Source of the DNA: Gordonia crocea
GTDB taxonomy: Bacteria; Actinomycetota; Actinomycetes; Mycobacteriales; Mycobacteriaceae
Length of the DNA stretch: 64,000 nt
Reading direction: 5' to 3'
Assembly (NCBI RefSeq): GCF_009932435.1
Contig: NZ_BJOU01000002.1
Span: 248,001 to 312,000, forward strand
Below are positions 1 to 64,000 of this stretch, piece by piece. Position 1 is the first letter of the stretch. Each line of letters opens with the position of its first letter. The notes beneath the pieces are model-generated. The model saw only the letters and a list, made by a program, of their open reading frames with translations. It did no database searches and was not told the origin of the DNA. The translations under genes were made by a program, and so were the position numbers.

Positions 1-2
1 AC

Positions 3-53
3 CTGTCGGGGGCCGACCACCGCGTCCTGGTGGTCCGCCTGTCGCCGCGCTGA
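3..53 (+). CDS. 3' end of an endonuclease/exonuclease/phosphatase-family protein (partial)
   Basis: Only the last 16 codons and the TGA stop are inside the window. The tail reads LSGADHRVLVVRL, which resembles the C-terminal 'SDHRPVVVxL' strand of endonuclease/exonuclease/phosphatase (DNase I-like) proteins, where the Asp-His pair is catalytic. Nothing else of the protein can be seen, so the family call rests on this short motif. The heme oxygenase gene follows on the same strand after about 60 bp that contain an iron box. Confidence 0.4.
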   Translation: MSGADHRVLVVRLSPR

Positions 54-68
54 GTGTGGGATTCGTCG

Positions 69-87
69 CTTAGTTAGGTTTACCTCA
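69..87 (+). promoter_or_regulatory. Putative IdeR/DtxR iron box in front of the heme oxygenase gene
   Basis: CTTAGTTAGGTTTACCTCA agrees with the DtxR/IdeR consensus TTAGGTTAGSCTAACCTAA at 13 of 19 positions by eye. It lies where the -35 region would be for a -10 box TAGCAT (100-105). A repressor bound here would block the heme oxygenase promoter under iron repletion. Confidence 0.6.
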
Positions 88-112
88 CTTGGCGTCCTGT
101 AGCATGTCTGCC

Positions 113-757
113 ATGACTTTTGCGACGAAAGACCGGGCTCCCGCCGAGCGGACATCCGACGTGTTGCGGCAGGCCACGGCACGGGCGCACGAGAATGCCG
201 AGCGCTCGGCATTCGTCACCGACCTGATGGACGGACGGCTCGACGCGCAGGCCTATGCCTCGCTCGCCGGACAGCTGCTCTTCGTCTACCGCGCCCTGGA
301 ACAGGCCGGGGACCGGCTGGCCGCCGACCCGGTCGCGGCCGCGGTCCTCGACGAGCGGCTGCGCCGGACGGCGTCGCTGGAGTCCGACCTGGTCGCGATC
401 GGCGTGGACCCGGCCGCGCTGGCGATGCTGCCGGCCACCGCGGACTACGTCGCGGCGATCGAGGCGAGTGCGGCCGATCCGGTCCGCTTCGTCGCGCACC
501 ACTACACGCGCTACCTGGGCGACCTGTCGGGGGGCCAGATCATCGCGAGCAAGATGCGCAACCTGTACGGGGTGTCGGAGGACGCCCTGAGCTTCTACCG
601 GTTCGAGGGCATCGACAAGCTCAAGCGGTACAAGGACGCCTACCGCGATCAGCTTGACGCCCTCGACCTCGACGCCGAGGCGACCGGTCGGCTGACCGCA
701 GAGGCCATCCGGGCCTTCGAGTTCAACCAGGCGCTGTTCGGCGCGCTGGGGAGCTGA
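113..757 (+). CDS. hmuO: Heme oxygenase (HmuO-like)
   Basis: Biliverdin-producing heme oxygenase, which opens the heme ring to release iron and CO in the cytoplasm. The 214-residue length and all-helical look fit the HmuO family. The proximal heme ligand is probably His26 in ARAHENAE, and the distal-helix signature GDLSGGQ is present. ATG113 is preferred because a -10-like TAGCAT ends exactly 7 nt before it, the spacing of the leaderless genes elsewhere in this window. ATG104 and TTG89 are in-frame alternatives and have no Shine-Dalgarno sequence either. The IdeR box just upstream implies induction by iron starvation. The gene runs tail to tail into the FKBP lipoprotein gene with no gap. Confidence 0.93.
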   Translation: MTFATKDRAPAERTSDVLRQATARAHENAERSAFVTDLMDGRLDAQAYASLAGQLLFVYRALEQAGDRLAADPVAAAVLDERLRRTASLESDLVAIGVDPAALAMLPATADYVAAIEASAADPVRFVAHHYTRYLGDLSGGQIIASKMRNLYGVSEDALSFYRFEGIDKLKRYKDAYRDQLDALDLDAEATGRLTAEAIRAFEFNQALFGALGS

Positions 758-1357
758 TCACTCGCTCCCGTCGGTCTGCTCGATGCCCTTGATCTGCAGG
801 ACGAAGATCAGCGCGTCGTCGGCCAAGATGCCCGCGTCGGCTTGACCGCCCATCGGCCTGTAGCCGTCATCGGGGGTCATGGCCACCGCGACGGTGGCAC
901 CCGGCTTTTGGCCGACGATGGCCTTCTGGAAACCGCTGACGACGTTGGTGAGCGGGAACGGGGTGGGGGTGCCGCGTTCGTAGGCACTGTCGAAGACCTT
1001 GCCGTCGCGGCCGTTGACGCCCACGTAGCAGACCGAGACCATGTCCTCGAGGGTGATCACCTGGTCGCCCGTGCCGGGGGTGAGAGTCTCGACCTTGGTC
1101 GCCGCAACGGCGAAGGGCGTCTGCACGGTCACGCCGGGAGCGGTGGTCGTGGTCGGCGCGACCACCTTGATCTCGCCGGTCGACCCGGTGAAGGTCCAGT
1201 CGGGCTTGGCGTCGGCGGCCGGGGCCGCGGTGGGGCAGGAGCCGGTCTCCGGTGCGCCGTTGCCGGCGGTGGTCGTCGTGTCGTCGTTGGAACCGCAACC
1301 GGCCAGGACGAGTGCGGTGACGGCGGCGAGGGCGGGGAGCAAGGCGGATGTGCGCAT
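758..1357 (-). CDS. FKBP-type peptidyl-prolyl cis-trans isomerase lipoprotein
   Basis: Secreted lipid-anchored prolyl isomerase. Residues 1-21 form a lipoprotein signal with lipobox LAGC (lipidated Cys21), followed by a Thr/Ala/Pro-rich linker. The C-terminal half is an FKBP domain, recognisable by VFDSAYERG, the VVSGFQKAIVGQKPG loop and MTPDDGY. The start codon lies 7 nt from a TAGGTT -10 box on the same strand (1365-1370), so the transcript is probably leaderless. It converges on the heme oxygenase gene. Its client proteins at the cell surface cannot be guessed from context. Confidence 0.88.
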   Translation of the reverse strand: MRTSALLPALAAVTALVLAGCGSNDDTTTTAGNGAPETGSCPTAAPAADAKPDWTFTGSTGEIKVVAPTTTTAPGVTVQTPFAVAATKVETLTPGTGDQVITLEDMVSVCYVGVNGRDGKVFDSAYERGTPTPFPLTNVVSGFQKAIVGQKPGATVAVAMTPDDGYRPMGGQADAGILADDALIFVLQIKGIEQTDGSE

Positions 1358-1364
1358 GCGCCTT

Positions 1365-1370
1365 AACCTA
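1365..1370 (-). promoter_or_regulatory. -10 element of the FKBP lipoprotein gene (leaderless)
   Basis: TAGGTT on the minus strand (AACCTA as written), with exactly 7 nt to the ATG. No Shine-Dalgarno sequence fits between them. Confidence 0.5.
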
Positions 1371-1402
1371 GCAGGGGGCGCCGGACCGGCCGTCGACCGT
1401 GA

Positions 1403-2146
1403 CTACGCGAGCGTGGCGATACGCGCGGCCACACCGTCGAGGATGAGGTCCAGGCCGAATCGCAGCTCGTCGGTGAAGAAGTCCTCACCGTCGTCGTCGA
1501 GGTAGTCCGATGCCACTGCGCGCGTCAGGTTGGGAAACCGCGCCGCGTCGATCACCCCGCCCAGGACCGCCATGTAGTGGTCCGCGTTCGATGTCGCGGT
1601 GGCGTCGAAGGCGCCCATCTCGGCCGACATCCGCACATGGTTGCGGGTGAAACCGGAGATCAGGAGCAGCGTCGACATCCGCTCGGAATCGGGGAGGCCG
1701 GTGCCGTCGAAGGCGGCGATGCCCAGGTCGGTCCACCGCAGTGACTGGGGGCCGGCGGGCGGGCGGACCATCGGCAGGGCGGCGACCCACGGATGGGCGA
1801 CCATCCGCTCGACGACTGCCATCGTCCACGCGGTGATCCGGTCCCGCCAGTCGTCGCGACCGTCGAGGAGACCCGGGTTCGGGGTGCCGTAGGCGTCGTC
1901 GAACATGATCTCGTAGACGTCCTCCTTGGCCTCCACATAGCGGTAGAGCGACATGGGGGTCACCCCGAGGCCGTCGGCGATGGCTTTCATCGACACGGCG
2001 TCGAGGCCGTCGCGGTCGGCGATCTCCATCGCGGCCCGCCCGATGTCGCCGACGGTGAGCTTGGGCTTGGGGCCCCGCCGGTTCGGATCGTCGATATCCC
2101 ACATGAGCTGCAGGTACCGGGGGAGGGCGGCGTTCGGCGGGGTCAT
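1403..2146 (-). CDS. TetR-family repressor of the adjacent efflux pump
   Basis: DNA-binding repressor of about 247 residues. The N-terminal TetR helix-turn-helix is clear (LTVGDIGRAAMEIADRDG through MSLYRYVEAKEDV), and the C-terminal ligand-binding half is of the TetR_C_1 type. ATG2146 is preferred because TAGCAT (2154-2159, minus strand) lies 7 nt upstream; ATG2155 is the alternative, while the longer frame upstream would run through the operator region. It is divergent from the DHA2 efflux pump gene, the usual LfrR/LfrA-like arrangement. Repression of the pump and of itself is inferred from that layout. Confidence 0.88.
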   Translation of the reverse strand: MTPPNAALPRYLQLMWDIDDPNRRGPKPKLTVGDIGRAAMEIADRDGLDAVSMKAIADGLGVTPMSLYRYVEAKEDVYEIMFDDAYGTPNPGLLDGRDDWRDRITAWTMAVVERMVAHPWVAALPMVRPPAGPQSLRWTDLGIAAFDGTGLPDSERMSTLLLISGFTRNHVRMSAEMGAFDATATSNADHYMAVLGGVIDAARFPNLTRAVASDYLDDDGEDFFTDELRFGLDLILDGVAARIATLA

Positions 2147-2179
2147 GGTCGACATGCTACCGCGATTATTGCTTGTGTC

Positions 2180-2236
2180 GTATACAGAACGGGTATACAT
2201 TCGTATGTGTTGTAAACAGTATCTAACGTAAACAGT
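2180..2236. promoter_or_regulatory. Intergenic operator region between the tetR and efflux genes
   Basis: Two repeated blocks are visible. GTATACA occurs at 2180-2186 and 2193-2199, each containing the palindrome GTATAC, and GTAAACAGT occurs as a direct repeat at 2212-2220 and 2228-2236. They fill the space between the divergent genes and overlap where both promoters should be. Binding by the TetR protein is an inference. Confidence 0.5.
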
Positions 2237-2247
2237 TAGGAGAGACC

Positions 2248-3780
2248 ATGTCACCAACACCGACACGCTCCCCGTGGATCGGCATGATCGCCCTGTGCCT
2301 GCCCATGCTGATCGTCTCGATGGACGTCTCCGTCCTCTTCTTCGCGGCACCGTTCATCGCCGCCGACCTCGACGCCACCGCCGAGCAACAACTCTGGATC
2401 TTCGACGTCTACGGATTCGTCCTCGCCGGCCTCTTGTTGACGATGGGCTCGCTCGCCGACCGGATCGGCCACCGCCGACTGCTGACGATCGGGGCAGTCG
2501 CGTTCAGCGTCGCGTCGGTCATTGCGGCCTTCTCCGTCACGCCGACGATGCTGATCGGCGCCCGCGCCCTGCTCGCGGTCGGCGGGGCCACGCTGATGCC
2601 GTCGACGCTGGCGCTGGTCCGGCACCTGTTCAGCGACCCGGCACAGCGTGCCAAGGCGGTCGCGGCCTGGAGTGCGGTCCTGACCGGCGGTGTCGCGGTC
2701 GGCCCGATCATCAGCGGCCTTCTCCTCGAACACTTCTGGTGGGGGTCGGTGTTCCTGATCAACGTGCCGGTGATGGCGGCCCTGGTGATCGCGGCTCCGA
2801 TCCTGCTTCCCGGCGACACCGGTGACCGGTCTCGCCGGGTGGATGTTCTCAGCGCGGTCCTGGCGCTCGGCGCCATCCTGCCGGTGATCGAGGGCATCAA
2901 GAAGCTGGCCGCCGACGGGTGGGCCGCGTCCTGGCTGGGGCTCATCGCGGCCGGTCTGGTCGTCGGCGCGGTGTTCGTCTGGCGGCAGACGCGTCTGGAG
3001 CAGCCACTCGCGGACGTCTCGCTGTTCGCCGACCGCCGGTTCTCCGCCTCGATCTGGATCAACGTCATCAGCATGTTCGCCATCCTGGGCAACGCGATCA
3101 TGATGACCCAGTACCTGCAGTCGGTGCTGGGCTACTCGCCGCTCGTGGCCGCGTTGTGGAGCCTGCTGCCCTCGGTGTTCGTCGGTGCCGCAGCACCCGC
3201 GGCGGCCGCCGGCTCGAACCGGTTCGGCCGGCCGCCCGTCGTCGTCACCGGCCTGCTGGTCGCGGCAACCGGGTTCGCGGTGCTGGCCGCGTTCACGACG
3301 ACGCAGTCGCTGGCGGTCGTCCTCGTCGGGGCGACGGCACTGGCCTGTGGGACGGTCGCGGTCGCGGCGGTCATCGCCGACTACATCGTCGGGGTGGCGC
3401 CGGCCGACCGGGCGGGTGCGACGTCGAGCCTGTTGGAGACGTCCAGCGAGTTCGGGGGAGCCTTCGGCATCGCGATCCTCGGAAGCGTGCTCAACGCGGT
3501 GTACCGGCTGTCCTTCGACGATCCGGCCTTCGCCGACAGCCCTGCGGGGCGCAGCCTGGCCGGGGCGCTGGCCACCGCCCACGGACTCGGCGCCGACCAG
3601 GCCGAGCACCTGCTCGCGGTGGCCCGCAGCGCCTTCGTCGACGGACTGTCGGCCGCCGCGTGGGTGGGGGCGGGCGTCTTGGTCGCCACCGCGGTTCTCG
3701 CGGTCTGGGCCCTGCGGGACACCCCGCAAACCCGACACGGCGCTACCGCATCCCACTCAAAGGCGAGTGGGAGCGCGTAG
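2248..3780 (+). CDS. DHA2-family (14-TM) multidrug efflux transporter, LfrA/SmvA-like
   Basis: Proton-driven major facilitator drug exporter of 510 residues in the plasma membrane, with about 14 hydrophobic segments. The MFS motif A region reads LLTMGSLADRIGHRR, and the antiporter motif C region GGVAVGPIISG is present. The opening (MDVSVLFFAAPFIAADL) is typical of the LfrA/SmvA branch, known for export of dyes, quaternary amines and quinolones. The Shine-Dalgarno AGGAGA lies 4-5 nt before ATG2248. The divergent TetR gene likely represses it. The last codons lie inside a long inverted repeat that probably ends transcription. Confidence 0.92.
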   Translation: MSPTPTRSPWIGMIALCLPMLIVSMDVSVLFFAAPFIAADLDATAEQQLWIFDVYGFVLAGLLLTMGSLADRIGHRRLLTIGAVAFSVASVIAAFSVTPTMLIGARALLAVGGATLMPSTLALVRHLFSDPAQRAKAVAAWSAVLTGGVAVGPIISGLLLEHFWWGSVFLINVPVMAALVIAAPILLPGDTGDRSRRVDVLSAVLALGAILPVIEGIKKLAADGWAASWLGLIAAGLVVGAVFVWRQTRLEQPLADVSLFADRRFSASIWINVISMFAILGNAIMMTQYLQSVLGYSPLVAALWSLLPSVFVGAAAPAAAAGSNRFGRPPVVVTGLLVAATGFAVLAAFTTTQSLAVVLVGATALACGTVAVAAVIADYIVGVAPADRAGATSSLLETSSEFGGAFGIAILGSVLNAVYRLSFDDPAFADSPAGRSLAGALATAHGLGADQAEHLLAVARSAFVDGLSAAAWVGAGVLVATAVLAVWALRDTPQTRHGATASHSKASGSA

Positions 3781-3788
3781 CGCCGTGT
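3735..3788. terminator. Long imperfect inverted repeat, probable bidirectional terminator
   Basis: Two 24-nt arms (3735-3758 and 3765-3788) pair almost perfectly around a 6-nt loop, with mismatches only near the middle of the arms (CCGCAT against GCGCGT). The repeat overlaps the 3' end of the efflux gene and lies 18 bp from the glnA stop, where the two genes converge. No run of T follows, so it is a strong hairpin rather than a textbook intrinsic terminator. Confidence 0.55.
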
Positions 3789-3805
3789 GGGAGCCTGCCG
3801 GGTTA

Positions 3806-5239
<1,434 letters not shown>

Positions 5240-5332
5240 CGTCCGGTGACTCCTTCACTCGTTTGTAGCCTCCGGGATGGGGTGGCTACTGCGCCAGGGG
5301 CCTGGCAATGACGATGACGTTATGGAGGGCAC

Positions 5333-5370
5333 GTTGCCCTTCGGTCAAAGTCGTGTTTCTCCCGTGTTAA
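5333..5370 (-). promoter_or_regulatory. GlnR binding site upstream of glnA
   Basis: On the minus strand the blocks TTAAC-N6-GAAAC-N6-TTGAC-N6-GCAAC occur with exact 6-nt spacing. This is the four-part a1-b1-a2-b2 arrangement of actinobacterial GlnR sites (gTnAC-n6-GaAAC, repeated). The glnA start is about 94 bp downstream. The rest of the 254-bp gap (5240-5493) shows a possible -10 CATAAC near 5318-5324 and nothing else I recognise. Confidence 0.75.
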
Positions 5371-5480
5371 CCGACGCACGACGCTGTGCTTGCCCGAGAG
5401 AGGGCTGCTTCCACTATCGCAAACATGCGGTTCGCGCTTGGCTCTAACCCCGGGAATGCGGTGGTCGGCGGGCGAGCGCC

Positions 5481-5486
5481 TAGGAT
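5481..5486 (+). promoter_or_regulatory. -10 element of the RDD gene (leaderless)
   Basis: TAGGAT, 7 nt before ATG5494. The same decamer TAGGATGGCG occurs at 6051-6060 in front of the CopD-CtaG gene. Confidence 0.5.
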
Positions 5487-5493
5487 GGCGGGC

Positions 5494-6012
5494 ATGGGAC
5501 AGCAGTCGGGACGACGTGCCGCCGGATCGTGGCTTTCCGGACCGCGGGTGGACGATGTTGCCACCAAAGACAACGAATACCCAGGTCAGGACCTTGGTCT
5601 GCCGCAGTCGGGTCCGGGCGCGCTGGCCACCGGTTGGCGCCGCGTGGGCGGTTTGCTCGTCGACTGGCTGATGGCTTATGCTGTGGCCTTCTTCTTCGTG
5701 GCCGGCGAGCCGACGATCGAGGCGAAGATCAACGCCATCGCACTGCCCCAACTCGCGGTGTGGTTTGTCGTGGGTGTGGCGACTGTCACATTGTTCGGAT
5801 TCACGCCCGGACAGTACGTCGTGGGTTTGCGCGTCATCCGCGTCGATTTCGAGCCGACGGAGAACGCTTCGATGCGCGCCGCGGTCGGTGTTCTGCGCGC
5901 CTTCGTCCGCCAACTGTTGATCACGGTGATCGTGCCCGCCCTGATCAACGACAACAACGGGCGCGCCCTGCACGACCGGGTCACGCAGACGGCGGTCGTG
6001 CACAGCCGGTAG
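5494..6012 (+). CDS. RDD-family membrane protein
   Basis: Integral membrane protein of about 172 residues with the RDD domain. It has the conserved WRRVGGLLVDWL opening of the first membrane segment, further hydrophobic segments near AFFFVAGEP, LAVWFVVGVATVTLFG and LLITVIVPAL, and the closing LHDRVTQTAVV. The first about 50 residues are polar and probably cytoplasmic. Function is unknown; some RDD proteins act in ion transport. ATG5494 is chosen because a -10 TAGGAT lies 7 nt upstream; ATG5485 is in frame. In M. tuberculosis the equivalent gene next to glnA1 is followed, as I recall, by the DUF4191 gene, which here lies 39 kb away. Confidence 0.82.
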   Translation: MGQQSGRRAAGSWLSGPRVDDVATKDNEYPGQDLGLPQSGPGALATGWRRVGGLLVDWLMAYAVAFFFVAGEPTIEAKINAIALPQLAVWFVVGVATVTLFGFTPGQYVVGLRVIRVDFEPTENASMRAAVGVLRAFVRQLLITVIVPALINDNNGRALHDRVTQTAVVHSR

Positions 6013-6050
6013 CAGGGCCTACCAGCATCGGGGCGGCATTCCACCGAAGG

Positions 6051-6056
6051 TAGGAT
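6051..6056 (+). promoter_or_regulatory. -10 element of the CopD-CtaG gene (leaderless)
   Basis: TAGGAT with 6 nt to ATG6063. It repeats the promoter decamer of the RDD gene 570 bp upstream, at the left edge of the inserted region. Confidence 0.45.
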
Positions 6057-6062
6057 GGCGCC

Positions 6063-8063
6063 ATGTCCAACGACGAGACGGCTGCCGACGGCGGTATCCC
6101 CGTCTTTTCGTCCACAGCTAGGCGGATGGCCTGGACTGGGCTGGGCGTATCGGCAGTCGGGCTCGCCGTCTACTCCGTAATTGCTGGCCCCGATCGTTAC
6201 GTGGAGCGAGGCGATCCGTATCCCGGCCAGCTGACTTCCCTCGCCGATGTCGTCGGGTACTTCTTGGTATCGGTTGCTGGGGCGCTCGTACTTGGCAGCC
6301 TGGTCTTTGTAGTGACGGTGGCCCGTCCCGCGGGGGGCTTTATTGATGCGCGGGTCTATCCCGCTCACCTGATGGTCACTCGGGCTAGTTCCTGGTTGGC
6401 CGTCGGCGCGTGGGCGATGGTTCTGGTAGGCGCAGCCGACGCGATGGGTACCAATCCGATTCGTTTGGTCGGTGAGGCCGCAGTGGGGGTTGGGATAGCC
6501 GTCAGTGAGACGGCAGTGGCCTGGATTGTTGTGGCCTGCTGCGCAACGGTGGTCGCAGTGGTGTCGCGATTTGTGTTGAGCTGGATCGGACACGTGGTCC
6601 TTTTGGTACCAGCATTCATTGCTGTGGTGGCGCCGTATATGGCCGGAAACGCGGGGCAGGGGCCCAATCATGACTATATGACCGGTTTGGCGATTCTTTT
6701 CGCGGCTTCACTCTCAGTGGGTTTGGGATATCGTTGGGCGTTTGCCTGCGCGCCGGAACTCAATGGCGACGACACCAGCCAATCTGTTCCTTCTCGGTGC
6801 CCGCTCATAGTGGTGATCGCCGACGTGGTCAGTTGGTTGAGCGGTGCGGGCCTGGTCGCTTTCCTGTTGCCCCAAAGGTTCGTATTCGACACGGCCTTTG
6901 GGGTCGCTGCGGTGGTTTTTATGCTCGCGTTATCGGCGCTGGGATACGTCGGGTGGCGCGAGCATCGCCTAGCGACCAGAGGCGTGTTAGGCCGTGACGT
7001 GCGTTTATCGATTGCTGGGGCGACGATACTGGCGCTTGTGGTCTTTGCCGCCTGGGCCGTCATGGACACCAGGGTCGCCCCGCGATTCCTCGCTCGAAGG
7101 TTCAGTGCCTTTGACGTACTCCTGGGATACCCGCTGCCCGGACCGCCCACCGTGCAGCGATTGGCCCTCTTCTGGCGGTTCGACGTTTTCATCGGAACGT
7201 TTTGCCTGGTGGCCGTCGGTCTTTACGTCTGGGGCGTGGTGCGTCTGATCCGACGGGGCGACCAATGGTCGCGGGGCCGCACCATGAGTTGGATTCTGGG
7301 TTGCCTCGCGCTGGTTTTCTTCACTTCGTCAGGTGTCCGATCGTATGGGTCGGCCATGTTTAGTGTGCACATGGCTGAGCATATGGCGCTGAATATGTTC
7401 ATCCCGGTTTTGTTGGTGCTCGGTGCGCCGGCCACGCTGGCACTTCGCGCTTTGCCAACGGCCACCGCGAACGGATCGCCGGGGCCGAGAAAATGGGTGC
7501 TTTGGCTTCTGCATTCGCGCATCACCCGGGTGTCATCCAATCCGATTGTCGCTCTTGCGATGTTCGTCATGTCGTTGTATGTAGTCTACTTCACTTCCAT
7601 CTTCGCCACGTTTGCAAAATACCACTGGGGTCACGTACTGCTGACGGTCCATTTCGTGATCGTCGGCTACCTATTCTTCTGGGTGATTCTCGGTATAGAT
7701 CCGGGGCCCCGCCGACTGCCTTTCCTGGCGCGGATCGGCCTACTGTTCGCGGTAATGCCCTTCCACGCATTCTTCGGAATTGCGCTAATGACGATGACGA
7801 CGGTGATCGCGGGAAACTTCTATAGTGAGTTGGCATTGCCATGGGTTTCTGATCTGAGTCGCGACCAATGGCTCGGTGGGGCCATCGCCTGGGGAGCAAG
7901 TGAACTCCCAGTCCTGATGGTGGTCGTTGCGATCGTCGTGCAATGGGCGAAATCAGATCGTCGCCAAGCTGCGCGCGCTGATCGTCACGCCGATACCTAT
8001 GAGGATGACGAACTCAGTTCCTATAATGAAATGCTTGCCGCTCTAGCGAGATCTCGTCGCTGA
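6063..8063 (+). CDS. Fused CopD-like / CtaG cytochrome c oxidase assembly membrane protein
   Basis: Large polytopic membrane protein of 666 residues. Roughly residues 20-360 hold many hydrophobic helices like the CopD copper-resistance family. Residues 380-640 form a caa3-type CtaG domain, with the conserved FSVHMAEHMALNMFIPVLL segment followed by LGAPATLALRAL, whose histidines are candidate copper ligands. CtaG proteins help deliver copper to the heme-copper oxidase. The M. tuberculosis counterpart is Rv0102, between nrp (Rv0101) and ctpB (Rv0103c). Here it opens the inserted block, 29 bp before an anti-sigma gene in the same direction. Codon use looks less GC-rich at third positions than in the flanking core genes. 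Confidence 0.85.
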   Translation: MSNDETAADGGIPVFSSTARRMAWTGLGVSAVGLAVYSVIAGPDRYVERGDPYPGQLTSLADVVGYFLVSVAGALVLGSLVFVVTVARPAGGFIDARVYPAHLMVTRASSWLAVGAWAMVLVGAADAMGTNPIRLVGEAAVGVGIAVSETAVAWIVVACCATVVAVVSRFVLSWIGHVVLLVPAFIAVVAPYMAGNAGQGPNHDYMTGLAILFAASLSVGLGYRWAFACAPELNGDDTSQSVPSRCPLIVVIADVVSWLSGAGLVAFLLPQRFVFDTAFGVAAVVFMLALSALGYVGWREHRLATRGVLGRDVRLSIAGATILALVVFAAWAVMDTRVAPRFLARRFSAFDVLLGYPLPGPPTVQRLALFWRFDVFIGTFCLVAVGLYVWGVVRLIRRGDQWSRGRTMSWILGCLALVFFTSSGVRSYGSAMFSVHMAEHMALNMFIPVLLVLGAPATLALRALPTATANGSPGPRKWVLWLLHSRITRVSSNPIVALAMFVMSLYVVYFTSIFATFAKYHWGHVLLTVHFVIVGYLFFWVILGIDPGPRRLPFLARIGLLFAVMPFHAFFGIALMTMTTVIAGNFYSELALPWVSDLSRDQWLGGAIAWGASELPVLMVVVAIVVQWAKSDRRQAARADRHADTYEDDELSSYNEMLAALARSRR

Positions 8064-8092
8064 GTTCTTCCAGGCAAGGGAGGTGCTAGTCG

Positions 8093-8662
8093 ATGCAGTG
8101 TGAAGTTGCCCGTGAATCGTTGTCTGCTCGGGTTGACGGAGAACGGGAGATGGTTCCGGCGGCGCAGGTCGATGAGCATTTAGCTGGGTGCCGGGAATGT
8201 GCTCGGTGGTATGAGGCGGTCTGCTCATTCGACTTGTTCTCCCCAGATGTCGCTCCTGACCTGAGTGGCCAGATCATGGCCGACTTGCGCAACCGATCAC
8301 GCGCTCCCGAGCACCGTGCTGCGCAGTCGCTGTGGGGAAACGTGATGCGGAGTCCGGCTGGATTGCCCACCGCCACGGTTGCCGCGACCATCGCGACACT
8401 CATGTGGTCGTTCGGCTATCTCCTGCGGGACTTGCCCACTTGGTATCCGGCAATTCATGGTGCCCTGGCGACAGCTACTCTGGTCCTGGTTAGTGCGTTG
8501 CTGGTATGTCGCTGGCGAAATCTCCGCGACCACAGGAAAGCGTCGGCCGATCGTCGGTTCGCAAGAGCGGCCGATGAAGCGCCGGAATCAGCTGAGGTTG
8601 TTCAACTGCGTCCACCTCGGCCCGACCCCGCGCCGCGCCGAGGGCCACGGGCGCTAGGTTGA
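8093..8662 (+). CDS. Zinc-finger (ZAS) anti-sigma factor, membrane-bound
   Basis: A protein of 189 residues beginning with a zinc-binding anti-sigma domain ([11 protein letters not shown], the HxxxCxxC motif; an upstream His/Cys may complete the site) and followed by two hydrophobic segments (about residues 88-110 and 120-143) and a basic, Pro/Arg-rich tail. ZAS proteins hold an ECF sigma factor at the membrane until a signal releases it. The natural partner is the SigC-like factor at 11006-11572, on the other side of the ATPase gene. Start ATG8093 has a good site (GGGAGGT). Its 3' end overlaps the convergent ATPase gene by 9 bp. In M. tuberculosis a similar gene, Rv0093c, lies near nrp. Confidence 0.8.
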
Positions 8663-10930
8663 TCCGAAGTTTTGCAGACGCAGGCTGTTGGAGACAACAA
8701 ATAGCGACGACAGGGCCATGGCAGCGCCGGCAATCAGGGGATTGAGTAGCCCCATTGCGGCGATCGGGATCGCCGCAATGTTGTAGCCGAACGCCCAGAT
8801 GAGATTCGTCCGAATAGTCCGCTTAGTGGCATTGGCCAAGCTCAGTGCGGCTGGCGCCGAGCGTAGATCGTCACGGACCAGAATGATGTCAGCGGCGCCA
8901 ATGGCAACGTCAGCACCGCGGCCGATGGCCAGGCCAAGATCAGCGGTGGCCAGTGCCGGCCCGTCGTTGATTCCGTCACCGACCATGGCCACGGCTCTGC
9001 CCTCGGCCTGCAGGGCCGCGATGACGGCTACCTTCTCGTCGGGTAGGACCTCGGCGATCACTTTGTCAATTCCAACTTGCTTCGCCACCCGATTGGCGAC
9101 CGCAAGGTTGTCGCCGGTGAGCAGAACGGTACGAATGCCGGCCTTGTCCAAGGCCGCGATTGCCGGCGCCGAGCTAGGTTTGACGGTGTCGGCAATCGCA
9201 ATCGCTGCGCACAGCTGGTCGTCGATGCTGACGAACACGGCGCTGTCACCTCGTTCGTGGGCGGTTCGACGCAAGGACGCGGCGCCAAACGGCGTGCTGC
9301 CCGATGCGGAAATCCAGCGGGGTGACCCGACTCGAACCGAGTGGCCCTCGACCAACCCCGTGACACCCTGACCAGGATGGGCGGTAAAGTCCTTGACCGG
9401 CGGGACCTCCCCAGTACACGCCGCGACCAATGCGGCGGCGACAGCGTGCTCGGAGGCGGCTTCGACGCCAGCCACGACTGCAAGGATCTCGTCGCGGCTC
9501 TGTCCCTCGGCGACCCACACGTCGGTCACGGTGAGTTCACCGACGGTGACGGTTCCCGTCTTGTCGAACACCACCGTGTCGATCTCCCGCGAGGTATCCA
9601 TCGCCTGGTGGTTCTTCAAGAAGATGCCCAGTTGGGCTCCCCGCCCGGCAGACACCATCACAGCAATCGGGGTGGCCAAGCCAAGCGCGCAGGGACACGC
9701 GATCACGAGTACGGCAACCCCGGCAGCGATAGCGCGTTCGGCCGTGCCTTCCACGAGTAGCCAGCCCAGCACGGTGAGGATGGCAATGACGATTGCGGTC
9801 GGTACGAAGATTCCGGAGATCCGATCGGCAAGGCGCTGGGCGTTGGCCTTCCCGGACTGTGCCTGCTCGACGAGCCGCATCATTCCGGCCAGCTGGGTGT
9901 CGGCTCCCACCGCCGCTGCCTGGACGACCAGTCGTCCGTCCAACGCGGTGGTACCGCCGATGACTGCGTCGGCGACGGTCGCTTTGACCGGGCGAGACTC
10001 GCCGGTCATGGTGCTCATGTCCACCGACGCCCGACCGTTGGTGATGATGCCGTCGGTGGCGATCGTTTCGCCGGGGCGAACGATGAACGACTGACCTTCC
10101 TTCAACTCATCGGCCGGAATAGTCATTTCTTGCCCGTCGGCGGCGACGATCGTCACCGTCTTCGCGGTGAGTGCGGCGAGGGCGCGCAAGGCGCCGCCAG
10201 CCCGGGAGCGGGCCCGGGCCTCGAAGTAGCGGCCGGCCAGCACAAGAACCGTGACACCGGTGGCTACTTCGAGATAAATGGCGTCACTGCCCCAGATCGC
10301 CGACCAGACCCCGGTTGATTTCGAGCCCGCAGGCGTGGCGGCCGACCCAAACATCGTCCAGACCGACCACGCGGTGGCAGAGAGTATTCCCATGGACACC
10401 AAGGTCTCCATGCTCGCTGTGCGGGCGCGCAAATTCTTGACGGCGACCCGATAGAACGGTGCCGCGCACCAGGTCAGAATTGGAATCGCCAGGACGAGCA
10501 GGAGGAATCGCCAGCCTGCGAAGCGTGCTGAGGGGACTACCGCGAACAGGATCGACAGGTCGGCGAGCGGGATGAACAGGATGAGCCCGACGACGAGTCG
10601 GCGAAAGAGGCTACTGGCGTGGTCACCGTCGGTATCGGCAATTGGGGTGGGACGTGAGTCGCGCTCCGCTGCGCCATACCCGGCCTTGTCCACCACGTCG
10701 CACAACGCTGCTGCGCTGATTTCGGGGTTGGCGTCGATCGTGGCAACCCGCGTCGCATAGTTGACCGTTGCGCGCACGCCCTCGACCCGGTTCAACTTCT
10801 TCTCCACCCGGGCGGCACATGCGCCACAGGTCATTCCGGAGACGTCGAGCTGGATTCGCTGGGGGGCGTTGAGACCGGCGGGTTGGTCAGCTCCAGGTAC
10901 TATCGGTGTGGATTCGTCCAGTGCGGTCAC
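8654..10930 (-). CDS. ctpB: Copper-type P1B heavy-metal ATPase (CtpB-like)
   Basis: ATP-driven metal pump of 758 residues in the plasma membrane. It has an N-terminal heavy-metal-associated domain (GMTCGAC, Cys35 and Cys38), the TGES actuator motif, the transmembrane metal site CPC in [13 protein letters not shown], the phosphorylated Asp in DKTGT, and the hinge [10 protein letters not shown]. The CPC site points to monovalent copper. The usual SEHPL motif of the nucleotide domain reads SEHAV here, so the Pro is absent. Start GTG10930. The gene is downstream of the SigC gene on the same strand, as one likely transcript with a 75-bp gap. Placement next to CtaG and the NRPS cluster matches M. 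tuberculosis ctpB (Rv0103c). Confidence 0.93.
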
Positions 10931-11005
10931 TGTGCCTACCTGTCCTTCTGCGCTTCTCAGGACGCTTCACCATTGCTGATGTCGTCCCGACCGAGACGTC
11001 CCGGT

Positions 11006-11572
11006 CTAGTTCACGCTCCGCAGCGTGGCTGGCGAGCTCGCCGCGATCAGCGATTCCCGGGCGCGGGCAACACGGGAGCGAATCGTCCCGACCGGGCAGC
11101 CGACTACCTCTGCGGCTTCTTGGTAGGACAGCCCGATGACCTGGGTGAGCACCAGTGCTTCGCGCCGGTCTGCGGGTAGCTGGTCGAGCAGCAGGTTGAG
11201 TTCCACAATGCCTTGCCAGGCGTTGTTGGCGCCGACGTGACGGTCAGCCGCGGCTACCCAGTCGACTGTGTCGGCGATGCGGGGTCGGCTCATCGCGTAG
11301 CGCACCTCGTCGGCGCAGGTGCGCCGTGCGATGGAGAGCAGCCAGGTGCGCGCGGTCGACTGCGCCTTGAAGCGAGGCAAACTCTTGAGCGCCCGGAGAA
11401 AGGTCTCCTGCGTGAGGTCGTCAGCAGTCTTGGCATGTCCGAGGTGGCAGATGAAACGCCACACGTCACGCTGAGTCGCGCGCACAAAGAACTCAAGCGA
11501 TGCGTCGTCTCCACTTGCCGCGGCCAGGGCTGCGCTGGTGACCTCGGCATCATCGGCGTGGGCTTCTCGCAT
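11006..11572 (-). CDS. sigC: ECF RNA polymerase sigma factor, SigC-like
   Basis: A 188-residue extracytoplasmic-function sigma factor with region 2 (VWRFICHLGHAKTADDLTQE and the following helix) and region 4 (LPADRREALVLTQVIGLSYQEAAEVVG with the HTH). No extra domain follows. The SigC label comes from the CtpB/nrp context and general look, not from an alignment. ATG11572 lies 7 nt after a -10-like TATCGT (11580-11585, minus strand), again leaderless. Likely held by the ZAS protein at 8093-8662. In M. tuberculosis SigC promotes nrp-locus and ctpB expression but, as I recall, is encoded elsewhere; here it is part of the locus. The 95-bp gap to the next gene (11573-11667) shows no other feature. 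Confidence 0.85.
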   Translation of the reverse strand: MREAHADDAEVTSAALAAASGDDASLEFFVRATQRDVWRFICHLGHAKTADDLTQETFLRALKSLPRFKAQSTARTWLLSIARRTCADEVRYAMSRPRIADTVDWVAAADRHVGANNAWQGIVELNLLLDQLPADRREALVLTQVIGLSYQEAAEVVGCPVGTIRSRVARARESLIAASSPATLRSVN

Positions 11573-11667
11573 ACCCCTGACGATAGTCGACCCGGCCGGC
11601 GATGGCGGTGGCGGGCCCTGGGTGCGCTACCTCTGCTGCGCGGTAGCCGAGTTCATTTCGCACATCA

Positions 11668-12918
11668 TTAGTTGTCGCGTACCGGGACTTGGAAGTTCAC
11701 AGCTTTCTCACTGCGCAGCGCCTTGATGAGTTTCGGCGCTATCACCAGCGCGAGGACAACGTCGTGGACTAGGTAGCCCACGCCCACGCCAACGATTCCC
11801 CAATGGGTGACCAGGACGGGGACCACCAGCAACAACCCCCCGGTGCCCAGCAATTGCACCACGGTGGGGAAGCCGATCTTTCCACTCACCCGTGCGATGC
11901 TTGCGTAGAGGTAGCCGACTGTCGAAATCAATTGGCAGCACGCCATGACCAGCAGCAAAGGTGTGCCAGCCGAGAAATACTCCCGCCCATAGAGGTAGAG
12001 GACGATTGGGCCGACGGCTCCGACGAGTAGCGCGCGGACAATGTTGATCAGGACGAGATTGGTGGCCAGGGTCCGGGTTAATTCCCAGCGTGATCGGCTA
12101 GGACGGCGGGAAGCCTCGGCGACGTAAGGGCCGGTGACCAGGGCCATCAACAAAATCGACGCCGCGACGATGGTCCACGAGATGTTGAAGAATGCGGCAT
12201 CGGCGAGCCCACGTTGGCTGACGACAATGAGCGGGATCAGTAGTCCGGGCAGGGTCTGGGCGAGCATCCACGCCATTGCCCAGCCGGTGAAGGCGCCCAG
12301 GGCCTTGCGTTCGGGCAGCTCGGGTGTCGCGCGGCGGTCTTGGCGCAACGGTCCGATACGGGACAGCAAAAGTATCTCGATGACGACAACTGCGCCGAGG
12401 CTGGGAATAACCCAGCTCGACACCAGTGCCGTGGCGGTGCCGATGCCGGCGAACAGTATCGCCAGCACCAGCTTGCTCATCGCGTGGAACGTGTTCTTTG
12501 CGGCAGCCCAGCGACCGCTGCGTAGTCCGACCAGAATTGCGTCCAGCAGGCTAAAGGTGGCAAGCGTCGGCACCGCGAATAGGAAGAGCAATCCGACCAG
12601 ATCGTGACCGTTGGCGAGTTCGCCGGGCCCGACCGCGAGGAAGACGGCGGCGAACAGTCCGGCCAGCGCGGCGGTGATCACCTGGCCGGCGAGGATGAGA
12701 CGTCGCTGCAGCGATCCGGCGACCGGCAGGAACCGTTCGTACAACGGCCCCAGTGAGAGGTTGGCCAGGGATGCCAGCAGCAGCGCCGAATTGATCAGGG
12801 TTGATGCTCGGCCAACCTCGGCTACTCCGTAGTGTCGGGTCGCTGCGCCCCAGTAGGCCACGCCGAGCACGGCGTTGATCCCACTCGCTGCGAGCAGGCT
12901 CAGGGTGTCGATCTGCAT
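11668..12918 (-). CDS. Polysaccharide-type flippase (Wzx/MVF-like), copy 1
   Basis: Polytopic membrane protein of about 416 residues with some 12 hydrophobic segments, resembling Wzx/MurJ-type lipid or oligosaccharide flippases. It is a clear paralogue of the protein at 20344-21669: both share an opening with GRA(S/T)T, LANLSLG or LSNLSLG, and (Y/F)ER after the second helix. ATG12918 is chosen because the upstream in-frame starts would translate through the palindromic operator at 12960-12978. It would move a lipid-linked product, either a glycan or the lipopeptide itself, across the membrane. It is divergent from the importer operon and shares its operator. Confidence 0.75.
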   Translation of the reverse strand: MQIDTLSLLAASGINAVLGVAYWGAATRHYGVAEVGRASTLINSALLLASLANLSLGPLYERFLPVAGSLQRRLILAGQVITAALAGLFAAVFLAVGPGELANGHDLVGLLFLFAVPTLATFSLLDAILVGLRSGRWAAAKNTFHAMSKLVLAILFAGIGTATALVSSWVIPSLGAVVVIEILLLSRIGPLRQDRRATPELPERKALGAFTGWAMAWMLAQTLPGLLIPLIVVSQRGLADAAFFNISWTIVAASILLMALVTGPYVAEASRRPSRSRWELTRTLATNLVLINIVRALLVGAVGPIVLYLYGREYFSAGTPLLLVMACCQLISTVGYLYASIARVSGKIGFPTVVQLLGTGGLLLVVPVLVTHWGIVGVGVGYLVHDVVLALVIAPKLIKALRSEKAVNFQVPVRDN

Positions 12919-12959
12919 GCGTGTCCGCGCCTGTTGTGGCGGGTGCACCGACGACACGG

Positions 12960-12978
12960 ATTCTACCATTTGTAGAAT
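12960..12978. promoter_or_regulatory. BlaI-type operator 1 (flippase / importer operon)
   Basis: Perfect palindrome ATTCTAC-CATTT-GTAGAAT (7-5-7). Each arm contains TAGAAT, usable as a -10 hexamer, so both divergent promoters lie inside the site. It is one of four copies in the cluster (see 34227, 39408 and 41959). Confidence 0.75.
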
Positions 12979-13068
12979 AGTAGCCATGTCTATCGGCCGC
13001 GCTGAAGTGTCGACCAGTCCACACAGCGCAGACGTCACCCGCCGCCGTCGCGATATTGTGGGGTGTCA

Positions 13069-14160
13069 GTGAGCACGCGGACGTCACTTCGACGACGATA
13101 TCCGCTGGTCATGGTGGTTGGGACCGTCCTATTCGTCGGCGCGGCGGTAGCCGCGATTGCCGTTGGGTCGGTCACCGTTCCCCCCGGCGAGGTTGTGCAG
13201 TCACTGGCTTTTCACCTCGGCGGGCTCGTCGCCGACGTTGCCGACAAACTGGGCGTGGCGATTCCGCGTCCCGCTCCGCCGGACAGTGCGGTCAACGACC
13301 TGATCGTCTGGAAGCTACGCGTGCCGCGCACGCTTGCGGCCATCGTGGTTGGGGCGGCCTTGGCCATCGCCGGAGCGGCACTGCAGGCGATGGTGCGAAA
13401 CCCGTTGGCCGACCCGTACGTGCTCGGAGTCTCCTCGGGAGCCTCGCTGGGCGCGGTCCTGGTGATGTCGTCGGCGTCGGCGTTGTGGTTGCGCAACCTG
13501 GGCCTACCAACGGCTGCCTTCATTGGCGCCATGATCGCCTTGCTGATCGTTCTGCTCTTCGCTCATCGGAGTGGCACATTCACCGGATCCCGCATCGTGC
13601 TGGCCGGGGTGGGCGTCGGTCAAGTCGCTGCCGCGGCAACCTCGTTGGTCCAGTTGCACTCAGACCCAGCCGAGATACGCGGCATGCTCTTTTGGATGAT
13701 GGGGAGTGTGGCTGGCGTGGACTCGTTGTCGGTATTGGTGATTCCGGCGGTGGTATCGCTGGGGTGCGTTGCCTTGCTGATGGTTCAGGGGCGCAGCCTC
13801 AACGCAGTCTCGATGGGCGACGATGACGCCGTAGCGCTGGGCGTGTCGGTCAATGCCTTTCGACTCCAGCTCATCGTTGTGGTCGCACTGCTCACCGGAG
13901 TGTCGGTCAGCATTGCCGGCGGAGTCGGATTCGTTGGATTGATGATTCCGCATATCGCGCGCTTCGCGGTCGGGGCGGACTACCGCCGGCTTCTCCCGGC
14001 GGCCGCTTTACTGGGCGCTGCCTTTTTGGTCGCGGTAGACACCGTCGCACGGTCGGTCGACCCGCCGAACGAGTATCCGCTGACCATATTCACCGCTGCG
14101 GTGGGCGGTCCCTTCTTCCTCTGGTTACTCAAACGGAGTCGGGCCGGAGGTGCAGTGTGA
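13069..14160 (+). CDS. FecCD-family ABC importer permease (metallophore/siderophore type)
   Basis: Membrane permease of about 363 residues with the roughly 10-helix FecCD fold. Family signs are WKLRVPRTLAAIVVGAALAIAGAALQ, NPLADPYVLGVSSGASLGA and GFVGLMIPHIAR. Such permeases import iron-siderophore, heme or cobalamin complexes. GTG13069 has GGGG five nt upstream; GTG13063 is also in frame. The ATPase gene overlaps its stop codon, and a FecB-type lipoprotein lies at the far end of the same run of genes (28665-29750). It is transcribed away from operator 1. Its likely cargo is the metal-loaded lipopeptide made by the cluster. Confidence 0.9.
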   Translation: MSTRTSLRRRYPLVMVVGTVLFVGAAVAAIAVGSVTVPPGEVVQSLAFHLGGLVADVADKLGVAIPRPAPPDSAVNDLIVWKLRVPRTLAAIVVGAALAIAGAALQAMVRNPLADPYVLGVSSGASLGAVLVMSSASALWLRNLGLPTAAFIGAMIALLIVLLFAHRSGTFTGSRIVLAGVGVGQVAAAATSLVQLHSDPAEIRGMLFWMMGSVAGVDSLSVLVIPAVVSLGCVALLMVQGRSLNAVSMGDDDAVALGVSVNAFRLQLIVVVALLTGVSVSIAGGVGFVGLMIPHIARFAVGADYRRLLPAAALLGAAFLVAVDTVARSVDPPNEYPLTIFTAAVGGPFFLWLLKRSRAGGAV

Positions 14161-14984
14161 CCAGCGACGACGCGGGCCGTTGGCGCCGCTCGCAACCGGC
14201 GAGGAATCAGCGACCACCCACCGTTGCCACCAGGGCGGTTTCGGTCGATATTGACGGTGTTTCGATCATCGCCGACGTTGATATCGCCATTCCAGCGGGC
14301 AGCCTTACCGCGATCGTCGGTCCAAACGGATCGGGCAAGTCGACTCTGCTGCGGGCGCTCTACCGTGCCTGCCGACCCTCTCGTGGAACTGCCCTGATCG
14401 GCGCTGCGGATGTCTGGCAGATGCCGGTACGTGACAGTGCGCGGCTACGAGCAGTGGTGACGCAGCATCACGGGGAGACGGCCGACTTCACGGTGCGCGA
14501 GATTGTGTCGATGGGGCGCACACCGCACAAGAGACCGTTGGAAGGCGATACCCGCCACGACCGGGACATCGTTGACGCGGCGCTGAACCGGGTAGATATG
14601 GCCGGGTTCGTCGACCGATACTTTCAGGACTTGTCGGGCGGAGAACGGCAGCGAGTGCTGTTGGCGCGGGCGCTAGCCCAACAATCGCCACTGATCATCC
14701 TGGACGAACCGACCAATCATCTCGACGTGCACGCCCAGATTGGCCTATTGGATATTCTCGCCGACCTCGAGGCCACCATCGTCGTCGCGGTCCACGACCT
14801 CAATCATGCATTGGCCTATTCCGACAACGTCGTGGTGATGTGCAACGGGAAGGTGGTCGCCGCCGGGCCGCCTGAGACAGTCATCACCCCGACCCTGCTC
14901 GCCGATGTCTTCCGCATCGAGGCCCGCATTTCGCGCAACCCGCTGACCGGCGACCACTACGTCGTTTACGGGCGCTGCCGGTAA
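14157..14984 (+). CDS. ABC importer ATPase (FecE-like)
   Basis: ATP-binding subunit of about 275 residues driving the FecCD permease. Walker A GPNGSGKST, signature LSGGERQRVLLARA, Walker B LIILDEPTNHLD and the switch His in VAVHDLNHAL are all present, so it should be active. Its GTG start overlaps the permease stop (GTGA), which argues for translational coupling. An N-terminal polar stretch of about 25 residues precedes the first strand. The 161-bp gap that follows (14985-15145) contains no gene or clear terminator. Confidence 0.92.
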   Translation: MTSDDAGRWRRSQPARNQRPPTVATRAVSVDIDGVSIIADVDIAIPAGSLTAIVGPNGSGKSTLLRALYRACRPSRGTALIGAADVWQMPVRDSARLRAVVTQHHGETADFTVREIVSMGRTPHKRPLEGDTRHDRDIVDAALNRVDMAGFVDRYFQDLSGGERQRVLLARALAQQSPLIILDEPTNHLDVHAQIGLLDILADLEATIVVAVHDLNHALAYSDNVVVMCNGKVVAAGPPETVITPTLLADVFRIEARISRNPLTGDHYVVYGRCR

Positions 14985-15145
14985 CCCGCAGTCGCCCGAC
15001 GGCGCCAACCTGTCGGGCTCCTCGCCGCGCGTGCCCAGCATGAAGCGGGGCGGTGGGAACCAAACGCGAGTGGCGGCCGACTACTGGGTAAAGCAGCTTG
15101 GCCGACCCATGCGATTCGCGTGTCGGCACCAATCGGAGGTCGAAC

Positions 15146-15991
15146 GTGACGGGCAGGGGAGTGGTGTCGTGGCGTAGGCGGGGAAAGGTGGTGCACACTC
15201 CGGGCGGGCCGACGGTATCCATCGTGGTCCCCGTCTTCAACGAGGAGCGCAACCTCTGTCACGTTTTACCGCTCCTGCCCGCCGACGCCGAGGTGGTCGT
15301 GGTCGATGGCGGTTCGAGTGATGACTCGCTCGGGGTGGTCGCCAGGTTGCGTCCGGATGCGGTCGTTGTGCAGCAAACCCGATGGGGCAAAGGAAATGCT
15401 TTGGCCTGCGGTTTCGCCGCGGCGACCGGTGATGTCATCGTCATGCTTGACGCCGACGGATCGGCCGACCCGCGAGAGATTGACTCCTTTGTCGCGGCGT
15501 TGACCTCCGGTGCGGACTTTGCCAAAGGCACGCGTTTCGCACCCGGTGGCGGAAGTGCCGACATCACCGTGATCCGACGGATCGGGAACTGGGGTCTGAC
15601 TGTGCTCACCAATCTGCTCTTTGGCATGCATTTCACCGACCTTTGCTATGGCTACAACGCGTTCTGGCGAGACGTGCTGCCGCTGCTTGAACTGCCCGAT
15701 CACGAACCCGCAGGCGGCGAGCAGCAGTGGGGGGACGGCTTCGAGATCGAAACGGTGATCAACTGCCGGGCCGCCACGTCCGGGCTGGTTATCCGCGAGG
15801 TGCCCAGTCACGAGCGGCACCGGCTACATGGTCCGAGCAACTTGCGGGCTGTTAGCGACGGGAGTCGAGTCCTGCGCACCCTGTTGGTCGAATACCGCGC
15901 GCGGGACCGGTCGCCGCAGCTGACGCCAGCAATCCGGCACTTCGCCGAGGACGGTGGGCGCGACACAACCCCTGGCTCGCGGGCGGTCTAG
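15146..15991 (+). CDS. Family 2 glycosyltransferase (dolichol-phosphate-sugar synthase-like)
   Basis: GT-A-fold glycosyltransferase of about 281 residues. The nucleotide-sugar region shows SIVVPVFNEERNL, then the metal motif DADG in VIVMLDADGSAD. The region KGNALACGF plus NLLFGMHFTDLCYGYNAF is typical of DPM1/GtrB-like enzymes that load a sugar onto a polyprenyl phosphate. GTG15146 has a strong site, GGAGGT, 5 nt upstream; an earlier in-frame ATG at 15098 lacks one. It is 2 bp from the next glycosyltransferase gene. The sugar and acceptor are unknown. Confidence 0.85.
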   Translation: MTGRGVVSWRRRGKVVHTPGGPTVSIVVPVFNEERNLCHVLPLLPADAEVVVVDGGSSDDSLGVVARLRPDAVVVQQTRWGKGNALACGFAAATGDVIVMLDADGSADPREIDSFVAALTSGADFAKGTRFAPGGGSADITVIRRIGNWGLTVLTNLLFGMHFTDLCYGYNAFWRDVLPLLELPDHEPAGGEQQWGDGFEIETVINCRAATSGLVIREVPSHERHRLHGPSNLRAVSDGSRVLRTLLVEYRARDRSPQLTPAIRHFAEDGGRDTTPGSRAV

Positions 15992-15993
15992 GC

Positions 15994-18309
15994 GTGGCAA
16001 TCCCGATATCGACGGTGATCTGTTGCCACGACTCGCGGCGGTGGGAGGCGATCCAACGTTGCCTGGCGGCGGTGACAGCCCAGCGGCGCGAGGGCGACGA
16101 AGTCATTGTCGTCGTCGACCGAAATCCAGACCTGTATGCCCGCCTGAAGTCAGCCTCGGGTGGGGTCCGAGTTGTGCTCGGAGGTGACACCGGCGGGCTG
16201 TCCGCGGCACGAAACACCGGCCTGCAGAACGCGGCTTCGACGATTGTGGCTTTCGTCGATGACGACGCGGTTCCCGCTGGCGGTTGGCTGGACGCGATCG
16301 CAAAATCCTTCGCAGATCCACAGGTAATGATGGTCGGCGGTGAAATCTTTCCGCAGTGGCCAGGTGGCTCGCGACCGACATGGCTGCCGTTGCCCTTCGA
16401 TTGGGTAGTTGGCTGCGACTATCAGGGAATGCCGCCGGTAGGGGCACCGGTCCGTAACCCAATCGGCGCGAACATGGCGGTGCGCCGAGACCTAGCCATC
16501 GCAGCGGGTGGATTCCATACCGGTTTGGGTCGGGCTGGGGAGAATGCTGCCGGCGCGGAGGAGACCGACCTCGCGATCAGGATGCGTCAGATTTGGCCAG
16601 CAAAAGAAATCATGCGCATCGGCGGCGCATCGGTCCGTCACTCGATCTCTCCGCTGCGGTGCAGCCGCCGCTACTTCATTCGGAGATGCATCGCGGAGGG
16701 ACGTTCGAAAGCGATGCTCGGCCATCGGGGCGGGTATCGCGACTCCCTGTCAGCCGAACGTCGGTATCTGCGCTCAGCACTACCGCGGGCCGTTGCGGCC
16801 GACGTTGTCGGACTTCGTCGCGGGGACCTCAATGGGTTGCAGCGGGCTATCGCGACCATTATCGGGACCGGGGCGGCCGGATTGGGCTGGCTAACCGGGT
16901 TGGTGTCGCGGCCGCGCGGCACCGACGGTGCTTGGGGAATCGGCGCCGAGCCTACCTGCGTGGTCGATGTCGACGGTAGCAGCGGTGTGCCGGTCCGGCC
17001 GATCCCCGAACTGGGTCATCGGGCTGTCGACGCCGTCCACCTTCGGGTTCGTCTCGACGGACGCCAGATCGCCAGCATCCGAGTGCCGATCGGGCCGGCG
17101 ATCCCGGCCAGTACGCAGATCAGGACCGCTGTCGACGGGGCAGTGGCCGGGGTCGGCCGACGCGCATATCCGACCTGGCCGGCAGTTGATCAGACGGTGA
17201 CTGCCGCACTGTGCACCCTCGGGCGCAGTCCCAGGTTGGCCGCCACCGTGCAGGCGATCCTTGCCGAGCAGACGCTGGTTCCCGCGGAAGTTGTTGTCAT
17301 AGACAACGACCCGCGCTCGGGGGCGACGCGCGCCGCGCTGACGGCAGTGGCGGACAACCCGCGGTTGCGAATTGTCGAGGAGCCGCGACGCGGGTTGTCC
17401 TGTGCCCGCAATACTGCCTTGGCGGCGGCTCGCGGCGACATCGTCGTCTTCACCGACGACGACGCGGAACCCGAACCCGACTGGCTGGAACGCCTCGCGG
17501 CCGTCTTTGCCGCCGATACCGATGGTGACGTTACCTGCGTGACGGGGGCGGTCATTCCGGCTGAGCTGGGGCGGGCCATCTTCCGGTGGTTTGAGCGGGC
17601 GGCCCGCTTTGATCGGGGCCTGGACCCGATGGTGTGGCACCCCGGCGTTAGCCGATCACTGGATTGGCTGCGTCGGTGGGAGCCGACAGCCAAGGAAGGG
17701 GCCCGGGGGTTGGCCTATCCGATTGCCGGGAGTGAATTCGGCTCGGGAAACAATATGGCCTTTCGCAGGGCGCGAATCATCGAACTCGGCGGATTCGATG
17801 AATTGCTGGGCGCTGGGACCTCGACGCGCGGCGGGGAAGACCTCGATGCTTTCCGTCGTGTCAACCTCGCTGGTGACGCGATCGTGTATCAGCCAGCGGC
17901 GATCGTACGTCACCACCACCGGGACAATCGCGCGGCATTGCGTCGGCAGTTGTATGGGTACGGCACCGGGATGTCGGCCAGTGTGTGTCGACATTTGGTG
18001 CGGGGGCCCAACGAAGCTGTCGGCGTCGCGCAAGCATTGCCCGGCGGTCTGCGGCTGCTGTTCGATCCGCGGTCGCCGAAGAACGCCGCTAAACGCGAGG
18101 GATATCCCCTCGCGCTGGGGGTCGTGGAGATCGTCGGCTACGCGGCCGGTCCGGCCCACTTGACGCTCTCGGCGCTACGCCGGGCGACCCGGCAGCGTGC
18201 GGCGACAACAAGACATATCGGCTCGGAGCGAGAGTTGCCCGTGTCGATGGACGTGCAGGTTGCAGCGTCTGTTGCCGAGGCCGGAAATGCCGGCTCGGCG
18301 GTGAGGTAA
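15994..18309 (+). CDS. Two-domain glycosyltransferase (tandem GT2 domains)
   Basis: A 771-residue protein with two separate family 2 glycosyltransferase domains. Domain 1 begins at the N terminus (STVICCHDSRRW, then GGLSAARNTGL and VAFVDDDAVP). Domain 2 starts near residue 405 (VTAALCTLGRSP, GLSCARNTALAAARGDIVVFTDDDAEPEPDW). Both keep the DDD nucleotide-sugar/metal motif, so both may be active, for example adding alternating residues. No membrane segment is obvious. It sits inside the importer-NRPS operon, 2 bp after the previous glycosyltransferase. Confidence 0.82.
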   Translation: MAIPISTVICCHDSRRWEAIQRCLAAVTAQRREGDEVIVVVDRNPDLYARLKSASGGVRVVLGGDTGGLSAARNTGLQNAASTIVAFVDDDAVPAGGWLDAIAKSFADPQVMMVGGEIFPQWPGGSRPTWLPLPFDWVVGCDYQGMPPVGAPVRNPIGANMAVRRDLAIAAGGFHTGLGRAGENAAGAEETDLAIRMRQIWPAKEIMRIGGASVRHSISPLRCSRRYFIRRCIAEGRSKAMLGHRGGYRDSLSAERRYLRSALPRAVAADVVGLRRGDLNGLQRAIATIIGTGAAGLGWLTGLVSRPRGTDGAWGIGAEPTCVVDVDGSSGVPVRPIPELGHRAVDAVHLRVRLDGRQIASIRVPIGPAIPASTQIRTAVDGAVAGVGRRAYPTWPAVDQTVTAALCTLGRSPRLAATVQAILAEQTLVPAEVVVIDNDPRSGATRAALTAVADNPRLRIVEEPRRGLSCARNTALAAARGDIVVFTDDDAEPEPDWLERLAAVFAADTDGDVTCVTGAVIPAELGRAIFRWFERAARFDRGLDPMVWHPGVSRSLDWLRRWEPTAKEGARGLAYPIAGSEFGSGNNMAFRRARIIELGGFDELLGAGTSTRGGEDLDAFRRVNLAGDAIVYQPAAIVRHHHRDNRAALRRQLYGYGTGMSASVCRHLVRGPNEAVGVAQALPGGLRLLFDPRSPKNAAKREGYPLALGVVEIVGYAAGPAHLTLSALRRATRQRAATTRHIGSERELPVSMDVQVAASVAEAGNAGSAVR

Positions 18310-18320
18310 AGGACAGGTTG

Positions 18321-18986
18321 ATGACGTCCATGGGACGAAGAAGTCGGGGGGCGCTGAGCGTTGCCGCTGCGGTAATGGCCGCTGGAATGCTGGTGGCGGG
18401 CCCGGCCCAGGCGAGGGTAGAGGGCGGCGACTCGGTGGTGGACGGGAAGAAGCGCAAGATCGCGGCCTTAGTGTCAGACACCCGGGTCGAATCGGTGGTA
18501 CCGATCGACTCCAACCCGACGTCGCGACAGTGGCGGTACTCGGGCAAATCGACGTTGCGCATCACCGGCGGGGACGAGGACGAGGATGGCGCGAAGGTGG
18601 AGGATTGGGGCGGCACAGTGACCTTTGGCTTCCTGATCGGTTATCCGGCAACGCTGACCGGGTCGATTGGCGTGAGCTACTCGACCCCCAACATCACCTG
18701 GTGGGTGCCGCTGGAGCCCAGCCAGCAGGAGATCCGGGGACCGTATATCAACTGGAACATGCTTCCCACTGTCACTGGGAACCTCGCAGTCGGATTTGGT
18801 CCCGGAGTCCGGGCAGTAGATGCGACCACCGGCCAAGCCAAAGGGGCCGGGGGCGTGTTGCGGGTCAAGAACTTTCACGGTGCGGTCACCGGGGTACTCG
18901 GGCAGGTGACAATCCAGCCCTATATCCGGGTATGGAGCAATGAAGGCGACACCATCATGGTCTACGGGCGGAAGCATCTGTTGTGA
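18321..18986 (+). CDS. MspA-family outer-membrane porin
   Basis: Secreted beta-barrel porin of about 221 residues. Residues 1-31 are a signal peptide ending PAQA-R. The mature part carries MspA hallmarks: RQWRYSGKSTLRI near the rim, FLIGYPATLTGSIGVSYSTPN for the constriction and barrel strands, and the closing PYIRVWSNEGDTIMVYG. MspA porins form channels in the mycolate outer membrane. ATG18321 follows AGGACAGG; TTG18318 is in frame. The stop codon overlaps the next ATG. A dedicated porin inside an ABC importer/NRPS operon suggests passage of the cluster product or its metal complex. Confidence 0.85.
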   Translation: MTSMGRRSRGALSVAAAVMAAGMLVAGPAQARVEGGDSVVDGKKRKIAALVSDTRVESVVPIDSNPTSRQWRYSGKSTLRITGGDEDEDGAKVEDWGGTVTFGFLIGYPATLTGSIGVSYSTPNITWWVPLEPSQQEIRGPYINWNMLPTVTGNLAVGFGPGVRAVDATTGQAKGAGGVLRVKNFHGAVTGVLGQVTIQPYIRVWSNEGDTIMVYGRKHLL

Positions 18987-20068
18987 TGTCCCCGCCGGTG
19001 GCAGTGATCGACGGTGTGGGTGGCTACCTCCCACCCGGCGTGATCACCAATGCTGACCTCGGTGCGGAACTTGACACTTCCGACGAATGGATTCGCAGGC
19101 GTACCGGCATCGGCGCTCGGCGGTGGGTCGCGGACGAACGAATCGCCACCAGTGACCTGGCGGTACTCGCCGCTCGCCGGGCCATCGCTGCTCGAGGTGA
19201 TGCGCAGGCACCGCTGGGCGCGGTGATTGTGGCGACGATGAGCCCAGACCGCCGAAGCCCGGCCACTGCCCCGGTGGTCGCCGACAAGCTGGGTCTGCAA
19301 CCGGTGGCAGCCTTCGACGTTGGCGCCGCGTGCGGTGGCTTCGTCTATGCCCTTGCCGTCGCCTCGTCATTCGTGCAGAGCTCGTTGGCAGAGGCCGTCG
19401 TGGTGGTCGGTGCCGAGTGTATGTCTCGAGTGATCGACCGGACCGACCGGGCGACCGCCGTGCTCTTCGGGGATGGTGCGGGCGCCGTCGTGGTGCGGCG
19501 GGCGCGCTCGGGCGACGTCGGCAGAATCCACTGCTTCGATCTCGGTTCAGACGGCGCCAATGTTGATCTCATCACCCAAAAAGGTGGCGGTTCGCTGATA
19601 CCGGAGCCGGTTGAAACGTCGGAGAAATGGCTACAGGTACAAGGGCGGGCGACCTACCGGCACGCCGTCGCTCGGATGAGTGCGTCAGCAACGGCGGTCC
19701 TCGAGCGAGCCGGTTGGCAGGTGGCTGAGATTGATGTGGTGGTGCCGCACCAGGCTAATGCCCGGATCATTGATGCGGTTGCCACGAATCTCGGCTTGCC
19801 GGCGGCCGCGCTGGTCAAGACCCTTCATCGGATGGGCAATACCAGCGCTGCGAGTATTCCGTTGGCATTGGCGCACTGTGCGGCGACCGGAGCACTTGCC
19901 CCGACTCAACGGGTCCTACTGACCGCTTTGGGCGGTGGGCTGGCGTGGGGCTCGGCCGCCGTCACGTGGGAGCATTCGGGCCAGGTCATCGACCCGTTGC
20001 TTGGTTGCGCTGACGAATCCACCGGCACATCAGCAGGTAAGAGTCCAGGAGAACTGGAGAACCGATGA
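18986..20068 (+). CDS. 3-oxoacyl-ACP synthase III (KAS III, FabH-like)
   Basis: Condensing enzyme of about 360 residues that would start or extend an acyl chain on an ACP by Claisen condensation. The full catalytic triad is visible: Cys116 in GAACGGF (the usual AACAGF with Gly), His in VPHQAN and Asn in GNTSAAS. The C-terminal 35 residues after AVTWEH are an extra polar tail. ATG18986 overlaps the porin stop (TGATG); GTG18983 is an alternative. It is followed 13 bp later by a free-standing ACP, its likely partner. Known INLP core sets do not need a KAS III, so it may supply a special acyl chain. Confidence 0.88.
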   Translation: MSPPVAVIDGVGGYLPPGVITNADLGAELDTSDEWIRRRTGIGARRWVADERIATSDLAVLAARRAIAARGDAQAPLGAVIVATMSPDRRSPATAPVVADKLGLQPVAAFDVGAACGGFVYALAVASSFVQSSLAEAVVVVGAECMSRVIDRTDRATAVLFGDGAGAVVVRRARSGDVGRIHCFDLGSDGANVDLITQKGGGSLIPEPVETSEKWLQVQGRATYRHAVARMSASATAVLERAGWQVAEIDVVVPHQANARIIDAVATNLGLPAAALVKTLHRMGNTSAASIPLALAHCAATGALAPTQRVLLTALGGGLAWGSAAVTWEHSGQVIDPLLGCADESTGTSAGKSPGELENR

Positions 20069-20081
20069 GGAGGAGTCCGGG

Positions 20082-20339
20082 ATGACCGAAGCGGTTATTG
20101 GGGATATCGACGTCGTCTATGCGGAGGTGCAGGCGGTACTGATCGGCGAGGGGCTGCTGGCGGACCGGCTGAAACCGGGGGCGCGGTTCGACGACCTCGG
20201 CGTCGACTCGATTTCGGTGGTCACGATTACCGAGCGGGTCGAGAAGCGACTGGGGATCTCGGTTCCCGACGACACGTTGGAAGCACTGCAGACCGTCGAC
20301 GAACTCGTCGACGCAGTTCTCGCGGCTCGGGCTCGATAG
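20082..20339 (+). CDS. Acyl carrier protein 1
   Basis: An 85-residue acyl carrier protein with the phosphopantetheine site DLGVDSISVV (Ser43) in a typical four-helix pattern. The acidic, Val-rich sequence is closer to fatty-acid or polyketide ACPs than to NRPS carrier domains. A strong ribosome site (GAGGAGT) precedes ATG20082. Placed between the KAS III and flippase 2, it probably carries the chain begun by the KAS III. Confidence 0.9.
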   Translation: MTEAVIGDIDVVYAEVQAVLIGEGLLADRLKPGARFDDLGVDSISVVTITERVEKRLGISVPDDTLEALQTVDELVDAVLAARAR

Positions 20340-20343
20340 CCAC

Positions 20344-21669
20344 GTGCCCCCGGGGAGAGGCGACGGCGGCGGACTGCTGGCCGACTCGTCGGCCCTGGTC
20401 CTAGCGGCCGCAGTCAACGGTGCTGTCGGTGTCGTCTTCTGGGTGGTGGCGGCGCAGCTGCTTAATGTCGCCGACATCGGGCGGGCGACGACGGTGCTGA
20501 TCGCGGCCACCACTCTCGGGACGTTGTCGAATCTGAGCTTGGGCCTGCTGTTTGAGCGCCACTTGGCCACTGCCGGGCGCTGGGGGCGTGCGGCGATCCT
20601 GCGTGGGCAGGCGATAGCCGCAACGCTGGCGGTCCTGTTAGCCGGTGCGTATACCTTCATCGCGCCTGACCTGCTCCTGCCGACGCCGGCAACAGGTCTC
20701 GGTTTCCTTGTTGTCACTGCGATCCTGGGCGCATTCGCCCTGCAGGACTCGGTGTTGATTGGGTTGCTCCGCGCTCGCTGGACGGCGCTGAAGAACATCA
20801 TCCATGCGGTGGCCAAGTTGGTTCTACTCGTCGTCCTCGCGCCGCTGATCGACGGGGCGACGGTTGTAGTCGTTGCTTGGGTAGCGCCAGCGGCCGTTGC
20901 GGTAGCGGCGATACTCGTGGCGGTGGCGGTGCGCCATCGGACGCTGGTTCCGTTGACTGCCGTGCACGGCAATTCGGTTCGGCCGCAGCGCCTCGTGTCA
21001 GAGTCGATCAGCCTGCTCGGCATCGTCGCGGCGAGTGCGGTACTCCCACTGGCGATCCCGTTGGTTGTGCTCCAGCGTCAGGGATTGGTTTCAGCAGGCC
21101 ACTTCGGGGTGGCCTGGACGTTGGTGACCGCAGCGGTACTGGTGGTCACGATGGTCGGGGCGCCGTTCGTTGCCCGCGTCGCAGCCAACCCCGAGCTGCT
21201 GCCCGGGCTATGGCGGCGCCAACTGATGATCGTGACCGGGGTATCAGTCATCGTGGCGACCGTGGTGGGAATCGGTGCGCCGGTGATCTTGTCGGGCTTG
21301 GGCGGCGAGTATTCGAGGAGTACCCGCCTCATGCTGATCCTGGTGGCCGTGTCGCTGCTCGCGGCGGTACCCGAACGGATCTTCGTGGCGATCGCCCGGG
21401 TCCGCCGACGGTTGGGGTATGCCGTTGCCGTTCAGGTCGGTATTTCGACCGGAGTCATCGTCATCAGTTGGCTCGGTTTGCCGCATTACGGCCTGCCGGC
21501 AGTCGGCTTCGGATTGCTCATCTGTGAATCCTTAGCAGCCTGCATCGTCGCGGTCCCGTTGTGGCGGCAGGTGCGGGCCGCCGAGTCAGCGTCGAAGGAT
21601 CCGGGAACTACGCGGCGCCGCGTCGCGACCACTGCTGCGACCCCACCACAATTGGGTGTAGCAGAATGA
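20344..21669 (+). CDS. Polysaccharide-type flippase (Wzx/MVF-like), copy 2
   Basis: Membrane protein of 441 residues with about 12-14 helices, paralogous to the flippase at 11668-12918. Shared segments include DIGRATTVL, LSNLSLGLLFERHL, and DSVLIGLL/ARWTALKNIIHAVAKL against DAILVGLRSGRWAAAKNTFHAMSKL. GTG20344 starts 4 bp after the ACP stop. The two copies stand on opposite sides of the importer genes. Either they form a heteromeric or redundant exporter, or they handle different lipid-linked products. No MmpL-type or MFS exporter was found in the cluster. Confidence 0.72.
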   Translation: MPPGRGDGGGLLADSSALVLAAAVNGAVGVVFWVVAAQLLNVADIGRATTVLIAATTLGTLSNLSLGLLFERHLATAGRWGRAAILRGQAIAATLAVLLAGAYTFIAPDLLLPTPATGLGFLVVTAILGAFALQDSVLIGLLRARWTALKNIIHAVAKLVLLVVLAPLIDGATVVVVAWVAPAAVAVAAILVAVAVRHRTLVPLTAVHGNSVRPQRLVSESISLLGIVAASAVLPLAIPLVVLQRQGLVSAGHFGVAWTLVTAAVLVVTMVGAPFVARVAANPELLPGLWRRQLMIVTGVSVIVATVVGIGAPVILSGLGGEYSRSTRLMLILVAVSLLAAVPERIFVAIARVRRRLGYAVAVQVGISTGVIVISWLGLPHYGLPAVGFGLLICESLAACIVAVPLWRQVRAAESASKDPGTTRRRVATTAATPPQLGVAE

Positions 21670-21710
21670 GTCGGTGTAGGTGCTGGGCGAGGCCCGATAG
21701 AGGTGCGTGA

Positions 21711-23264
21711 ATGACTGGTGCTGAAGGCCACGATGACCAGGTGGTCGAGCTCCCGACCTTGATCGATCGCCTGGTCCACAACGCCTCCTCTCGCCCTGAT
21801 CAAGTGGCGCTCATCGATGCACGTTCGAGTGTGACCTACCGCGAGCTGTGGCGGCGGGCTCAGGGGGCGGCGCGGGTGCTGTCTTCGGCGGGCGTGGGTG
21901 CCGGCGATCGCGTGCTCCACATCGGCAGAGACGAGACAACCGTCTATGAACTCTTGTACGGGGTAGCCCTGCTAGGCGCGGTCCTCGTTCCGGTGAACTG
22001 GCGGCTCAGCGAGCCCGAGGTCGACTACATCATCGACCACTCGCAGGCGAAGCTGCTGGTCAGTGCCGAGGCTAGGCCCGGGGTATCCGGCGCGGCAATA
22101 ACGATGACATGCGATGACTTTTCCGCTCGCGTCGCGGGGGCGGGCAGCGCAGACTGGACGGCCTTTCCCGCAACCGCCGACACGCCGGTCGTGCAGATGT
22201 ACACCAGCGGGACTACCGGCTTCCCCAAGGGAGTGGTCCTGGCCCATCGCAGCTTCTTCGCGGTCCGGGACCTGCTCGACAGGTCCGGGCTGGACTGGAT
22301 CGACTGGCGCGACGGGGATCGCAGCCTCATCGCCTTGGGGTCCTTTCATATCGGCGGCATGTGGTGGGCAGCCCAAGGACTCAACGCCGGAATCACCAAC
22401 ATCATCCTCCCCGCCTTCACCCCGGACGCGGCCTTGAGCGCTATTCGTCGACAGCGGGTCAGCACCACCTGCATGGCACCGGCGATGATTCTCATGCTGC
22501 TCGCCGAGCCTGGAGTCGTGCCCGCCGATTTCGCCTCGCTGCGCAAAGTTGTCTATGGGGGTGCGCCGATCGGAGCAGAACTACTCGAGCGGGCCCTCGC
22601 CACGATGGGCTGCGACTTCGGTCAGATCTACGGGTTGACCGAGACCGGCAACACGGCCGTGTGCCTGCCGCCAGCGGCGCACCGCCGCCCCGGCGCGCCA
22701 CTGGCAGCAGCTGGGTACCCCTACCCGGGGATAGAACTGCAGGTCCGCGACAGCCGAGGAAATGTTGTGTCCGGTGGTGAGTCGGGGGAGGTGTTCGTGC
22801 GGACTCCGGCACGAATGGTCGAGTACTTCCGAAATCCTGAGGCGACCGCGCAGACACTTGTTGACGGATGGGTTCGGACCGGCGACGCGGGCTATCTCGA
22901 TGATGACGGACTGCTCTACCTGCACGACCGAGTGAAAGACCTCATCATCGTCGCCGGCGAGAACGTCTATCCCGCGGAAGTGGAGAAGGTGATCAACACC
23001 CATCCTGCGGTGAGCGATTCGGCGGTCGTCGGCGTCCCAGATCAAGGTGTTGGTGAGAGCGTCCACGCAGTTGTGGTCGCAACGGAGGGCGCCGACCTCA
23101 CTGCGCGAGATTTGATGCGGTTCCTCGCCACCCGGCTAGCCGGGTTCAAGCTGCCGGCAACGGTCGAGTTCACGTCGGAGATCCCGCGGAACCCGGCCGG
23201 AAAGACTCTGCGCCGGGTTGTACGGGAACGCTACTGGGTCGGGCGGGACCGAAATATCAACTGA
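21711..23264 (+). CDS. Fatty acyl-AMP ligase (FadD10/ScoC-like), copy 1
   Basis: ANL-superfamily ligase of 517 residues that would activate a fatty acid as acyl-AMP and load it onto an ACP. The P-loop is YTSGTTGFPKG, followed by YGLTETGN, the hinge WVRTGDAG, the C-terminal motif ENVYPAEVE and the catalytic Lys in NPAGKTLRR. The end WVGRDRNIN closely matches that of the second ligase (WVGRDRLVN at 31656). In INLP clusters the ScoC/FadD10 enzyme loads an alpha,beta-unsaturated acyl chain onto the ScoB-type ACP, whose gene follows here. Whether CoA is ever used cannot be told from sequence alone. Confidence 0.87.
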   Translation: MTGAEGHDDQVVELPTLIDRLVHNASSRPDQVALIDARSSVTYRELWRRAQGAARVLSSAGVGAGDRVLHIGRDETTVYELLYGVALLGAVLVPVNWRLSEPEVDYIIDHSQAKLLVSAEARPGVSGAAITMTCDDFSARVAGAGSADWTAFPATADTPVVQMYTSGTTGFPKGVVLAHRSFFAVRDLLDRSGLDWIDWRDGDRSLIALGSFHIGGMWWAAQGLNAGITNIILPAFTPDAALSAIRRQRVSTTCMAPAMILMLLAEPGVVPADFASLRKVVYGGAPIGAELLERALATMGCDFGQIYGLTETGNTAVCLPPAAHRRPGAPLAAAGYPYPGIELQVRDSRGNVVSGGESGEVFVRTPARMVEYFRNPEATAQTLVDGWVRTGDAGYLDDDGLLYLHDRVKDLIIVAGENVYPAEVEKVINTHPAVSDSAVVGVPDQGVGESVHAVVVATEGADLTARDLMRFLATRLAGFKLPATVEFTSEIPRNPAGKTLRRVVRERYWVGRDRNIN

Positions 23265-23310
23265 GCACGACGCCCGACCGCCAACGCCTGAGTAGAGAGG
23301 AGTCCCACGG

Positions 23311-23532
23311 ATGCTGACCCGAGCGCAAGTCTTGGCTGATATTGCCGATGCAGTTTTTGCCGAGGTCGACGAACTCTCCCACGACACCGATCTCGTTGAC
23401 CTAGGCATGGATTCCATCAAACTTGCTGGGCTGCTGGAGCGGTGGCGCCGGGCCGGGGCACTGGTGCGCTTCGCCGACCTGGCGGAGAACACGTCGGTTG
23501 GGGCCTGGCTGGATTTTGTGGCGGCCGAATGA
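23311..23532 (+). CDS. Small acyl/peptidyl carrier protein (ScoB/Rv0100-like)
   Basis: A 73-residue stand-alone carrier protein with site DLGMDSIKL (Ser35). It sits between the acyl-AMP ligase and the NRPS, exactly where Rv0100 lies between fadD10 and nrp in M. tuberculosis and ScoB in the Streptomyces pathway. It should hold the chain to which glycine is added and from which the 3-isocyano acid is made. The site GAGAGGAG lies 7 nt before ATG23311. Confidence 0.85.
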   Translation: MLTRAQVLADIADAVFAEVDELSHDTDLVDLGMDSIKLAGLLERWRRAGALVRFADLAENTSVGAWLDFVAAE

Positions 23533-23554
23533 TTGGGCTGCGCGCGAGTGGGCG

Positions 23555-26500
23555 ATGGCAGGCATGACCGACGACCTGGAGTTGACGGCGGCGCAAGCCG
23601 GTGTGGTTGACGCAATGACAATCTGGCCCGGACATCCGATGCACGTCTTGGCCGAGTATGTCGAACTGCGCGGACCGGTCGACCCCGAGCGGTTGACCGC
23701 CGCGATCACCGAGATGATCACCGTGGTGCCGGCGACGCGGGTGCAACTGACCAGGGTGGACGGGGTAGTACGCCAACGGATCCGGCCGCCCGACGATGTC
23801 GCCGTCGACGTCGTCGATCTGCGTGCCGAACCGGATTCGGCGAGGTGCGCGGGGGCCCTCATCAGCCGCGACGCGCAGACGCCCGTTGACCCCTTTGCCG
23901 GGGTGACCGATCGGCACGTCATCCTGCTCCTCGACGAGGAGGTGACGTGGTGGTATCACCGGGCGCACCACGTCGCGTTGGACGGCTACGGGTTCGGATT
24001 GTGCTTTGCCGAAGTGGCTGATCGGTACCAGACGCCCGGATCAGGGTTCACCGCCGACGAAGCGATGCGCGCCTATCGAGATCTCACTCGGCGGGAGCGG
24101 GAGTATCACCGCAGCGAACAGGCAGCGACCGACCAGCAGTATTGGCAACGGCTGGTCGCTGATACGCCTGCGTCGGCTTTGGCCGCCGCGACATTGCCGA
24201 CCGCGGGGGTGTCCACCGAGCCGGGTGTTGGCCGCGGCCACGACAAGATTCGTCGGCGCTCGGCGATCCAGGGAGCCAACCGGTTCGGTGGCACGCTCCC
24301 GTTAGTTGAGGCCATTGTGGCCGCGGTGGCCTTGGTGGTCTCGCGCAACGCCCGGCGCGAGACGGTCATTCTGGGCATACCGATGATGAATAGGCTCGGG
24401 TCTCAAGCTGCCCGAGTGCCCTCGATGCTGGTCAACGTGGCCCCGATTCCGGTACGGGTTGACCCTGCCGCGACAGTTGCCGAGGTGGTTCGCGCGATCG
24501 GCCGCGATATCGCACGGTCTCGGCGCCACGCGCGATACCGCCATGAGTGGTTGCGTCGGGAGTTGGGTCGGGTAGGGGGCGGACGGGCATTGTTCGGTCC
24601 GGTCGTCAACGTAATGGCTTTCGACTACGACTTTGGGATCGCTGGTGTGTCGGCGCGCGCGACCAACGTTGCGGCGGGCCCGGTTGAGGATCTTGCGCTG
24701 CAGGTCTACCTACGAAACGATCGGGTGGAATTGTGTCTGGATGCGAACCCGGACCGGCATCGCGAGCGTGAGGTCGATGGCTACCTGGCGGTGATCACCG
24801 CCACGCTTGAGGCGATGCTGGCCGCGCCGGATGCGCTGGTATCTGAGATTGCGCGTGACTACCGAGAGCTCTCCGCCCCGGTGGATGCTCCGGCGCCGGA
24901 CCTATCAACCACACTTGCCAGGTGGCTGCGGGCGGATCCTGACGCGCCAGCCTTACGTACCGGCGGCGCGGTAGTGACTCGGGGGGAACTCGATCGCATC
25001 GTTGATCATCGTGCCGTAGCCATGAGCGCCGCGGGTGTGCGCGCAGGTGCGGTGGCGCTGGTGCCCACCGACCCGTATCGCGACCTGGTGAATGTTCTTG
25101 CCGTCCATCGCTTGGGTGGCGGGCATGTGGCCCTGAGTCCGGCCTGGGGCATGGATGAGGATTCCCTGGATCGGCTGGGCGTGTGCGCGGTGGTGACGGG
25201 ACAGGACTGCCGGATTAGAGTGCCGGGGTCGGCCACCCATCCACTCCCCGCGGGGGGCTATGCGGTGACCACGTCGGGTTCGACCGGGCGCCCGAAGATG
25301 GTGCGTGTCGGCCCCGAGGCATTGGCCGCCTTCGTGGCAGATATTGTCCCGGCCTACGGTTGGGGCCCCGACGACACTGTCGCTTGGCTGGCTCCGCTGC
25401 ATACTGACACCAGCATCGAAGAGATCTTTGGCGCGCTCGGCGCGGGGGCGACGTTGGCCATCCCGGCCGGCTACGGCCCATTTGCTCCAGCCGACCTCGT
25501 CGACCTGGTCATCGACTTGGGTGTCACGGTGCTGGATCTGCCGACGTCGGTCTTCAATGAATTGGTTTTGCACTGCCAAGGACACGGCCTTCCCGTCGGC
25601 CTGAAGCAGGTCGTTATCGGTGGGGAGGTCGCCTCGGCAGCTCACCTTGAAACGTGGCGGGCCGCCGGTGGGCCGCCGGTATGGAATTCTTACGGGCCCA
25701 GCGAAGCCACTGTGGTGAGCAGCTGCGGGCCGGTTGAAGTGACCGCGAGCGGGGCTGTGGCGCTGGGTGAGTTCCTGCCACATACCGGGGCCCTGCTGCG
25801 TGTTGACGCCGCCGTACCGGGGCACTACTGGTCCGCGAGCCGGGCAGTGGGGGAGCTGCTCCTCTATGGTCCGCCGCTGGCGAACGGATACGACGGACAG
25901 CCTGAAACCAGCTTTGTCACCATCGTCGGCGATGACGGGAACCAGACGCGAGCCTTTGCAACGGCCGATCTGGTGGCGGTATCGCACGATGCAAAAACGG
26001 TTGAGTTCTTGACTCGCTGTGATGGGGTGGCCAAGGTTGGCGGCCGTCGGGTCGACCTTGCTGCGGTCGAAGAGGTGCTGGCGGCCCAACCGGGTGTTCG
26101 GGTGGCCGCAGTGTCGCCAACAGCTCACGGGGCAATCCAGGCGTTCATCGTGGCAGATGAATCGGCGGCGACGGCCCCAACTGCGGCCGTGCTGCGGCAG
26201 AGTTGCCGGCGAAGTTCCCCGCACCTGCCAGCTCTGGGGCCTATCCATTTCGTGGCGGCACTGCCGCACCGCGCTCTTGCCGTCCAAGCCGCTTCCGCTA
26301 TCGGATCGAGTGCCCCCGAAAAAGCGACGGGCGAGCTGGTTCGCGCAGTGGTAACCGAAGTCCTCGGGCATCGACCCGGCGATACCGAGAATATCTTCGA
26401 CGCGGGGGCGACCAGTATGCAGGCGGTGATACTGGCCAGCCTCCTGGGTCAGCGGACGGGTCAGTCAGTTCGCGCCGACGATGTTCTGACGGGGGCGACG

Positions 26501-27649
26501 ATAGTAGCGATTGCCCAGCGGTTGACCGAATCAAAGGCCCGTCCGCTGGCCAAGTCGATGACCGCAGACTTGCGCCGGGGGGAGTCGGCGTTGAAGTCGT
26601 GCGCTGCCCCTCGGTCCTCGCATCAGCCCGCTGTAGTGCTGGCGACCGGTACCACGGGGTTCGTCGGGATGCAGATTCTGCGCGCACTACTCGCCGAGGA
26701 GGGGGTCGGTGTGGTCGCGCCGGTGCGCGCAACCGACAATGATCACGCCGTTGAACGGCTCATTCGCGCCGCCGGTGAAGCGCTGGCACCGGCCATCGGA
26801 TCCGCAATCACGCAGGGGCGTCTTCGAGTGGTTGCCACGCCGGCGTCGCAGGAGTCAAGCGCAGTTGTTGACCAGGTGGGTGCCGACCTAACCCACATTG
26901 TTCATTCGGCCGCTCGGGTCGACGCATTTCTGCCCTATGACGGACTTCGGGGGGACAACGTCGAACCGACGGTTGGCCTGCTGCAGACCGCCATGGCAGC
27001 GGGGTTGCGGTTCCTCTACGTGTCCACGGCCACCGCGGCGGGTCCGGACGGCGGCCTCGCCGAGCCGACGACGATTCCCACCGGCTACGCGCAAACCAAG
27101 TGCGTCGGTGAACACCTTGTCGCTGTCGCCGCTGCTCGAGGTCTGGACGCGGTCGTGGTGCGGTTGGGACGGGTACTCGCCGATCCGACCGCTCGGCCCC
27201 GGGACGACTTCTTGTGCCGGGTGGCAGCAGCGGCGGCGGCCGTGCGAGCGATTCCCGACGTGGCGCTACGCGAACCGATGTGCTTTGCCGGCGACGCGGG
27301 GCAGCTCATTGCTGAAATCGCGGTGCAAGACCCACCCGGAGACCGGGGACAGGTCGGAATCATCGATGTACGCGGGGGAGAACCGGTCGGCGTTGCCGAT
27401 GTGCTGTCCGGATTGGTGCCCCATGCGCGCAGGGTCGAGCTATCGACGTGGCGAGGGTTGGTCAGCGAGGTGGGCGAACTCAATGAGATCGACCGCGCCG
27501 CCGCGCTGAGATGGTGTGACCTCCTTCTTGGTGGCTTCGCCGATCGTGGGTGGCAGACCAGATATGCGCGGTCGGTAGCGATAGTCGATACCGACGGCGC
27601 CATTGCCGCTTTGTCCACTGACCGCTCAGTCGGAGTCGGCAATGGATGA
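23555..27649 (+). CDS. One-module NRPS with terminal reductase (C-A-T-R; ScoA/Nrp-like)
   Basis: Assembly-line enzyme of about 1364 residues. Condensation domain about 10-440, with active site RAHHVALDG near 140. Adenylation domain about 465-920, with TTSGSTGRPK near 570 and NSYGPSEAT. Carrier domain with DAGATSMQAV (Ser near 953). Thioester reductase about 1030-1364, with ATGTTGFVG and the catalytic pair in GYAQTKC. Such an enzyme joins two acyl chains to one amino acid (lysine in ScoA) and releases it by reduction as an aldehyde or alcohol. Oddities: the core-7 RTGD motif reads ATADL, and no GK-type core-10 lysine is present (the region reads ALPHRALAVQAA). ATG23564 is an alternative start. 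The 22-bp gap to the carrier gene suggests coupling. Confidence 0.9.
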   Translation: MAGMTDDLELTAAQAGVVDAMTIWPGHPMHVLAEYVELRGPVDPERLTAAITEMITVVPATRVQLTRVDGVVRQRIRPPDDVAVDVVDLRAEPDSARCAGALISRDAQTPVDPFAGVTDRHVILLLDEEVTWWYHRAHHVALDGYGFGLCFAEVADRYQTPGSGFTADEAMRAYRDLTRREREYHRSEQAATDQQYWQRLVADTPASALAAATLPTAGVSTEPGVGRGHDKIRRRSAIQGANRFGGTLPLVEAIVAAVALVVSRNARRETVILGIPMMNRLGSQAARVPSMLVNVAPIPVRVDPAATVAEVVRAIGRDIARSRRHARYRHEWLRRELGRVGGGRALFGPVVNVMAFDYDFGIAGVSARATNVAAGPVEDLALQVYLRNDRVELCLDANPDRHREREVDGYLAVITATLEAMLAAPDALVSEIARDYRELSAPVDAPAPDLSTTLARWLRADPDAPALRTGGAVVTRGELDRIVDHRAVAMSAAGVRAGAVALVPTDPYRDLVNVLAVHRLGGGHVALSPAWGMDEDSLDRLGVCAVVTGQDCRIRVPGSATHPLPAGGYAVTTSGSTGRPKMVRVGPEALAAFVADIVPAYGWGPDDTVAWLAPLHTDTSIEEIFGALGAGATLAIPAGYGPFAPADLVDLVIDLGVTVLDLPTSVFNELVLHCQGHGLPVGLKQVVIGGEVASAAHLETWRAAGGPPVWNSYGPSEATVVSSCGPVEVTASGAVALGEFLPHTGALLRVDAAVPGHYWSASRAVGELLLYGPPLANGYDGQPETSFVTIVGDDGNQTRAFATADLVAVSHDAKTVEFLTRCDGVAKVGGRRVDLAAVEEVLAAQPGVRVAAVSPTAHGAIQAFIVADESAATAPTAAVLRQSCRRSSPHLPALGPIHFVAALPHRALAVQAASAIGSSAPEKATGELVRAVVTEVLGHRPGDTENIFDAGATSMQAVILASLLGQRTGQSVRADDVLTGATIVAIAQRLTESKARPLAKSMTADLRRGESALKSCAAPRSSHQPAVVLATGTTGFVGMQILRALLAEEGVGVVAPVRATDNDHAVERLIRAAGEALAPAIGSAITQGRLRVVATPASQESSAVVDQVGADLTHIVHSAARVDAFLPYDGLRGDNVEPTVGLLQTAMAAGLRFLYVSTATAAGPDGGLAEPTTIPTGYAQTKCVGEHLVAVAAARGLDAVVVRLGRVLADPTARPRDDFLCRVAAAAAAVRAIPDVALREPMCFAGDAGQLIAEIAVQDPPGDRGQVGIIDVRGGEPVGVADVLSGLVPHARRVELSTWRGLVSEVGELNEIDRAAALRWCDLLLGGFADRGWQTRYARSVAIVDTDGAIAALSTDRSVGVGNG

Positions 27650-28625
27650 GATTGACCGTTGTGAGCGGGGCGGCGTCGTCGCGGTGATCGTTACCCACAA
27701 TCGTGTGGGGTTGTTGGCTGAGGCCATCAAGTCGGTGCTCGACCAGACCGTTCGCGTTCGCCGTGTGATTGTGGTCGACAATTGCTCGACCGATGAGACC
27801 TGGTCCTATCTCAAGGGATCTGCTGACCGGGTTGGCGGGATCCGCACCGCGGCGAACACCGGAGGTGCCGGTGGATTCGCGCGCGGGATTGCGTGGGCCT
27901 GCGAGCTCGGCGCAGAGGCCATTTGGCTGATGGATGATGACGCGGTTGCCCAACCGGATTGCCTCGAGGAGTTGCTCCGGGCACGGGCAGTGGCGAACGG
28001 GGCGCCCTTTGTCGCTCCCCTCGTGCTAGAGCCCGGCGGTGCGTTGGGGCCGCGGAATCGACCCTTCCTGTCGGCCGATTTTCCCCAGGGGGTGGCGGCG
28101 GCGCGCAATGGCCATGGCGCCTGTCTCGCGGCCTCCTTCGTTGGTCCGTTGATCGACGGCGCTGCAGCGCGCGCGACGCATGCGCCGTTGGAAGACTTCT
28201 TCATTTGGCATGACGACACCGAGTACTTGGCGCGGTTGGCGACAGGCGGATCGGGGCGCTATGTTCCCGCTGCGGCGGTAGTCCATCGGCCGGTAGGTGC
28301 GGGGCCCGGCCACTTTCGGGCGGACCGGGCCCGGGGCAGTATCCGAAACCTTGTCTGGTGCGTTCGCGAGGCACATTCGTCGGCGATTGGGGTGCGGGCC
28401 TGGCTGGAGCTGCTGCGCGTAGTTTCGGTGCAGCAAGTGGGCACCGGACAGTCCATACCGACGGCGCTGGGCGCCGTCGTGGCGGGGGTGTGGGACGGGA
28501 TCCGCAGTCTGCCTCGGCACCGCACCTTGGCCGAAGTGCTCGCCGAAAGCCGCGAAGGTGACGAGCTGATCCGGCTGGCTGTCGCAGGGAACTCCAGCGC
28601 TGCGCCCAGCGACTACTGTGAATGA
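27642..28625 (+). CDS. Family 2 glycosyltransferase (GlfT1/rhamnosyltransferase-like)
   Basis: Glycosyltransferase of about 327 residues. VAVIVTHNRVGLLAEAI, DNCSTDETW, the hallmark NTGGAGGFARGIAWA and the catalytic-metal motif LMDDDA place it with galactofuranosyl- and rhamnosyltransferases of mycolata such as GlfT1. ATG27642 overlaps the NRPS stop (8-bp overlap), so it is translated with the NRPS. That coupling is the best hint that the sugar may be attached to, or made along with, the lipopeptide. The donor sugar is unknown. Confidence 0.83.
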   Translation: MDEIDRCERGGVVAVIVTHNRVGLLAEAIKSVLDQTVRVRRVIVVDNCSTDETWSYLKGSADRVGGIRTAANTGGAGGFARGIAWACELGAEAIWLMDDDAVAQPDCLEELLRARAVANGAPFVAPLVLEPGGALGPRNRPFLSADFPQGVAAARNGHGACLAASFVGPLIDGAAARATHAPLEDFFIWHDDTEYLARLATGGSGRYVPAAAVVHRPVGAGPGHFRADRARGSIRNLVWCVREAHSSAIGVRAWLELLRVVSVQQVGTGQSIPTALGAVVAGVWDGIRSLPRHRTLAEVLAESREGDELIRLAVAGNSSAAPSDYCE

Positions 28626-28664
28626 GACGTTTGTCGGCCGATCGGCCAGAGATGAGGAGTGGTG

Positions 28665-29750
28665 ATGAAGCGATCACAGCGGTGGCGCACGACGCTAACC
28701 GTCGGGGCGGCGGCAGGAGCTGCTCTCATACTTGGATCGTGCTCGGTCAACACTGCCTACGACTCGGCCAGCTCGACCGCGCAATTGGGGACGGGTTACC
28801 CGGTTGTGGTGAACAACTGCGGTTTCACCCAAACGTTCACCGAAGCTCCCAAACGAGTGCTGTTGCTGCAGGGTGCCTCGGTTGGCGAAGCTACCACGCT
28901 GATCGAGTTGGGGGTTGCCGGGTCAGTGCTGGCCAGCGCCCAGCATTACGGCGTATCCGACATCCCAGGGATGGCCGCGAAGGTCGACGCCCTGCCCAAA
29001 GATGGGCTGAAGCTCAATGCCGCGATGGATGTGCCGGCCGAGCAGGTGTTGGCACGCCGACCCGACCTGGTTATCTCAACGTGGTCGGGTGGGTTTGACC
29101 CGAAGTTCGGCTTCGCCAGTCGCCAGACGTTGGAGCAGGCAGGGATCCGAACCCTGGTCAATCCGGTCAACTGTGCCTACGGGAAGGCTGGCAACGTCAC
29201 CACTGCCGAGAAGACCGCCTACGAAAACGGATCGGTCGTTTCATCGTTGGAGTTCATCACCCTGATGGGCCGGGTCTACGGCGTCGAAGATCGTGCCAAG
29301 AGCGTCGTCGACGGTCTCCGTGACCGGATACGTACCGTCGGTGTCAAAGTCGTGGGTAAGCCGAAGAAGAAGATGCTCATCGCCTACCCCGACATGAGCG
29401 TGATGAACTCTAACGGCTTGCCTGCCGTTTTCTCCGGAAACATCTATGACTCGGTGGTGCGCTCCGCGGGCGGTGAGCCGAGCTTCCCCGGCGGTGGCTC
29501 ACAATTGACCAGCAACCTCAGTGCTGAGCAGCTGGCGGCCGCCGAAGTCGACGTGCTGGTCATCGGGGCCTGGCGTCCGGGTGAGGACCTGGCCGCCGAG
29601 GCCCGCAAGCTCTTCGCCGCCTACCCGCAATGGTCGGCGTCGAAGACGAAGACTTTTGTCGCGGTGTCCGATGGGCCGTACCTGGGGCCGGCCAACGCGG
29701 CGGCGATCGAGAAGATTGCCAAGGTTGCCCACCCTGATGCCGGTTGGTGA
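28665..29750 (+). CDS. FecB/FepB-type periplasmic-binding lipoprotein
   Basis: Substrate-binding lipoprotein of about 361 residues for the FecCD/FecE importer. The lipobox is LGSC (lipidated Cys near residue 28), after a signal with twin Arg-type basic residues. The two-lobe TroA-fold pattern is visible: PKRVLLLQGASVGEATTLIELGV in the first lobe, LARRPDLVIST, then DSVVRSAGGEPSFPGG and VLVIGAWRPGEDL in the second. ATG28665 follows GAGGAG. It is the last gene of the long plus-strand run that begins at operator 1, so the import genes bracket the biosynthetic genes. The ligand is probably the metal-loaded product. Confidence 0.87.
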   Translation: MKRSQRWRTTLTVGAAAGAALILGSCSVNTAYDSASSTAQLGTGYPVVVNNCGFTQTFTEAPKRVLLLQGASVGEATTLIELGVAGSVLASAQHYGVSDIPGMAAKVDALPKDGLKLNAAMDVPAEQVLARRPDLVISTWSGGFDPKFGFASRQTLEQAGIRTLVNPVNCAYGKAGNVTTAEKTAYENGSVVSSLEFITLMGRVYGVEDRAKSVVDGLRDRIRTVGVKVVGKPKKKMLIAYPDMSVMNSNGLPAVFSGNIYDSVVRSAGGEPSFPGGGSQLTSNLSAEQLAAAEVDVLVIGAWRPGEDLAAEARKLFAAYPQWSASKTKTFVAVSDGPYLGPANAAAIEKIAKVAHPDAGW

Positions 29751-29880
29751 CGCTGGCGCCAATCTAAATAGTCAGGAACCGAGTACCTACTAGGACCGAC
29801 CACTCTCTGTAGTGACCCTAATCGGGTCCGTTTCTCACCGACGAAGTCGTCGATAAGGAATCGGCTATCAGGGAGGACCG

Positions 29881-30279
29881 ATGGTTCAGGTCGAGCCGAG
29901 TGTTGCACTCGTTGAGGGGCTCACCCGCCTGACGGCAGCACAGGTGCGTGGTTTGGTCGCCACGGCCCTAGCCTGCGGACCCGGGCGCCGAGCCGTCGAC
30001 CGGTCTGATCGATGGATCATCGTCGCGGTGGTGCTGGTCTGCTTAGCTGCAGGATGGATCGTCCCGCTGATCGGGGTGGCTGCTGGCATCGCGGTCGTTG
30101 ACCTAGTGGTCGCGACGCGATACATCGCCGTGGCCATTATCGACGACTACCGGGTGAATCGGTTCGACTATCGCGCCCGGGCCGAGAACGGGGCTGCTGA
30201 TCCGTCCTCCATCACCAATGCGATCCGTACGTCGCTTCCGGCGCGTATCGGGGTAACGAGTCTGGTCAGCGCCAGGTAG
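29881..30279 (+). CDS. Small membrane protein of unknown function
   Basis: A 132-residue protein with two adjacent hydrophobic segments (about residues 44-61 and 63-85, then a short IAVAII stretch). An excellent ribosome site (AGGGAGG) precedes ATG29881. I do not recognise a family. The 130-bp gap before it (29751-29880) contains no palindrome of the BlaI type. Its last 112 bp overlap the convergent PCuAC-like gene, so the C-terminal 35 residues may be poorly constrained. Confidence 0.5.
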   Translation: MVQVEPSVALVEGLTRLTAAQVRGLVATALACGPGRRAVDRSDRWIIVAVVLVCLAAGWIVPLIGVAAGIAVVDLVVATRYIAVAIIDDYRVNRFDYRARAENGAADPSSITNAIRTSLPARIGVTSLVSAR

Positions 30280-30629
30280 CGTCCACCCGGCGCGAGCCGG
30301 ATCCGGGTGTGTCCGGGTATCTGGAAGCCGGTCGGGACCTCCTGGTTCAGCCGAACGCCGTCCGCGCGTGACAAGGTTTCGTAGAGCTGGATGAACGGCG
30401 ATGGCGGCGATGTCGCGGTCCGGATCGTGACGCTCCTCGCGCCGATATTCACGATGTCGGCATAGGCGCTGGTGGAACCCGACGCTGCCGATCGGACCCA
30501 GGCGTTGTCGACGCGGATGCGGCTGCCCTCGTCGTCGGTGCCGGGCCGACCAGCGGCAGCACATCCGATCAGCGATGAGCAGCCGAGCGCGGCAGCCAGC
30601 ATAGCCACCGTGGCTCCCACGGGCTTCAC
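30168..30629 (-). CDS. PCu(A)C-like lipoprotein lacking the usual copper ligands
   Basis: Lipoprotein of about 153 residues; signal with lipobox LIGC, then a single domain like the periplasmic copper chaperone PCu(A)C. The fold signs are VDNAWVRSA, SAYADIVNIG, the QLYETLSRADGV region, IPGHTRIRLAPGGRYLAL and a closing strand. In copper-binding members the ligands are His-x10-Met-x21-His-x-Met; here the first His is Tyr (LYET), no Met follows, and the last pair reads RYLAL. The domain therefore looks unable to bind copper in the known way. GTG30629 overlaps the upstream stop (GTGA), coupling it to the DUF916-like gene. Confidence 0.72.
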   Translation of the reverse strand: MKPVGATVAMLAAALGCSSLIGCAAAGRPGTDDEGSRIRVDNAWVRSAASGSTSAYADIVNIGARSVTIRTATSPPSPFIQLYETLSRADGVRLNQEVPTGFQIPGHTRIRLAPGGRYLALTRLVTPIRAGSDVRIALVMEDGSAAPFSARAR

Positions 30630-31627
30630 CGCTGCGGCCTTGTTCGCAGCGCGCGCCGTCGCGCCCGAAGCCACCACAGCCACCCGCCCCCAAGGGTCGT
30701 CAACGCGATAGCCAGTTCACCTGCGGGGGCCAGCACCGTCGTCTCGCCGCTGGCCTCAACCTGGTAGGTTTCGACCAATGGTTCATCGCTGAAATATTGC
30801 ACCGCCTGCGCGACGAAGGGGACCGAGATCACCGCGTGCGGCTTCACCGTTACCGTCGGCAGGATAGTCACTGGAATCTGGCCGGAGACGCTTCCGCCGG
30901 GAAAGATGGTGATGTTGGCGCGGCGCTGCGTGGCACCGGAGAGGCCGAAGAGCGACTCGACGCCGACCTCAAGATTTCCGTGAACGACTGCATTGCCATC
31001 GTTGATCAACTCATAGGTCATCATGGCTGGCCGGCTTCGAAATGGGATGGCCACGGGCGTCGTCGATGTGAGCGACACCCGGCGAAACATGAGGTGTTGG
31101 CGGCGTTCGCCGGGAATCTTGACATAGAGCGGGGTCGTTGCGCGGCGCGCTGACGGCGGCGCATCGAGATCGTCGACGATCAGACCGGCCGCATGGTCAC
31201 CCGCGGACGCGTCGCTGGGCACGGTAAGGGTGAGGTGGACGGGGATGGATGACTCCCGCGGAACGACGATCTCCCTATCGGGCACCCGCACCCAAGAGGC
31301 CGGCCCGGTGATCGGTGCGGGAATCACGTGCTGCAACTGACCGTTAATGCTGACCAGGCCGGAGGGACGAATTCGAAATCGCCGGGCCGATGCCGAGCGG
31401 TTGACGATGTCGACGACTGCCGGGGTGGTGGCGCCCGGGTAGGCCATCACTCGCGCACCGGCGGAGTCCAGCGGGCTGAGGGAGGTATTCGCGGTGGCCG
31501 AGGCGGTGTCGAGGATGTGGGTCCGCACTTCCAGGACCGAGGCGCCCGCGCGGGGCGCTTCGGTTGGGGCGAGTGTGAACCCCACTGCGCCAAGCGCAAG
31601 CGCGGCGCCGACCAGTCGGCTCGCCAC
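30626..31627 (-). CDS. Secreted/membrane-anchored protein with DUF916-like beta domains
   Basis: A 333-residue surface protein: signal peptide (about residues 1-29), extracytoplasmic beta-sandwich region with VPSDASAGDHAAGLIVDDL, a second Ig-like part, then one C-terminal membrane helix (about residues 297-318) and an Arg-rich cytoplasmic tail. It resembles DUF916-type cell-surface proteins. GTG31627 follows TAGGAGTT. It sits between the second acyl-AMP ligase and the PCuAC-like gene in one minus-strand unit. A role in holding a surface complex is a guess. Confidence 0.6.
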   Translation of the reverse strand: MASRLVGAALALGAVGFTLAPTEAPRAGASVLEVRTHILDTASATANTSLSPLDSAGARVMAYPGATTPAVVDIVNRSASARRFRIRPSGLVSINGQLQHVIPAPITGPASWVRVPDREIVVPRESSIPVHLTLTVPSDASAGDHAAGLIVDDLDAPPSARRATTPLYVKIPGERRQHLMFRRVSLTSTTPVAIPFRSRPAMMTYELINDGNAVVHGNLEVGVESLFGLSGATQRRANITIFPGGSVSGQIPVTILPTVTVKPHAVISVPFVAQAVQYFSDEPLVETYQVEASGETTVLAPAGELAIALTTLGGGWLWWLRARRRALRTRPQR

Positions 31628-31655
31628 ACAACTCCTACTCGCTGGTGTGGTCACG

Positions 31656-33200
31656 TTAGTTGACCAGCCGGTCACGACCCACCCAATGCGGGGCCCGAAG
31701 TGCGCGGCGCAAGATCTTGCCACTGGGGTTGCGTGGAATCTCCTGCACATAGATGAAGCGAGACGGCACTTTGAATACAGCCAGGGAGGCCGCCGCGTGT
31801 AGGCGCAGATCGCGGGTGGTAGGAGCTGACCCCGGATTCGCGACGACGTAGGCGACCACGGCCTCGCCAGTGACGTCGTCGGGCACACCGATGACGGCGA
31901 CTTCGCGGACCTGGGGGTGGCGCATCAGCGCATTCTCGATCTCCACGGGATAGACGTTCTCGCCGCCCACCAGGATCATGTCCTTCTTGCGATCGCGAAT
32001 GAACAGATAGCCCTGCTCGTCGAGAAAGCCTGCATCTCCGGTTCGCACCCAGCCGTCCACAAGGGTCTCCGTGGTCGCTTGCGGTAGGCGCCAATACTCA
32101 ACCATTACCGCCGGTGAACGCAGCTCAACCTCACCGATCTCACCGGTGGCAACTTCGCCGCCCTGGTCGTCGACGATTCTCACATCGACACAGGGGTAGG
32201 GCCGACCAGCTGCAGAAAGTCGCGGCGATCCGGCGTAATGCTGATCGGGAGGGAGGCAGATCGCGGTGTTTCCGGTCTCAGTCAGCCCGTAGATCTGGGC
32301 GAACTCGCAGCCGAATAGGCTCGCGCATTCCAAGAGGACCACCTCTGAAATCGGGGCGCCGCCATAGATGACCTTTCGCAGCGAACGAAAGTCTGTTGCC
32401 GGTCCCGCAGTGTGGTCCAGGATCGCCTGCATCATCGACGGTACGAAGATGGCCGTCGTAACCCCCCAGTCGGCGATCGTCTTGCGGGCCAGGTGGGCAT
32501 CGAATGCCGGCATCGAAGCGACAGTCGCGCCGGCATTGAAGGCCTGGATGGCATACCAAAGGCCACCGACGTGAAATCCTGGTATTCCGATCAAGGCAAT
32601 ATCGCCAGGTTGCCAGTCGATCCAGTCCAAACCCGCCAGTGCGAGGGCATCGCGCACCGCGAAGAAGCTGCGATGGGCCAGCACAACCCCTTTGGGCAGT
32701 CCGGTGGTGCCGCTGGTGTACAGCTGCGCCAACGGAGTGTCGGGGGTCGCGGGAAAGACATCGGTCCGGGCTATGTGGCCGACGGAGCCGGACCAGGATT
32801 CATAGTCGTCGCCGAGTAGGATTTCGCGGGTACCGGTCGCCTCGACCAGAGGGTGATCGGCGTCGAGAAAGCACAGCGCGGCCTGCGAATCGCCAAGGAT
32901 ATGCCGGACCTCGTCGGCGGCGAGTCTCGCGTTGACGGGGACCAGCACTATGCCGGTCAACGAGCACGCGGCAACCAACTCGTAGTACTGATGGGACTCG
33001 CGGCCCAGGTAGGCCACTCGTTGTGCGGGGGTGATTCCCAGGGCACGCAGTGCGCTGGCAAGTGCGCTGGCCCTTGCCCACAGCTCTCGGTAGCTCAGGT
33101 TGGCACCCGGTGTCGTTCGCAGGGCGACTCGTTCTGCGTTCTGGGTGGCATGGAAGTCCAGCGATTCGCTCAGGGTCTGGAGGTGACTGTGGAAGATCAT
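31656..33200 (-). CDS. Fatty acyl-AMP ligase (FadD10/ScoC-like), copy 2
   Basis: A 514-residue paralogue of the ligase at 21711-23264. All core motifs are present: YTSGTTGLPKG, YGLTETGN, WVRTGDAG, ENVYPVEIE and NPSGKILRR, with the same closing WVGRDR. Identity to copy 1 looks substantial by eye along the whole length (for example VVLAHRSFFAVRD and GLDWIDW are shared). It overlaps the ACP-thioesterase gene by 4 bp (ATGA), so it probably loads that protein's carrier domain. Two ligases with two carrier partners imply two activated acyl chains. Confidence 0.87.
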   Translation of the reverse strand: MIFHSHLQTLSESLDFHATQNAERVALRTTPGANLSYRELWARASALASALRALGITPAQRVAYLGRESHQYYELVAACSLTGIVLVPVNARLAADEVRHILGDSQAALCFLDADHPLVEATGTREILLGDDYESWSGSVGHIARTDVFPATPDTPLAQLYTSGTTGLPKGVVLAHRSFFAVRDALALAGLDWIDWQPGDIALIGIPGFHVGGLWYAIQAFNAGATVASMPAFDAHLARKTIADWGVTTAIFVPSMMQAILDHTAGPATDFRSLRKVIYGGAPISEVVLLECASLFGCEFAQIYGLTETGNTAICLPPDQHYAGSPRLSAAGRPYPCVDVRIVDDQGGEVATGEIGEVELRSPAVMVEYWRLPQATTETLVDGWVRTGDAGFLDEQGYLFIRDRKKDMILVGGENVYPVEIENALMRHPQVREVAVIGVPDDVTGEAVVAYVVANPGSAPTTRDLRLHAAASLAVFKVPSRFIYVQEIPRNPSGKILRRALRAPHWVGRDRLVN

Positions 33201-34219
33201 CTGCTTCGGAGCTCCTGGTTGGTGGAACCGACCTCGGCCAGGCTCACCGGCAGGTAGGCGCCGACGGCGTCTCGGATGGCGGCGACCTGCCTGCGGCCGT
33301 GAAGTGCGTCGTGGTGATTCCCCGGAATTCGGGTGATGGTGCTGGTGCGGGCGGACAGCTTCTCCCAGTGCGCTACCTGATCGGAGTTCTCATCAGTGAC
33401 CAATACCGACGTGCGATCTGGCAGTCGGCCCAACCGATGTCGATTCTGTGCTCGGATCCATCGCTCGCCCATGGCGGCCTGGTGTGTCTTGGCGTCGAAT
33501 CGGATGGGACCCGCGATAGCTACGAGTGCATGCATCCGCAGTCGCTCTGCCAGCGGGGGAGGCGTCCTAGGGCTGCCCGCAGCGGAGGATTCTGTGGCAA
33601 CTGCGACATCCGGTCGTCGTAGGACGCTGTCTATCAGGACCGTGCCGGCGACGGGGATCCCTTTCGCGCGTAGTCGGTGGGTGGTCTCAGCGGCAAGGTA
33701 GCCGCCGAAAGAATGGCCAACCAGGATGTGCAGCGAAGAGTTGTCGGCCCGGCCGATACTGCTCGCTATCCGGCGGGCGGCCTGAGCGGTGGTCCATTCG
33801 GGAATTCCGAAGGACTCGAACCCTCGGGCCTGATAGGCGGTGATGGCTGCGGTCACCGGCAGCACATTGACCAGCGGGATGAAGCCGGCAGCAGTGGCGC
33901 CGGCGCCGGCGATGAGGTGGATGTGAACGGGCTGACCCGCGGCTTCGCGGAACACGACGGTACTGGTTGGTTTGAAGAAGCGCGATCGTCGACGCGCCTG
34001 GAGCTGCTTAGCGATAGCTGCGATCGGTGGGTTACCGGCGACATCGGCCGCGCCGATGTCGACGCCTAATCGGCGGCGCACCTCGCGGAGGAACTGCTCC
34101 ACCTGCAGGGAGGACAGGCCGAGGAGGTCGAACGAATCTGTGGGGTGAACCGGGCTGATGTCGAACTGGTCGGCACACAGTTCGGCTATTGCCACGGCAA
34201 GCTTGTCGGTTGAACCCAC
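33197..34219 (-). CDS. Carrier protein fused to a type II-like thioesterase
   Basis: A 340-residue didomain protein. Residues 1-80 are a carrier domain with site LLGLSSLQVEQF (Ser37). From about 90 to 330 lies an alpha/beta-hydrolase thioesterase with nucleophile GHSFGG and a late His in NHHDAL. The hydrolase could release, edit or transfer the chain loaded by the adjacent ligase. GTG34219 is chosen because the -10-like TAGAAC of operator 2 ends 6 nt upstream; TTG34222 is in frame but only 3 nt away. It is the first gene of the unit 34219 to 30168. Confidence 0.82.
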   Translation of the reverse strand: MGSTDKLAVAIAELCADQFDISPVHPTDSFDLLGLSSLQVEQFLREVRRRLGVDIGAADVAGNPPIAAIAKQLQARRRSRFFKPTSTVVFREAAGQPVHIHLIAGAGATAAGFIPLVNVLPVTAAITAYQARGFESFGIPEWTTAQAARRIASSIGRADNSSLHILVGHSFGGYLAAETTHRLRAKGIPVAGTVLIDSVLRRPDVAVATESSAAGSPRTPPPLAERLRMHALVAIAGPIRFDAKTHQAAMGERWIRAQNRHRLGRLPDRTSVLVTDENSDQVAHWEKLSARTSTITRIPGNHHDALHGRRQVAAIRDAVGAYLPVSLAEVGSTNQELRSR

Positions 34220-34226
34220 CAAGCTG

Positions 34227-34243
34227 TTCTACCATACGTAGAA
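34227..34243. promoter_or_regulatory. BlaI-type operator 2 (carrier-thioesterase unit)
   Basis: TTCTAC-CATAC-GTAGAA, perfect 6-5-6 palindrome and the same sequence family as operator 1. On the minus strand it contains TAGAAC, 6 nt from the GTG start, so a bound repressor would cover the -10 box of the unit. Confidence 0.72.
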
Positions 34244-35296
34244 TTACGTCGGGGACGGCGGCAGGGCGCTGCCGGTGCGCAACGAGAATCCGCGTGCAGT
34301 GGCCAGCAATCGGTACGCCGTCGGATAGTGTCGGCCGGCTACCTTCAGCAGTGCGCCATGGGCTGCGACACGGGGGTGAAGCCTGGCCGAGCGAACCACG
34401 GTGGCCACGTCGACCGACGAGGAGAATCGCCTGACGAGCGCTGTCGTCGCTGAGTCGGGCCATCCGTGGTGGACAGGAGTCGATACCGACGGCAGGACTA
34501 AGAACCAGAGTCGGAAGTCTGCCAAGCTCCGTCGCAACTCGCGCTGCCGCGCTCTCGGCGCGAGCCGGATTTCCGATTCCACCACGTGCTGCATCATCGT
34601 GTAGCAGGCGTCAGTGTTGTCGAGCCGGCTCAGATCGGTGGTGCTGATGGAGGCGGCTCGCTCACGGTAGTCGTAGCAGATGTCGGGCAGAAGTGTCACA
34701 GTCGGTCCCCGGCGTACGACCTGGAGCAGCGTGACAAAGTCGTCCTGGGATGACAGGTGTTCGCGATTCGGCAGGCTGGCCAGAACCTCGCGACGGAAGA
34801 GCTTATTCCAGAAGTAGCCTCGAATCAGCCCGGCAAGCGCCGCATCGAGTACCTCTGGACCGGTCAGGGTGCGCGGTCTCGGCACCCCCTCCATGACCCA
34901 AGTCCGGCCACTCGATTCGTGGCGGCGAGCCCGGCAACATGTGACATCGGAGTTGGTCCGAACCGCACCGTCGACCAGGATCGACAGGATTTCGCGATCC
35001 CACTCGTCGTCGGCGTCGCAGAGCCACACATAGGTCCCGCGCGCGTGGTGGACGCCGCGGACGCGGGCGGCGGCGACGCCGTGGCTGGTTGCGGTGTGTA
35101 AGACCGTGATGGGCAGCCCCGCCGCCTGGGCTGCAGCCTGGCACAGCGCCGCCGTGTTGTCGGTCGATGCGTCGTCAACGACGATGACTTCGGTGGCGGG
35201 ATAAGTCAGACCGGCCAATTGGGCGATAGCGGCCGCTGCGTGCTCGGCCTCGTTGTGCACGGGGAGAATGATGCTGACTAGCGGTGGCGTCGGCAT
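34244..35296 (-). CDS. Family 2 glycosyltransferase
   Basis: A 350-residue GT-A glycosyltransferase: VSIILPVHNEAEHAAAAI, VIVVDDASTDNTAALC, GVAAARVRGVHHARGTYVWLCDADDEWD with the DAD metal motif, then FWNKLFRREVL and a helical C-terminal part. ATG35296 overlaps the stop of the serine-hydrolase gene (ATGA). The frame stays open further upstream, but only as an antisense-like extension across the hydrolase gene. It is the last gene of a five-gene coupled unit. The donor and acceptor are unknown. Confidence 0.82.
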   Translation of the reverse strand: MPTPPLVSIILPVHNEAEHAAAAIAQLAGLTYPATEVIVVDDASTDNTAALCQAAAQAAGLPITVLHTATSHGVAAARVRGVHHARGTYVWLCDADDEWDREILSILVDGAVRTNSDVTCCRARRHESSGRTWVMEGVPRPRTLTGPEVLDAALAGLIRGYFWNKLFRREVLASLPNREHLSSQDDFVTLLQVVRRGPTVTLLPDICYDYRERAASISTTDLSRLDNTDACYTMMQHVVESEIRLAPRARQRELRRSLADFRLWFLVLPSVSTPVHHGWPDSATTALVRRFSSSVDVATVVRSARLHPRVAAHGALLKVAGRHYPTAYRLLATARGFSLRTGSALPPSPT

Positions 35297-36369
35297 CAGC
35301 GGGCGGGCTCGAGCAGGTGCCAGGCGGCGGCGATGACCTCGTTGGCGGTGTCGGAAAGGACGACTACGGCTCGGCCGCCTTCGACGTCGACGATGAGCGC
35401 GCTGGCGAACCCGCCGATGTTGCCGCTCTTGAATGCGACGGGGTGGCCGGTGCGGGTGGTATCGATCATCCAGCCGTACCCGGTCCCGGTGGGTGCGCCG
35501 CGCACGGTTTGTGGCGCCATGGCGGTGCGGAGCAGTTTGTTGCCAAGGAGCGCGCGAAGGTAGACCGTCATATCGCGGAGCGTGGACATGGCCCCGCCGG
35601 ACGGTCCGTAAGCGCCGATCGGCCATGGTGCGGCCAACTGGCCGGCGCGGGAGAACCCGTGCGGGCCCGGGCCGCCGCTGGCCGGTGTCAGCGCGGTGGA
35701 CAGCATGCCGAGCGGCTCGAGCAGGCGGGCTCTCATCAGTGTCGGAAAGTCGGTTCCGGCTGCCTGCGCCAGCGCGTGGCCCAGCAGCGCGAATCCGATG
35801 TTGGAGTAGCCGAATTGTCCGCGGGTGCTGAGCTGATCGTGCTGGGCGCGCTCGAGAACTTCGTCGAGCGACGCGTTGTGAATCGAGCTGCCGCGCACGG
35901 ATTCCACCCACCAGCGGCGGATGCCGGTGTCGCGCTGATCGTCGCCCCACTCGCCAAGCCCGGAACGATAGGTGGCGAGCTCTTCCAAGGTGGTCGAGGC
36001 TACAGCGGCGATGCCCAGTGGCAGCAGGGAGCCGACCCTGGTGCGGGGCCCGACTTCGCCCCGGCGAATGCTCTCGGCGAACAGCGCGGCGGTGAAGGTC
36101 TTCGTCAACGAGGCGACCGGGAATGTGGTGAACGGGTCTGCGCCGAAGGTCGCGGTTTGGGTGCCCGTGGGACCAACCAATGCCGCCACCAGTCGGTGCC
36201 GATTGGGCGTATCGAACTCCTGTGAGAGCAGGTGCACCAACCGTTCGTCACCCTGGCCGGGGGCAGCCAATGTGGGGCTGTGAGTGGCCAGGCGGGCCCC
36301 GGCCACCGAAAGGCCCACCATGATCGCGATCAGCACACCCCAGACCTTGTGCCGCCACAGCCAGCTCAC
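35296..36369 (-). CDS. Serine hydrolase of the beta-lactamase class C / DD-peptidase family
   Basis: A 357-residue protein with one N-terminal membrane/signal segment (about residues 9-27) and a penicillin-recognising-enzyme domain: nucleophile SLTK (SxxK) and YSN (YxN). The third motif is less clear (FKSGNIGG region). Family members act as DD-peptidases, esterases or beta-lactamases outside the cell. It overlaps both neighbours by 4 bp in a unit of membrane and glycan genes, so an esterase or acyltransferase role on a glycan or lipopeptide is as plausible as a peptidoglycan role. Confidence 0.8.
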   Translation of the reverse strand: MSWLWRHKVWGVLIAIMVGLSVAGARLATHSPTLAAPGQGDERLVHLLSQEFDTPNRHRLVAALVGPTGTQTATFGADPFTTFPVASLTKTFTAALFAESIRRGEVGPRTRVGSLLPLGIAAVASTTLEELATYRSGLGEWGDDQRDTGIRRWWVESVRGSSIHNASLDEVLERAQHDQLSTRGQFGYSNIGFALLGHALAQAAGTDFPTLMRARLLEPLGMLSTALTPASGGPGPHGFSRAGQLAAPWPIGAYGPSGGAMSTLRDMTVYLRALLGNKLLRTAMAPQTVRGAPTGTGYGWMIDTTRTGHPVAFKSGNIGGFASALIVDVEGGRAVVVLSDTANEVIAAAWHLLEPAR

Positions 36370-36581
36370 GCCATCACCCCCAGTCTGATTACCAACGCGG
36401 CCAGGGCCAGAAGCTGCAGGATGAGCACCACTGCCGTCGTGACTGGATGAGAATCGGCCAGGGTGGCTATCCGGGCATCGCCGCCGCGCTTCTCGCGTAG
36501 GTATACCGTCGCGACATAGGCAAGGAAGGCGGCAACAGCGGCAACCACCGTGACGGGTCCTACCAGAAAGCTCAGATTCAT
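36366..36581 (-). CDS. Small two-helix membrane protein
   Basis: A 71-residue protein with hydrophobic segments at about residues 5-23 and 47-66, separated by a basic loop (YLREKRGGDAR). Both ends overlap neighbouring genes by 4 bp (ATGA), and GGAGGG lies just before ATG36581, so it is very likely translated. I do not recognise a family. It may be a subunit of the large membrane protein encoded just upstream. Confidence 0.65.
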   Translation of the reverse strand: MNLSFLVGPVTVVAAVAAFLAYVATVYLREKRGGDARIATLADSHPVTTAVVLILQLLALAALVIRLGVMA

Positions 36582-38815
36582 CGGCCTCCCTCCGGTGCCA
36601 ACGTCAATCGCGGGCTGGTCCGCTCGAGCACTGTTGCGTTGGGGCTGCGCCACGTCACTCGGTACATGCCGCTTGTGAGCAGTTGGGTCTCAACGTGGCC
36701 GAAATAGTCGGGTATGGCGCCGTTGATCAGGTGCTCGAAGGACTCGCGGGTCGAAGTGAGCACGATGTAATCAGGGTGCTGGGCGAGCAGACACTCGAAC
36801 GCCGTGCGTCGGCAGGCCGACTGCGTCGGTCCGCGCAGCTCGGTGATTCGCCGAGCGCGCAGGGTGCCCTCGGTGAGCAGCGGTCGGACCGTCGAACCTG
36901 TTGGCGCCTTTGCCAGGACGAAGTCGGCGGCGGCTCGGGCATCGCCGGGCGTGCGTTCGAAGGAGGTGTTCACCCCGCGCGCAGCGGTACCGCTAATCAT
37001 CAGCGCCGACATCAGGACCGTCACCCCGATGGTCGCCATCGTGCCGGGCCGCCGCGCGAGCCCGCCGATAGTCACCGCAGCGCAGGCGGCCAGGAAGGGA
37101 AGTGCGTAGAGGAAGATGCGCAACACCACCTCGCCGCCATAGCTTTGTCCCACCACCAGCGACACAGTTCCGGCAATGAGTGCAGCGGTGGCAGGAGCGA
37201 GGCGCGTGTGGCGAAGGCGGAGCCAGCCGATCGCGGCCAATAGGCAGAGTGCCGCGGACCAGAGGATGCGGAACTGTTGCATGCGTTGGTACTCCGGGTC
37301 GCCCCGGACGCGCGAACCCACTCCCGACTGCAGCGAGCCGCTGGCGTCGCCGAAGCTGTTGAACAGGTCGGTGAGGTGGCCGAGCCACCAGTCGGTCGCG
37401 CCGAAAGCGAACCAGGCAGCGAAAACGATCCCTACCCCCAGCCACAGGGTCCGGAACCGGGTCACCCCCAGAAAGCTCAGCAATGCCAGGCTGACGATCA
37501 ACGCGGCAGGCGTGAGTTGGTGGCTTACCACCATCGCGGCTCCTACTAGCAAGAGTGCTGACTCCATCGCGATGGTTGCCGACGCCGAATCTGAGCCCGC
37601 CCGGCTCGGTGTGCGGACCGTGGGGCTGGCGAATCGCGGCCAGCCTCGGCCGTGCGCGCGGGGGATGGTTGACCGCCGGGCCGTGTCCATCACCACGGCG
37701 ATGACGGTGAGGTAGAAGTAGAACGCGACTGCCTGTGGGGAAAAGTAATCTTGCTGCACCCAGTTGCCGGCAATGAAGATGAATACGGCCAGCCAGCTCA
37801 ACCGGACCGAGGTGGTAATCGCGTTGGCCACGGTGAATACGGGTGCGATCAGCAGGGTCCCGGCCACCAGCGGGAATGGGATGAGGAAACCGGTGGCGTC
37901 GGTCATACCGGCGACGGTGGTGAGCGAAGCGGCGGTGGCGAAGAAGCCGGGCCAGCTGAATCGGGCGTCGATGCCGGTGAGGGAATGTCCTGCGTTGGCG
38001 ATGGCATCGATGAAGCCAACGTGCACATAGCCGGTAGATAGCGGCGCCGACCAATCGGCAATGCCGACATAGAGGGTTATCACCGCGATGAGGCAGACGG
38101 CCGAAGCGGCCAACACGATGACGTCGAGTCGAGGGCGACGCAAGGCGATGACAGCGACGATGACGATGCCGGCCAACGCGGCGAAATACTGCCAGTTCAG
38201 TGCCGAGATCAATCCGGCAGTCGAGACCGAATCGAGGTCGACAACGGCGGTCGAACGCAGCCACAGTCCTAGGCAGGCTGCCAAGGTAAGCATGGCGCAC
38301 AGGCGGAACTGAAGTCTGCCAAGCGTGCGACCGCGAATACTGATGCCGCGATCGTTGGCTTGGCTGAGCGCGCGATTACGACGGCGCGCGACGACGGTGC
38401 GGCTGGCATCGAGGGCTGGCCCGGTCAGCGCCAACCCCACGACGGCGAGGATGGTGACAACCGTTCGGGGCCACCACAACCCGACCGTCATCGTGAGCAT
38501 GGTGAGGGCGATGTAGCTCGATAGGGATAACGCGGGGGCCAGCGAGAACTGCAGGCGCGCGCGGGTCGTGAGCAGAATTGCTGCGGGTGTGCCCGGAACC
38601 ATGAGCACGAAGAGGCAGACGATCAGTGCGCGACCGGGAACGGTGACATTCCACCAGATGAGCAGGGGCACGACGACGGCAAGGAGCGCCGCTATCAGTA
38701 CGACCGCAGAGTTCGGCCCGAGGCGCAGCCCGCTTCGCGAAGCGGACGCTCCTGTTGCGTCGGACGGGGCCTGCTGGTCCGTACCCGACAAAGTGGTGAT
38801 CGACGGCAGTGTCAT
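36578..38815 (-). CDS. Large polytopic membrane protein, GT-C/polymerase-like
   Basis: A 745-residue integral membrane protein with about 14-16 hydrophobic helices, followed by a soluble C-terminal domain of about 120 residues (from PGDARAAADFVLAKAP on). This layout is that of GT-C glycosyltransferases and polysaccharide polymerases, which use lipid-linked sugar donors on the outer face. A loop reading IDARFSWPGFFATAAS is noticeable. No single catalytic motif could be assigned. It overlaps the thioesterase gene upstream and the small membrane protein downstream by 4 bp each. Confidence 0.65.
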   Translation of the reverse strand: MTLPSITTLSGTDQQAPSDATGASASRSGLRLGPNSAVVLIAALLAVVVPLLIWWNVTVPGRALIVCLFVLMVPGTPAAILLTTRARLQFSLAPALSLSSYIALTMLTMTVGLWWPRTVVTILAVVGLALTGPALDASRTVVARRRNRALSQANDRGISIRGRTLGRLQFRLCAMLTLAACLGLWLRSTAVVDLDSVSTAGLISALNWQYFAALAGIVIVAVIALRRPRLDVIVLAASAVCLIAVITLYVGIADWSAPLSTGYVHVGFIDAIANAGHSLTGIDARFSWPGFFATAASLTTVAGMTDATGFLIPFPLVAGTLLIAPVFTVANAITTSVRLSWLAVFIFIAGNWVQQDYFSPQAVAFYFYLTVIAVVMDTARRSTIPRAHGRGWPRFASPTVRTPSRAGSDSASATIAMESALLLVGAAMVVSHQLTPAALIVSLALLSFLGVTRFRTLWLGVGIVFAAWFAFGATDWWLGHLTDLFNSFGDASGSLQSGVGSRVRGDPEYQRMQQFRILWSAALCLLAAIGWLRLRHTRLAPATAALIAGTVSLVVGQSYGGEVVLRIFLYALPFLAACAAVTIGGLARRPGTMATIGVTVLMSALMISGTAARGVNTSFERTPGDARAAADFVLAKAPTGSTVRPLLTEGTLRARRITELRGPTQSACRRTAFECLLAQHPDYIVLTSTRESFEHLINGAIPDYFGHVETQLLTSGMYRVTWRSPNATVLERTSPRLTLAPEGGR

Positions 38816-39372
38816 TCCGGGATGTTCTTCGCTTCAGCGTCGGCGCGGGGACTGTCAGTCAGCGCGACCTCTATTGATCCGGTCGCGATTCGTCCAGTGG
38901 GATCGGTCAGTCCGACGGTGGTGTCGATGAGCAACGTTCGCCGCTTGATGAGTCGATCACTGATCCGTTCGATGGTTAGTGACCCGTGCAAGCTGCGGGC
39001 ATCAAGCGGCTCCGCAATCGACGTCGTCGCGTGGTGAATGACGACGTTGGGCAGTTGTCGTTGCCAGAAGTCATCGAGCGTCCAGGACGCCAGGGCGGGA
39101 TGTAGGCGATCGGCGATGATCGTCGCCAGGGTCCCGTACAGCATCTGGTTGTAGCAGATGAGGAATTCGACTGGCGAGAGGAGAGGCGGGCCTTCTCGTC
39201 CCACTGCTTCTGTCAGGGCCAGTGACGCTCGCGCATGGATCGTTCCGGCGGCATCGCCGTTCACCTGTAGCTGCTGGAGGAATCGACACCCGGTCGCGGC
39301 GTAGGGTGCGGTGGCCCGGGTGATCAACTCTCGTCGATCGTCGGCCTGAGGTGTCACTTCGGCGTCGCTCAC
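38812..39372 (-). CDS. FcoT/ScoD-family thioesterase, copy 2
   Basis: A hot-dog-type protein of about 186 residues paralogous to the one at 42999-43547. The shared core is 'EF(L/V)I(C/S)YNQ(M/L)xY' followed by 'W(T)(L/M)xD(F/Y)W(Q/R)RQLPNV(V/L)I'. FcoT (Rv0098) and ScoD act on carrier-bound or CoA-bound long chains; in INLP synthesis ScoD is tied to the addition of glycine to an unsaturated acyl chain. No ATG is available; GTG39372 is the first in-frame start after the operator, and GTG39357 is possible. It opens the unit 39372 to 34244 and is divergent from blaI across operator 3. Confidence 0.75.
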   Translation of the reverse strand: MSDAEVTPQADDRRELITRATAPYAATGCRFLQQLQVNGDAAGTIHARASLALTEAVGREGPPLLSPVEFLICYNQMLYGTLATIIADRLHPALASWTLDDFWQRQLPNVVIHHATTSIAEPLDARSLHGSLTIERISDRLIKRRTLLIDTTVGLTDPTGRIATGSIEVALTDSPRADAEAKNIPE

Positions 39373-39407
39373 TTCGCTGTCGTCAGCCGAGGACCCATCT
39401 CCCCACT

Positions 39408-39426
39408 GCTCTACGAATAGTAGAAT
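39408..39426. promoter_or_regulatory. BlaI-type operator 3 (thioesterase unit / blaI)
   Basis: GCTCTAC-GAATA-GTAGAAT. The inner arms TCTAC and GTAGA match perfectly and the outer two positions of the left arm differ. TAGAAT (39421-39426) can serve as the -10 for the blaI gene, so the site fits autoregulation plus control of the divergent unit. Confidence 0.65.
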
Positions 39427-39492
39427 ACATGGCGTGGTCGGTAAGGTTGTCGGTGGACAAACTGGTTCGGTGGCGGCAGAGAGGATGCGTTG

Positions 39493-39858
39493 GTGAGTAC
39501 GCGAGCCCGCGGTGAGTTGGAGGCATCGGTGCTGAGAATCATGTGGAATGCTGGCGACCCGGTGACCGCGAAGGAGATTCGCTCTCGCTTCTCCAAGCCG
39601 GTGCCTGCCCATACGACCCTGCTCACCGCACTCGACCGGCTCGAAGCCAAGGGAACGGTGGTTCGAGTCGGCACCGCATTGCGGGGTATCCGGTTTGCGC
39701 CGACGATGTCGGAGTCGGAGTACGTCGGGCGTCGAATGTCGGCCAACCTCGATGACAGTGCTGATCGCCGAGCGGCACTTCTCCGATTCGCCGGTTCGCT
39801 CACCGGTGACGATGTCGCCTACCTGCGAGAGGCACTCGATCGAGCCGACCGGGCCTGA
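39493..39858 (+). CDS. BlaI/MecI/CopY-family winged-helix repressor
   Basis: A 121-residue repressor with the BlaI winged helix: RGELEASVLRIMWNAGDPVTAKEIRSRF, then TTLLTALDRLEAKGTVVRV (recognition helix and wing), and a short dimerisation tail. BlaI proteins bind palindromes with TACA/TGTA-like arms and are cleaved after the M56 partner senses a signal. GTG39493 has AGAGGA upstream; TTG39490 is in frame. The gene overlaps nothing, and the M56 gene follows 6 bp later. It is the best candidate to bind the four ATTCTAC-type operators in this cluster. Confidence 0.88.
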   Translation: MSTRARGELEASVLRIMWNAGDPVTAKEIRSRFSKPVPAHTTLLTALDRLEAKGTVVRVGTALRGIRFAPTMSESEYVGRRMSANLDDSADRRAALLRFAGSLTGDDVAYLREALDRADRA

Positions 39859-39864
39859 CGAAAG

Positions 39865-40644
39865 GTGGCAGTCGGCATTCTGGTGGCCTTGGTGGCGGCG
39901 GCGTTGTTGATACCGGCGATCGGGTCCGCCTGGCTTGGCACGGCTCAGTGGCAGTTCGCCCATCCGCGGGCTGGCCTGGCCTGTTGGCTGGCGGTCCACG
40001 CGGCGGCGGCGACCGCGCTCGCCGCAGCCGTCGCCATGACGGCGGTCCATGCGGCATCAGGCGCCGTCGGCGGCTCGGTGACCCCCTGGTTGTTTGTCGG
40101 CGTCTGTGTCGGCCTGACGCTGTGGATGTGGCAGCGTTCGGATGTCCAGTTCGAGGCGATCCGTGACGAGCGGGAGCGGTTCACCGCGGTCGCTCAGACC
40201 GCCGGGGTGACTATCGGCGAGTACCGCGACGTCCCGGTTCGCTCTATTCCTGGCGAGCGGCTACTAGTACTGGCCATCCCGGGACGTCATCGGATCATCG
40301 TCGTTTCCCAGGCGGCCAACCGAGCGTTGTCGGCGGCGCAACTGACAGCCGCGGTGGCCCATGAACGGGCGCATTTGCATGGACGCCACGACCTTGTGCT
40401 GCGATTCGCCGACTTTCAGCGGCGCTGGCTGCCCGGCCCGCTCGGGGGTGCCGCGTTGAGACGGGCGACGGCGATCCTGATCGAGTTGATCGCCGACGAT
40501 CGGGCTGCGCGGGAGAGTGGCGCCCCAGCGCTAGCGGGCGCGCTGACGCTCATTGGTGTTCGGGAAGGCGACCAGTCCATGATCCTGCGGGCACAGCGAC
40601 TGCAGGATCCGTGCGGTGCGGGGTTGCTGAAGCACCAAGAATGA
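39865..40644 (+). CDS. M56-family membrane metalloprotease (BlaR1-like, no sensor domain)
   Basis: A 259-residue membrane protein with about three N-terminal hydrophobic segments (near 3-22, 33-56 and 69-85) and a zinc-protease motif HERAH in VAHERAHLHGRHD; a later Glu in LIELIADDRAA can complete the site. In BlaR1 and MecR1 the same protease inactivates BlaI, but those proteins also carry an outside penicillin-binding sensor domain, which is absent here. The stimulus is therefore not a beta-lactam bound by this protein; metal starvation or another signal is an inference. The last 95 bp overlap the convergent dehydrogenase gene. Confidence 0.83.
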   Translation: MAVGILVALVAAALLIPAIGSAWLGTAQWQFAHPRAGLACWLAVHAAAATALAAAVAMTAVHAASGAVGGSVTPWLFVGVCVGLTLWMWQRSDVQFEAIRDERERFTAVAQTAGVTIGEYRDVPVRSIPGERLLVLAIPGRHRIIVVSQAANRALSAAQLTAAVAHERAHLHGRHDLVLRFADFQRRWLPGPLGGAALRRATAILIELIADDRAARESGAPALAGALTLIGVREGDQSMILRAQRLQDPCGAGLLKHQE

Positions 40645-41935
40645 TGCACTCCCAGCCCGCGGCACGCCATCGATCCAACTCGGGGCGGGAGGCGACGGTG
40701 AGCAGACGCCGAGCCCCGACGACGTCGCCGAGAGCTTCGGGGGTGACGCCAGTGAGGCGGTGTGAACCGAGAAGGAGGACGAGCTGTGCGCCCGCGCACG
40801 CGGCCGAGACGGTCGGTTCCAGCGCGGCGCGACAGCTGGGCACCCGCTGGGCGGTCACGTACGGGTCGTAGACGCGGACCTCCCAACCGAGGTCGACGAG
40901 TTGGTTGACGACGTCGACGATCGGTGCTTCGCGCAGGTCGTCGGTGTCAGCCTTGAAGGCGATGCCCAGGACGGCGATTGGTCCCTGCGGCGTCGGGCCC
41001 AGCACCGATGCCGCGCGCGCCACAGCGTGGTCGCGACGCGCACTGTTGGTCGCCTGAGCTGCCTGCAGCATTCCCGCCAATGAGTACGCGCCCGCCTCAT
41101 GAGCGACTGAGATTAGTGCGCGTACATCCTTGGGCAGACAGCCGCCACCGTAGCCAATGCCTGAATCCAAGTGGCCCCGGCCAATTCGCGGATCGGCGCC
41201 GAGGGCGTCGGACACCATGGTGACATCGGCACCGTTCTGCTCGCACAGCTCGGCAATGGCGTTGATGTAGGAGATTTTCAGGGCCAAGTAGGCGTTGGCA
41301 GCCTGCTTCACTAGTTCGGCCGTACGGTAATCGGTGACGAAGAATGATCTCCTCGTGGCGAGGCCGTACAGGGCGCGAAGTCGTTGTTCGGAACTGACGT
41401 CCTGCGGGTGTAGGCCCAGGACCACTCGGTCGGGGGAAAGGCAATCGGCGACTGCGGATCCCTCGCGCAAGAATTCGGGATTCCACACGAGCTCGGGCTC
41501 AGTGCCTGGGGGCGCGTTCCGGCGGATCATGCTCCGCAGCCGCTCCGCGGTTCCCGGTGGTGCGGTGGACTTGCCGACTACGAGCCCCCGCGGACGTAGA
41601 TGGGGTGCCAGCGCGGCGGTGGCGGCAGTCAACTGGTCGGTGTCGGCACGGTGACCGTCGCTTGACGATGGCGTACCAACGGCAAGGAAGTGAATGTCGG
41701 CACGGCTGCCGGCGACAGCGGCATCGGTACTGAAATGCAGTCTGCCCGCCGCCAGCTGTTCGGTGATGAGCGCGTCAAGGCCAGGTTCAAAAAACGGTGC
41801 CCGCCCGTCTCGCAGGTTCTGGACACGGTCGGGGTCGGTATCTACGCCGATCACATCGTGACCCAGGGCGGCGAAACATGCTGCCTGGGTGGCGCCCAGG
41901 CGCCCGAGGCCGATGACACTGATCGACGCTTTCAT
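40550..41935 (-). CDS. UDP-glucose/GDP-mannose dehydrogenase family protein
   Basis: A 461-residue NAD-dependent dehydrogenase that oxidises a nucleotide sugar twice to the uronic acid. Visible are the Rossmann GLGRLG, the central domain GKSTAPPGTAERL and WNPEFLREGSAV, the catalytic Cys in GYGGGCLPKD and the C-terminal binding motif AFKADTDDLREAP. The most common product in this family is UDP-glucuronate. RBS GAGAGGA precedes ATG41935. It is divergent from the isonitrile synthase gene and shares operator 4, which ties sugar supply to lipopeptide synthesis. Confidence 0.9.
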   Translation of the reverse strand: MKASISVIGLGRLGATQAACFAALGHDVIGVDTDPDRVQNLRDGRAPFFEPGLDALITEQLAAGRLHFSTDAAVAGSRADIHFLAVGTPSSSDGHRADTDQLTAATAALAPHLRPRGLVVGKSTAPPGTAERLRSMIRRNAPPGTEPELVWNPEFLREGSAVADCLSPDRVVLGLHPQDVSSEQRLRALYGLATRRSFFVTDYRTAELVKQAANAYLALKISYINAIAELCEQNGADVTMVSDALGADPRIGRGHLDSGIGYGGGCLPKDVRALISVAHEAGAYSLAGMLQAAQATNSARRDHAVARAASVLGPTPQGPIAVLGIAFKADTDDLREAPIVDVVNQLVDLGWEVRVYDPYVTAQRVPSCRAALEPTVSAACAGAQLVLLLGSHRLTGVTPEALGDVVGARRLLTVASRPELDRWRAAGWECIILGASATPHRTDPAVAVPAGSWTGRLPEHQ

Positions 41936-41958
41936 CTAGGTCCTCTCCACCGAGTCTA

Positions 41959-41977
41959 CTTCTACAACACATAGAAT
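41959..41977. promoter_or_regulatory. BlaI-type operator 4 (dehydrogenase / isonitrile synthase)
   Basis: CTTCTAC-AACAC-ATAGAAT: left arm TTCTAC, right arm ATAGAA, one mismatch in six pairs. TAGAAT at 41972-41977 can act as the -10 of the plus-strand unit, and TAGACT (41954-41959, minus strand) as that of the dehydrogenase gene. The rest of the 178-bp gap has no other feature. Confidence 0.65.
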
Positions 41978-42113
41978 AGTGGACGGTTGTTGCCGTAAGA
42001 CGTCGGTAGCCTTGGCAAGATTTGTCCGACCTGATGGGAACTTCTTGGACAGCTGCGCGGACTACTATCAGGACGGAGTAGTGCGTGAACGGCCTCAAGG
42101 TAGGAAAAGTCAG

Positions 42114-42995
42114 ATGAAGATGGGCGCCCCGACGGCGGGTCGGCGTGGATTCGTAGTGGAGGGCTTTGATCACACGTCGGCGACCGAGGCCGAGATCAGT
42201 GAGATCAGGGATCGGATTTACCAGGACAAGGTCGTTGTCCTGAAGAATCAACAAATTGACGCCGCCGGCTTGGTCCAACTAGGCGCACGGTTCGGGGAGC
42301 TGGTCGGGTACTACGAGCCGATCTATCAACATCCGACTGAGCCGTTGGTATTCGTGTCGTCGAACGTGCTGCATGGCGGGAAGCAAGTTGGCGTTCCCAA
42401 GACGGGTGCTTTCTGGCACGCGGACTACCAGTTCATGCCCCAGCCGTTCGCGTTCACGGTGTTCTATCCGCAACGCCTTCCCGGGCAGGGGCGGGGCACC
42501 TACTTCATCGACATGGCGCAGGCCTACGCGGGATTGAGCGCAGACCTGCAGAACTTGCTCGACGGTGCGATCGCCCATCACAGCGTTCGTCGCTACATCA
42601 AGATCCGCCCGGAGGATGTGTATAAGCCGCTGGGCCAGCTGATCGATTCGGTGGAAGAGAAGCTGCCACCGCAATCGTTCCCCGCAGTCTTCACCCACCC
42701 GGTGACTGGGGAAAGACAGCTCTATGTCTCTGAGGCCTTTACCTTCAAGATCACTGACGCCGACGGCAATGACCTCGGGAGCGAGCTGCTGCGGCGGGTA
42801 TTAGAGGAATCAGGACAGTTAGACCCGACCTTCGAGCATCCCAATATCTTCCTCAACACCTATGAACTCGGCGATATTGTGCTGTGGGACAACCGGACGT
42901 TGATCCACCGCGCCCTGCACAACCCTTCCAACAGTCCCGTCGAGTCGTACCGGGTGACCGCCCTCGACGGGCTCCCGCTTTATCAGATGGAGTAG
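42114..42995 (+). CDS. Isonitrile synthase, non-heme Fe(II)/2-oxoglutarate oxygenase (ScoE/Rv0097-like)
   Basis: A 293-residue TauD-fold oxygenase. ScoE-type enzymes convert a 3-(carboxymethylamino) fatty acid into a 3-isocyano acid. The facial triad is His102, Asp104 (FWHADYQ) and His265 (TLIHRAL). The special ScoE residues all appear to be kept with a constant offset of 30: Tyr66, Tyr67, Tyr71 (GYYEPIY), Lys163 (RRYIKIRP), His269 and Arg280, matching ScoE Tyr96, Tyr97, Tyr101, Lys193, His299 and Arg310 as I recall them. ATG42114 is preferred for its site TAGGAAAAG; longer in-frame starts exist back to 41979 but run through a non-conserved region. It is first in the unit 42114 to 44828. Confidence 0.92.
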   Translation: MKMGAPTAGRRGFVVEGFDHTSATEAEISEIRDRIYQDKVVVLKNQQIDAAGLVQLGARFGELVGYYEPIYQHPTEPLVFVSSNVLHGGKQVGVPKTGAFWHADYQFMPQPFAFTVFYPQRLPGQGRGTYFIDMAQAYAGLSADLQNLLDGAIAHHSVRRYIKIRPEDVYKPLGQLIDSVEEKLPPQSFPAVFTHPVTGERQLYVSEAFTFKITDADGNDLGSELLRRVLEESGQLDPTFEHPNIFLNTYELGDIVLWDNRTLIHRALHNPSNSPVESYRVTALDGLPLYQME

Positions 42996-42998
42996 AGA

Positions 42999-43547
42999 TT
43001 GGAGTCGACGGACACCAGCGCGACGCCGATCGTCGTCGAACCGGGTCTCTTGGCGCAGGCGATGAGGCCGTACTCGTCGAAGAAGGCAGTTTACCTGCGC
43101 AGCGCGACCGTTGCTGCCGAGAACCGCGGGGTTATCGCGAGCGGGAACTTCAGTATCGAGGAGTCGTGCTACATCGATGACACCGGGCATTTCAATGCGG
43201 CCGAGTTCGTCATTTCCTACAACCAGCTCGCCTACGTTGCCCTCGCTCACGTCGTCCGAGACTCATTGCTACCCGAGTTCGCCGGGTGGACGATGGCGGA
43301 CTACTGGCGTCGGCAATTGCCGAATGTCTTGATCACAGAGCTGAGTAGTAGGTACCGCAGGCCGATCAACCCTCGCGGATTCTCCGGCGAGCTGCGCATC
43401 CTCGCCGCGGAGTGGGCAGGGCGGTCTCGTCCTTACCTTCGGCTCGACACCACGGTTGCTTTCCGCGACGACGGTGGTGGCAGCGCATCGGGTGCGGTGG
43501 TCCTTGCCGTCACCGACCCACCGACTATGGACCGAGGAGACGGGTAG
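42999..43547 (+). CDS. FcoT/ScoD-family thioesterase, copy 1
   Basis: A 182-residue single hot-dog-domain protein closely resembling FcoT (Rv0098): YSSKKAVYLRSA, GNFSIEESCYIDDTGHFNAAEFVISYNQLAY and GWTMADYWRRQLPNVLI. In M. tuberculosis fcoT is also next to the ScoE homologue (Rv0097), so this copy is the syntenic one. It is needed with the ACP and ligase for making the glycine adduct. Start TTG42999 is 3 bp after the oxygenase stop; the next in-frame ATG (43062) would cut the conserved N terminus. Confidence 0.87.
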   Translation: MESTDTSATPIVVEPGLLAQAMRPYSSKKAVYLRSATVAAENRGVIASGNFSIEESCYIDDTGHFNAAEFVISYNQLAYVALAHVVRDSLLPEFAGWTMADYWRRQLPNVLITELSSRYRRPINPRGFSGELRILAAEWAGRSRPYLRLDTTVAFRDDGGGSASGAVVLAVTDPPTMDRGDG

Positions 43548-43550
43548 GAC

Positions 43551-44363
43551 GTGAAGCTAGGCCACCAATTCTCCCGAGCGTTGCTGGGCGGGCTAGTCGC
43601 GGCGATGGCCGGAGCATCCACGATCGGCTGCGGGAACGCTGGCGCGGCCGTATCCGGCGTGCCGGCACCCCGCGGAAACGTACTCGGCTGGCAACACGTC
43701 TACACCGATGATTTCTCCGGAAAGGCTCTCAACCGGGCGCGATGGTCGCGCTACAGCGGCACGCCGGGCGGTGATCCGGCGAGCAGCTGGTCGCCGAGCC
43801 ATGTCCGGGTTGGTGGATCCAAGCTGGTCCTCATGGGCTATCGCGATGGGGGAAGGCTCGTCACCGGAGGCGTGTCCAACTGGCGGAATGCGCAATTGTA
43901 CGGCAAGTGGGAAGTGCGAGCGCGTGCTGATGCCAGCGATGAAGTTACCTTCCACTTCTTGCTCTGGCCACGGAATGAGGTATGGCCACCGGAGATCGAC
44001 TTCGCGGAGAGCTTTGGTGGGGCGCGAACCAAGGTCGATGCCTTCCTGCACTGGCGCGACGCGGCTGGGAAGCGGCAAAAGCGGCAACGAGTGTTGCGTG
44101 GCGACTTCACCAAGTGGAATACCTTCGGGGTGGAATGGACCCCGTCGCTGGTGCGGTACACGATCAACGGGCGCGTGTGGGCGACCGAGACAGGTGGCAT
44201 CGTCCCATCGACGCCGATGTGGCTTGGCCTGCAGGCTCAAGCTGGTGGATGCGCCAAACGAGCACAGTGGGGCGGCAAACGCTGTCCTACCGTGGGTACA
44301 CCGGCTGTGACGAGGGTCGAAATCGATTGGGTCGCGGTGTACCGTCCGGGGCTGGCCCTCTAG
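43551..44363 (+). CDS. GH16-family glycoside hydrolase lipoprotein
   Basis: Secreted protein of 270 residues with a lipobox-like TIGC (Cys near residue 27), then a GH16 concanavalin-like domain: DDFSGKALNRARWS near the start, YGKWEVRARAD, and the catalytic motif EIDFAE (ExDxxE form), with the closing VEIDWVAVYRPG strand. GH16 enzymes cut or transfer beta-1,3/1,4 glucans or galactans. All catalytic acids are present. It starts 3 bp after the thioesterase gene. A glycan-cutting enzyme in the isonitrile-synthase unit again joins glycan handling to this pathway. Confidence 0.85.
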   Translation: MKLGHQFSRALLGGLVAAMAGASTIGCGNAGAAVSGVPAPRGNVLGWQHVYTDDFSGKALNRARWSRYSGTPGGDPASSWSPSHVRVGGSKLVLMGYRDGGRLVTGGVSNWRNAQLYGKWEVRARADASDEVTFHFLLWPRNEVWPPEIDFAESFGGARTKVDAFLHWRDAAGKRQKRQRVLRGDFTKWNTFGVEWTPSLVRYTINGRVWATETGGIVPSTPMWLGLQAQAGGCAKRAQWGGKRCPTVGTPAVTRVEIDWVAVYRPGLAL

Positions 44364-44372
44364 GACCGCTGG

Positions 44373-44828
44373 ATGTTGGAGTTACGGGTAGCCGGAGCAG
44401 CCCATTCGTCAGCGGTGCTGGTCCCGCACCCCGAGGAGGTTGTGCCACACCTGCCGTTGACCACCCCGGTTGCGTGCCTGTCTGCGCGCGTTCGAGCCGA
44501 GGAACTATTGCCGCGACTTGCTGCGGCCACCGACCCCGCGGGTGTGCTCGCCGCGTTGTGCTATACGGGTGTGCCGATAGCCGATGCGCATGTACTCGCT
44601 GCTGCCCTGGCGAGTGCGACGACAGTGATTGAGATCGTCGCACTGGACGACGGGAAACGCCTGCTACCGGGCGCGGTGGGAGTGTTCTGCTCCCCGCGCG
44701 GCGACGTCGTCAGCGTGCCGTCCACCGCGGCCGACGGCGCAGAATGGCTCACTTTGACCCCGGCGACGTCGCGCCGGGTCGGACTCGCGTGTGCCGAACT
44801 GGTTCAGCGCCGGCGCGCGGTGCGCTGA
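44373..44828 (+). CDS. Short EspG-like (ESX secretion-associated) protein
   Basis: A 151-residue protein. The C-terminal third (FCSPRGDVVSVPSTAADGAEWLTLTPATSRRVGLACAELV) resembles the end of EspG proteins, the type VII secretion chaperones for PE/PPE substrates, whose usual length is about 250-300. The N-terminal part is Ala/Val-rich and not recognisable. It may be a reduced EspG, a remnant, or an unrelated small protein. No PE, PPE or ESX gene is in the window, though the M. tuberculosis nrp locus begins with PPE1 (Rv0096). It overlaps the convergent DUF4191 gene by 25 bp and marks the right edge of the cluster. Confidence 0.5.
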   Translation: MLELRVAGAAHSSAVLVPHPEEVVPHLPLTTPVACLSARVRAEELLPRLAAATDPAGVLAALCYTGVPIADAHVLAAALASATTVIEIVALDDGKRLLPGAVGVFCSPRGDVVSVPSTAADGAEWLTLTPATSRRVGLACAELVQRRRAVR

Positions 44829-45547
44829 ATGTTGCGCACCTTGGCGCCCTGCGGCATCGGCCCCTTGGGCAGCGCCGCGCCACCCTTGCGGGTGCTCAAC
44901 GCGGCCAGCCGTGACTCGAGTGCGTCGACTTGCTTGCTGTTGATGTTGTTCGGCAGCTTGTTGAGGTGCTTCTCGAGCTTGCTTAGCGGCACTTCGTCCC
45001 CGTCGTTGCCGACCTGTACGACGTAGATCGGGGTGTTGCCGACGACGCGGGCGATCCGCTTCTTCTCCTGGTTGAGCAGACCCTTGACCCGGTTGGGGTT
45101 GCCCTCGCCGACGAGGATGACGCCGGGCTTGCCGATCACCCGGTGCACCGCGTCGAGATGTGTGGTCCCGGCGATTGCCTGTTTGATCCGCCAGGTACCA
45201 CGCATGTTGCTCAGCGCCCACCCGGCCGCGCCGGGCTGGCCCTCGGCCTTGGTGAACACCGACTTCTGCACGCGGCGGCCGAATAGGATGAAGGCGCCGA
45301 GCAACCCGACCATGATGCCCAACGGGATGGTGAACCACAGCTGGTCGATCAGCAGCCCGATGGCGACAGCGATCGCCACGGCCAGGACCACGACGCCGAC
45401 CATGTAGGGGATGAGGCGCTTGTCATCCTTGCGCTGCATCTGGAACGCCTGCCACAGTTGTGCGCGGCGCTCCTTGGAGGCCTGCTTGCGTGCCTGCTTG
45501 GCGGCCTTCTTGGCCTCTTTGGTCGCGGTGTCGTTCGCCTTTGCCAT
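44804..45547 (-). CDS. DUF4191 membrane protein (Rv2219-like)
   Basis: A conserved actinobacterial membrane protein of about 247 residues: Lys/Ala-rich N terminus (likely coiled and cytoplasmic), two close hydrophobic helices (about residues 49-66 and 72-90), then a soluble basic domain with HRVIGKPGVILVGEGNP. Function unknown. ATG45547 is chosen because TAGACT (45555-45560, minus strand) lies 7 nt upstream; ATG45553 is in frame. It is the last gene of the sucB-SDR-lipB-lipA run. In M. tuberculosis it adjoins the RDD gene that here is at 5494-6012. Confidence 0.87.
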   Translation of the reverse strand: MAKANDTATKEAKKAAKQARKQASKERRAQLWQAFQMQRKDDKRLIPYMVGVVVLAVAIAVAIGLLIDQLWFTIPLGIMVGLLGAFILFGRRVQKSVFTKAEGQPGAAGWALSNMRGTWRIKQAIAGTTHLDAVHRVIGKPGVILVGEGNPNRVKGLLNQEKKRIARVVGNTPIYVVQVGNDGDEVPLSKLEKHLNKLPNNINSKQVDALESRLAALSTRKGGAALPKGPMPQGAKVRNIQRTARRR

Positions 45548-45554
45548 GGTCATC

Positions 45555-45560
45555 AGTCTA
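45555..45560 (-). promoter_or_regulatory. -10 element of the DUF4191 gene (leaderless)
   Basis: TAGACT on the minus strand, 7 nt before ATG45547. It gives the gene a promoter separate from the lipA transcript. Confidence 0.4.
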
Positions 45561-45598
45561 CGGTGCGCCGAGTCGGGCGTGGCCCGGCCGGGTCGGGA

Positions 45599-46645
45599 TT
45601 ACCGACCCGCCAGACGGGTCAGCAGCGACGACGCCTCCTGGTGAGCCGATGAGGCGACGGCCAGGTGGGCCATCGCCGGCGCGAGCGGCCGACCGTGGCG
45701 GGCCATCGCCTGGGCGTAGAGCCGCCCGGCCCGGTACGAGGAGCGGACCAGCGGGCCGGCCATGACGCCAGCGAATCCGAGGTCCTCGGCGAACTTGGAT
45801 AACTCCACGAACTCTTCGGGCTTGACCCACCGTTCCACCGGGTGGTGGCGCGGCGACGGGCGCAGGTATTGGGTGATGGTGACGATGTCGCACCCGGCGT
45901 CGTGGAGGTCGACCAGGGCCACGCGTACCTCGTCGGTGGTCTCACCCATTCCCAGGATTAGGTTCGACTTGGTCACCAGGCCGAAGTCGCGCGCCTGGGT
46001 CAGCACGTCCAGCGACCGGTCGTAGCGGAAGGCCGGCCGGATGCGCTTGAAGATGCGTGGGACGGTCTCCAGGTTGTGCGCGAGCACCTCGGGGCGCGAC
46101 TCGAAGACCTCGGCGAGGAGGTCGGGAGTCGCGTGGAAGTCGGGAATCAGGTTCTCCACCCCGGTACCCGGGTTGAGCTCGTGGATCTTGCGCACAGTCT
46201 CCGCGTAGAGCCAGGCGCCCTCGTCGGGGAGGTCGTCGCGGGCCACCCCGGTAATCGTCGAGTACCGCAGGCCCATCGCGGCGACGCTCTCGGCGACGCG
46301 CCGCGGCTCGTCACGGTCGAGCTCGGCGGGTTTGCCGGTGTCGATCTGGCAGAAGTCGCACCGGCGGGTGCACTGTTCGCCGCCGATGAGGAAGGTGGCC
46401 TCCCGGTCTTCCCAGCACTCGTAGATGTTGGGGCAGCCGGCCTCCTCGCAGACCGTGTGCAGTCCTTCGCGTTTGACCAGCCCCTTGAGCTCGGTGAACT
46501 CCGGGCCCATCGTGGCGCGGGTCCTGATCCACGTGGGCTTGCGCTCGATCGGCGTTTGCGCGTTGCGCACCTCCAGGCGCAGCAGTTTGCGGCCGCCCGG
46601 GGCGGAAGCGGGGTCAGGGGTCGGGTTCGGGCTGGGGCAACTCAC
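45599..46645 (-). CDS. lipA: Lipoyl synthase
   Basis: Radical-SAM enzyme that inserts two sulfur atoms into octanoyl groups on lipoyl domains. The 348-residue protein has the auxiliary cluster Cys set in [12 protein letters not shown] and the radical-SAM motif CTRRCDFC, plus the family-typical GMGETTDEV and [17 protein letters not shown]46645 overlaps the lipB stop (GTGA), so the two are translated together. Its main substrate, the two-lipoyl E2 protein, is encoded in the same run. Confidence 0.96.
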
Positions 46646-47364
46646 AGTGGGGATCCTTGGGACAGGGCTGGGGGATGTGCGGCGGGCTCGTCGCCGGCGG
46701 ACAGAGGATGGTCGAACCAGTGGGTGACGGCGGCGGCCACCGCATCACTTACTTCGTCGACGCTGATCGGGCGGTTGAGCTCGCGTGCCAGCGACGTCAC
46801 GCCAGCGTCGGCGATGCCGCATGGGACGATCGCGTCGAAGGCCGACAGGTCAGGGTCGACGTTGAGCGCGAAGCCGTGCAGCGCGACACCGCGCGCCACC
46901 CGAATGCCGATCTGGGCGATCTTGCGTTCCCCAGCGCCGTCGGAGAGCCAGACCCCTGAGCGGCCGTCGATGCGGCCGGCGGTCACGCCGAGGGCGGTGC
47001 ACACGTCAATCAGGGCCTGCTCGATGCGTCGCACGTAGTCGACGACGTCGAGTGGCTCTCGCAGGGCCACGATCGGGTAGCCGACGAGTTGGCCGGGCCC
47101 GTGCCAGGTGATCCGGCCGCCACGGTCGACGGTGACCACCTCGGAGCCGTCGGTCGGCAGATCGGACTCCTCGGTGCGCTTCCCGGCGGTATAGGTCGAC
47201 GGATGCTCCAGCAGGAGCAACAGGTCGTGGTCCAGGGTGCCGGATGCGCGGTCGGCGGCCAGCGCGTGCTGGTCGTCATAGGCGGTCCGGTAGTCGACCG
47301 TGCCGAGTCGGCGCACCTCCACCGGGGAGCCGGCGCGGCGCAGCGATCCGGGTTGGGCAGGCAT
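46642..47364 (-). CDS. lipB: Octanoyl-[ACP]:protein octanoyltransferase
   Basis: Moves octanoyl from ACP to the lysine of lipoyl domains, the step before LipA. The 240-residue protein shows [15 protein letters not shown], the [17 protein letters not shown] block, and the catalytic Cys in IVPCGI with the preceding Lys in [14 protein letters not shown]47364 overlaps the SDR gene's stop (ATGA). A longer in-frame start at 47376 is possible but lies inside the SDR gene. Confidence 0.95.
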
Positions 47365-48254
47365 CAGCGCGTCCAACTCAGGGCATTGGCAATGGTTTCG
47401 TCGGCGAAGTCGAATCCGGCGTTCGTGAGCACATCGGGTACAACGCGCGACGAGGCCAGAATCATTTCCTTTGCCATATCGCCGCCGATCAGGCGTAGTA
47501 CGGCCGCGGGGACCGGGAGGCGAGTCGGGCGGCCCAGCACCTCGCCGTAGGTCCGGATGAACTCGGAGAACCGAACGGGTTGCGGAGCGGTCAGATTCAC
47601 CGGGCCGGTGATCTCAGAGCCACCCCCGTCGGAAAGGAGGAACTCGATGGCGGCCACCTCGTCGCGCAGCGAAATCCAGGAGAGGAACTGCTCGCCGTCG
47701 CCGAGTCGGCCGCCGAGCCCGGTCTTGACTAGCGGGCGGACTCTGGCGAGCAGGCCGCCCTTCGGAGCGAGGACCGGTCCGGTCCGGAGGAAGACGACTC
47801 GGGTGTCGGACAACGCCGGCGCGGCGGCCTCTTCCCAATCGGCCGCGAGGTCAGCCAGAAATCCGGTGCCCCGGCCATCGGCCTCGGTGGCGGCCCGCTC
47901 GCCGGTATCCCCGTAGAAGCCCGTGGCACTGGCCGAGAGGAACACCGGCACGTCGGCACCGGCGATGGCCTCGGCGAGAATCAAAGTCGGGGTGATACGG
48001 GAGTCGCGCAGCTCCTGTCGGAAGTGACCGCTCCAGTGCCTGTCGCCGATTCCAACGCCGCCGAGGGAGACGACTGCGTCCACGCCGCTGAAAGCCTCGT
48101 CGGGGACACCGAAACCTTCTGGGTCCCAACTGAACTCGTCCGGGTTGCGGGCCTCGCGACGCACCAGCCGCGCGACGTCGGTGCCGTGTGAACGCAGCGC
48201 CGAGGTCAAGGCCGATCCGATCAGCCCGGAGGATCCCGCAATCAGGACGCGCAT
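47364..48254 (-). CDS. TIGR01777/SDR39U1-family NAD(P)-dependent epimerase-like protein
   Basis: A 296-residue extended short-chain dehydrogenase-like protein. The cofactor motif is [11 protein letters not shown], with [12 protein letters not shown] and [13 protein letters not shown] following, and the C-terminal DUF1731 region ARVPLP-like stretch ([29 protein letters not shown]). Its substrate is unknown in all relatives. It is placed between sucB (3 bp away) and lipB as in M. tuberculosis (Rv2216). Confidence 0.88.
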
Positions 48255-48257
48255 GGC

Positions 48258-50048
48258 TTAGAGCCCGAGGTCGGCGGTGAACTCCCCGGCCTCAAGGCGC
48301 TTGCGGATGGTGGTGACGAAACGGCCGGCATCGGCACCGTCGATGAGCCGGTGGTCATAGGTCAGCGGCAGGTACGCCATCGACCGGACGCCCAGCGATT
48401 CGCTGCCGTCCTCGTCGGCGATGACTGCCGCGCGCTTGACGATGGCGCCGGTGCCCAGCATCGCCGCCTGCGGCGGTACCAGGATCGGCGTGTCGAACAG
48501 GGCGCCCTGGCTGCCGATGTTGGTGATGGTGAACGTGCCGCCGGACAGGTCGTCGGGCTTGAGGTTCCCCGACCGGGCGCGCGAGGCGATGTCGGCGATC
48601 GCGCGGGCGAGACCGGCCAGCGACAGGTCGTCGGCGTTGTGGATCACCGGCGAGAGCAGGCCCTGCTCGGTGTCGACGGCGATGCCGAGGTGGACACCGC
48701 CGTGGTAGGTGATCTCCTTGGTCGCGTCGTCGTAGCTGGCGTTGACGTTCGGATGCACCTTGAGCGCCTCGACGACGGCCTTGGCGAAGAACGGGAGGAA
48801 CGTCAGGTTCACGCCTTCGGCGGCGGCGAAGGACTCCTTGGCGGCGGCGCGCAATGCCGCGACCTTCGTCATGTCGACTTCGTGGACCTGGGTCAGCTGG
48901 GCCGAGGTCTGCAGCGACTCCAACGTCTTGGCCGCGGTGATCTGGCGGATCCGGTTGGCCTTGGCGGTGGTTCCGCGCAGTGCCGCCAGTTCCGGGCGGA
49001 TTTCCGGGGCGGGTGCCGCCGGTGCGGCGGGAGCGGCGGCCGGCGCGGCGGTGGGTGCCGCGGGCGCGGTGGCCGCGGCCAGCACGTCCTGCTTGCGGAT
49101 CCGCCCACCGACGCCGGTGCCGGTGACCGTCGACAGGTCGACATTGTTCTCGGCGGCGAGCTTGCGGACCAGCGGCGTCACGTAGGGGCCGCCGGAGGAA
49201 TCGGACTCGGTGGCCGGTGCCGGTGCTGCGGCTGCCGGTGCGGGGGTCGGCGCCGGCGCGGGAGCCGCAGGAGCGGGAGCCGGGGCCGGAGCGGCAGGAG
49301 CCGCAGCGGCCGGAGCGGGAGTGGCCGGAGCGGGAGTGGGCTCGGGGGCCGGGGCGGGCGCGGGCTCGGGTGCGGGCGCCGGAGTCGGTTCGGGTGCCGG
49401 TGCGGCCGCCGGGGCGCCGCTGCCGATCACGGCGAGCTTGCCACCCACCTCGACTACCTCGTCGACGTCGGCGGCGATCTCGAGCAGAGTGCCCGCCACG
49501 GGCGAGGGGATCTCGGTGTCGACCTTGTCGGTGGAGACCTCCACCAGCGGCTCGTCGACGGCGACCGAGTCGCCAACCTGCTTGAGCCAATTCGTCACGG
49601 TGCCCTCGGTGACCGACTCGCCCAGCTCGGGCATGACCACGTCGGTACCGCTCGCGGCCGGCGCGGCGGGAGCGGGTTCTGCAGCGGGAGCAGCGGGTTC
49701 GGGGGCCGGGGCAGGTGCGGCCGGTTCCGGAGCGGCTGCGGGGGCCTCGGCCGCCGGCGCGGGAGCGGCGGGCTCGGCTGCCGGAGCGGGGGTCTCGGGT
49801 GCGGCCTCGCCGGCCTCGCCGATGACGGCCAACTCGCCGCCGATCTCCACGACGTCGTCCTCGGCGGCGACGATCTTGACCAACACGCCGGCAACCGGCG
49901 AGGGGATCTCGGTGTCGACCTTGTCGGTCGAGACTTCCAGCAGCGGCTCGTCGACGGCGACCGTGTCTCCTTCCGCCTTCAGCCACCGGGTCACGGTTCC
50001 TTCGGTGACGCTCTCACCCAATGCGGGCATCTGGACGGAGAAGGCCAT
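48258..50048 (-). CDS. sucB: 2-oxo acid dehydrogenase E2 (dihydrolipoamide acyltransferase)
   Basis: Core acyltransferase of the pyruvate/2-oxoglutarate dehydrogenase complexes (DlaT of M. tuberculosis, often annotated sucB). The 596 residues hold two N-terminal lipoyl domains, each with [10 protein letters not shown], joined by long Ala/Pro linkers (nt about 49640-49800 and 49200-49420), a peripheral-subunit-binding domain near [14 protein letters not shown], and the catalytic domain ending in [12 protein letters not shown] with the active-site His. A strong GAGGAG precedes ATG50048. It is first in the run that supplies its own lipoylation enzymes. The 117-bp gap to pepA has no clear terminator. 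Confidence 0.95.
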
Positions 50049-50165
50049 TGCTGTTGACTCCTCAAATAGTCGGTTGTGGCAGGTCGGACGTGATTGGTGG
50101 TACGTCGGCCGGCGTGGCGCGGACGGGGATGTTCGCCGCTCGGGATCAACCCTACAGGCGCACGC

Positions 50166-51740
50166 CTAGCCGGTCTCGGCGATGTCCTCGATCACACGGA
50201 TCAGGGTGCGCACCGGGACGCCGGTCGCGCCCTTGGGGGAGTAGCCCCACGGTCCGCCGGTGTTGAAGGCGGGTCCGGCGATGTCGATGTGGGCCCAGGA
50301 CTGGCCGTCGGGAACGAACTGTTTGAGGTAGGTCCCCGCGGCGAGCATGCCGCCGTTGCGGTGCGGTGTGATGTTGGCCAGATCGGCGACGCGGGACTTC
50401 AGGTCGGCGAGCAGCTCGGGCGGCAACGGCATGGCCCACCCGTTCTCCCCGGCGGACCGCGACAGCGCGGCCACCCGGTCGCGGAAGGCGCCGGTGCCCA
50501 TGACGCCCGGGGTGCGCGCCCCGAGCGCGACCATCTGCGCGCCGGTGAGCGTCGCGGTGTCGATGAGGTAGTCCGGGTCGTCTTCGAGGGCGCGGACGAT
50601 GGCGTCGGCGAGGATTAGCCGGCCCTCGGCGTCGGTGTTGAGGACCTCGATCGTCTTGCCGCCGTACTGCGTCAGCACGTCGCCCGGTCGCTGTGCCGTG
50701 CTCGACGGCATGTTCTCGGCCATCGGCACCGTCGCGGTGACCGCGGTGTCGACGCCGAGACGGGCGGCGGCGATGGTCGCGGCGATCACCGCCGCGGCCC
50801 CGCCCATGTCCGAGGTCATGAGGTCCATCCCCGCGGCCGGCTTGATCGAGATGCCGCCGGTGTCGAAGGTGATCCCCTTGCCGACGAGGGCCACCGACTT
50901 CGCGCCCTTGCGCCCGGCGTGGGTCAGGCGGACCAGGCGCGGCTTGCGCGAACTGCCCTTGCCGACGCCGATGATGCCCCCGTAGCCCTGCTGCTCGAGC
51001 GCGGTGTCGTCGAGGACCTCCACGGTGAGTCTGAACTTGCGGCCGAGGGAGGCGGCGCGCGCGGCGAACTCCTCCGGGTAGAGGTGGCTGGGCGGGGTGT
51101 TGACGAAGTCGCGGGCGATGGCCACCGAGTCGGCGACGACCTCGGCGTGGGCGAGCTCGGCCTTGGCGTCGGCGTTCTTCGTCTCGACCAACAGATGGAT
51201 CTTCGTCGGGACGGGCGCCTTGCCGCCGGCCTCGGGCTCGCTGCGGAACAGCTCGAATCGGTAGGCGCCCAGGAACAATCCCTCGACGACCGGACCGATC
51301 CCCAACGACGACAGCGTCGTCGCCACGGTCGGGTGTCCGGCCAACTCCCGGGCCGCGATACCGGCCGCCTGGCGCAACGACTCGGCGGCGGCACTGGCCG
51401 CGTCGGTCTCGGTCTCACCACTCGGCTCGTCGTCGAGCTTCCCGAGCCCGACGGCCACCACGACGTCGACGTCGAGTCCCGCCGGAGCCGGCACCCGGGT
51501 GATCTCGCCGTGCTTGCCGGTGGCCCCCACGGCGACCAACGCGGTCTCGAGCGCCTCGGCGACGGCGTCGTCGACGATCCCGTCACCGATGACGAGCGCG
51601 GGGGCGGGATCGGCCGACGGCGAATCCCCGGTGCCGTTCTGGTTCAGGCCGATCAGCAGTGCGGTGTCGGCACGGGCGATGGTGGTGGCGAGGTCGAATT
51701 CCGGGCCGCGGACCCGGTCGGCGGTGTCAGAGTTGCTCAC
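50166..51740 (-). CDS. pepA: Leucyl aminopeptidase (M17)
   Basis: Cytoplasmic two-metal aminopeptidase of 524 residues. The C-terminal M17 catalytic domain carries [21 protein letters not shown] and the signature [13 protein letters not shown] with metal-binding Asp and Glu. The N-terminal about 170 residues form the usual macro-like domain. GTG51740 is chosen because TAAGTT (51748-51753, minus strand) sits 7 nt upstream; the frame stays open much further but only as a shadow of gcvT. It is divergent from gcvT. Confidence 0.94.
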
Positions 51741-51747
51741 GGCTACC

Positions 51748-51753
51748 AACTTA
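51748..51753 (-). promoter_or_regulatory. -10 element of pepA (leaderless)
   Basis: TAAGTT on the minus strand, 7 nt before GTG51740. It lies 12 bp from the divergent gcvT -10 box. Confidence 0.45.
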
Positions 51754-51764
51754 GCCACAGCGGC

Positions 51765-51770
51765 TACGCT
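51765..51770 (+). promoter_or_regulatory. -10 element of gcvT (leaderless)
   Basis: TACGCT with 7 nt to ATG51778. No Shine-Dalgarno sequence is present. Confidence 0.45.
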
Positions 51771-51777
51771 TTGCCCC

Positions 51778-52896
51778 ATGGCCGCGACGAACGAGCTTTT
51801 TGACGGACCCCTGACCGAGCAACACCGCGAACTCGGCGCCAGTTTCGCCGAGTTCGGGGGCTGGAACATGCCGGTGTCGTATTCCGGCACCGTCGCCGAA
51901 CACACCGCGGTGCGCACCGCGGTGGGCATTTTCGACGTCAGCCACCTGGGCAAGGCGCTGGTCCGCGGACCCGGTGCCGCCGAATTCTGCAATGCGACCC
52001 TGAGTAACGACCTGGGCAAGATCGCGCCCGGCAAGGCCCAGTACACGATGTGTTGCAACGACGCCGGTGGCGTCGTCGACGACCTCATCGCCTACCTCGT
52101 GTCCGACGAAGAGGTGTTCCTGGTGCCGAACGCGGCGAATACCGCCGCGGTGGTCGCCGCGCTGAAGGCGGTCGCGCCGGCCGGGATCGAGATCACCGAC
52201 CAACACCGCGACTACGCGGTGATCGCGGTGCAGGGACCGCGCTCGGCGGAGGTCCTCGACGAGCTGGGCCTGCCCACCGGGATGGAGTACATGGCCTATG
52301 CCGACGCGGTGGTCAACCTCGACGGGGCCGACCGGCCCGTCCGGGTCTGCCGGACCGGTTACACCGGCGAACACGGCTACGAGGTCATTCCGACCTGGTC
52401 GGACGCCCCGGCGGTGTTCGGCGCACTGCTGGCCGGCGTCACCGCCCGCGACGGCCTCCCCGCCGGCCTGGGCGCCCGGGACACGCTTCGGACCGAAATG
52501 GGCTACGCCCTGCACGGGCACGAATTGAGTCCGACGATCACCCCGAACCAGGCCCGGTCGGGATGGGCGGTCGGCTGGGACAAGCCCGCCTTCTTCGGCC
52601 GCGACGCGCTGCTGGCGGAGAAGCAGGGCGGGCCGTCGCGCCGCCTTTACGGCCTCCGGGCGACCGGCCGCGGTATCCCGCGCGCCGGATGCGCCATCCT
52701 GGACGGCGAGGGTGGCAACCGGATCGGGGAGTGCACGTCGGGGACGTTCTCGCCGACCGCGCAGACCGGGATCGCGTTGGGCTTCATCGACGCCGACTCC
52801 GGGGTGAAGAAGGGCGACACGGTGGTCATCGACGTCCGGGGCCGGGCACTCGCGTGCGAGGTCGTGCTGCCGCCCTTCGTCGAGTCACACGTGTGA
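51778..52896 (+). CDS. gcvT: Glycine cleavage system T protein (aminomethyltransferase)
   Basis: Transfers the methylene group from the aminomethyl-lipoyl H protein to tetrahydrofolate. The 372-residue protein has the typical start [28 protein letters not shown], the folate-binding [12 protein letters not shown] and [17 protein letters not shown], and the C-terminal [11 protein letters not shown]. In this neighbourhood it depends on LipA/LipB-made lipoyl groups. It precedes ilvE on the same strand by 66 bp. Confidence 0.95.
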
Positions 52897-52949
52897 ACCC
52901 GCCCGAATGGCGAACCCCACGTCCCAGAAATCCGCTTGGTTGCAACGGC

Positions 52950-52955
52950 TAATAT
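52950..52955 (+). promoter_or_regulatory. -10 element of ilvE (leaderless)
   Basis: TAATAT with 7 nt to ATG52963, a near-consensus -10 for this organism. Confidence 0.55.
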
Positions 52956-52962
52956 TGAACGC

Positions 52963-54093
52963 ATGACCTTGGACTTCACCCGCACGCTGCATCCGCACGC
53001 CGTGCCGGAGTCCCGTCGCGCCGAGATTCATGCGGCCCCGGGATTCGGCAAGCACTTCACCGATCACATGGTGATGGTGGATTACGACGCCGAGCGCGGT
53101 TGGTACAACGCCCAGGTGAAGCCCTACGGTCCGATCGCCTTGGATCCGTCGGCGATGGTCCTGCACTACGGCCAGGAGATCTTCGAGGGTCTCAAGGCCT
53201 ACCGCCAGCCGGACGGTTCGATCGCGGCCTTCCGTCCGACCGCGAATGCGGAGCGGCTGCAGCGCTCCGCCGAGCGGTTGGCGATGCCGCCGCTGCCCAC
53301 CGAGGACTTCATCGCCTCGCTGCGCGAGCTGATCGCCGTCGACCACGCCTGGGTGCCGGAGGCCGGTGGCGAGGCGTCGCTGTACATCCGCCCCTTCATG
53401 TTCGCCTCGCAGGCCGGGCTGGGGGTCAACTCGCCCTCCAAGGAATACCGGTATGCGGTCATCGCCTCGCCGGCCGGGCCGTACTTCTCCGGTGGGATCA
53501 AGCCGGTGACGGTGTGGCTCTCCCGCGAGTACGTCCGCGCGGCCCCCGGCGGCACCGGCTTCGCCAAGTGCGGCGGCAACTACGCGGCCGCGTTCGTCGC
53601 ACAGCAGCAGGCCACCGAGAACGGGTGCGACCAGGTCGTCTGGCTCGACGCGGTCGAGCGCCGCTACATCGAGGAGATGGGCGGGATGAACCTGTTCTTC
53701 GTCTTCGGTTCCGGGGCCGACGCGCGACTCGTCACCCCGGAGCTGTCGGGGTCGCTGCTGCCCGGCATCACCCGCGACGCACTGCTACAACTCGCCGTCG
53801 ACGCCGGGTTTGCCGTGGAAGAGCGGCGGATCGCGATCGACGAGCTGGAGGCCGGCGTCGCCGACGGATCGATCACCGAGGTCTTCGCCTGTGGCACCGC
53901 CGCGGTCATCACCCCGGTCGGCCGCGTCCGCGGCGAGCAGGAGGACTACGTCATCGGCAAGGGTGAGCCGGGCGAGGTCACGATGGCTTTGCGCGACACG
54001 CTCACCGGGATCCAGCGGGGCACGTTCGCCGACACCCACGGGTGGATGACCGAGCTCTACCCCGCGCCGGTGGAGGCCACCACCCCGGCGTAG
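52963..54093 (+). CDS. ilvE: Branched-chain amino acid aminotransferase
   Basis: PLP-dependent transaminase interconverting Leu/Ile/Val with their 2-oxo acids. At 376 residues it fits the class IV family. Visible are [31 protein letters not shown], the PLP lysine in [14 protein letters not shown], the [13 protein letters not shown] signature and [11 protein letters not shown]. The start is fixed by the -10 TAATAT 7 nt upstream. It converges on cobS with a 7-bp gap. Confidence 0.96.
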
Positions 54094-54100
54094 TCCGGGG

Positions 54101-54859
54101 TCAGAACACCAGCGCCAGGAGTGCCGCGGCGACCGACAGTTCGATCGTCGCGCCCAGCACGTCACCGTTGATCCCGCCGACCCGGCGCGCGCAATGGGCG
54201 GTGAAGACCCAGGATCCGAGGGCGACGACGGCCACGGCGGCGAATCCGGCCGGGCCCAAGGGGTAGGCCGCGGCGACGGCGATCCCGGCCCAGACCGGAA
54301 TCGCCCAGCGTTGCGTGCCGGCGACGAGGGCGCCGAAACCAGTGGAGTCGGCCGGACCGAGCCGGCGTCGGCAACCGATCACCGCGCCGAGCCGGCCCAC
54401 GGCGACGGCAAAACCGAGCGCATACCAGTCGCCGTCGGAGACGAGGGCGGTGAAGCACACCGCGGTGATCATCAGCACCAGGACCAGGGTCGCGGCGCCG
54501 AACGGTCCCGTCGGTCCGTCGTGCATGACGTCGCGGGTCCGCTGCGGATCGCCGTAGCTGCCCAGACCGTCGGCGGTGTCGGCGAGCCCGTCGAGGTGCA
54601 TGCCCCGGGTGGCCAGGGCGATGACGGCCACCAGGAGTATCCCGATGAGGAGTTCGGGGGCCCGTGTGTGGGACAGACCCCACGCGACGCCCGCGACGAC
54701 GCCGCCGAGGAGTGCGCCGACGAGCGGTGTCACCGCGATGACGGCCGCCCCGGCCCGGCGGTCGATCGTGGCACGAGGGGTGCCCACCGGGGCGACGGTG
54801 AGCCAGGAGACCGCCAGGCGCACCGTGCCGAGCGGGCCGATCCGGCGCTCAGCCGTCAC
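54101..54859 (-). CDS. cobS: Adenosylcobinamide-GDP ribazoletransferase (cobalamin synthase)
   Basis: Membrane enzyme of 252 residues that joins adenosylcobinamide-GDP and alpha-ribazole in the last part of B12 assembly. Signs are LPVG-type opening ([12 protein letters not shown]), the metal motif [12 protein letters not shown] and several hydrophobic helices. It overlaps the cobU-cobT fusion by 11 bp and shares its transcript. Confidence 0.93.
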
Positions 54860-56555
54860 TGACCCCGGCCTCGTCGAAGGTGGCCATCGACCCGAGGATG
54901 TCGGTGGCGGCCGCCACCAGGGGGAGTGCGGCCACCGCGCCGCTCGCTTCGCCGAGGCGCATACCCAGGTCCAGCAGCGGGGTCAGGCCGAGGCGGCGCA
55001 AGGCGATGGCGTGGGCGGGTTCGGCCGAGACGTGCCCGGCCTGCCACCAGTCGACCGACCCCGGGGCCAGATCGTCGGCGACGAGGGCGGCGGCGGTCAC
55101 CACCAACCCGTCGAGGATGACCGGGGTGCGGCGCAGCGCAGCCTGGGCGAGGAAGCCGGCCATCGCGGCGAAATCGGCGCCGCCGACCGCGGCGAGCAGG
55201 GAGAGCGGGTCGTCGGCGACGCGGCGCCCGCGCCACATGCCGTCGCGGATGGCGGCGGTCTTGCGGATCCACCCGGCGTCGTCGATGCCCGTGCCCCGCC
55301 CGACGACGGTGACCGGTTCCTCGTGGGTGAGCAGGCCGATGAGCACCGCCGCCGGGGTGGTGTTGCCGATCCCCATGTCGCCGGCGATGAGCAGGTCGAC
55401 GCCGGAGTCCACCAACTCGTCGGCGATGGCCCGGCCGGCCGCCATGGCCTGGCGGGCCTGGCCGAGCGTGATCGCGTCGGCGACCCGCAGGTCGGTGCTC
55501 CCGCGGCACACCTTGTGGCGCGATACCGCCGGGGAGGTGTCGGCCGCGACGGCGATGTCCTCCACCCGCACCGCGGCCCCGGCCCGTCGGGCCATGACGT
55601 TGAGGGCGGCACCGCCGGCGAGGAAGTTCGCCACCATCTGTCCGGTCACCGCTTGGGGGAAGGCCGACACGCTGCCGCCGTCGCTGTCCGGGGCCGCGAC
55701 ACCGTGGTCGCCGGCGAACACCACGACGGTCGGCGCGGTGATCGGGCGCGGCGGACAAACACCCTGGCAGGAGGCCACCCACACGCCCAGCTCTTCGAGC
55801 CGGCCGAGGGAACCCGGCGGCTTGGTGAGGCGCTTGTGCCGGTCGCGGGCCGCTTCGGCGACCTGCGGGTCGGGCGGGGTGATCAGTGCGAAGACTTCCG
55901 CGTCGGTGGGGTCGTCGGGCGCGGTCGACTCGGTCGACGGCACGGGGGCGGTCGTCGCGGGGGTGGGGGGATCGGGGACCGCGGTCGGCTCGGGTATCGC
56001 CGCCACCGGGGTTCGGGTGCCGACCGGGCGTCCGGCCAGCGGCAGTGCCCGGCCGGCCACGAGCAGGACGGTGTCGTCGGCGGCGTCGGCGATGGTCCGG
56101 TTGGCGCGTCCCATCAGATCCTGGAACAGTCGGCCCGCGTGCGTGTGTGGGACGACCGCGAGGCCCACCTCCGGTGACACGACCACCACGTCGGCGCGAT
56201 GCGCGCGGAGCGCGGCGGCGAGTTCGGTGAGCGCCTCGTCGAGTCGGCGGACCTGCTCACCGGCGTCGGCGGCCTCGTCGAAATCCGCATGGGCGGCCAC
56301 CCAGTTGCCGAGATCGTCGACGAGCGCGGCGACGTCGGGTTGCGCGCGCAGGGCGGCGGCGACGTCGACGGTCTCGACCGTCTCATAGCGGGCCGAGCGC
56401 CGCTGCCGGTGATCGGCCACGCGCCGCGACCAGTCGGCATCGGCGGACAGCGTGGGCCCGGTGGCCAGATAGCGCACGGCCGACTGGTCGGCGAGCAGCG
56501 ACTCCGCATGCTCCGACTTGCCCGAACGGACACCGCCGAGGACCAGGGTGCGCAT
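54849..56555 (-). CDS. cobUT: CobU-CobT fusion (adenosylcobinamide kinase/GTP transferase plus DMB phosphoribosyltransferase)
   Basis: A 568-residue fusion of two B12 nucleotide-loop enzymes. Residues 1-175 are CobU: P-loop GGVRSGKS, the [16 protein letters not shown] segment and [15 protein letters not shown] Pro/Thr-rich linker (about 178-220) follows, then CobT from about 225: [43 protein letters not shown] and the catalytic Glu region near the end ([16 protein letters not shown]). In most actinobacteria the two genes are separate. ATG56555 is the CobU start. CobS follows by overlap. Confidence 0.92.
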
Positions 56556-56560
56556 CGGCG

Positions 56561-57223
56561 TCAGACCGCTTCGCCGCGCTCGACCTGGGGCTTGGGGACG
56601 CGCAGCCGACGCATCTGCAAGGCGCGCGACGCCGCGTACCACCACAGTTTGAAGCCGCCGTCGGTGGAGTCGGGATAGCGTTCGGCGACCCGCTTGCCCA
56701 CCATCCGCCCGACATAGATGCAGTCGACCACGACCATCAGGACGAAGACGAGCAGCGCCAGCGTCACCAGCATCGAGTACCGCGGCAGGCCGTAGACCAA
56801 GACGATGAACACCAGGGCGATCGGGGTGAACAGGCCGGCGAAGTTGCGGCGCGAGTCCACCAGGTTGCGCGCGTAGCGGCGCACCGGTCCCTTGTCGCGG
56901 GCCAGGAGGTACTCCTCCTCGCCGGCCATGCGGCGATCACGGATCTCGTTGCGCAGGTCGCGCTGGCGGGCGCGCTCTTCACGGCGTTCGTCCTTGGACA
57001 TGGTCTGCCGCATGTCCTTGCGCCGCGCACGGGCCTCCGACCGCGTCATCGGCGGCGGTGCCACCGGGCCGCGCTTCTTCTCCGCGTCGCGGCGCTTGGG
57101 GGTCGGGCGGCCCTTGCCCTCGGTGTAGCTCGCCTTACGGGCGGGCTCTGTTGTCTGCGGGTCGTCGACGGCGGTATCGGTCGCGTCGGCGTCGGCTTCA
57201 TCGGCGCTGCGCTGCCACGGCAT
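56561..57223 (-). CDS. DUF3043 membrane protein (Rv2206-like)
   Basis: A conserved actinobacterial protein of 220 residues: a long, very basic and charged N-terminal arm (about 1-115, probably helical), two hydrophobic helices (about 130-147 and 150-170) and a short cytoplasmic tail ending in VERGEAV. Function is unknown. It lies 5 bp upstream of the cobU-cobT gene, so it is likely the first gene of the cob transcript. ATG57223 is used; a Val codon just upstream keeps the frame open. Confidence 0.85.
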
Positions 57224-57277
57224 TCTCACCCTTGCGAGCCTAGGCGATCGGCGCCGCTGAGACGGCCGGGGGCCGCC

Positions 57278-57283
57278 TATACT
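57278..57283 (+). promoter_or_regulatory. -10 element of the glycerate kinase gene
   Basis: TATACT ends 9 nt before ATG57293, so the leader is at most a few bases long. Confidence 0.45.
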
Positions 57284-57292
57284 GGCCCGACC

Positions 57293-58357
57293 ATGCCCGT
57301 GCGCGTCGTTGTGGCCCCCGACAGCTTCGGCACCACCCTGACCGCGGCCCAGGCCGCGTCGGCCATCGCCGAGGGCTGGTCGACGGTGCGTCCCGACGAC
57401 GACGTCGTGGTCAAACCCCAATCCGACGGCGGACCCGGGTTCAACGACTGCCTCGGCGGGCTGGGGGTCGTGCGTACGACGACGGTCACCGGCCCGCTGG
57501 GCGTCCCGGTTCAGGTGCAGTGGCGTTGTGACCGCGCGACCGCCTATCTCGAATGCGAGCAGGCGTGCGGGTTGCACCTGGTCGGCGCGCCGCAACCCGC
57601 GACCGCGTTGCAGGCGGATTCGGCCGGGTTGGGCGAACTCATCGACGTCGCATTGCGGAGCGACCCGGTCGAACGGCTCGTCGTCGGACTCGGTGGCAGC
57701 GCCACCACCGACGGCGGCCGGGGCATGCTCGATGCACTCGGCGGACCGAGTGCGGCCAAGTCGCGGTTGGCCCGCGTCGAGCTCGTCGTCGCGACCGACG
57801 TCGACAATCCCCTCAACGGTCCGTCCGGGGCCGCCGCGGTTTTCGCCCCGCAGAAAGGGGCCGATGAGCAGACCGTCGCCCTTCTCGCGGAGCGGTTGGT
57901 GCGCGCGGGTGCCGAATGGGAAGCGTTGGCCGGTCGGCCGGTGGCAGACGAGGCCGGGGCCGGTGCAGCCGGCGGAGTCGGAGCGGCCCTGTTCGCCGTC
58001 GGCGGGCGCAGGGTCTCCGGTGCGGCCCTGGTTGCGACGGTGACCGGGCTGCCCGCGGCGTCGCACGACGCCGCCGTCGTGATCACCGGCGAGGGGCGCC
58101 TCGACGAGCAGACCGCGGCCGGAAAGGTAGTGGCCGCCGTGGCGGCCGCGGCCAGACCCGAGGCCGAGGTGATCGCCCTGGTCGGGGAGAACGCGCTGGC
58201 CGATCCCGCCGCCCTGCGAATCGACCGGGTGGACAGCCTCGTCGACTATGCCGGTGGCCGGGACCGGGCGCTCGCGCACGCCGGATCCCTATTGGTGTCT
58301 CTCGCCGCCCGATGCGCGGCGAACTATTCTTCGACGAACCGCGGAAACCGGGAATAG
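57293..58357 (+). CDS. Glycerate kinase family protein
   Basis: A 354-residue enzyme of the GarK/GlxK type, which phosphorylates D-glycerate. Visible are the opening VVVAPDSFGTTLTAAQAASAI, SDGGPGFNDCL, VGLGGSATTDGGRGMLDALG and GEGRLDEQTAAGKV, the last being the most conserved block of the family. The C-terminal Arg/Asn tail is short. M. tuberculosis Rv2205c occupies the same position. It is divergent from the DUF3043 gene. Confidence 0.9.
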   Translation: MPVRVVVAPDSFGTTLTAAQAASAIAEGWSTVRPDDDVVVKPQSDGGPGFNDCLGGLGVVRTTTVTGPLGVPVQVQWRCDRATAYLECEQACGLHLVGAPQPATALQADSAGLGELIDVALRSDPVERLVVGLGGSATTDGGRGMLDALGGPSAAKSRLARVELVVATDVDNPLNGPSGAAAVFAPQKGADEQTVALLAERLVRAGAEWEALAGRPVADEAGAGAAGGVGAALFAVGGRRVSGAALVATVTGLPAASHDAAVVITGEGRLDEQTAAGKVVAAVAAAARPEAEVIALVGENALADPAALRIDRVDSLVDYAGGRDRALAHAGSLLVSLAARCAANYSSTNRGNRE

Positions 58358-58410
58358 CGCGAGATGGAGTACCGTTGTGATGAGCGACCTGACGATGAGG
58401 GAGTCAAGCA

Positions 58411-59842
<1,432 letters not shown>

Positions 59843-59852
59843 CCCGCGCTCG

Positions 59853-61778
59853 TTAGAGGCGCACCGGGTAGGTGTGGTCCTCGATGGTGGGCACGATCGT
59901 CTTCTCCACGAAGATGCCGTGCCACACCATGAAGATCAGCACGTTCCACAGCCGCCGGCTGTTGTCGACCACACCGTCGCGGTGCTCGTCGAGCATCGTC
60001 GTCACGAACTGCTTGTTGATCAGGTGATCGGTCTGCGACGTGGCGATGGTCAGGTGGGCCCAGTCGTACATCTCGGTGCCCGCCAGCCAATGGCGGATGG
60101 GGACCGGGAAGCCCAGCTTGCGCCGGTGGAGGACGTGCGGCGGGATGATCTCCTCGATGGCCTTGCGCAACGCGTACTTGGTGGTCCCGTGGGCGATCTT
60201 CTCGTCGACGGGCAGCGCGGAGGCGACCCGCCACACCTCGCTGTCGAGGAAGGGGACGCGTAACTCCAGCGAGTTGGCCATGGTCATCTTGTCCGCCTTG
60301 ACGAGGATGTCGCCCCGCAGCCAGGTGAACAGGTCCAGGTGCTGCATCCGGGCGACCGGGTCCCACCCGGCCGACTCGGCATAGATCGGGGCGGTGACGT
60401 CGGTGTGGGTCCACTCCGGGCGGTAGTCCCGCAGCACCTGCTGCAGGCGGGCATCGTCGAAGCTGCGGGCATTGCCGTAGTAGCGATCCTCCAGCGACAT
60501 CGAGCCGCGGTGCAGCAGGCTCTTGCCCCGGGTGCCCTCGGGGATGCGGTCGCTGAGGCGGCCCGCGGCGCGGCGGGCGAACCCGGGCAGTCTGTCGAAT
60601 CCGCGCAGTGACAGCGGCTCCTTGTAGATGGTGTAGCCGCCGAACAACTCGTCGGCACCCTCGCCCGACAGCACGACCTTGACGTGCTTGCGGGCCTCCT
60701 TGGCCAAGAAGTACAGGGGCACCAGGGCCGGGTCGGCGACCGGGTCGTCGAGGTACCAGACGATCTCCGGGATCGCGGCGACGAACTCCTCCGGGCTGAC
60801 CACCTTGACGATGTGGCGCACGCCGATCGCCTCGGCGGTCTCTGCGGCGACGTCGACCTCGGAGTACCCGTCGCGCTGGAAGCCGGTGGTGATGGTGATC
60901 AGGTCGGGGTTGTGCTGACGGGCCAGCGCGGCCACCAGCGTCGAGTCGATCCCACCGGAGAGAAACGACCCGACGGTCACATCGGCGCGCATGTGCTTGG
61001 CGACCGAGTCGCGCAGGACGTCGGTGATCTCGCTGTAGCGGGACGCGGCCGTATCGGCGGTGAAGGGACGCACGTCGAACCGCGGGTTGAAGTAGCGGGT
61101 AATCGTCGGCGCCCGGCCGGGGGACAGGGTCGCGTGGCAGCCGGACTCGAGACGTCCGATGTTCGTGTGCAGCGTCTCCGGCTCGGGCACGTACTGGAGT
61201 TCGATGTAGTGCTCGAGGGCCCGGTGGTCGAGCGCATCGTCGAGGCCGAGGCGGTCGAGCAGTTCCAGCAGGCTCTTCTTCTCGCTGCCGAAGGCGGTGC
61301 CGCGGGGCCCGGTGGCCAAGAAGAGCGGCTTGATGCCGAAGGGGTCGCGGGCGAGGAACAGCGACTTGGTCTGGGTGTCCCAGATTCCGAAGGCGAACAT
61401 GCCGCGCAGCCGCAGCACGGCTTCCGGGCCCCAGTAGTGGAACGCCGCGACGATCACCTCGGCGTCGCCCTCGGTATGCATCGGGGCGTCGAACTCGGTC
61501 AGCAGTTGCTCCCGCAGTTCGACGTAGTTGTAGATCTCGCCGTTGAAGACCAGGGCGTAGCGCTCGGGCGATTCGGTCGGCCCCCACCGCAGCGGCTGGT
61601 GCGAGTGCTCGATGTCGATGATCGAAAGCCGGTTGAAGCCGACCACCAGGTCGTCGTCGTGCCACGTGCCGGCCTCGTCGGGGCCACGGTGGCGCATGCA
61701 ATGCGACGCAGCGGCGACCAGGTCGACGGCGGTGGCCGCCGACGCGTCAGAGGTCAGCAGACCCAGCAATCCGCACAC
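59853..61778 (-). CDS. asnB: Glutamine-hydrolysing asparagine synthetase
   Basis: Makes asparagine from aspartate, glutamine and ATP. The 641-residue protein begins MCGLLGLL with Cys2 as the glutaminase nucleophile, followed by HRGPDEAGTW, FNGEIYNYVEL and FGIWD. The synthetase half has the PP-loop SGGIDSTLVAALA and GEGADELFGGY. Start GTG61778 puts the Cys at position 2, as the chemistry requires, and AAGGA lies 6 nt upstream. Longer in-frame starts would bury the Cys. It is transcribed away from ctaC (275-bp gap). Confidence 0.95.
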   Translation of the reverse strand: MCGLLGLLTSDASAATAVDLVAAASHCMRHRGPDEAGTWHDDDLVVGFNRLSIIDIEHSHQPLRWGPTESPERYALVFNGEIYNYVELREQLLTEFDAPMHTEGDAEVIVAAFHYWGPEAVLRLRGMFAFGIWDTQTKSLFLARDPFGIKPLFLATGPRGTAFGSEKKSLLELLDRLGLDDALDHRALEHYIELQYVPEPETLHTNIGRLESGCHATLSPGRAPTITRYFNPRFDVRPFTADTAASRYSEITDVLRDSVAKHMRADVTVGSFLSGGIDSTLVAALARQHNPDLITITTGFQRDGYSEVDVAAETAEAIGVRHIVKVVSPEEFVAAIPEIVWYLDDPVADPALVPLYFLAKEARKHVKVVLSGEGADELFGGYTIYKEPLSLRGFDRLPGFARRAAGRLSDRIPEGTRGKSLLHRGSMSLEDRYYGNARSFDDARLQQVLRDYRPEWTHTDVTAPIYAESAGWDPVARMQHLDLFTWLRGDILVKADKMTMANSLELRVPFLDSEVWRVASALPVDEKIAHGTTKYALRKAIEEIIPPHVLHRRKLGFPVPIRHWLAGTEMYDWAHLTIATSQTDHLINKQFVTTMLDEHRDGVVDNSRRLWNVLIFMVWHGIFVEKTIVPTIEDHTYPVRL

Positions 61779-61966
61779 GGTGTCCTTGCCCCACTTTCTT
61801 CGCGGCCCTTGGTCGGCGCCGCCGAATCGGCCGGCCGCGCACGGGTGGCGGCCCGGATATGTCGAATCGAGTATGCCGCAGCGGCGCCCGCGCCACCGAC
61901 TCGCCCAGATCACCGGCCCCGATCGCAACAGTTTGGGCGGGTTGGTCTACGCTGCGTAGTACTAGG

Positions 61967-61984
61967 TGCAAGAATTGTCTTGCA
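61967..61984. promoter_or_regulatory. Perfect inverted repeat in the ctaC upstream region
   Basis: TGCAAGA-ATTG-TCTTGCA, a 7-4-7 palindrome about 70 bp upstream of ctaC in the 275-bp asnB-ctaC gap. It could be an operator near the ctaCF promoter or a leader hairpin. No T-run follows. Nothing else in the gap is recognisable. Confidence 0.5.
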
Positions 61985-62053
61985 GCCATGTGGCGTCAGG
62001 ATTTGGGTGTGAACGGGCCGTGCGTCTGGGAGCGTCCAGGTGAGCAGGAAGGC

Positions 62054-63178
62054 ATGAAATTGACACACGGTGAACGGTCCACGGCGCAGCCCGCCGCGAC
62101 CGCATCGCGCACGGTCAAGCGGGTCGGCCTGGTGGCCGCGCTGGGCCTTGCGACGCTGGTCATGACCGGTTGTGGTCCGCGTGAGACCCTGCGATTCGGC
62201 TGGCCGACGGGTGTGACGCCAGAAGCCGAGGCCATGGGCCACCTGTGGACCTGGGCGGTGATCGCTTCGTTGATCGTCGGTTTCCTCGTCTGGATGGCGA
62301 TTTTCTACGCCATCACGTTCTTCCGCCACCGCGATGGGGAGGACTCTTTCCCGCGGCAGACGGCCTACAACATGCCTGTCGAGCTGACCTTGATCACGCT
62401 CCCGTTCCTGGCGATCGCGGTGTTGTTCTACTTCACCGTCGTCGTCGAGAACAAGGTCGAGAAGAAGACCGACGACCCCGCCGTCGTCGTCGATGTCACC
62501 GCGTTCCAGTGGAACTGGAAGTTCGGCTACGACAAGGTCCGCCAGGACAACGGCACCTACAAGGTCTATGCGGTCAAGGACGGCAGCCCGTTTGCGCTGC
62601 AGGCGCAGCGCGAAGCCGAGCACGGCCACCCGCTGCCGCTGCCGGCCGGCGGTCGCAGTGACAATGTGCGCGACTACCTGCGCTTCTCCAAGATCGAGAC
62701 GCTTGGCACGCCGAGCGAGATCCCGATCCTGGTCCTCCCGGAGGGTAAGCGCATCGAGTTCAACCTCGCCGCCGCGGACGTCGTCCACTCCTTCTGGGTG
62801 CCCGAGTTCCTGTACAAGCGCGACGTGATGCCTTTCCCGAAGCAGAACCACACCGATCCGCGGTTCCAGATCGAGAAGATCACCCGTACTGGCGCTTTCG
62901 TCGGCCGATGCGCCGAGATGTGCGGCACGTACCACGCCATGATGAACTTCGAGATCCGCGTTGTCAGCGATCAGGATTTCAAGAGCTACCTCCAGTGGCG
63001 TGAGAAGGGCCTGACGAACGCGGGTGCCCTCGAGGCCATCTGCCAGGTCCCGACCTCGGTGACCACGGTGCCGTTCGAAACGCGTCGCAAGACCGGCGGC
63101 GACACCCCGAAGCACTTGGGCGACACCTGGCGCCCGGTTCTGCAGAACTGCACCAAGCGAGCGATCGGAGCGTCCTAA
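62054..63178 (+). CDS. ctaC: Cytochrome c oxidase subunit II (aa3-type)
   Basis: Membrane-anchored lipoprotein-like subunit of the aa3 oxidase, carrying the CuA centre that takes electrons from the cytochrome bcc complex. The 374-residue protein has a signal with lipobox MTGC, two membrane helices (about 72-94 and 112-134), FQWNWKF, and the CuA ligands in CAEMCGTYHAMM with an earlier His in DVVHSFW. AGGAAG precedes ATG62054. The CtaG-like assembly factor at 6063-8063 would act on this oxidase. Confidence 0.96.
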   Translation: MKLTHGERSTAQPAATASRTVKRVGLVAALGLATLVMTGCGPRETLRFGWPTGVTPEAEAMGHLWTWAVIASLIVGFLVWMAIFYAITFFRHRDGEDSFPRQTAYNMPVELTLITLPFLAIAVLFYFTVVVENKVEKKTDDPAVVVDVTAFQWNWKFGYDKVRQDNGTYKVYAVKDGSPFALQAQREAEHGHPLPLPAGGRSDNVRDYLRFSKIETLGTPSEIPILVLPEGKRIEFNLAAADVVHSFWVPEFLYKRDVMPFPKQNHTDPRFQIEKITRTGAFVGRCAEMCGTYHAMMNFEIRVVSDQDFKSYLQWREKGLTNAGALEAICQVPTSVTTVPFETRRKTGGDTPKHLGDTWRPVLQNCTKRAIGAS

Positions 63179-63595
63179 ATGAAAGTCGAAGCCCGGATCT
63201 TCGAGATGCTCACCGCGTTCTTCCTCATCGGCGCGGTTGCCTACACGATCCTCACCGGCATCTCCTCGAAGGGTGTTGAGTGGGCCGGTGCGACCGCCTT
63301 CTTCTTCTCGGCAGGACTGTGCCTGATCACCGGGACCTACTTCCGGTTCGTGGCGCGCCGCGTCGAGATCCGTCCCGAGGACTACGAAGAGGCTGAGATC
63401 GAGGACGGCGCCGGCGAGTTGGGCTTCTTCAGCCCGCACAGCTTCTGGCCGATTCTGGTCGCGATGGGCGCGGCTCTGTTCGCCGTCGGCTTTGCGACGC
63501 GGAACTTCTGGTTCGCAATTTTCGCGGCCGGTGTCATCATCGTGACCGCGGCGGGCCTCGTGTTCGAGTACCACTGGGGCCCGGAGAAGCACTAG
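63179..63595 (+). CDS. ctaF: Cytochrome c oxidase subunit IV (actinobacterial)
   Basis: A 138-residue membrane subunit of the actinobacterial aa3 oxidase with about four hydrophobic helices in two hairpins (about 10-28, 35-54, 85-100 and 104-125) and an acidic loop between them. It begins directly after the ctaC stop codon, so the two are one operon. It is followed by a clear terminator. Confidence 0.93.
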
Positions 63596-63612
63596 CGTCA
63601 CCGAGTTCTGAG

Positions 63613-63649
63613 AGAACCGCCGCATTCGGATTCCGGGTGCGGCGGTTCT
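63613..63649 (+). terminator. Intrinsic terminator after ctaF
   Basis: AGAACCGCCGCA and TGCGGCGGTTCT pair perfectly (12 bp) around a 13-nt loop, 17 bp after the ctaF stop, followed by TT. Confidence 0.8.
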
Positions 63650-63651
63650 TC

Positions 63652-63750
63652 GTCGAGTGGGCCCTCGATCTTGTCGAGTGGGCCCTCGATCTTGTCGAGT
63701 GGGCCCTCGATCTCGTCGAGTGGGCCCTCGATCCTGTCGAGTGGGCCCCT
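63652..63750. repeat. 21-bp tandem repeat array (about 4.7 copies)
   Basis: Units begin GTCGAGTGGGCCCTCGAT and end CTT, CTC or CCT. Copies are at 63652-63672, 63673-63693, 63694-63714 and 63715-63735, with a partial fifth from 63736. Each unit contains the palindromes CGAGTGGGCCCTCG (imperfect) and GGGCCC. The length is a multiple of three, so reading frames stay open through it on both strands, but no start signal or family supports a protein. The gap 63596-63910 otherwise holds only the ctaF terminator. Confidence 0.85.
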
Positions 63751-63910
63751 GAGCCCGACGCCATCAAGGTGGTTTCGGGGAGCACACGGTTTTGGGTCGG
63801 ATGTCAGACAAATCCTCACCGCACAAGCGATCTGATTCTTCCCAGGGGCCGAGGTTCCTCACAGTCTGAACCCGCCAGAAACACCGGCGCCCGATTAGGG
63901 AACTAGCCGT

Positions 63911-64000
63911 TGTCAACGGCGGGCGAAAATTGACCCTCTATCGACGGTTGAAAATTGACCCCCTGATGGTTGTTTTGTCTGGTTCTACTGGTCGTTGCTG
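63911..64000. mobile_element. Probable left end of an insertion sequence (IS21-like)
   Basis: The block begins TGTCAACGGCGGGC and carries two copies of GAAAATTGACCC 25 bp apart (63925-63936 and 63950-63961). Repeated sub-terminal motifs after a TG-start end are typical of IS21-family elements. The AT-rich stretch after 63960 differs from the core genes. The window ends before any transposase gene, so the family is a guess. Confidence 0.5.

Follow-up and report, generated by a model that had tools for sequence, protein, structure and literature searches.

Gene content of the island

Within the window, the 64,000-nucleotide stretch of Gordonia crocea DNA that was analysed, positions 11668-44828 hold a ScoA-E-type isonitrile gene set together with an MspA porin, a FecB/CD/E importer, flippases, glycosyltransferases, a UGDH, a GH16 protein and BlaI/M56 genes, and include two acyl ligases (at 21711 and 31656) and two small ACPs (at 20082 and 23311). 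The island joins the known isonitrile lipopeptide (INLP) gene set to a second, NRPS-free gene set, and because large parts of it recur in other genera the arrangement goes beyond chance. The original prediction had placed its named gene types in one block, and each was found again. Its bounds describe the gene block but omit the SigC, CtpB, zf-HC2 and CtaG genes (6063-11572), which are INLP partners in relatives. The GT2 genes number four, including one that encodes a double GT2, and a 745-aa GT-C membrane transferase was overlooked; KAS III, an ACP-thioesterase, a second FcoT protein (ScoD2), a PCuAC-family protein and a PF00144 serine hydrolase were likewise missed. The Fec importer, listed there among the extra genes, is a usual INLP partner in Gordonia spumicola and Nocardia loci. 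An EspG-like gene at 44373-44828 had no counterpart among the 19 loci over which a presence and identity matrix of the window families was computed.

The INLP branch and its usual partners

The genes of the NRPS branch and their neighbours are listed below.

6063..8063 (+), CtaG-like protein (Caa3_CtaG), a copper/oxidase neighbour; Pfam PF09678, 284 bits
8093..8662 (+), zf-HC2 protein, anti-sigma-like; PF13490, near CtpB/SigC in relatives
8654..10930 (-), heavy-metal P-type ATPase, CtpB-like; PF00122/PF00403, 67% to the G. spumicola copy
11006..11572 (-), SigC-like ECF sigma factor; top PDB match M. tuberculosis SigC 2o7g, 7.5e-32
13111..14160 (+), FecCD permease; PF01032, 66-70% in Nocardia and G. 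spumicola INLP loci
14157..14984 (+), FecE ATPase; PF00005
18324..18986 (+), MspA-type porin; PF09203, present too in the Nocardia G315 and G706 loci
21711..23264 (+), FadDa, acyl ligase of ScoC type, placed in the NRPS branch; PF00501, groups with Nocardia/Gordonia INLP ligases
23311..23532 (+), ACP2, ScoB-like; PF00550
23555..27649 (+), NRPS, C-A-T-R, ScoA-like; PF00668, PF00501, PF00550, PF07993, motifs present
27642..28625 (+), GT2c; PF00535, unmatched among the ScoE loci of the matrix
28659..29750 (+), FecB-like binding lipoprotein; PF01497, 64-72% in INLP loci
42060..42995 (+), ScoE, isonitrile-forming Fe(II)/2OG enzyme; NF049937
42999..43547 (+), ScoD, enoyl-ACP glycyltransferase; PF10862, below the NF049938 cut-off

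The NRPS has the sequence motifs expected of its C-A-T-R domains. ScoE passes the NCBIfam ScoE equivalog NF049937 with 415 bits (cut-off 400), and all 11 positions checked, mapped via a gapless PDB alignment, are conserved, four of them being iron-ligand/arginine positions. The other seven are named in PMC7949033, according to which the substrate of ScoE is the free acid and its product is used by ScoA, B and C. ScoD matched the equivalog NF049938 with an E-value of 1e-51 and 175 bits, under the cut-off of 250, and the Leucobacter and Micromonosporaceae copies fall under it likewise (186-198 bits). Counterparts of ScoC and ScoB are present, FadDa and ACP2 being 55-62% and 47-56% identical to INLP-locus proteins of G. 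spumicola and Nocardia.

INLP genes with a Fec importer, SigC, CtpB and CtaG form an ordinary combination, seen in the compact INLP loci of G. spumicola and Nocardia, and ScoE has a CtaG-like gene nearby in the G. spumicola, Nocardia and Leucobacter loci. These compact loci share FecB/CD/E, ScoE, ScoD, FadD, ACP, NRPS, SigC, CtpB and CtaG with the window but, unlike it, carry no glycan cassette, BlaI match or intergenic palindrome. All ScoA-E gene types of Streptomyces sco and M. tuberculosis Rv0096-Rv0101 are also in the window, which differs from those clusters in having glycan genes, ACP-TE, BlaI/M56 and a further ligase. Scanning with Pfam profiles gave no PPE-family match among the island proteins covered. 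Induction of SigC in M. tuberculosis raises the INLP cluster and ctpB, as stated in PMC7924339, and the window has SigC- and CtpB-like genes next to each other.

Copper-related genes accompany several of these loci. In Leucobacter, CtpB/CtaG occupy one flank and YcnI/CopCD-like genes, identified by eye, the other, and the Micromonosporaceae loci hold CopC and PCuAC. Judged from gene content, copper would be the ligand. The PCuAC protein of the window lacks, by alignment, the His/Met residues (copper ligands) that its relatives retain.

A second gene set conserved without the NRPS

The remaining genes of the island, listed below, belong to the second module, with the assignment of KAS III unsure because its identity reaches 54% with copies from Streptomyces INLP loci, against 49% with those of Micromonosporaceae.

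11668..12918 (-), Wzx1 flippase; no Pfam family, 45% to both Micromonosporaceae copies, 41-42% to Leucobacter-type copies
15098..15991 (+), GT2a; PF00535, 76% to Nocardia G315, 59-63% to Leucobacter, Agrococcus and Micromonosporaceae copies
15994..18309 (+), double GT2 protein (GT2GT2); two PF00535 stretches, 36-51% in ScoE-bearing relatives
18983..20068 (+), KAS III, FabH-like; NF006829 above cut-off, Cys/His/Asn motifs
20082..20339 (+), ACP1; PF00550
20344..21669 (+), Wzx2 flippase; 44% to the G315 copy
30168..30683 (-), PCuAC-family protein; PF04314, 64 bits
30626..31627 (-), u333, exported membrane-anchored protein; 27-31% in NRPS-free loci
31656..33200 (-), FadDb, acyl ligase placed in the glycan branch; 60-61% identical to its counterparts in G076, G077, G947, G1450 and G1457
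33197..34222 (-), ACP-thioesterase fusion (ACP-TE); PF00550 and PF00975, GHSFG, 37-39% in NRPS-free loci
34244..35296 (-), GT2d; PF00535, 40-42% in NRPS-free loci
35296..36369 (-), PF00144 serine hydrolase; SxxK, YxN and KSG motifs
36366..36581 (-), u71, small membrane protein; equivalent position in NRPS-free loci
36578..38815 (-), GTC745, 745-aa GT-C membrane transferase
38812..39372 (-), ScoD2, second FcoT-family protein, diverged; PF10862
39493..39858 (+), BlaI-family repressor; PF03965, 61 bits, 47-51% in G1450, G1457 and G076
39865..40644 (+), M56/M48-like membrane protease; HExxH, 34-36% in G1450, G1457, G947 and G076
40550..41935 (-), UDP-glucose/GDP-mannose dehydrogenase (UGDH); PF03721, 42-45% in G947, G076 and G077
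43551..44363 (+), GH16 protein; PF00722, 58% to the G315 copy

The M56/M48-like protease matches Pfam M48 only at an E-value of 0.017, and the G1450 copy of u333 matches PF06030 barely over the cut-off. ScoD2 has lost a YIDDTGH-type loop that is conserved in aligned relatives, and its long branch could not be placed by the tree. A search for a close solved relative of ACP-TE found none.

Loci in Leucobacter and two Micromonosporaceae place glycan genes, a second ligase, ACP-TE, PCuAC and BlaI/M56 beside ScoE/ScoD. The three fullest (G1450 and G1457, Micromonosporaceae; G076, Leucobacter) each hold 18 of the 19 second-module families of the window, and share parts of its gene order and its palindrome. 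Neither the NRPS nor ACP2 had a match within these three loci, and the window NRPS had none in all four Microbacteriaceae genomes searched genome-wide (G075-G078), the comparison for G947, G1450 and G1457 being at locus level. Unlike the window, the Leucobacter and Micromonosporaceae loci contain no MspA, which sets the porin outside the NRPS-free gene set, and they carry an extra CopC and DyP peroxidase (computed for G1450, by eye in Leucobacter). The module is incomplete in some relatives, with no FadDb at 1e-150 in Leucobacter G075 and Agrococcus G078, and GTC745 was not found in the latter. The window holds ScoE, ScoD, FadDb, ACP-TE, GT2a, GT2GT2, GTC745, the PF00144 hydrolase, GT2d, GH16, BlaI and M56 and, since the NRPS is present as well, is a hybrid rather than a pure NRPS-free member. 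In the NRPS-free loci the glycan genes stand with ScoE/ScoD and track isonitrile formation, not the peptide.

Phylogeny of the ligases and of GTC745

The two acyl ligases of the island are placed apart. FadDb clusters (SH-aLRT 100) with five ligases only, each encoded in an NRPS-free locus, and FadDa falls in a separate 12-row group with Gordonia and Nocardia INLP ligases, eight rows of which come from loci with an adjacent NRPS; farther out, the relatives of FadDb extend to Streptomyces and Nocardia ligases encoded in NRPS loci.

Homology to GTC745 alone led to the Micromonosporaceae NRPS-free loci: a search of 354 genomes gave four matches at 1e-80 or better, the best two of which carry ScoE/ScoD. 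In a tree of 28 rows, with ScoE company scored inside the stretches read round each gene, all seven members of the window group stood with ScoE (SH-aLRT 99) against one of the 21 others. Glycan cassettes of this kind are nevertheless widespread and common without ScoE. A GTC745 homologue is present in 54 of 397 genomes of the order, and ScoE was found in none of 18 stretches (17-20 kb) round such homologues, lying just outside the stretch in Nocardia G315.

A palindrome shared by both gene sets

Comparison of spacers revealed an operator-like palindrome, initially at three of its four sites.

12961..12977 (no strand), operator-like palindrome TTCTAC-N5-GTAGAA, between Wzx1 and FecCD
34227..34243 (no strand), operator-like palindrome, occupying most of the gap before ACP-TE
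39409..39425 (no strand), operator-like palindrome, between ScoD2 and BlaI
41960..41976 (no strand), operator-like palindrome, between UGDH and ScoE

Its core, TCTAC-N6-TAGAA, occurs at four places in the 3.78 Mb genome, all intergenic, all in this locus and preceding both gene sets. A reversed control pattern gave six genome matches against six for the motif and, being equally frequent, leaves only the placement informative. The palindrome recurs in BlaI-bearing relatives and is intergenic in none of 12 ScoE loci without a BlaI match. The island thus has the layout of a BlaI/M56 regulon, both genes being present and a common dyad standing ahead of its operons, and BlaI is the candidate regulator that would read the palindrome. 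Co-regulation, raised in the original prediction, is favoured by this motif ahead of both sets. Scans with BlaI-type patterns (TACA-TGTA and similar) gave nothing useful, and a SigC consensus matched three times, always inside genes.

A proposed pair of isonitrile branches from one acid

The preferred reading, to which a probability of about 0.55 is given, is that two isonitrile systems with a single isonitrile synthase are fused in one island, a shared acid feeding an NRPS branch and an ACP-TE/glycan branch. By the chemistry known for homologues, ScoD would add glycine to a short enoyl-ACP and ScoE would convert the freed adduct to a 3-isocyano acid. FadDa would pass this acid through ACP2 to the NRPS, yielding an isonitrile lipopeptide chalkophore that may be recovered via MspA and FecB/CD/E, and FadDb would charge the ACP domain of ACP-TE with the same acid. 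The thioesterase of ACP-TE, or the PF00144 hydrolase, might then acylate a lipid-linked glycan. The GT2 proteins and UGDH would assemble this glycan, Wzx1 would flip it and the GT-C enzyme would transfer or extend it, and the predicted end product is a cell-surface isonitrile glycan that would bind copper. BlaI/M56 would govern both branches through the common palindrome, in a direction presumed here. Residue losses in PCuAC and ScoD2, the frequency of cassettes without ScoE and the possibility that ACP-TE simply hydrolyses run counter to this model. Bacteria make both isonitrile glycosides and isonitrile fatty acids (rhabduscin, byelyankacin, amycomicin), but these are glycosides derived from tyrosine or fatty acids in free form, and they are not known to involve polysaccharide machinery. 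A fungal precedent, the fumicicolins, is given in PMC9381783: one copper-starvation isocyanide enters two pathways, one leading to acylated sugar alcohols, but that isocyanide is made by CrmA from valine and the acceptor is a small sugar alcohol, where the window would use a bacterial glycan.

The island had been read in the original prediction as one INLP metallophore cluster, in which the glycan genes would add sugar to the lipopeptide or shield it and the porin and importer would take it back up. An INLP-type cluster accompanied by an importer, a porin, glycan genes and a regulator is indeed present, and a common motif ahead of the operons of one island, like the adjacent NRPS and glycan sets of Nocardia G315, would suit such a cluster. 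In Leucobacter and Micromonosporaceae, however, the glycan genes and their dedicated ligase and ACP-TE stand with ScoE/ScoD in loci that lack the NRPS, and among the ScoE loci of one comparison glycan genes lay only in Leucobacter and G315. A single cluster with decoration genes was rejected given the NRPS-free loci and is judged unlikely. Glycan genes elsewhere without the NRPS had been named beforehand as telling against that idea, and they occur in these genera, yet with ScoE/ScoD. Of the combination, for which the original prediction knew no described cluster, G315 carries a less complete version, and it is thus not unique to this Gordonia strain.

That ACP-TE could hydrolyse, and that GTC745-type cassettes are common without ScoE, would fit a second module whose ACP-TE releases an amycomicin-like product, be it an unattached isonitrile fatty acid or an antibiotic, with the polysaccharide a separate envelope polymer sharing only the regulator. 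This is doubtful, as a single gene run in Leucobacter leads from ScoE and ScoD via glycosyltransferases to GH16, and the window GTC745, GT2d, PF00144 hydrolase and u71 have their nearest relatives, among the loci compared, in ScoE-bearing loci. Chance neighbours, that is, chalkophore and polysaccharide clusters side by side and working independently, were rejected as highly improbable in view of the recurrence in three families, the shared motif, these nearest relatives and the 18 of 19 families, including ScoE and ScoD, common to the NRPS-free loci, even though the island differs in GC (64.7% against 66.9% and 69.7% in the flanks) and ScoE and a glycan cassette lie on separate contigs in M. 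sphagni.

Extending the reading of two branches from one acid, it is tentatively proposed that an actinobacterial isonitrile-acylated surface glycan acts as a fixed copper trap, made by an NRPS-free pathway conserved in Leucobacter and Micromonosporaceae. In this Gordonia it would draw on the same acid, regulator and uptake route as a soluble lipopeptide chalkophore, a single copper-responsive BlaI governing both products of the common building block. The second gene set is apparently undescribed; no description was found among the papers listed in the literature searched, which covered few subscription journals and no preprints. Isonitrile chalkophores are important for mycobacteria under copper starvation. 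For their transport, a role of PPE1 is a matter of speculation in PMC9600254. A conserved system coupling isonitrile synthesis to glycan assembly, with a ligase, acyltransferase candidates and a regulator of its own, would add a new class of metal-binding surface molecule and would show ScoE chemistry independent of peptide synthetases, and Leucobacter and Micromonospora would serve as test hosts. A plasmid search returned three records with a distant ScoE (45-54%).

Two gene sets within the isonitrile island

The isonitrile gene block of the window, termed the island, consists of two fused and probably co-regulated systems, one known and the other apparently undescribed. Among the matches listed in the part of the literature covered, no description of the second system, which is free of a non-ribosomal peptide synthetase (NRPS), was found. 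An isonitrile product is predicted from gene content. Checking each gene in turn bore out the original prediction's inventory of the locus. The span it proposed was too small, and the island extends from CtaG at 6063 to the end of GH16 at 44363, beginning with the following genes.

6063-11572: CtaG, zf-HC2, a CtpB-like P-type ATPase and a SigC-like sigma factor

The GC content is 64.7% across 6063-44828 versus 66.9% upstream and 69.7% downstream. Judged by the M. tuberculosis order Rv2218-Rv2220, the island appears to split a lipA-DUF4191-RDD-glnA block. An EspG-family-like ORF (44373-44828) lies at the island edge.

The ordinary isonitrile lipopeptide half

ScoE, the isonitrile-forming enzyme, is rare in the genus (4/59 Gordonia genomes at E 1e-40). 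A family-wide draw of 401 genomes yielded it in 25 (20 above the curated cut-off), and a set of 148 Nocardia genomes, which overlaps with that draw, likewise in 25 (18 above). FecB, FecCD, FecE, ScoE, the FcoT-family protein ScoD, FadD, ACP and NRPS occur together in G. spumicola and in Nocardia G616, G706, G732 and G786, with SigC, CtpB and CtaG near the locus in the same genomes; in G706, MspA adjoins the Fec genes too. Given that Fec genes are also present in many Streptomyces loci, the Fec importer is a usual component of isonitrile lipopeptide (INLP) clusters. Gordonia genomes G020 and G042 (loci L028-L031) hold another isonitrile arrangement, with an ACP-thioesterase fusion (ACP-TE), ScoE, ScoD, FadD and a flippase beside two large genes that are LuxR/MalT-like by eye and have no adjacent mono-modular NRPS.

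The NRPS-free half in Leucobacter-type and Micromonosporaceae genomes

Most of the island's other genes are grouped again beside ScoE and ScoD in loci lacking an NRPS. In a Leucobacter and a relative (G076 and G947) they form two runs on the same contig. Names were confirmed by Pfam for PPTase on G076 and for DyP and CopC on Micromonosporaceae G1450, the other names that do not rest on a match to a window protein being given by eye.

Run 1: M56, UGDH (UDP-glucose/GDP-mannose dehydrogenase), DyP-like, PCuAC, CopC-like, u333 (exported, anchored), FadDb (ligase assigned to the glycan branch), ACP-TE, KAS III, Wzx1 (flippase)
Run 2: ScoE, ScoD, GT2a, GT2-GT2, GTC745 (745-aa GT-C transferase), u73, PF00144 hydrolase, PPTase, GT2d, GH16

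BlaI precedes M56 in run 1 of G076, CtpB/CtaG lie past the ScoE end of run 2 in both genomes, and YcnI- and CopCD-like genes follow GH16 in G076. FadDb identity is 60-61% in G076, G947 and Leucobacter-type G077; at E 1e-150, Leucobacter G075 and Agrococcus G078 gave no match, nor was GTC745 found in the latter. The window NRPS matched 0/4 of the Microbacteriaceae genomes searched (G075-G078). In Leucobacter sp. 7(1) (L056), a transposase-like gene and Fec-like genes come after a second ScoE-ScoD-GT2a run; L056 and Agrococcus casei (L061) share identical ScoD and GT2a proteins, which suggests a recent transfer.

As an independent test, GTC745 alone was used as a protein-search query, and two Micromonospora proteins ranked directly behind one unnamed sequence. 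Among 354 Micromonosporaceae genomes, four had a match at E 1e-80 or better. The best two, G1450 and G1457, which bear different genus labels, both carry KAS III-ACP1-ScoE-ScoD, FecCD-FecE, GT2a to GH16, Wzx1, ACP-TE-FadDb-u333-CopC-PCuAC-DyP, BlaI and M56, with no NRPS match within the 40 kb read. Eighteen of the 19 window families assigned to the second module (ScoD2, a diverged ScoD, left out) were found in each of G1450, G1457 and G076. The weaker hits, G1454 and G1468, showed no ScoE within 40 kb. In these genomes a cassette of GTC745, GT2, flippase and GH16 is accompanied by FecCD-type genes, a protein resembling u333 and a protein of 837-841 aa with matches to FadD as well as ACP-TE; these are possibly loci for acyl-glycan metallophores with a different head group.

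Trees, ScoE-less cassettes and lost residues

In a 34-row tree FadDb clusters with five ligases, all from Leucobacter-type or Micromonosporaceae loci (SH-aLRT 100), and FadDa, the ligase assigned to the NRPS branch, falls in a 12-row group with eight rows from loci with an adjoining NRPS and four mycobacterial rows not clearly from such loci. Wider FadDb relatives include ligases from Streptomyces and Nocardia NRPS loci, and the split is therefore limited to nearest kin. KAS III is nearer to Streptomyces INLP-locus copies than to NRPS-free-locus copies, so its module membership is unsure.

Glycan cassettes of the GTC745 type are common without ScoE. A GTC745 homologue is present in 54/397 genomes of the order, and ScoE was absent from 18/18 stretches (17-20 kb) fetched around it; when three were extended, ScoE appeared only in Nocardia G315, just past the original end. 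The window's GTC745 sits in a seven-row group, 7/7 with ScoE (SH-aLRT 99), and among the remaining 21 rows ScoE is nearby only in G315. The ScoE label requires 2 changes on this tree versus a shuffled mean of 7.2 (0/500 shuffles that low), where Leucobacter rows, but not Micromonosporaceae rows, were obtained via ScoE or as kin of one that was, and 'no ScoE' refers to the stretch read, M. sphagni and M. pattaloongensis (G127) having ScoE elsewhere. GT2a and GH16 are nearest to the copies of G315 (SH-aLRT 97 each). In G315 glycan genes accompany an NRPS set, but FadDb, PF00144 hydrolase, UGDH, PCuAC, BlaI and M56 have no reciprocal match there.

In alignment, the window PCuAC-family protein (30168-30683) lacks His/Met residues kept in Leucobacter and Micromonosporaceae copies, the copper ligands of its relatives being replaced. 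ScoD2 (38812-39372) lacks the YIDDTGH-type loop kept by most other aligned ScoD rows; the copy may be in decay or re-purposed. Such losses suggest that, once the two systems had fused, some of the second module was no longer needed.

An operator-like motif shared with BlaI-bearing relatives

TCTAC-N6-TAGAA is common to three divergent spacers, and its exact core occurs at four places genome-wide, all intergenic and in the locus.

near 12961: before the Fec-to-FecB gene run (includes NRPS) and before Wzx1
near 34227: before ACP-TE-FadDb
near 39409: between ScoD2 and BlaI
near 41960: between UGDH and ScoE

Because the motif was derived from three of these sites, independent support comes from the fourth, from its absence elsewhere and from relatives. 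A reversed control pattern gave 6 matches versus 6 real ones in the genome, so the count by itself is unremarkable; with one mismatch allowed, the extended motif gave 6 occurrences in the window versus 0 in 100 shuffles of it.

Relatives were scanned with two mismatches of twelve allowed, a setting at which 6/6 window sites were intergenic, one outside the island and one before CtaG. Intergenic sites made up 3/4 in G1450 (one outside the cluster), 2/2 in G1457, 4/4 in G947 and 1/1 in each of two G076 stretches. The short G077 contig had no such site, and in 12 ScoE loci where no BlaI matched, 0/6 sites were intergenic. We infer that BlaI recognises the motif. In G1450 and G1457, sites lie ahead of the GT2a run and the ACP-TE run. 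The site before CtaG (6039-6055, 2 mismatches) is a weak operator-like sequence.
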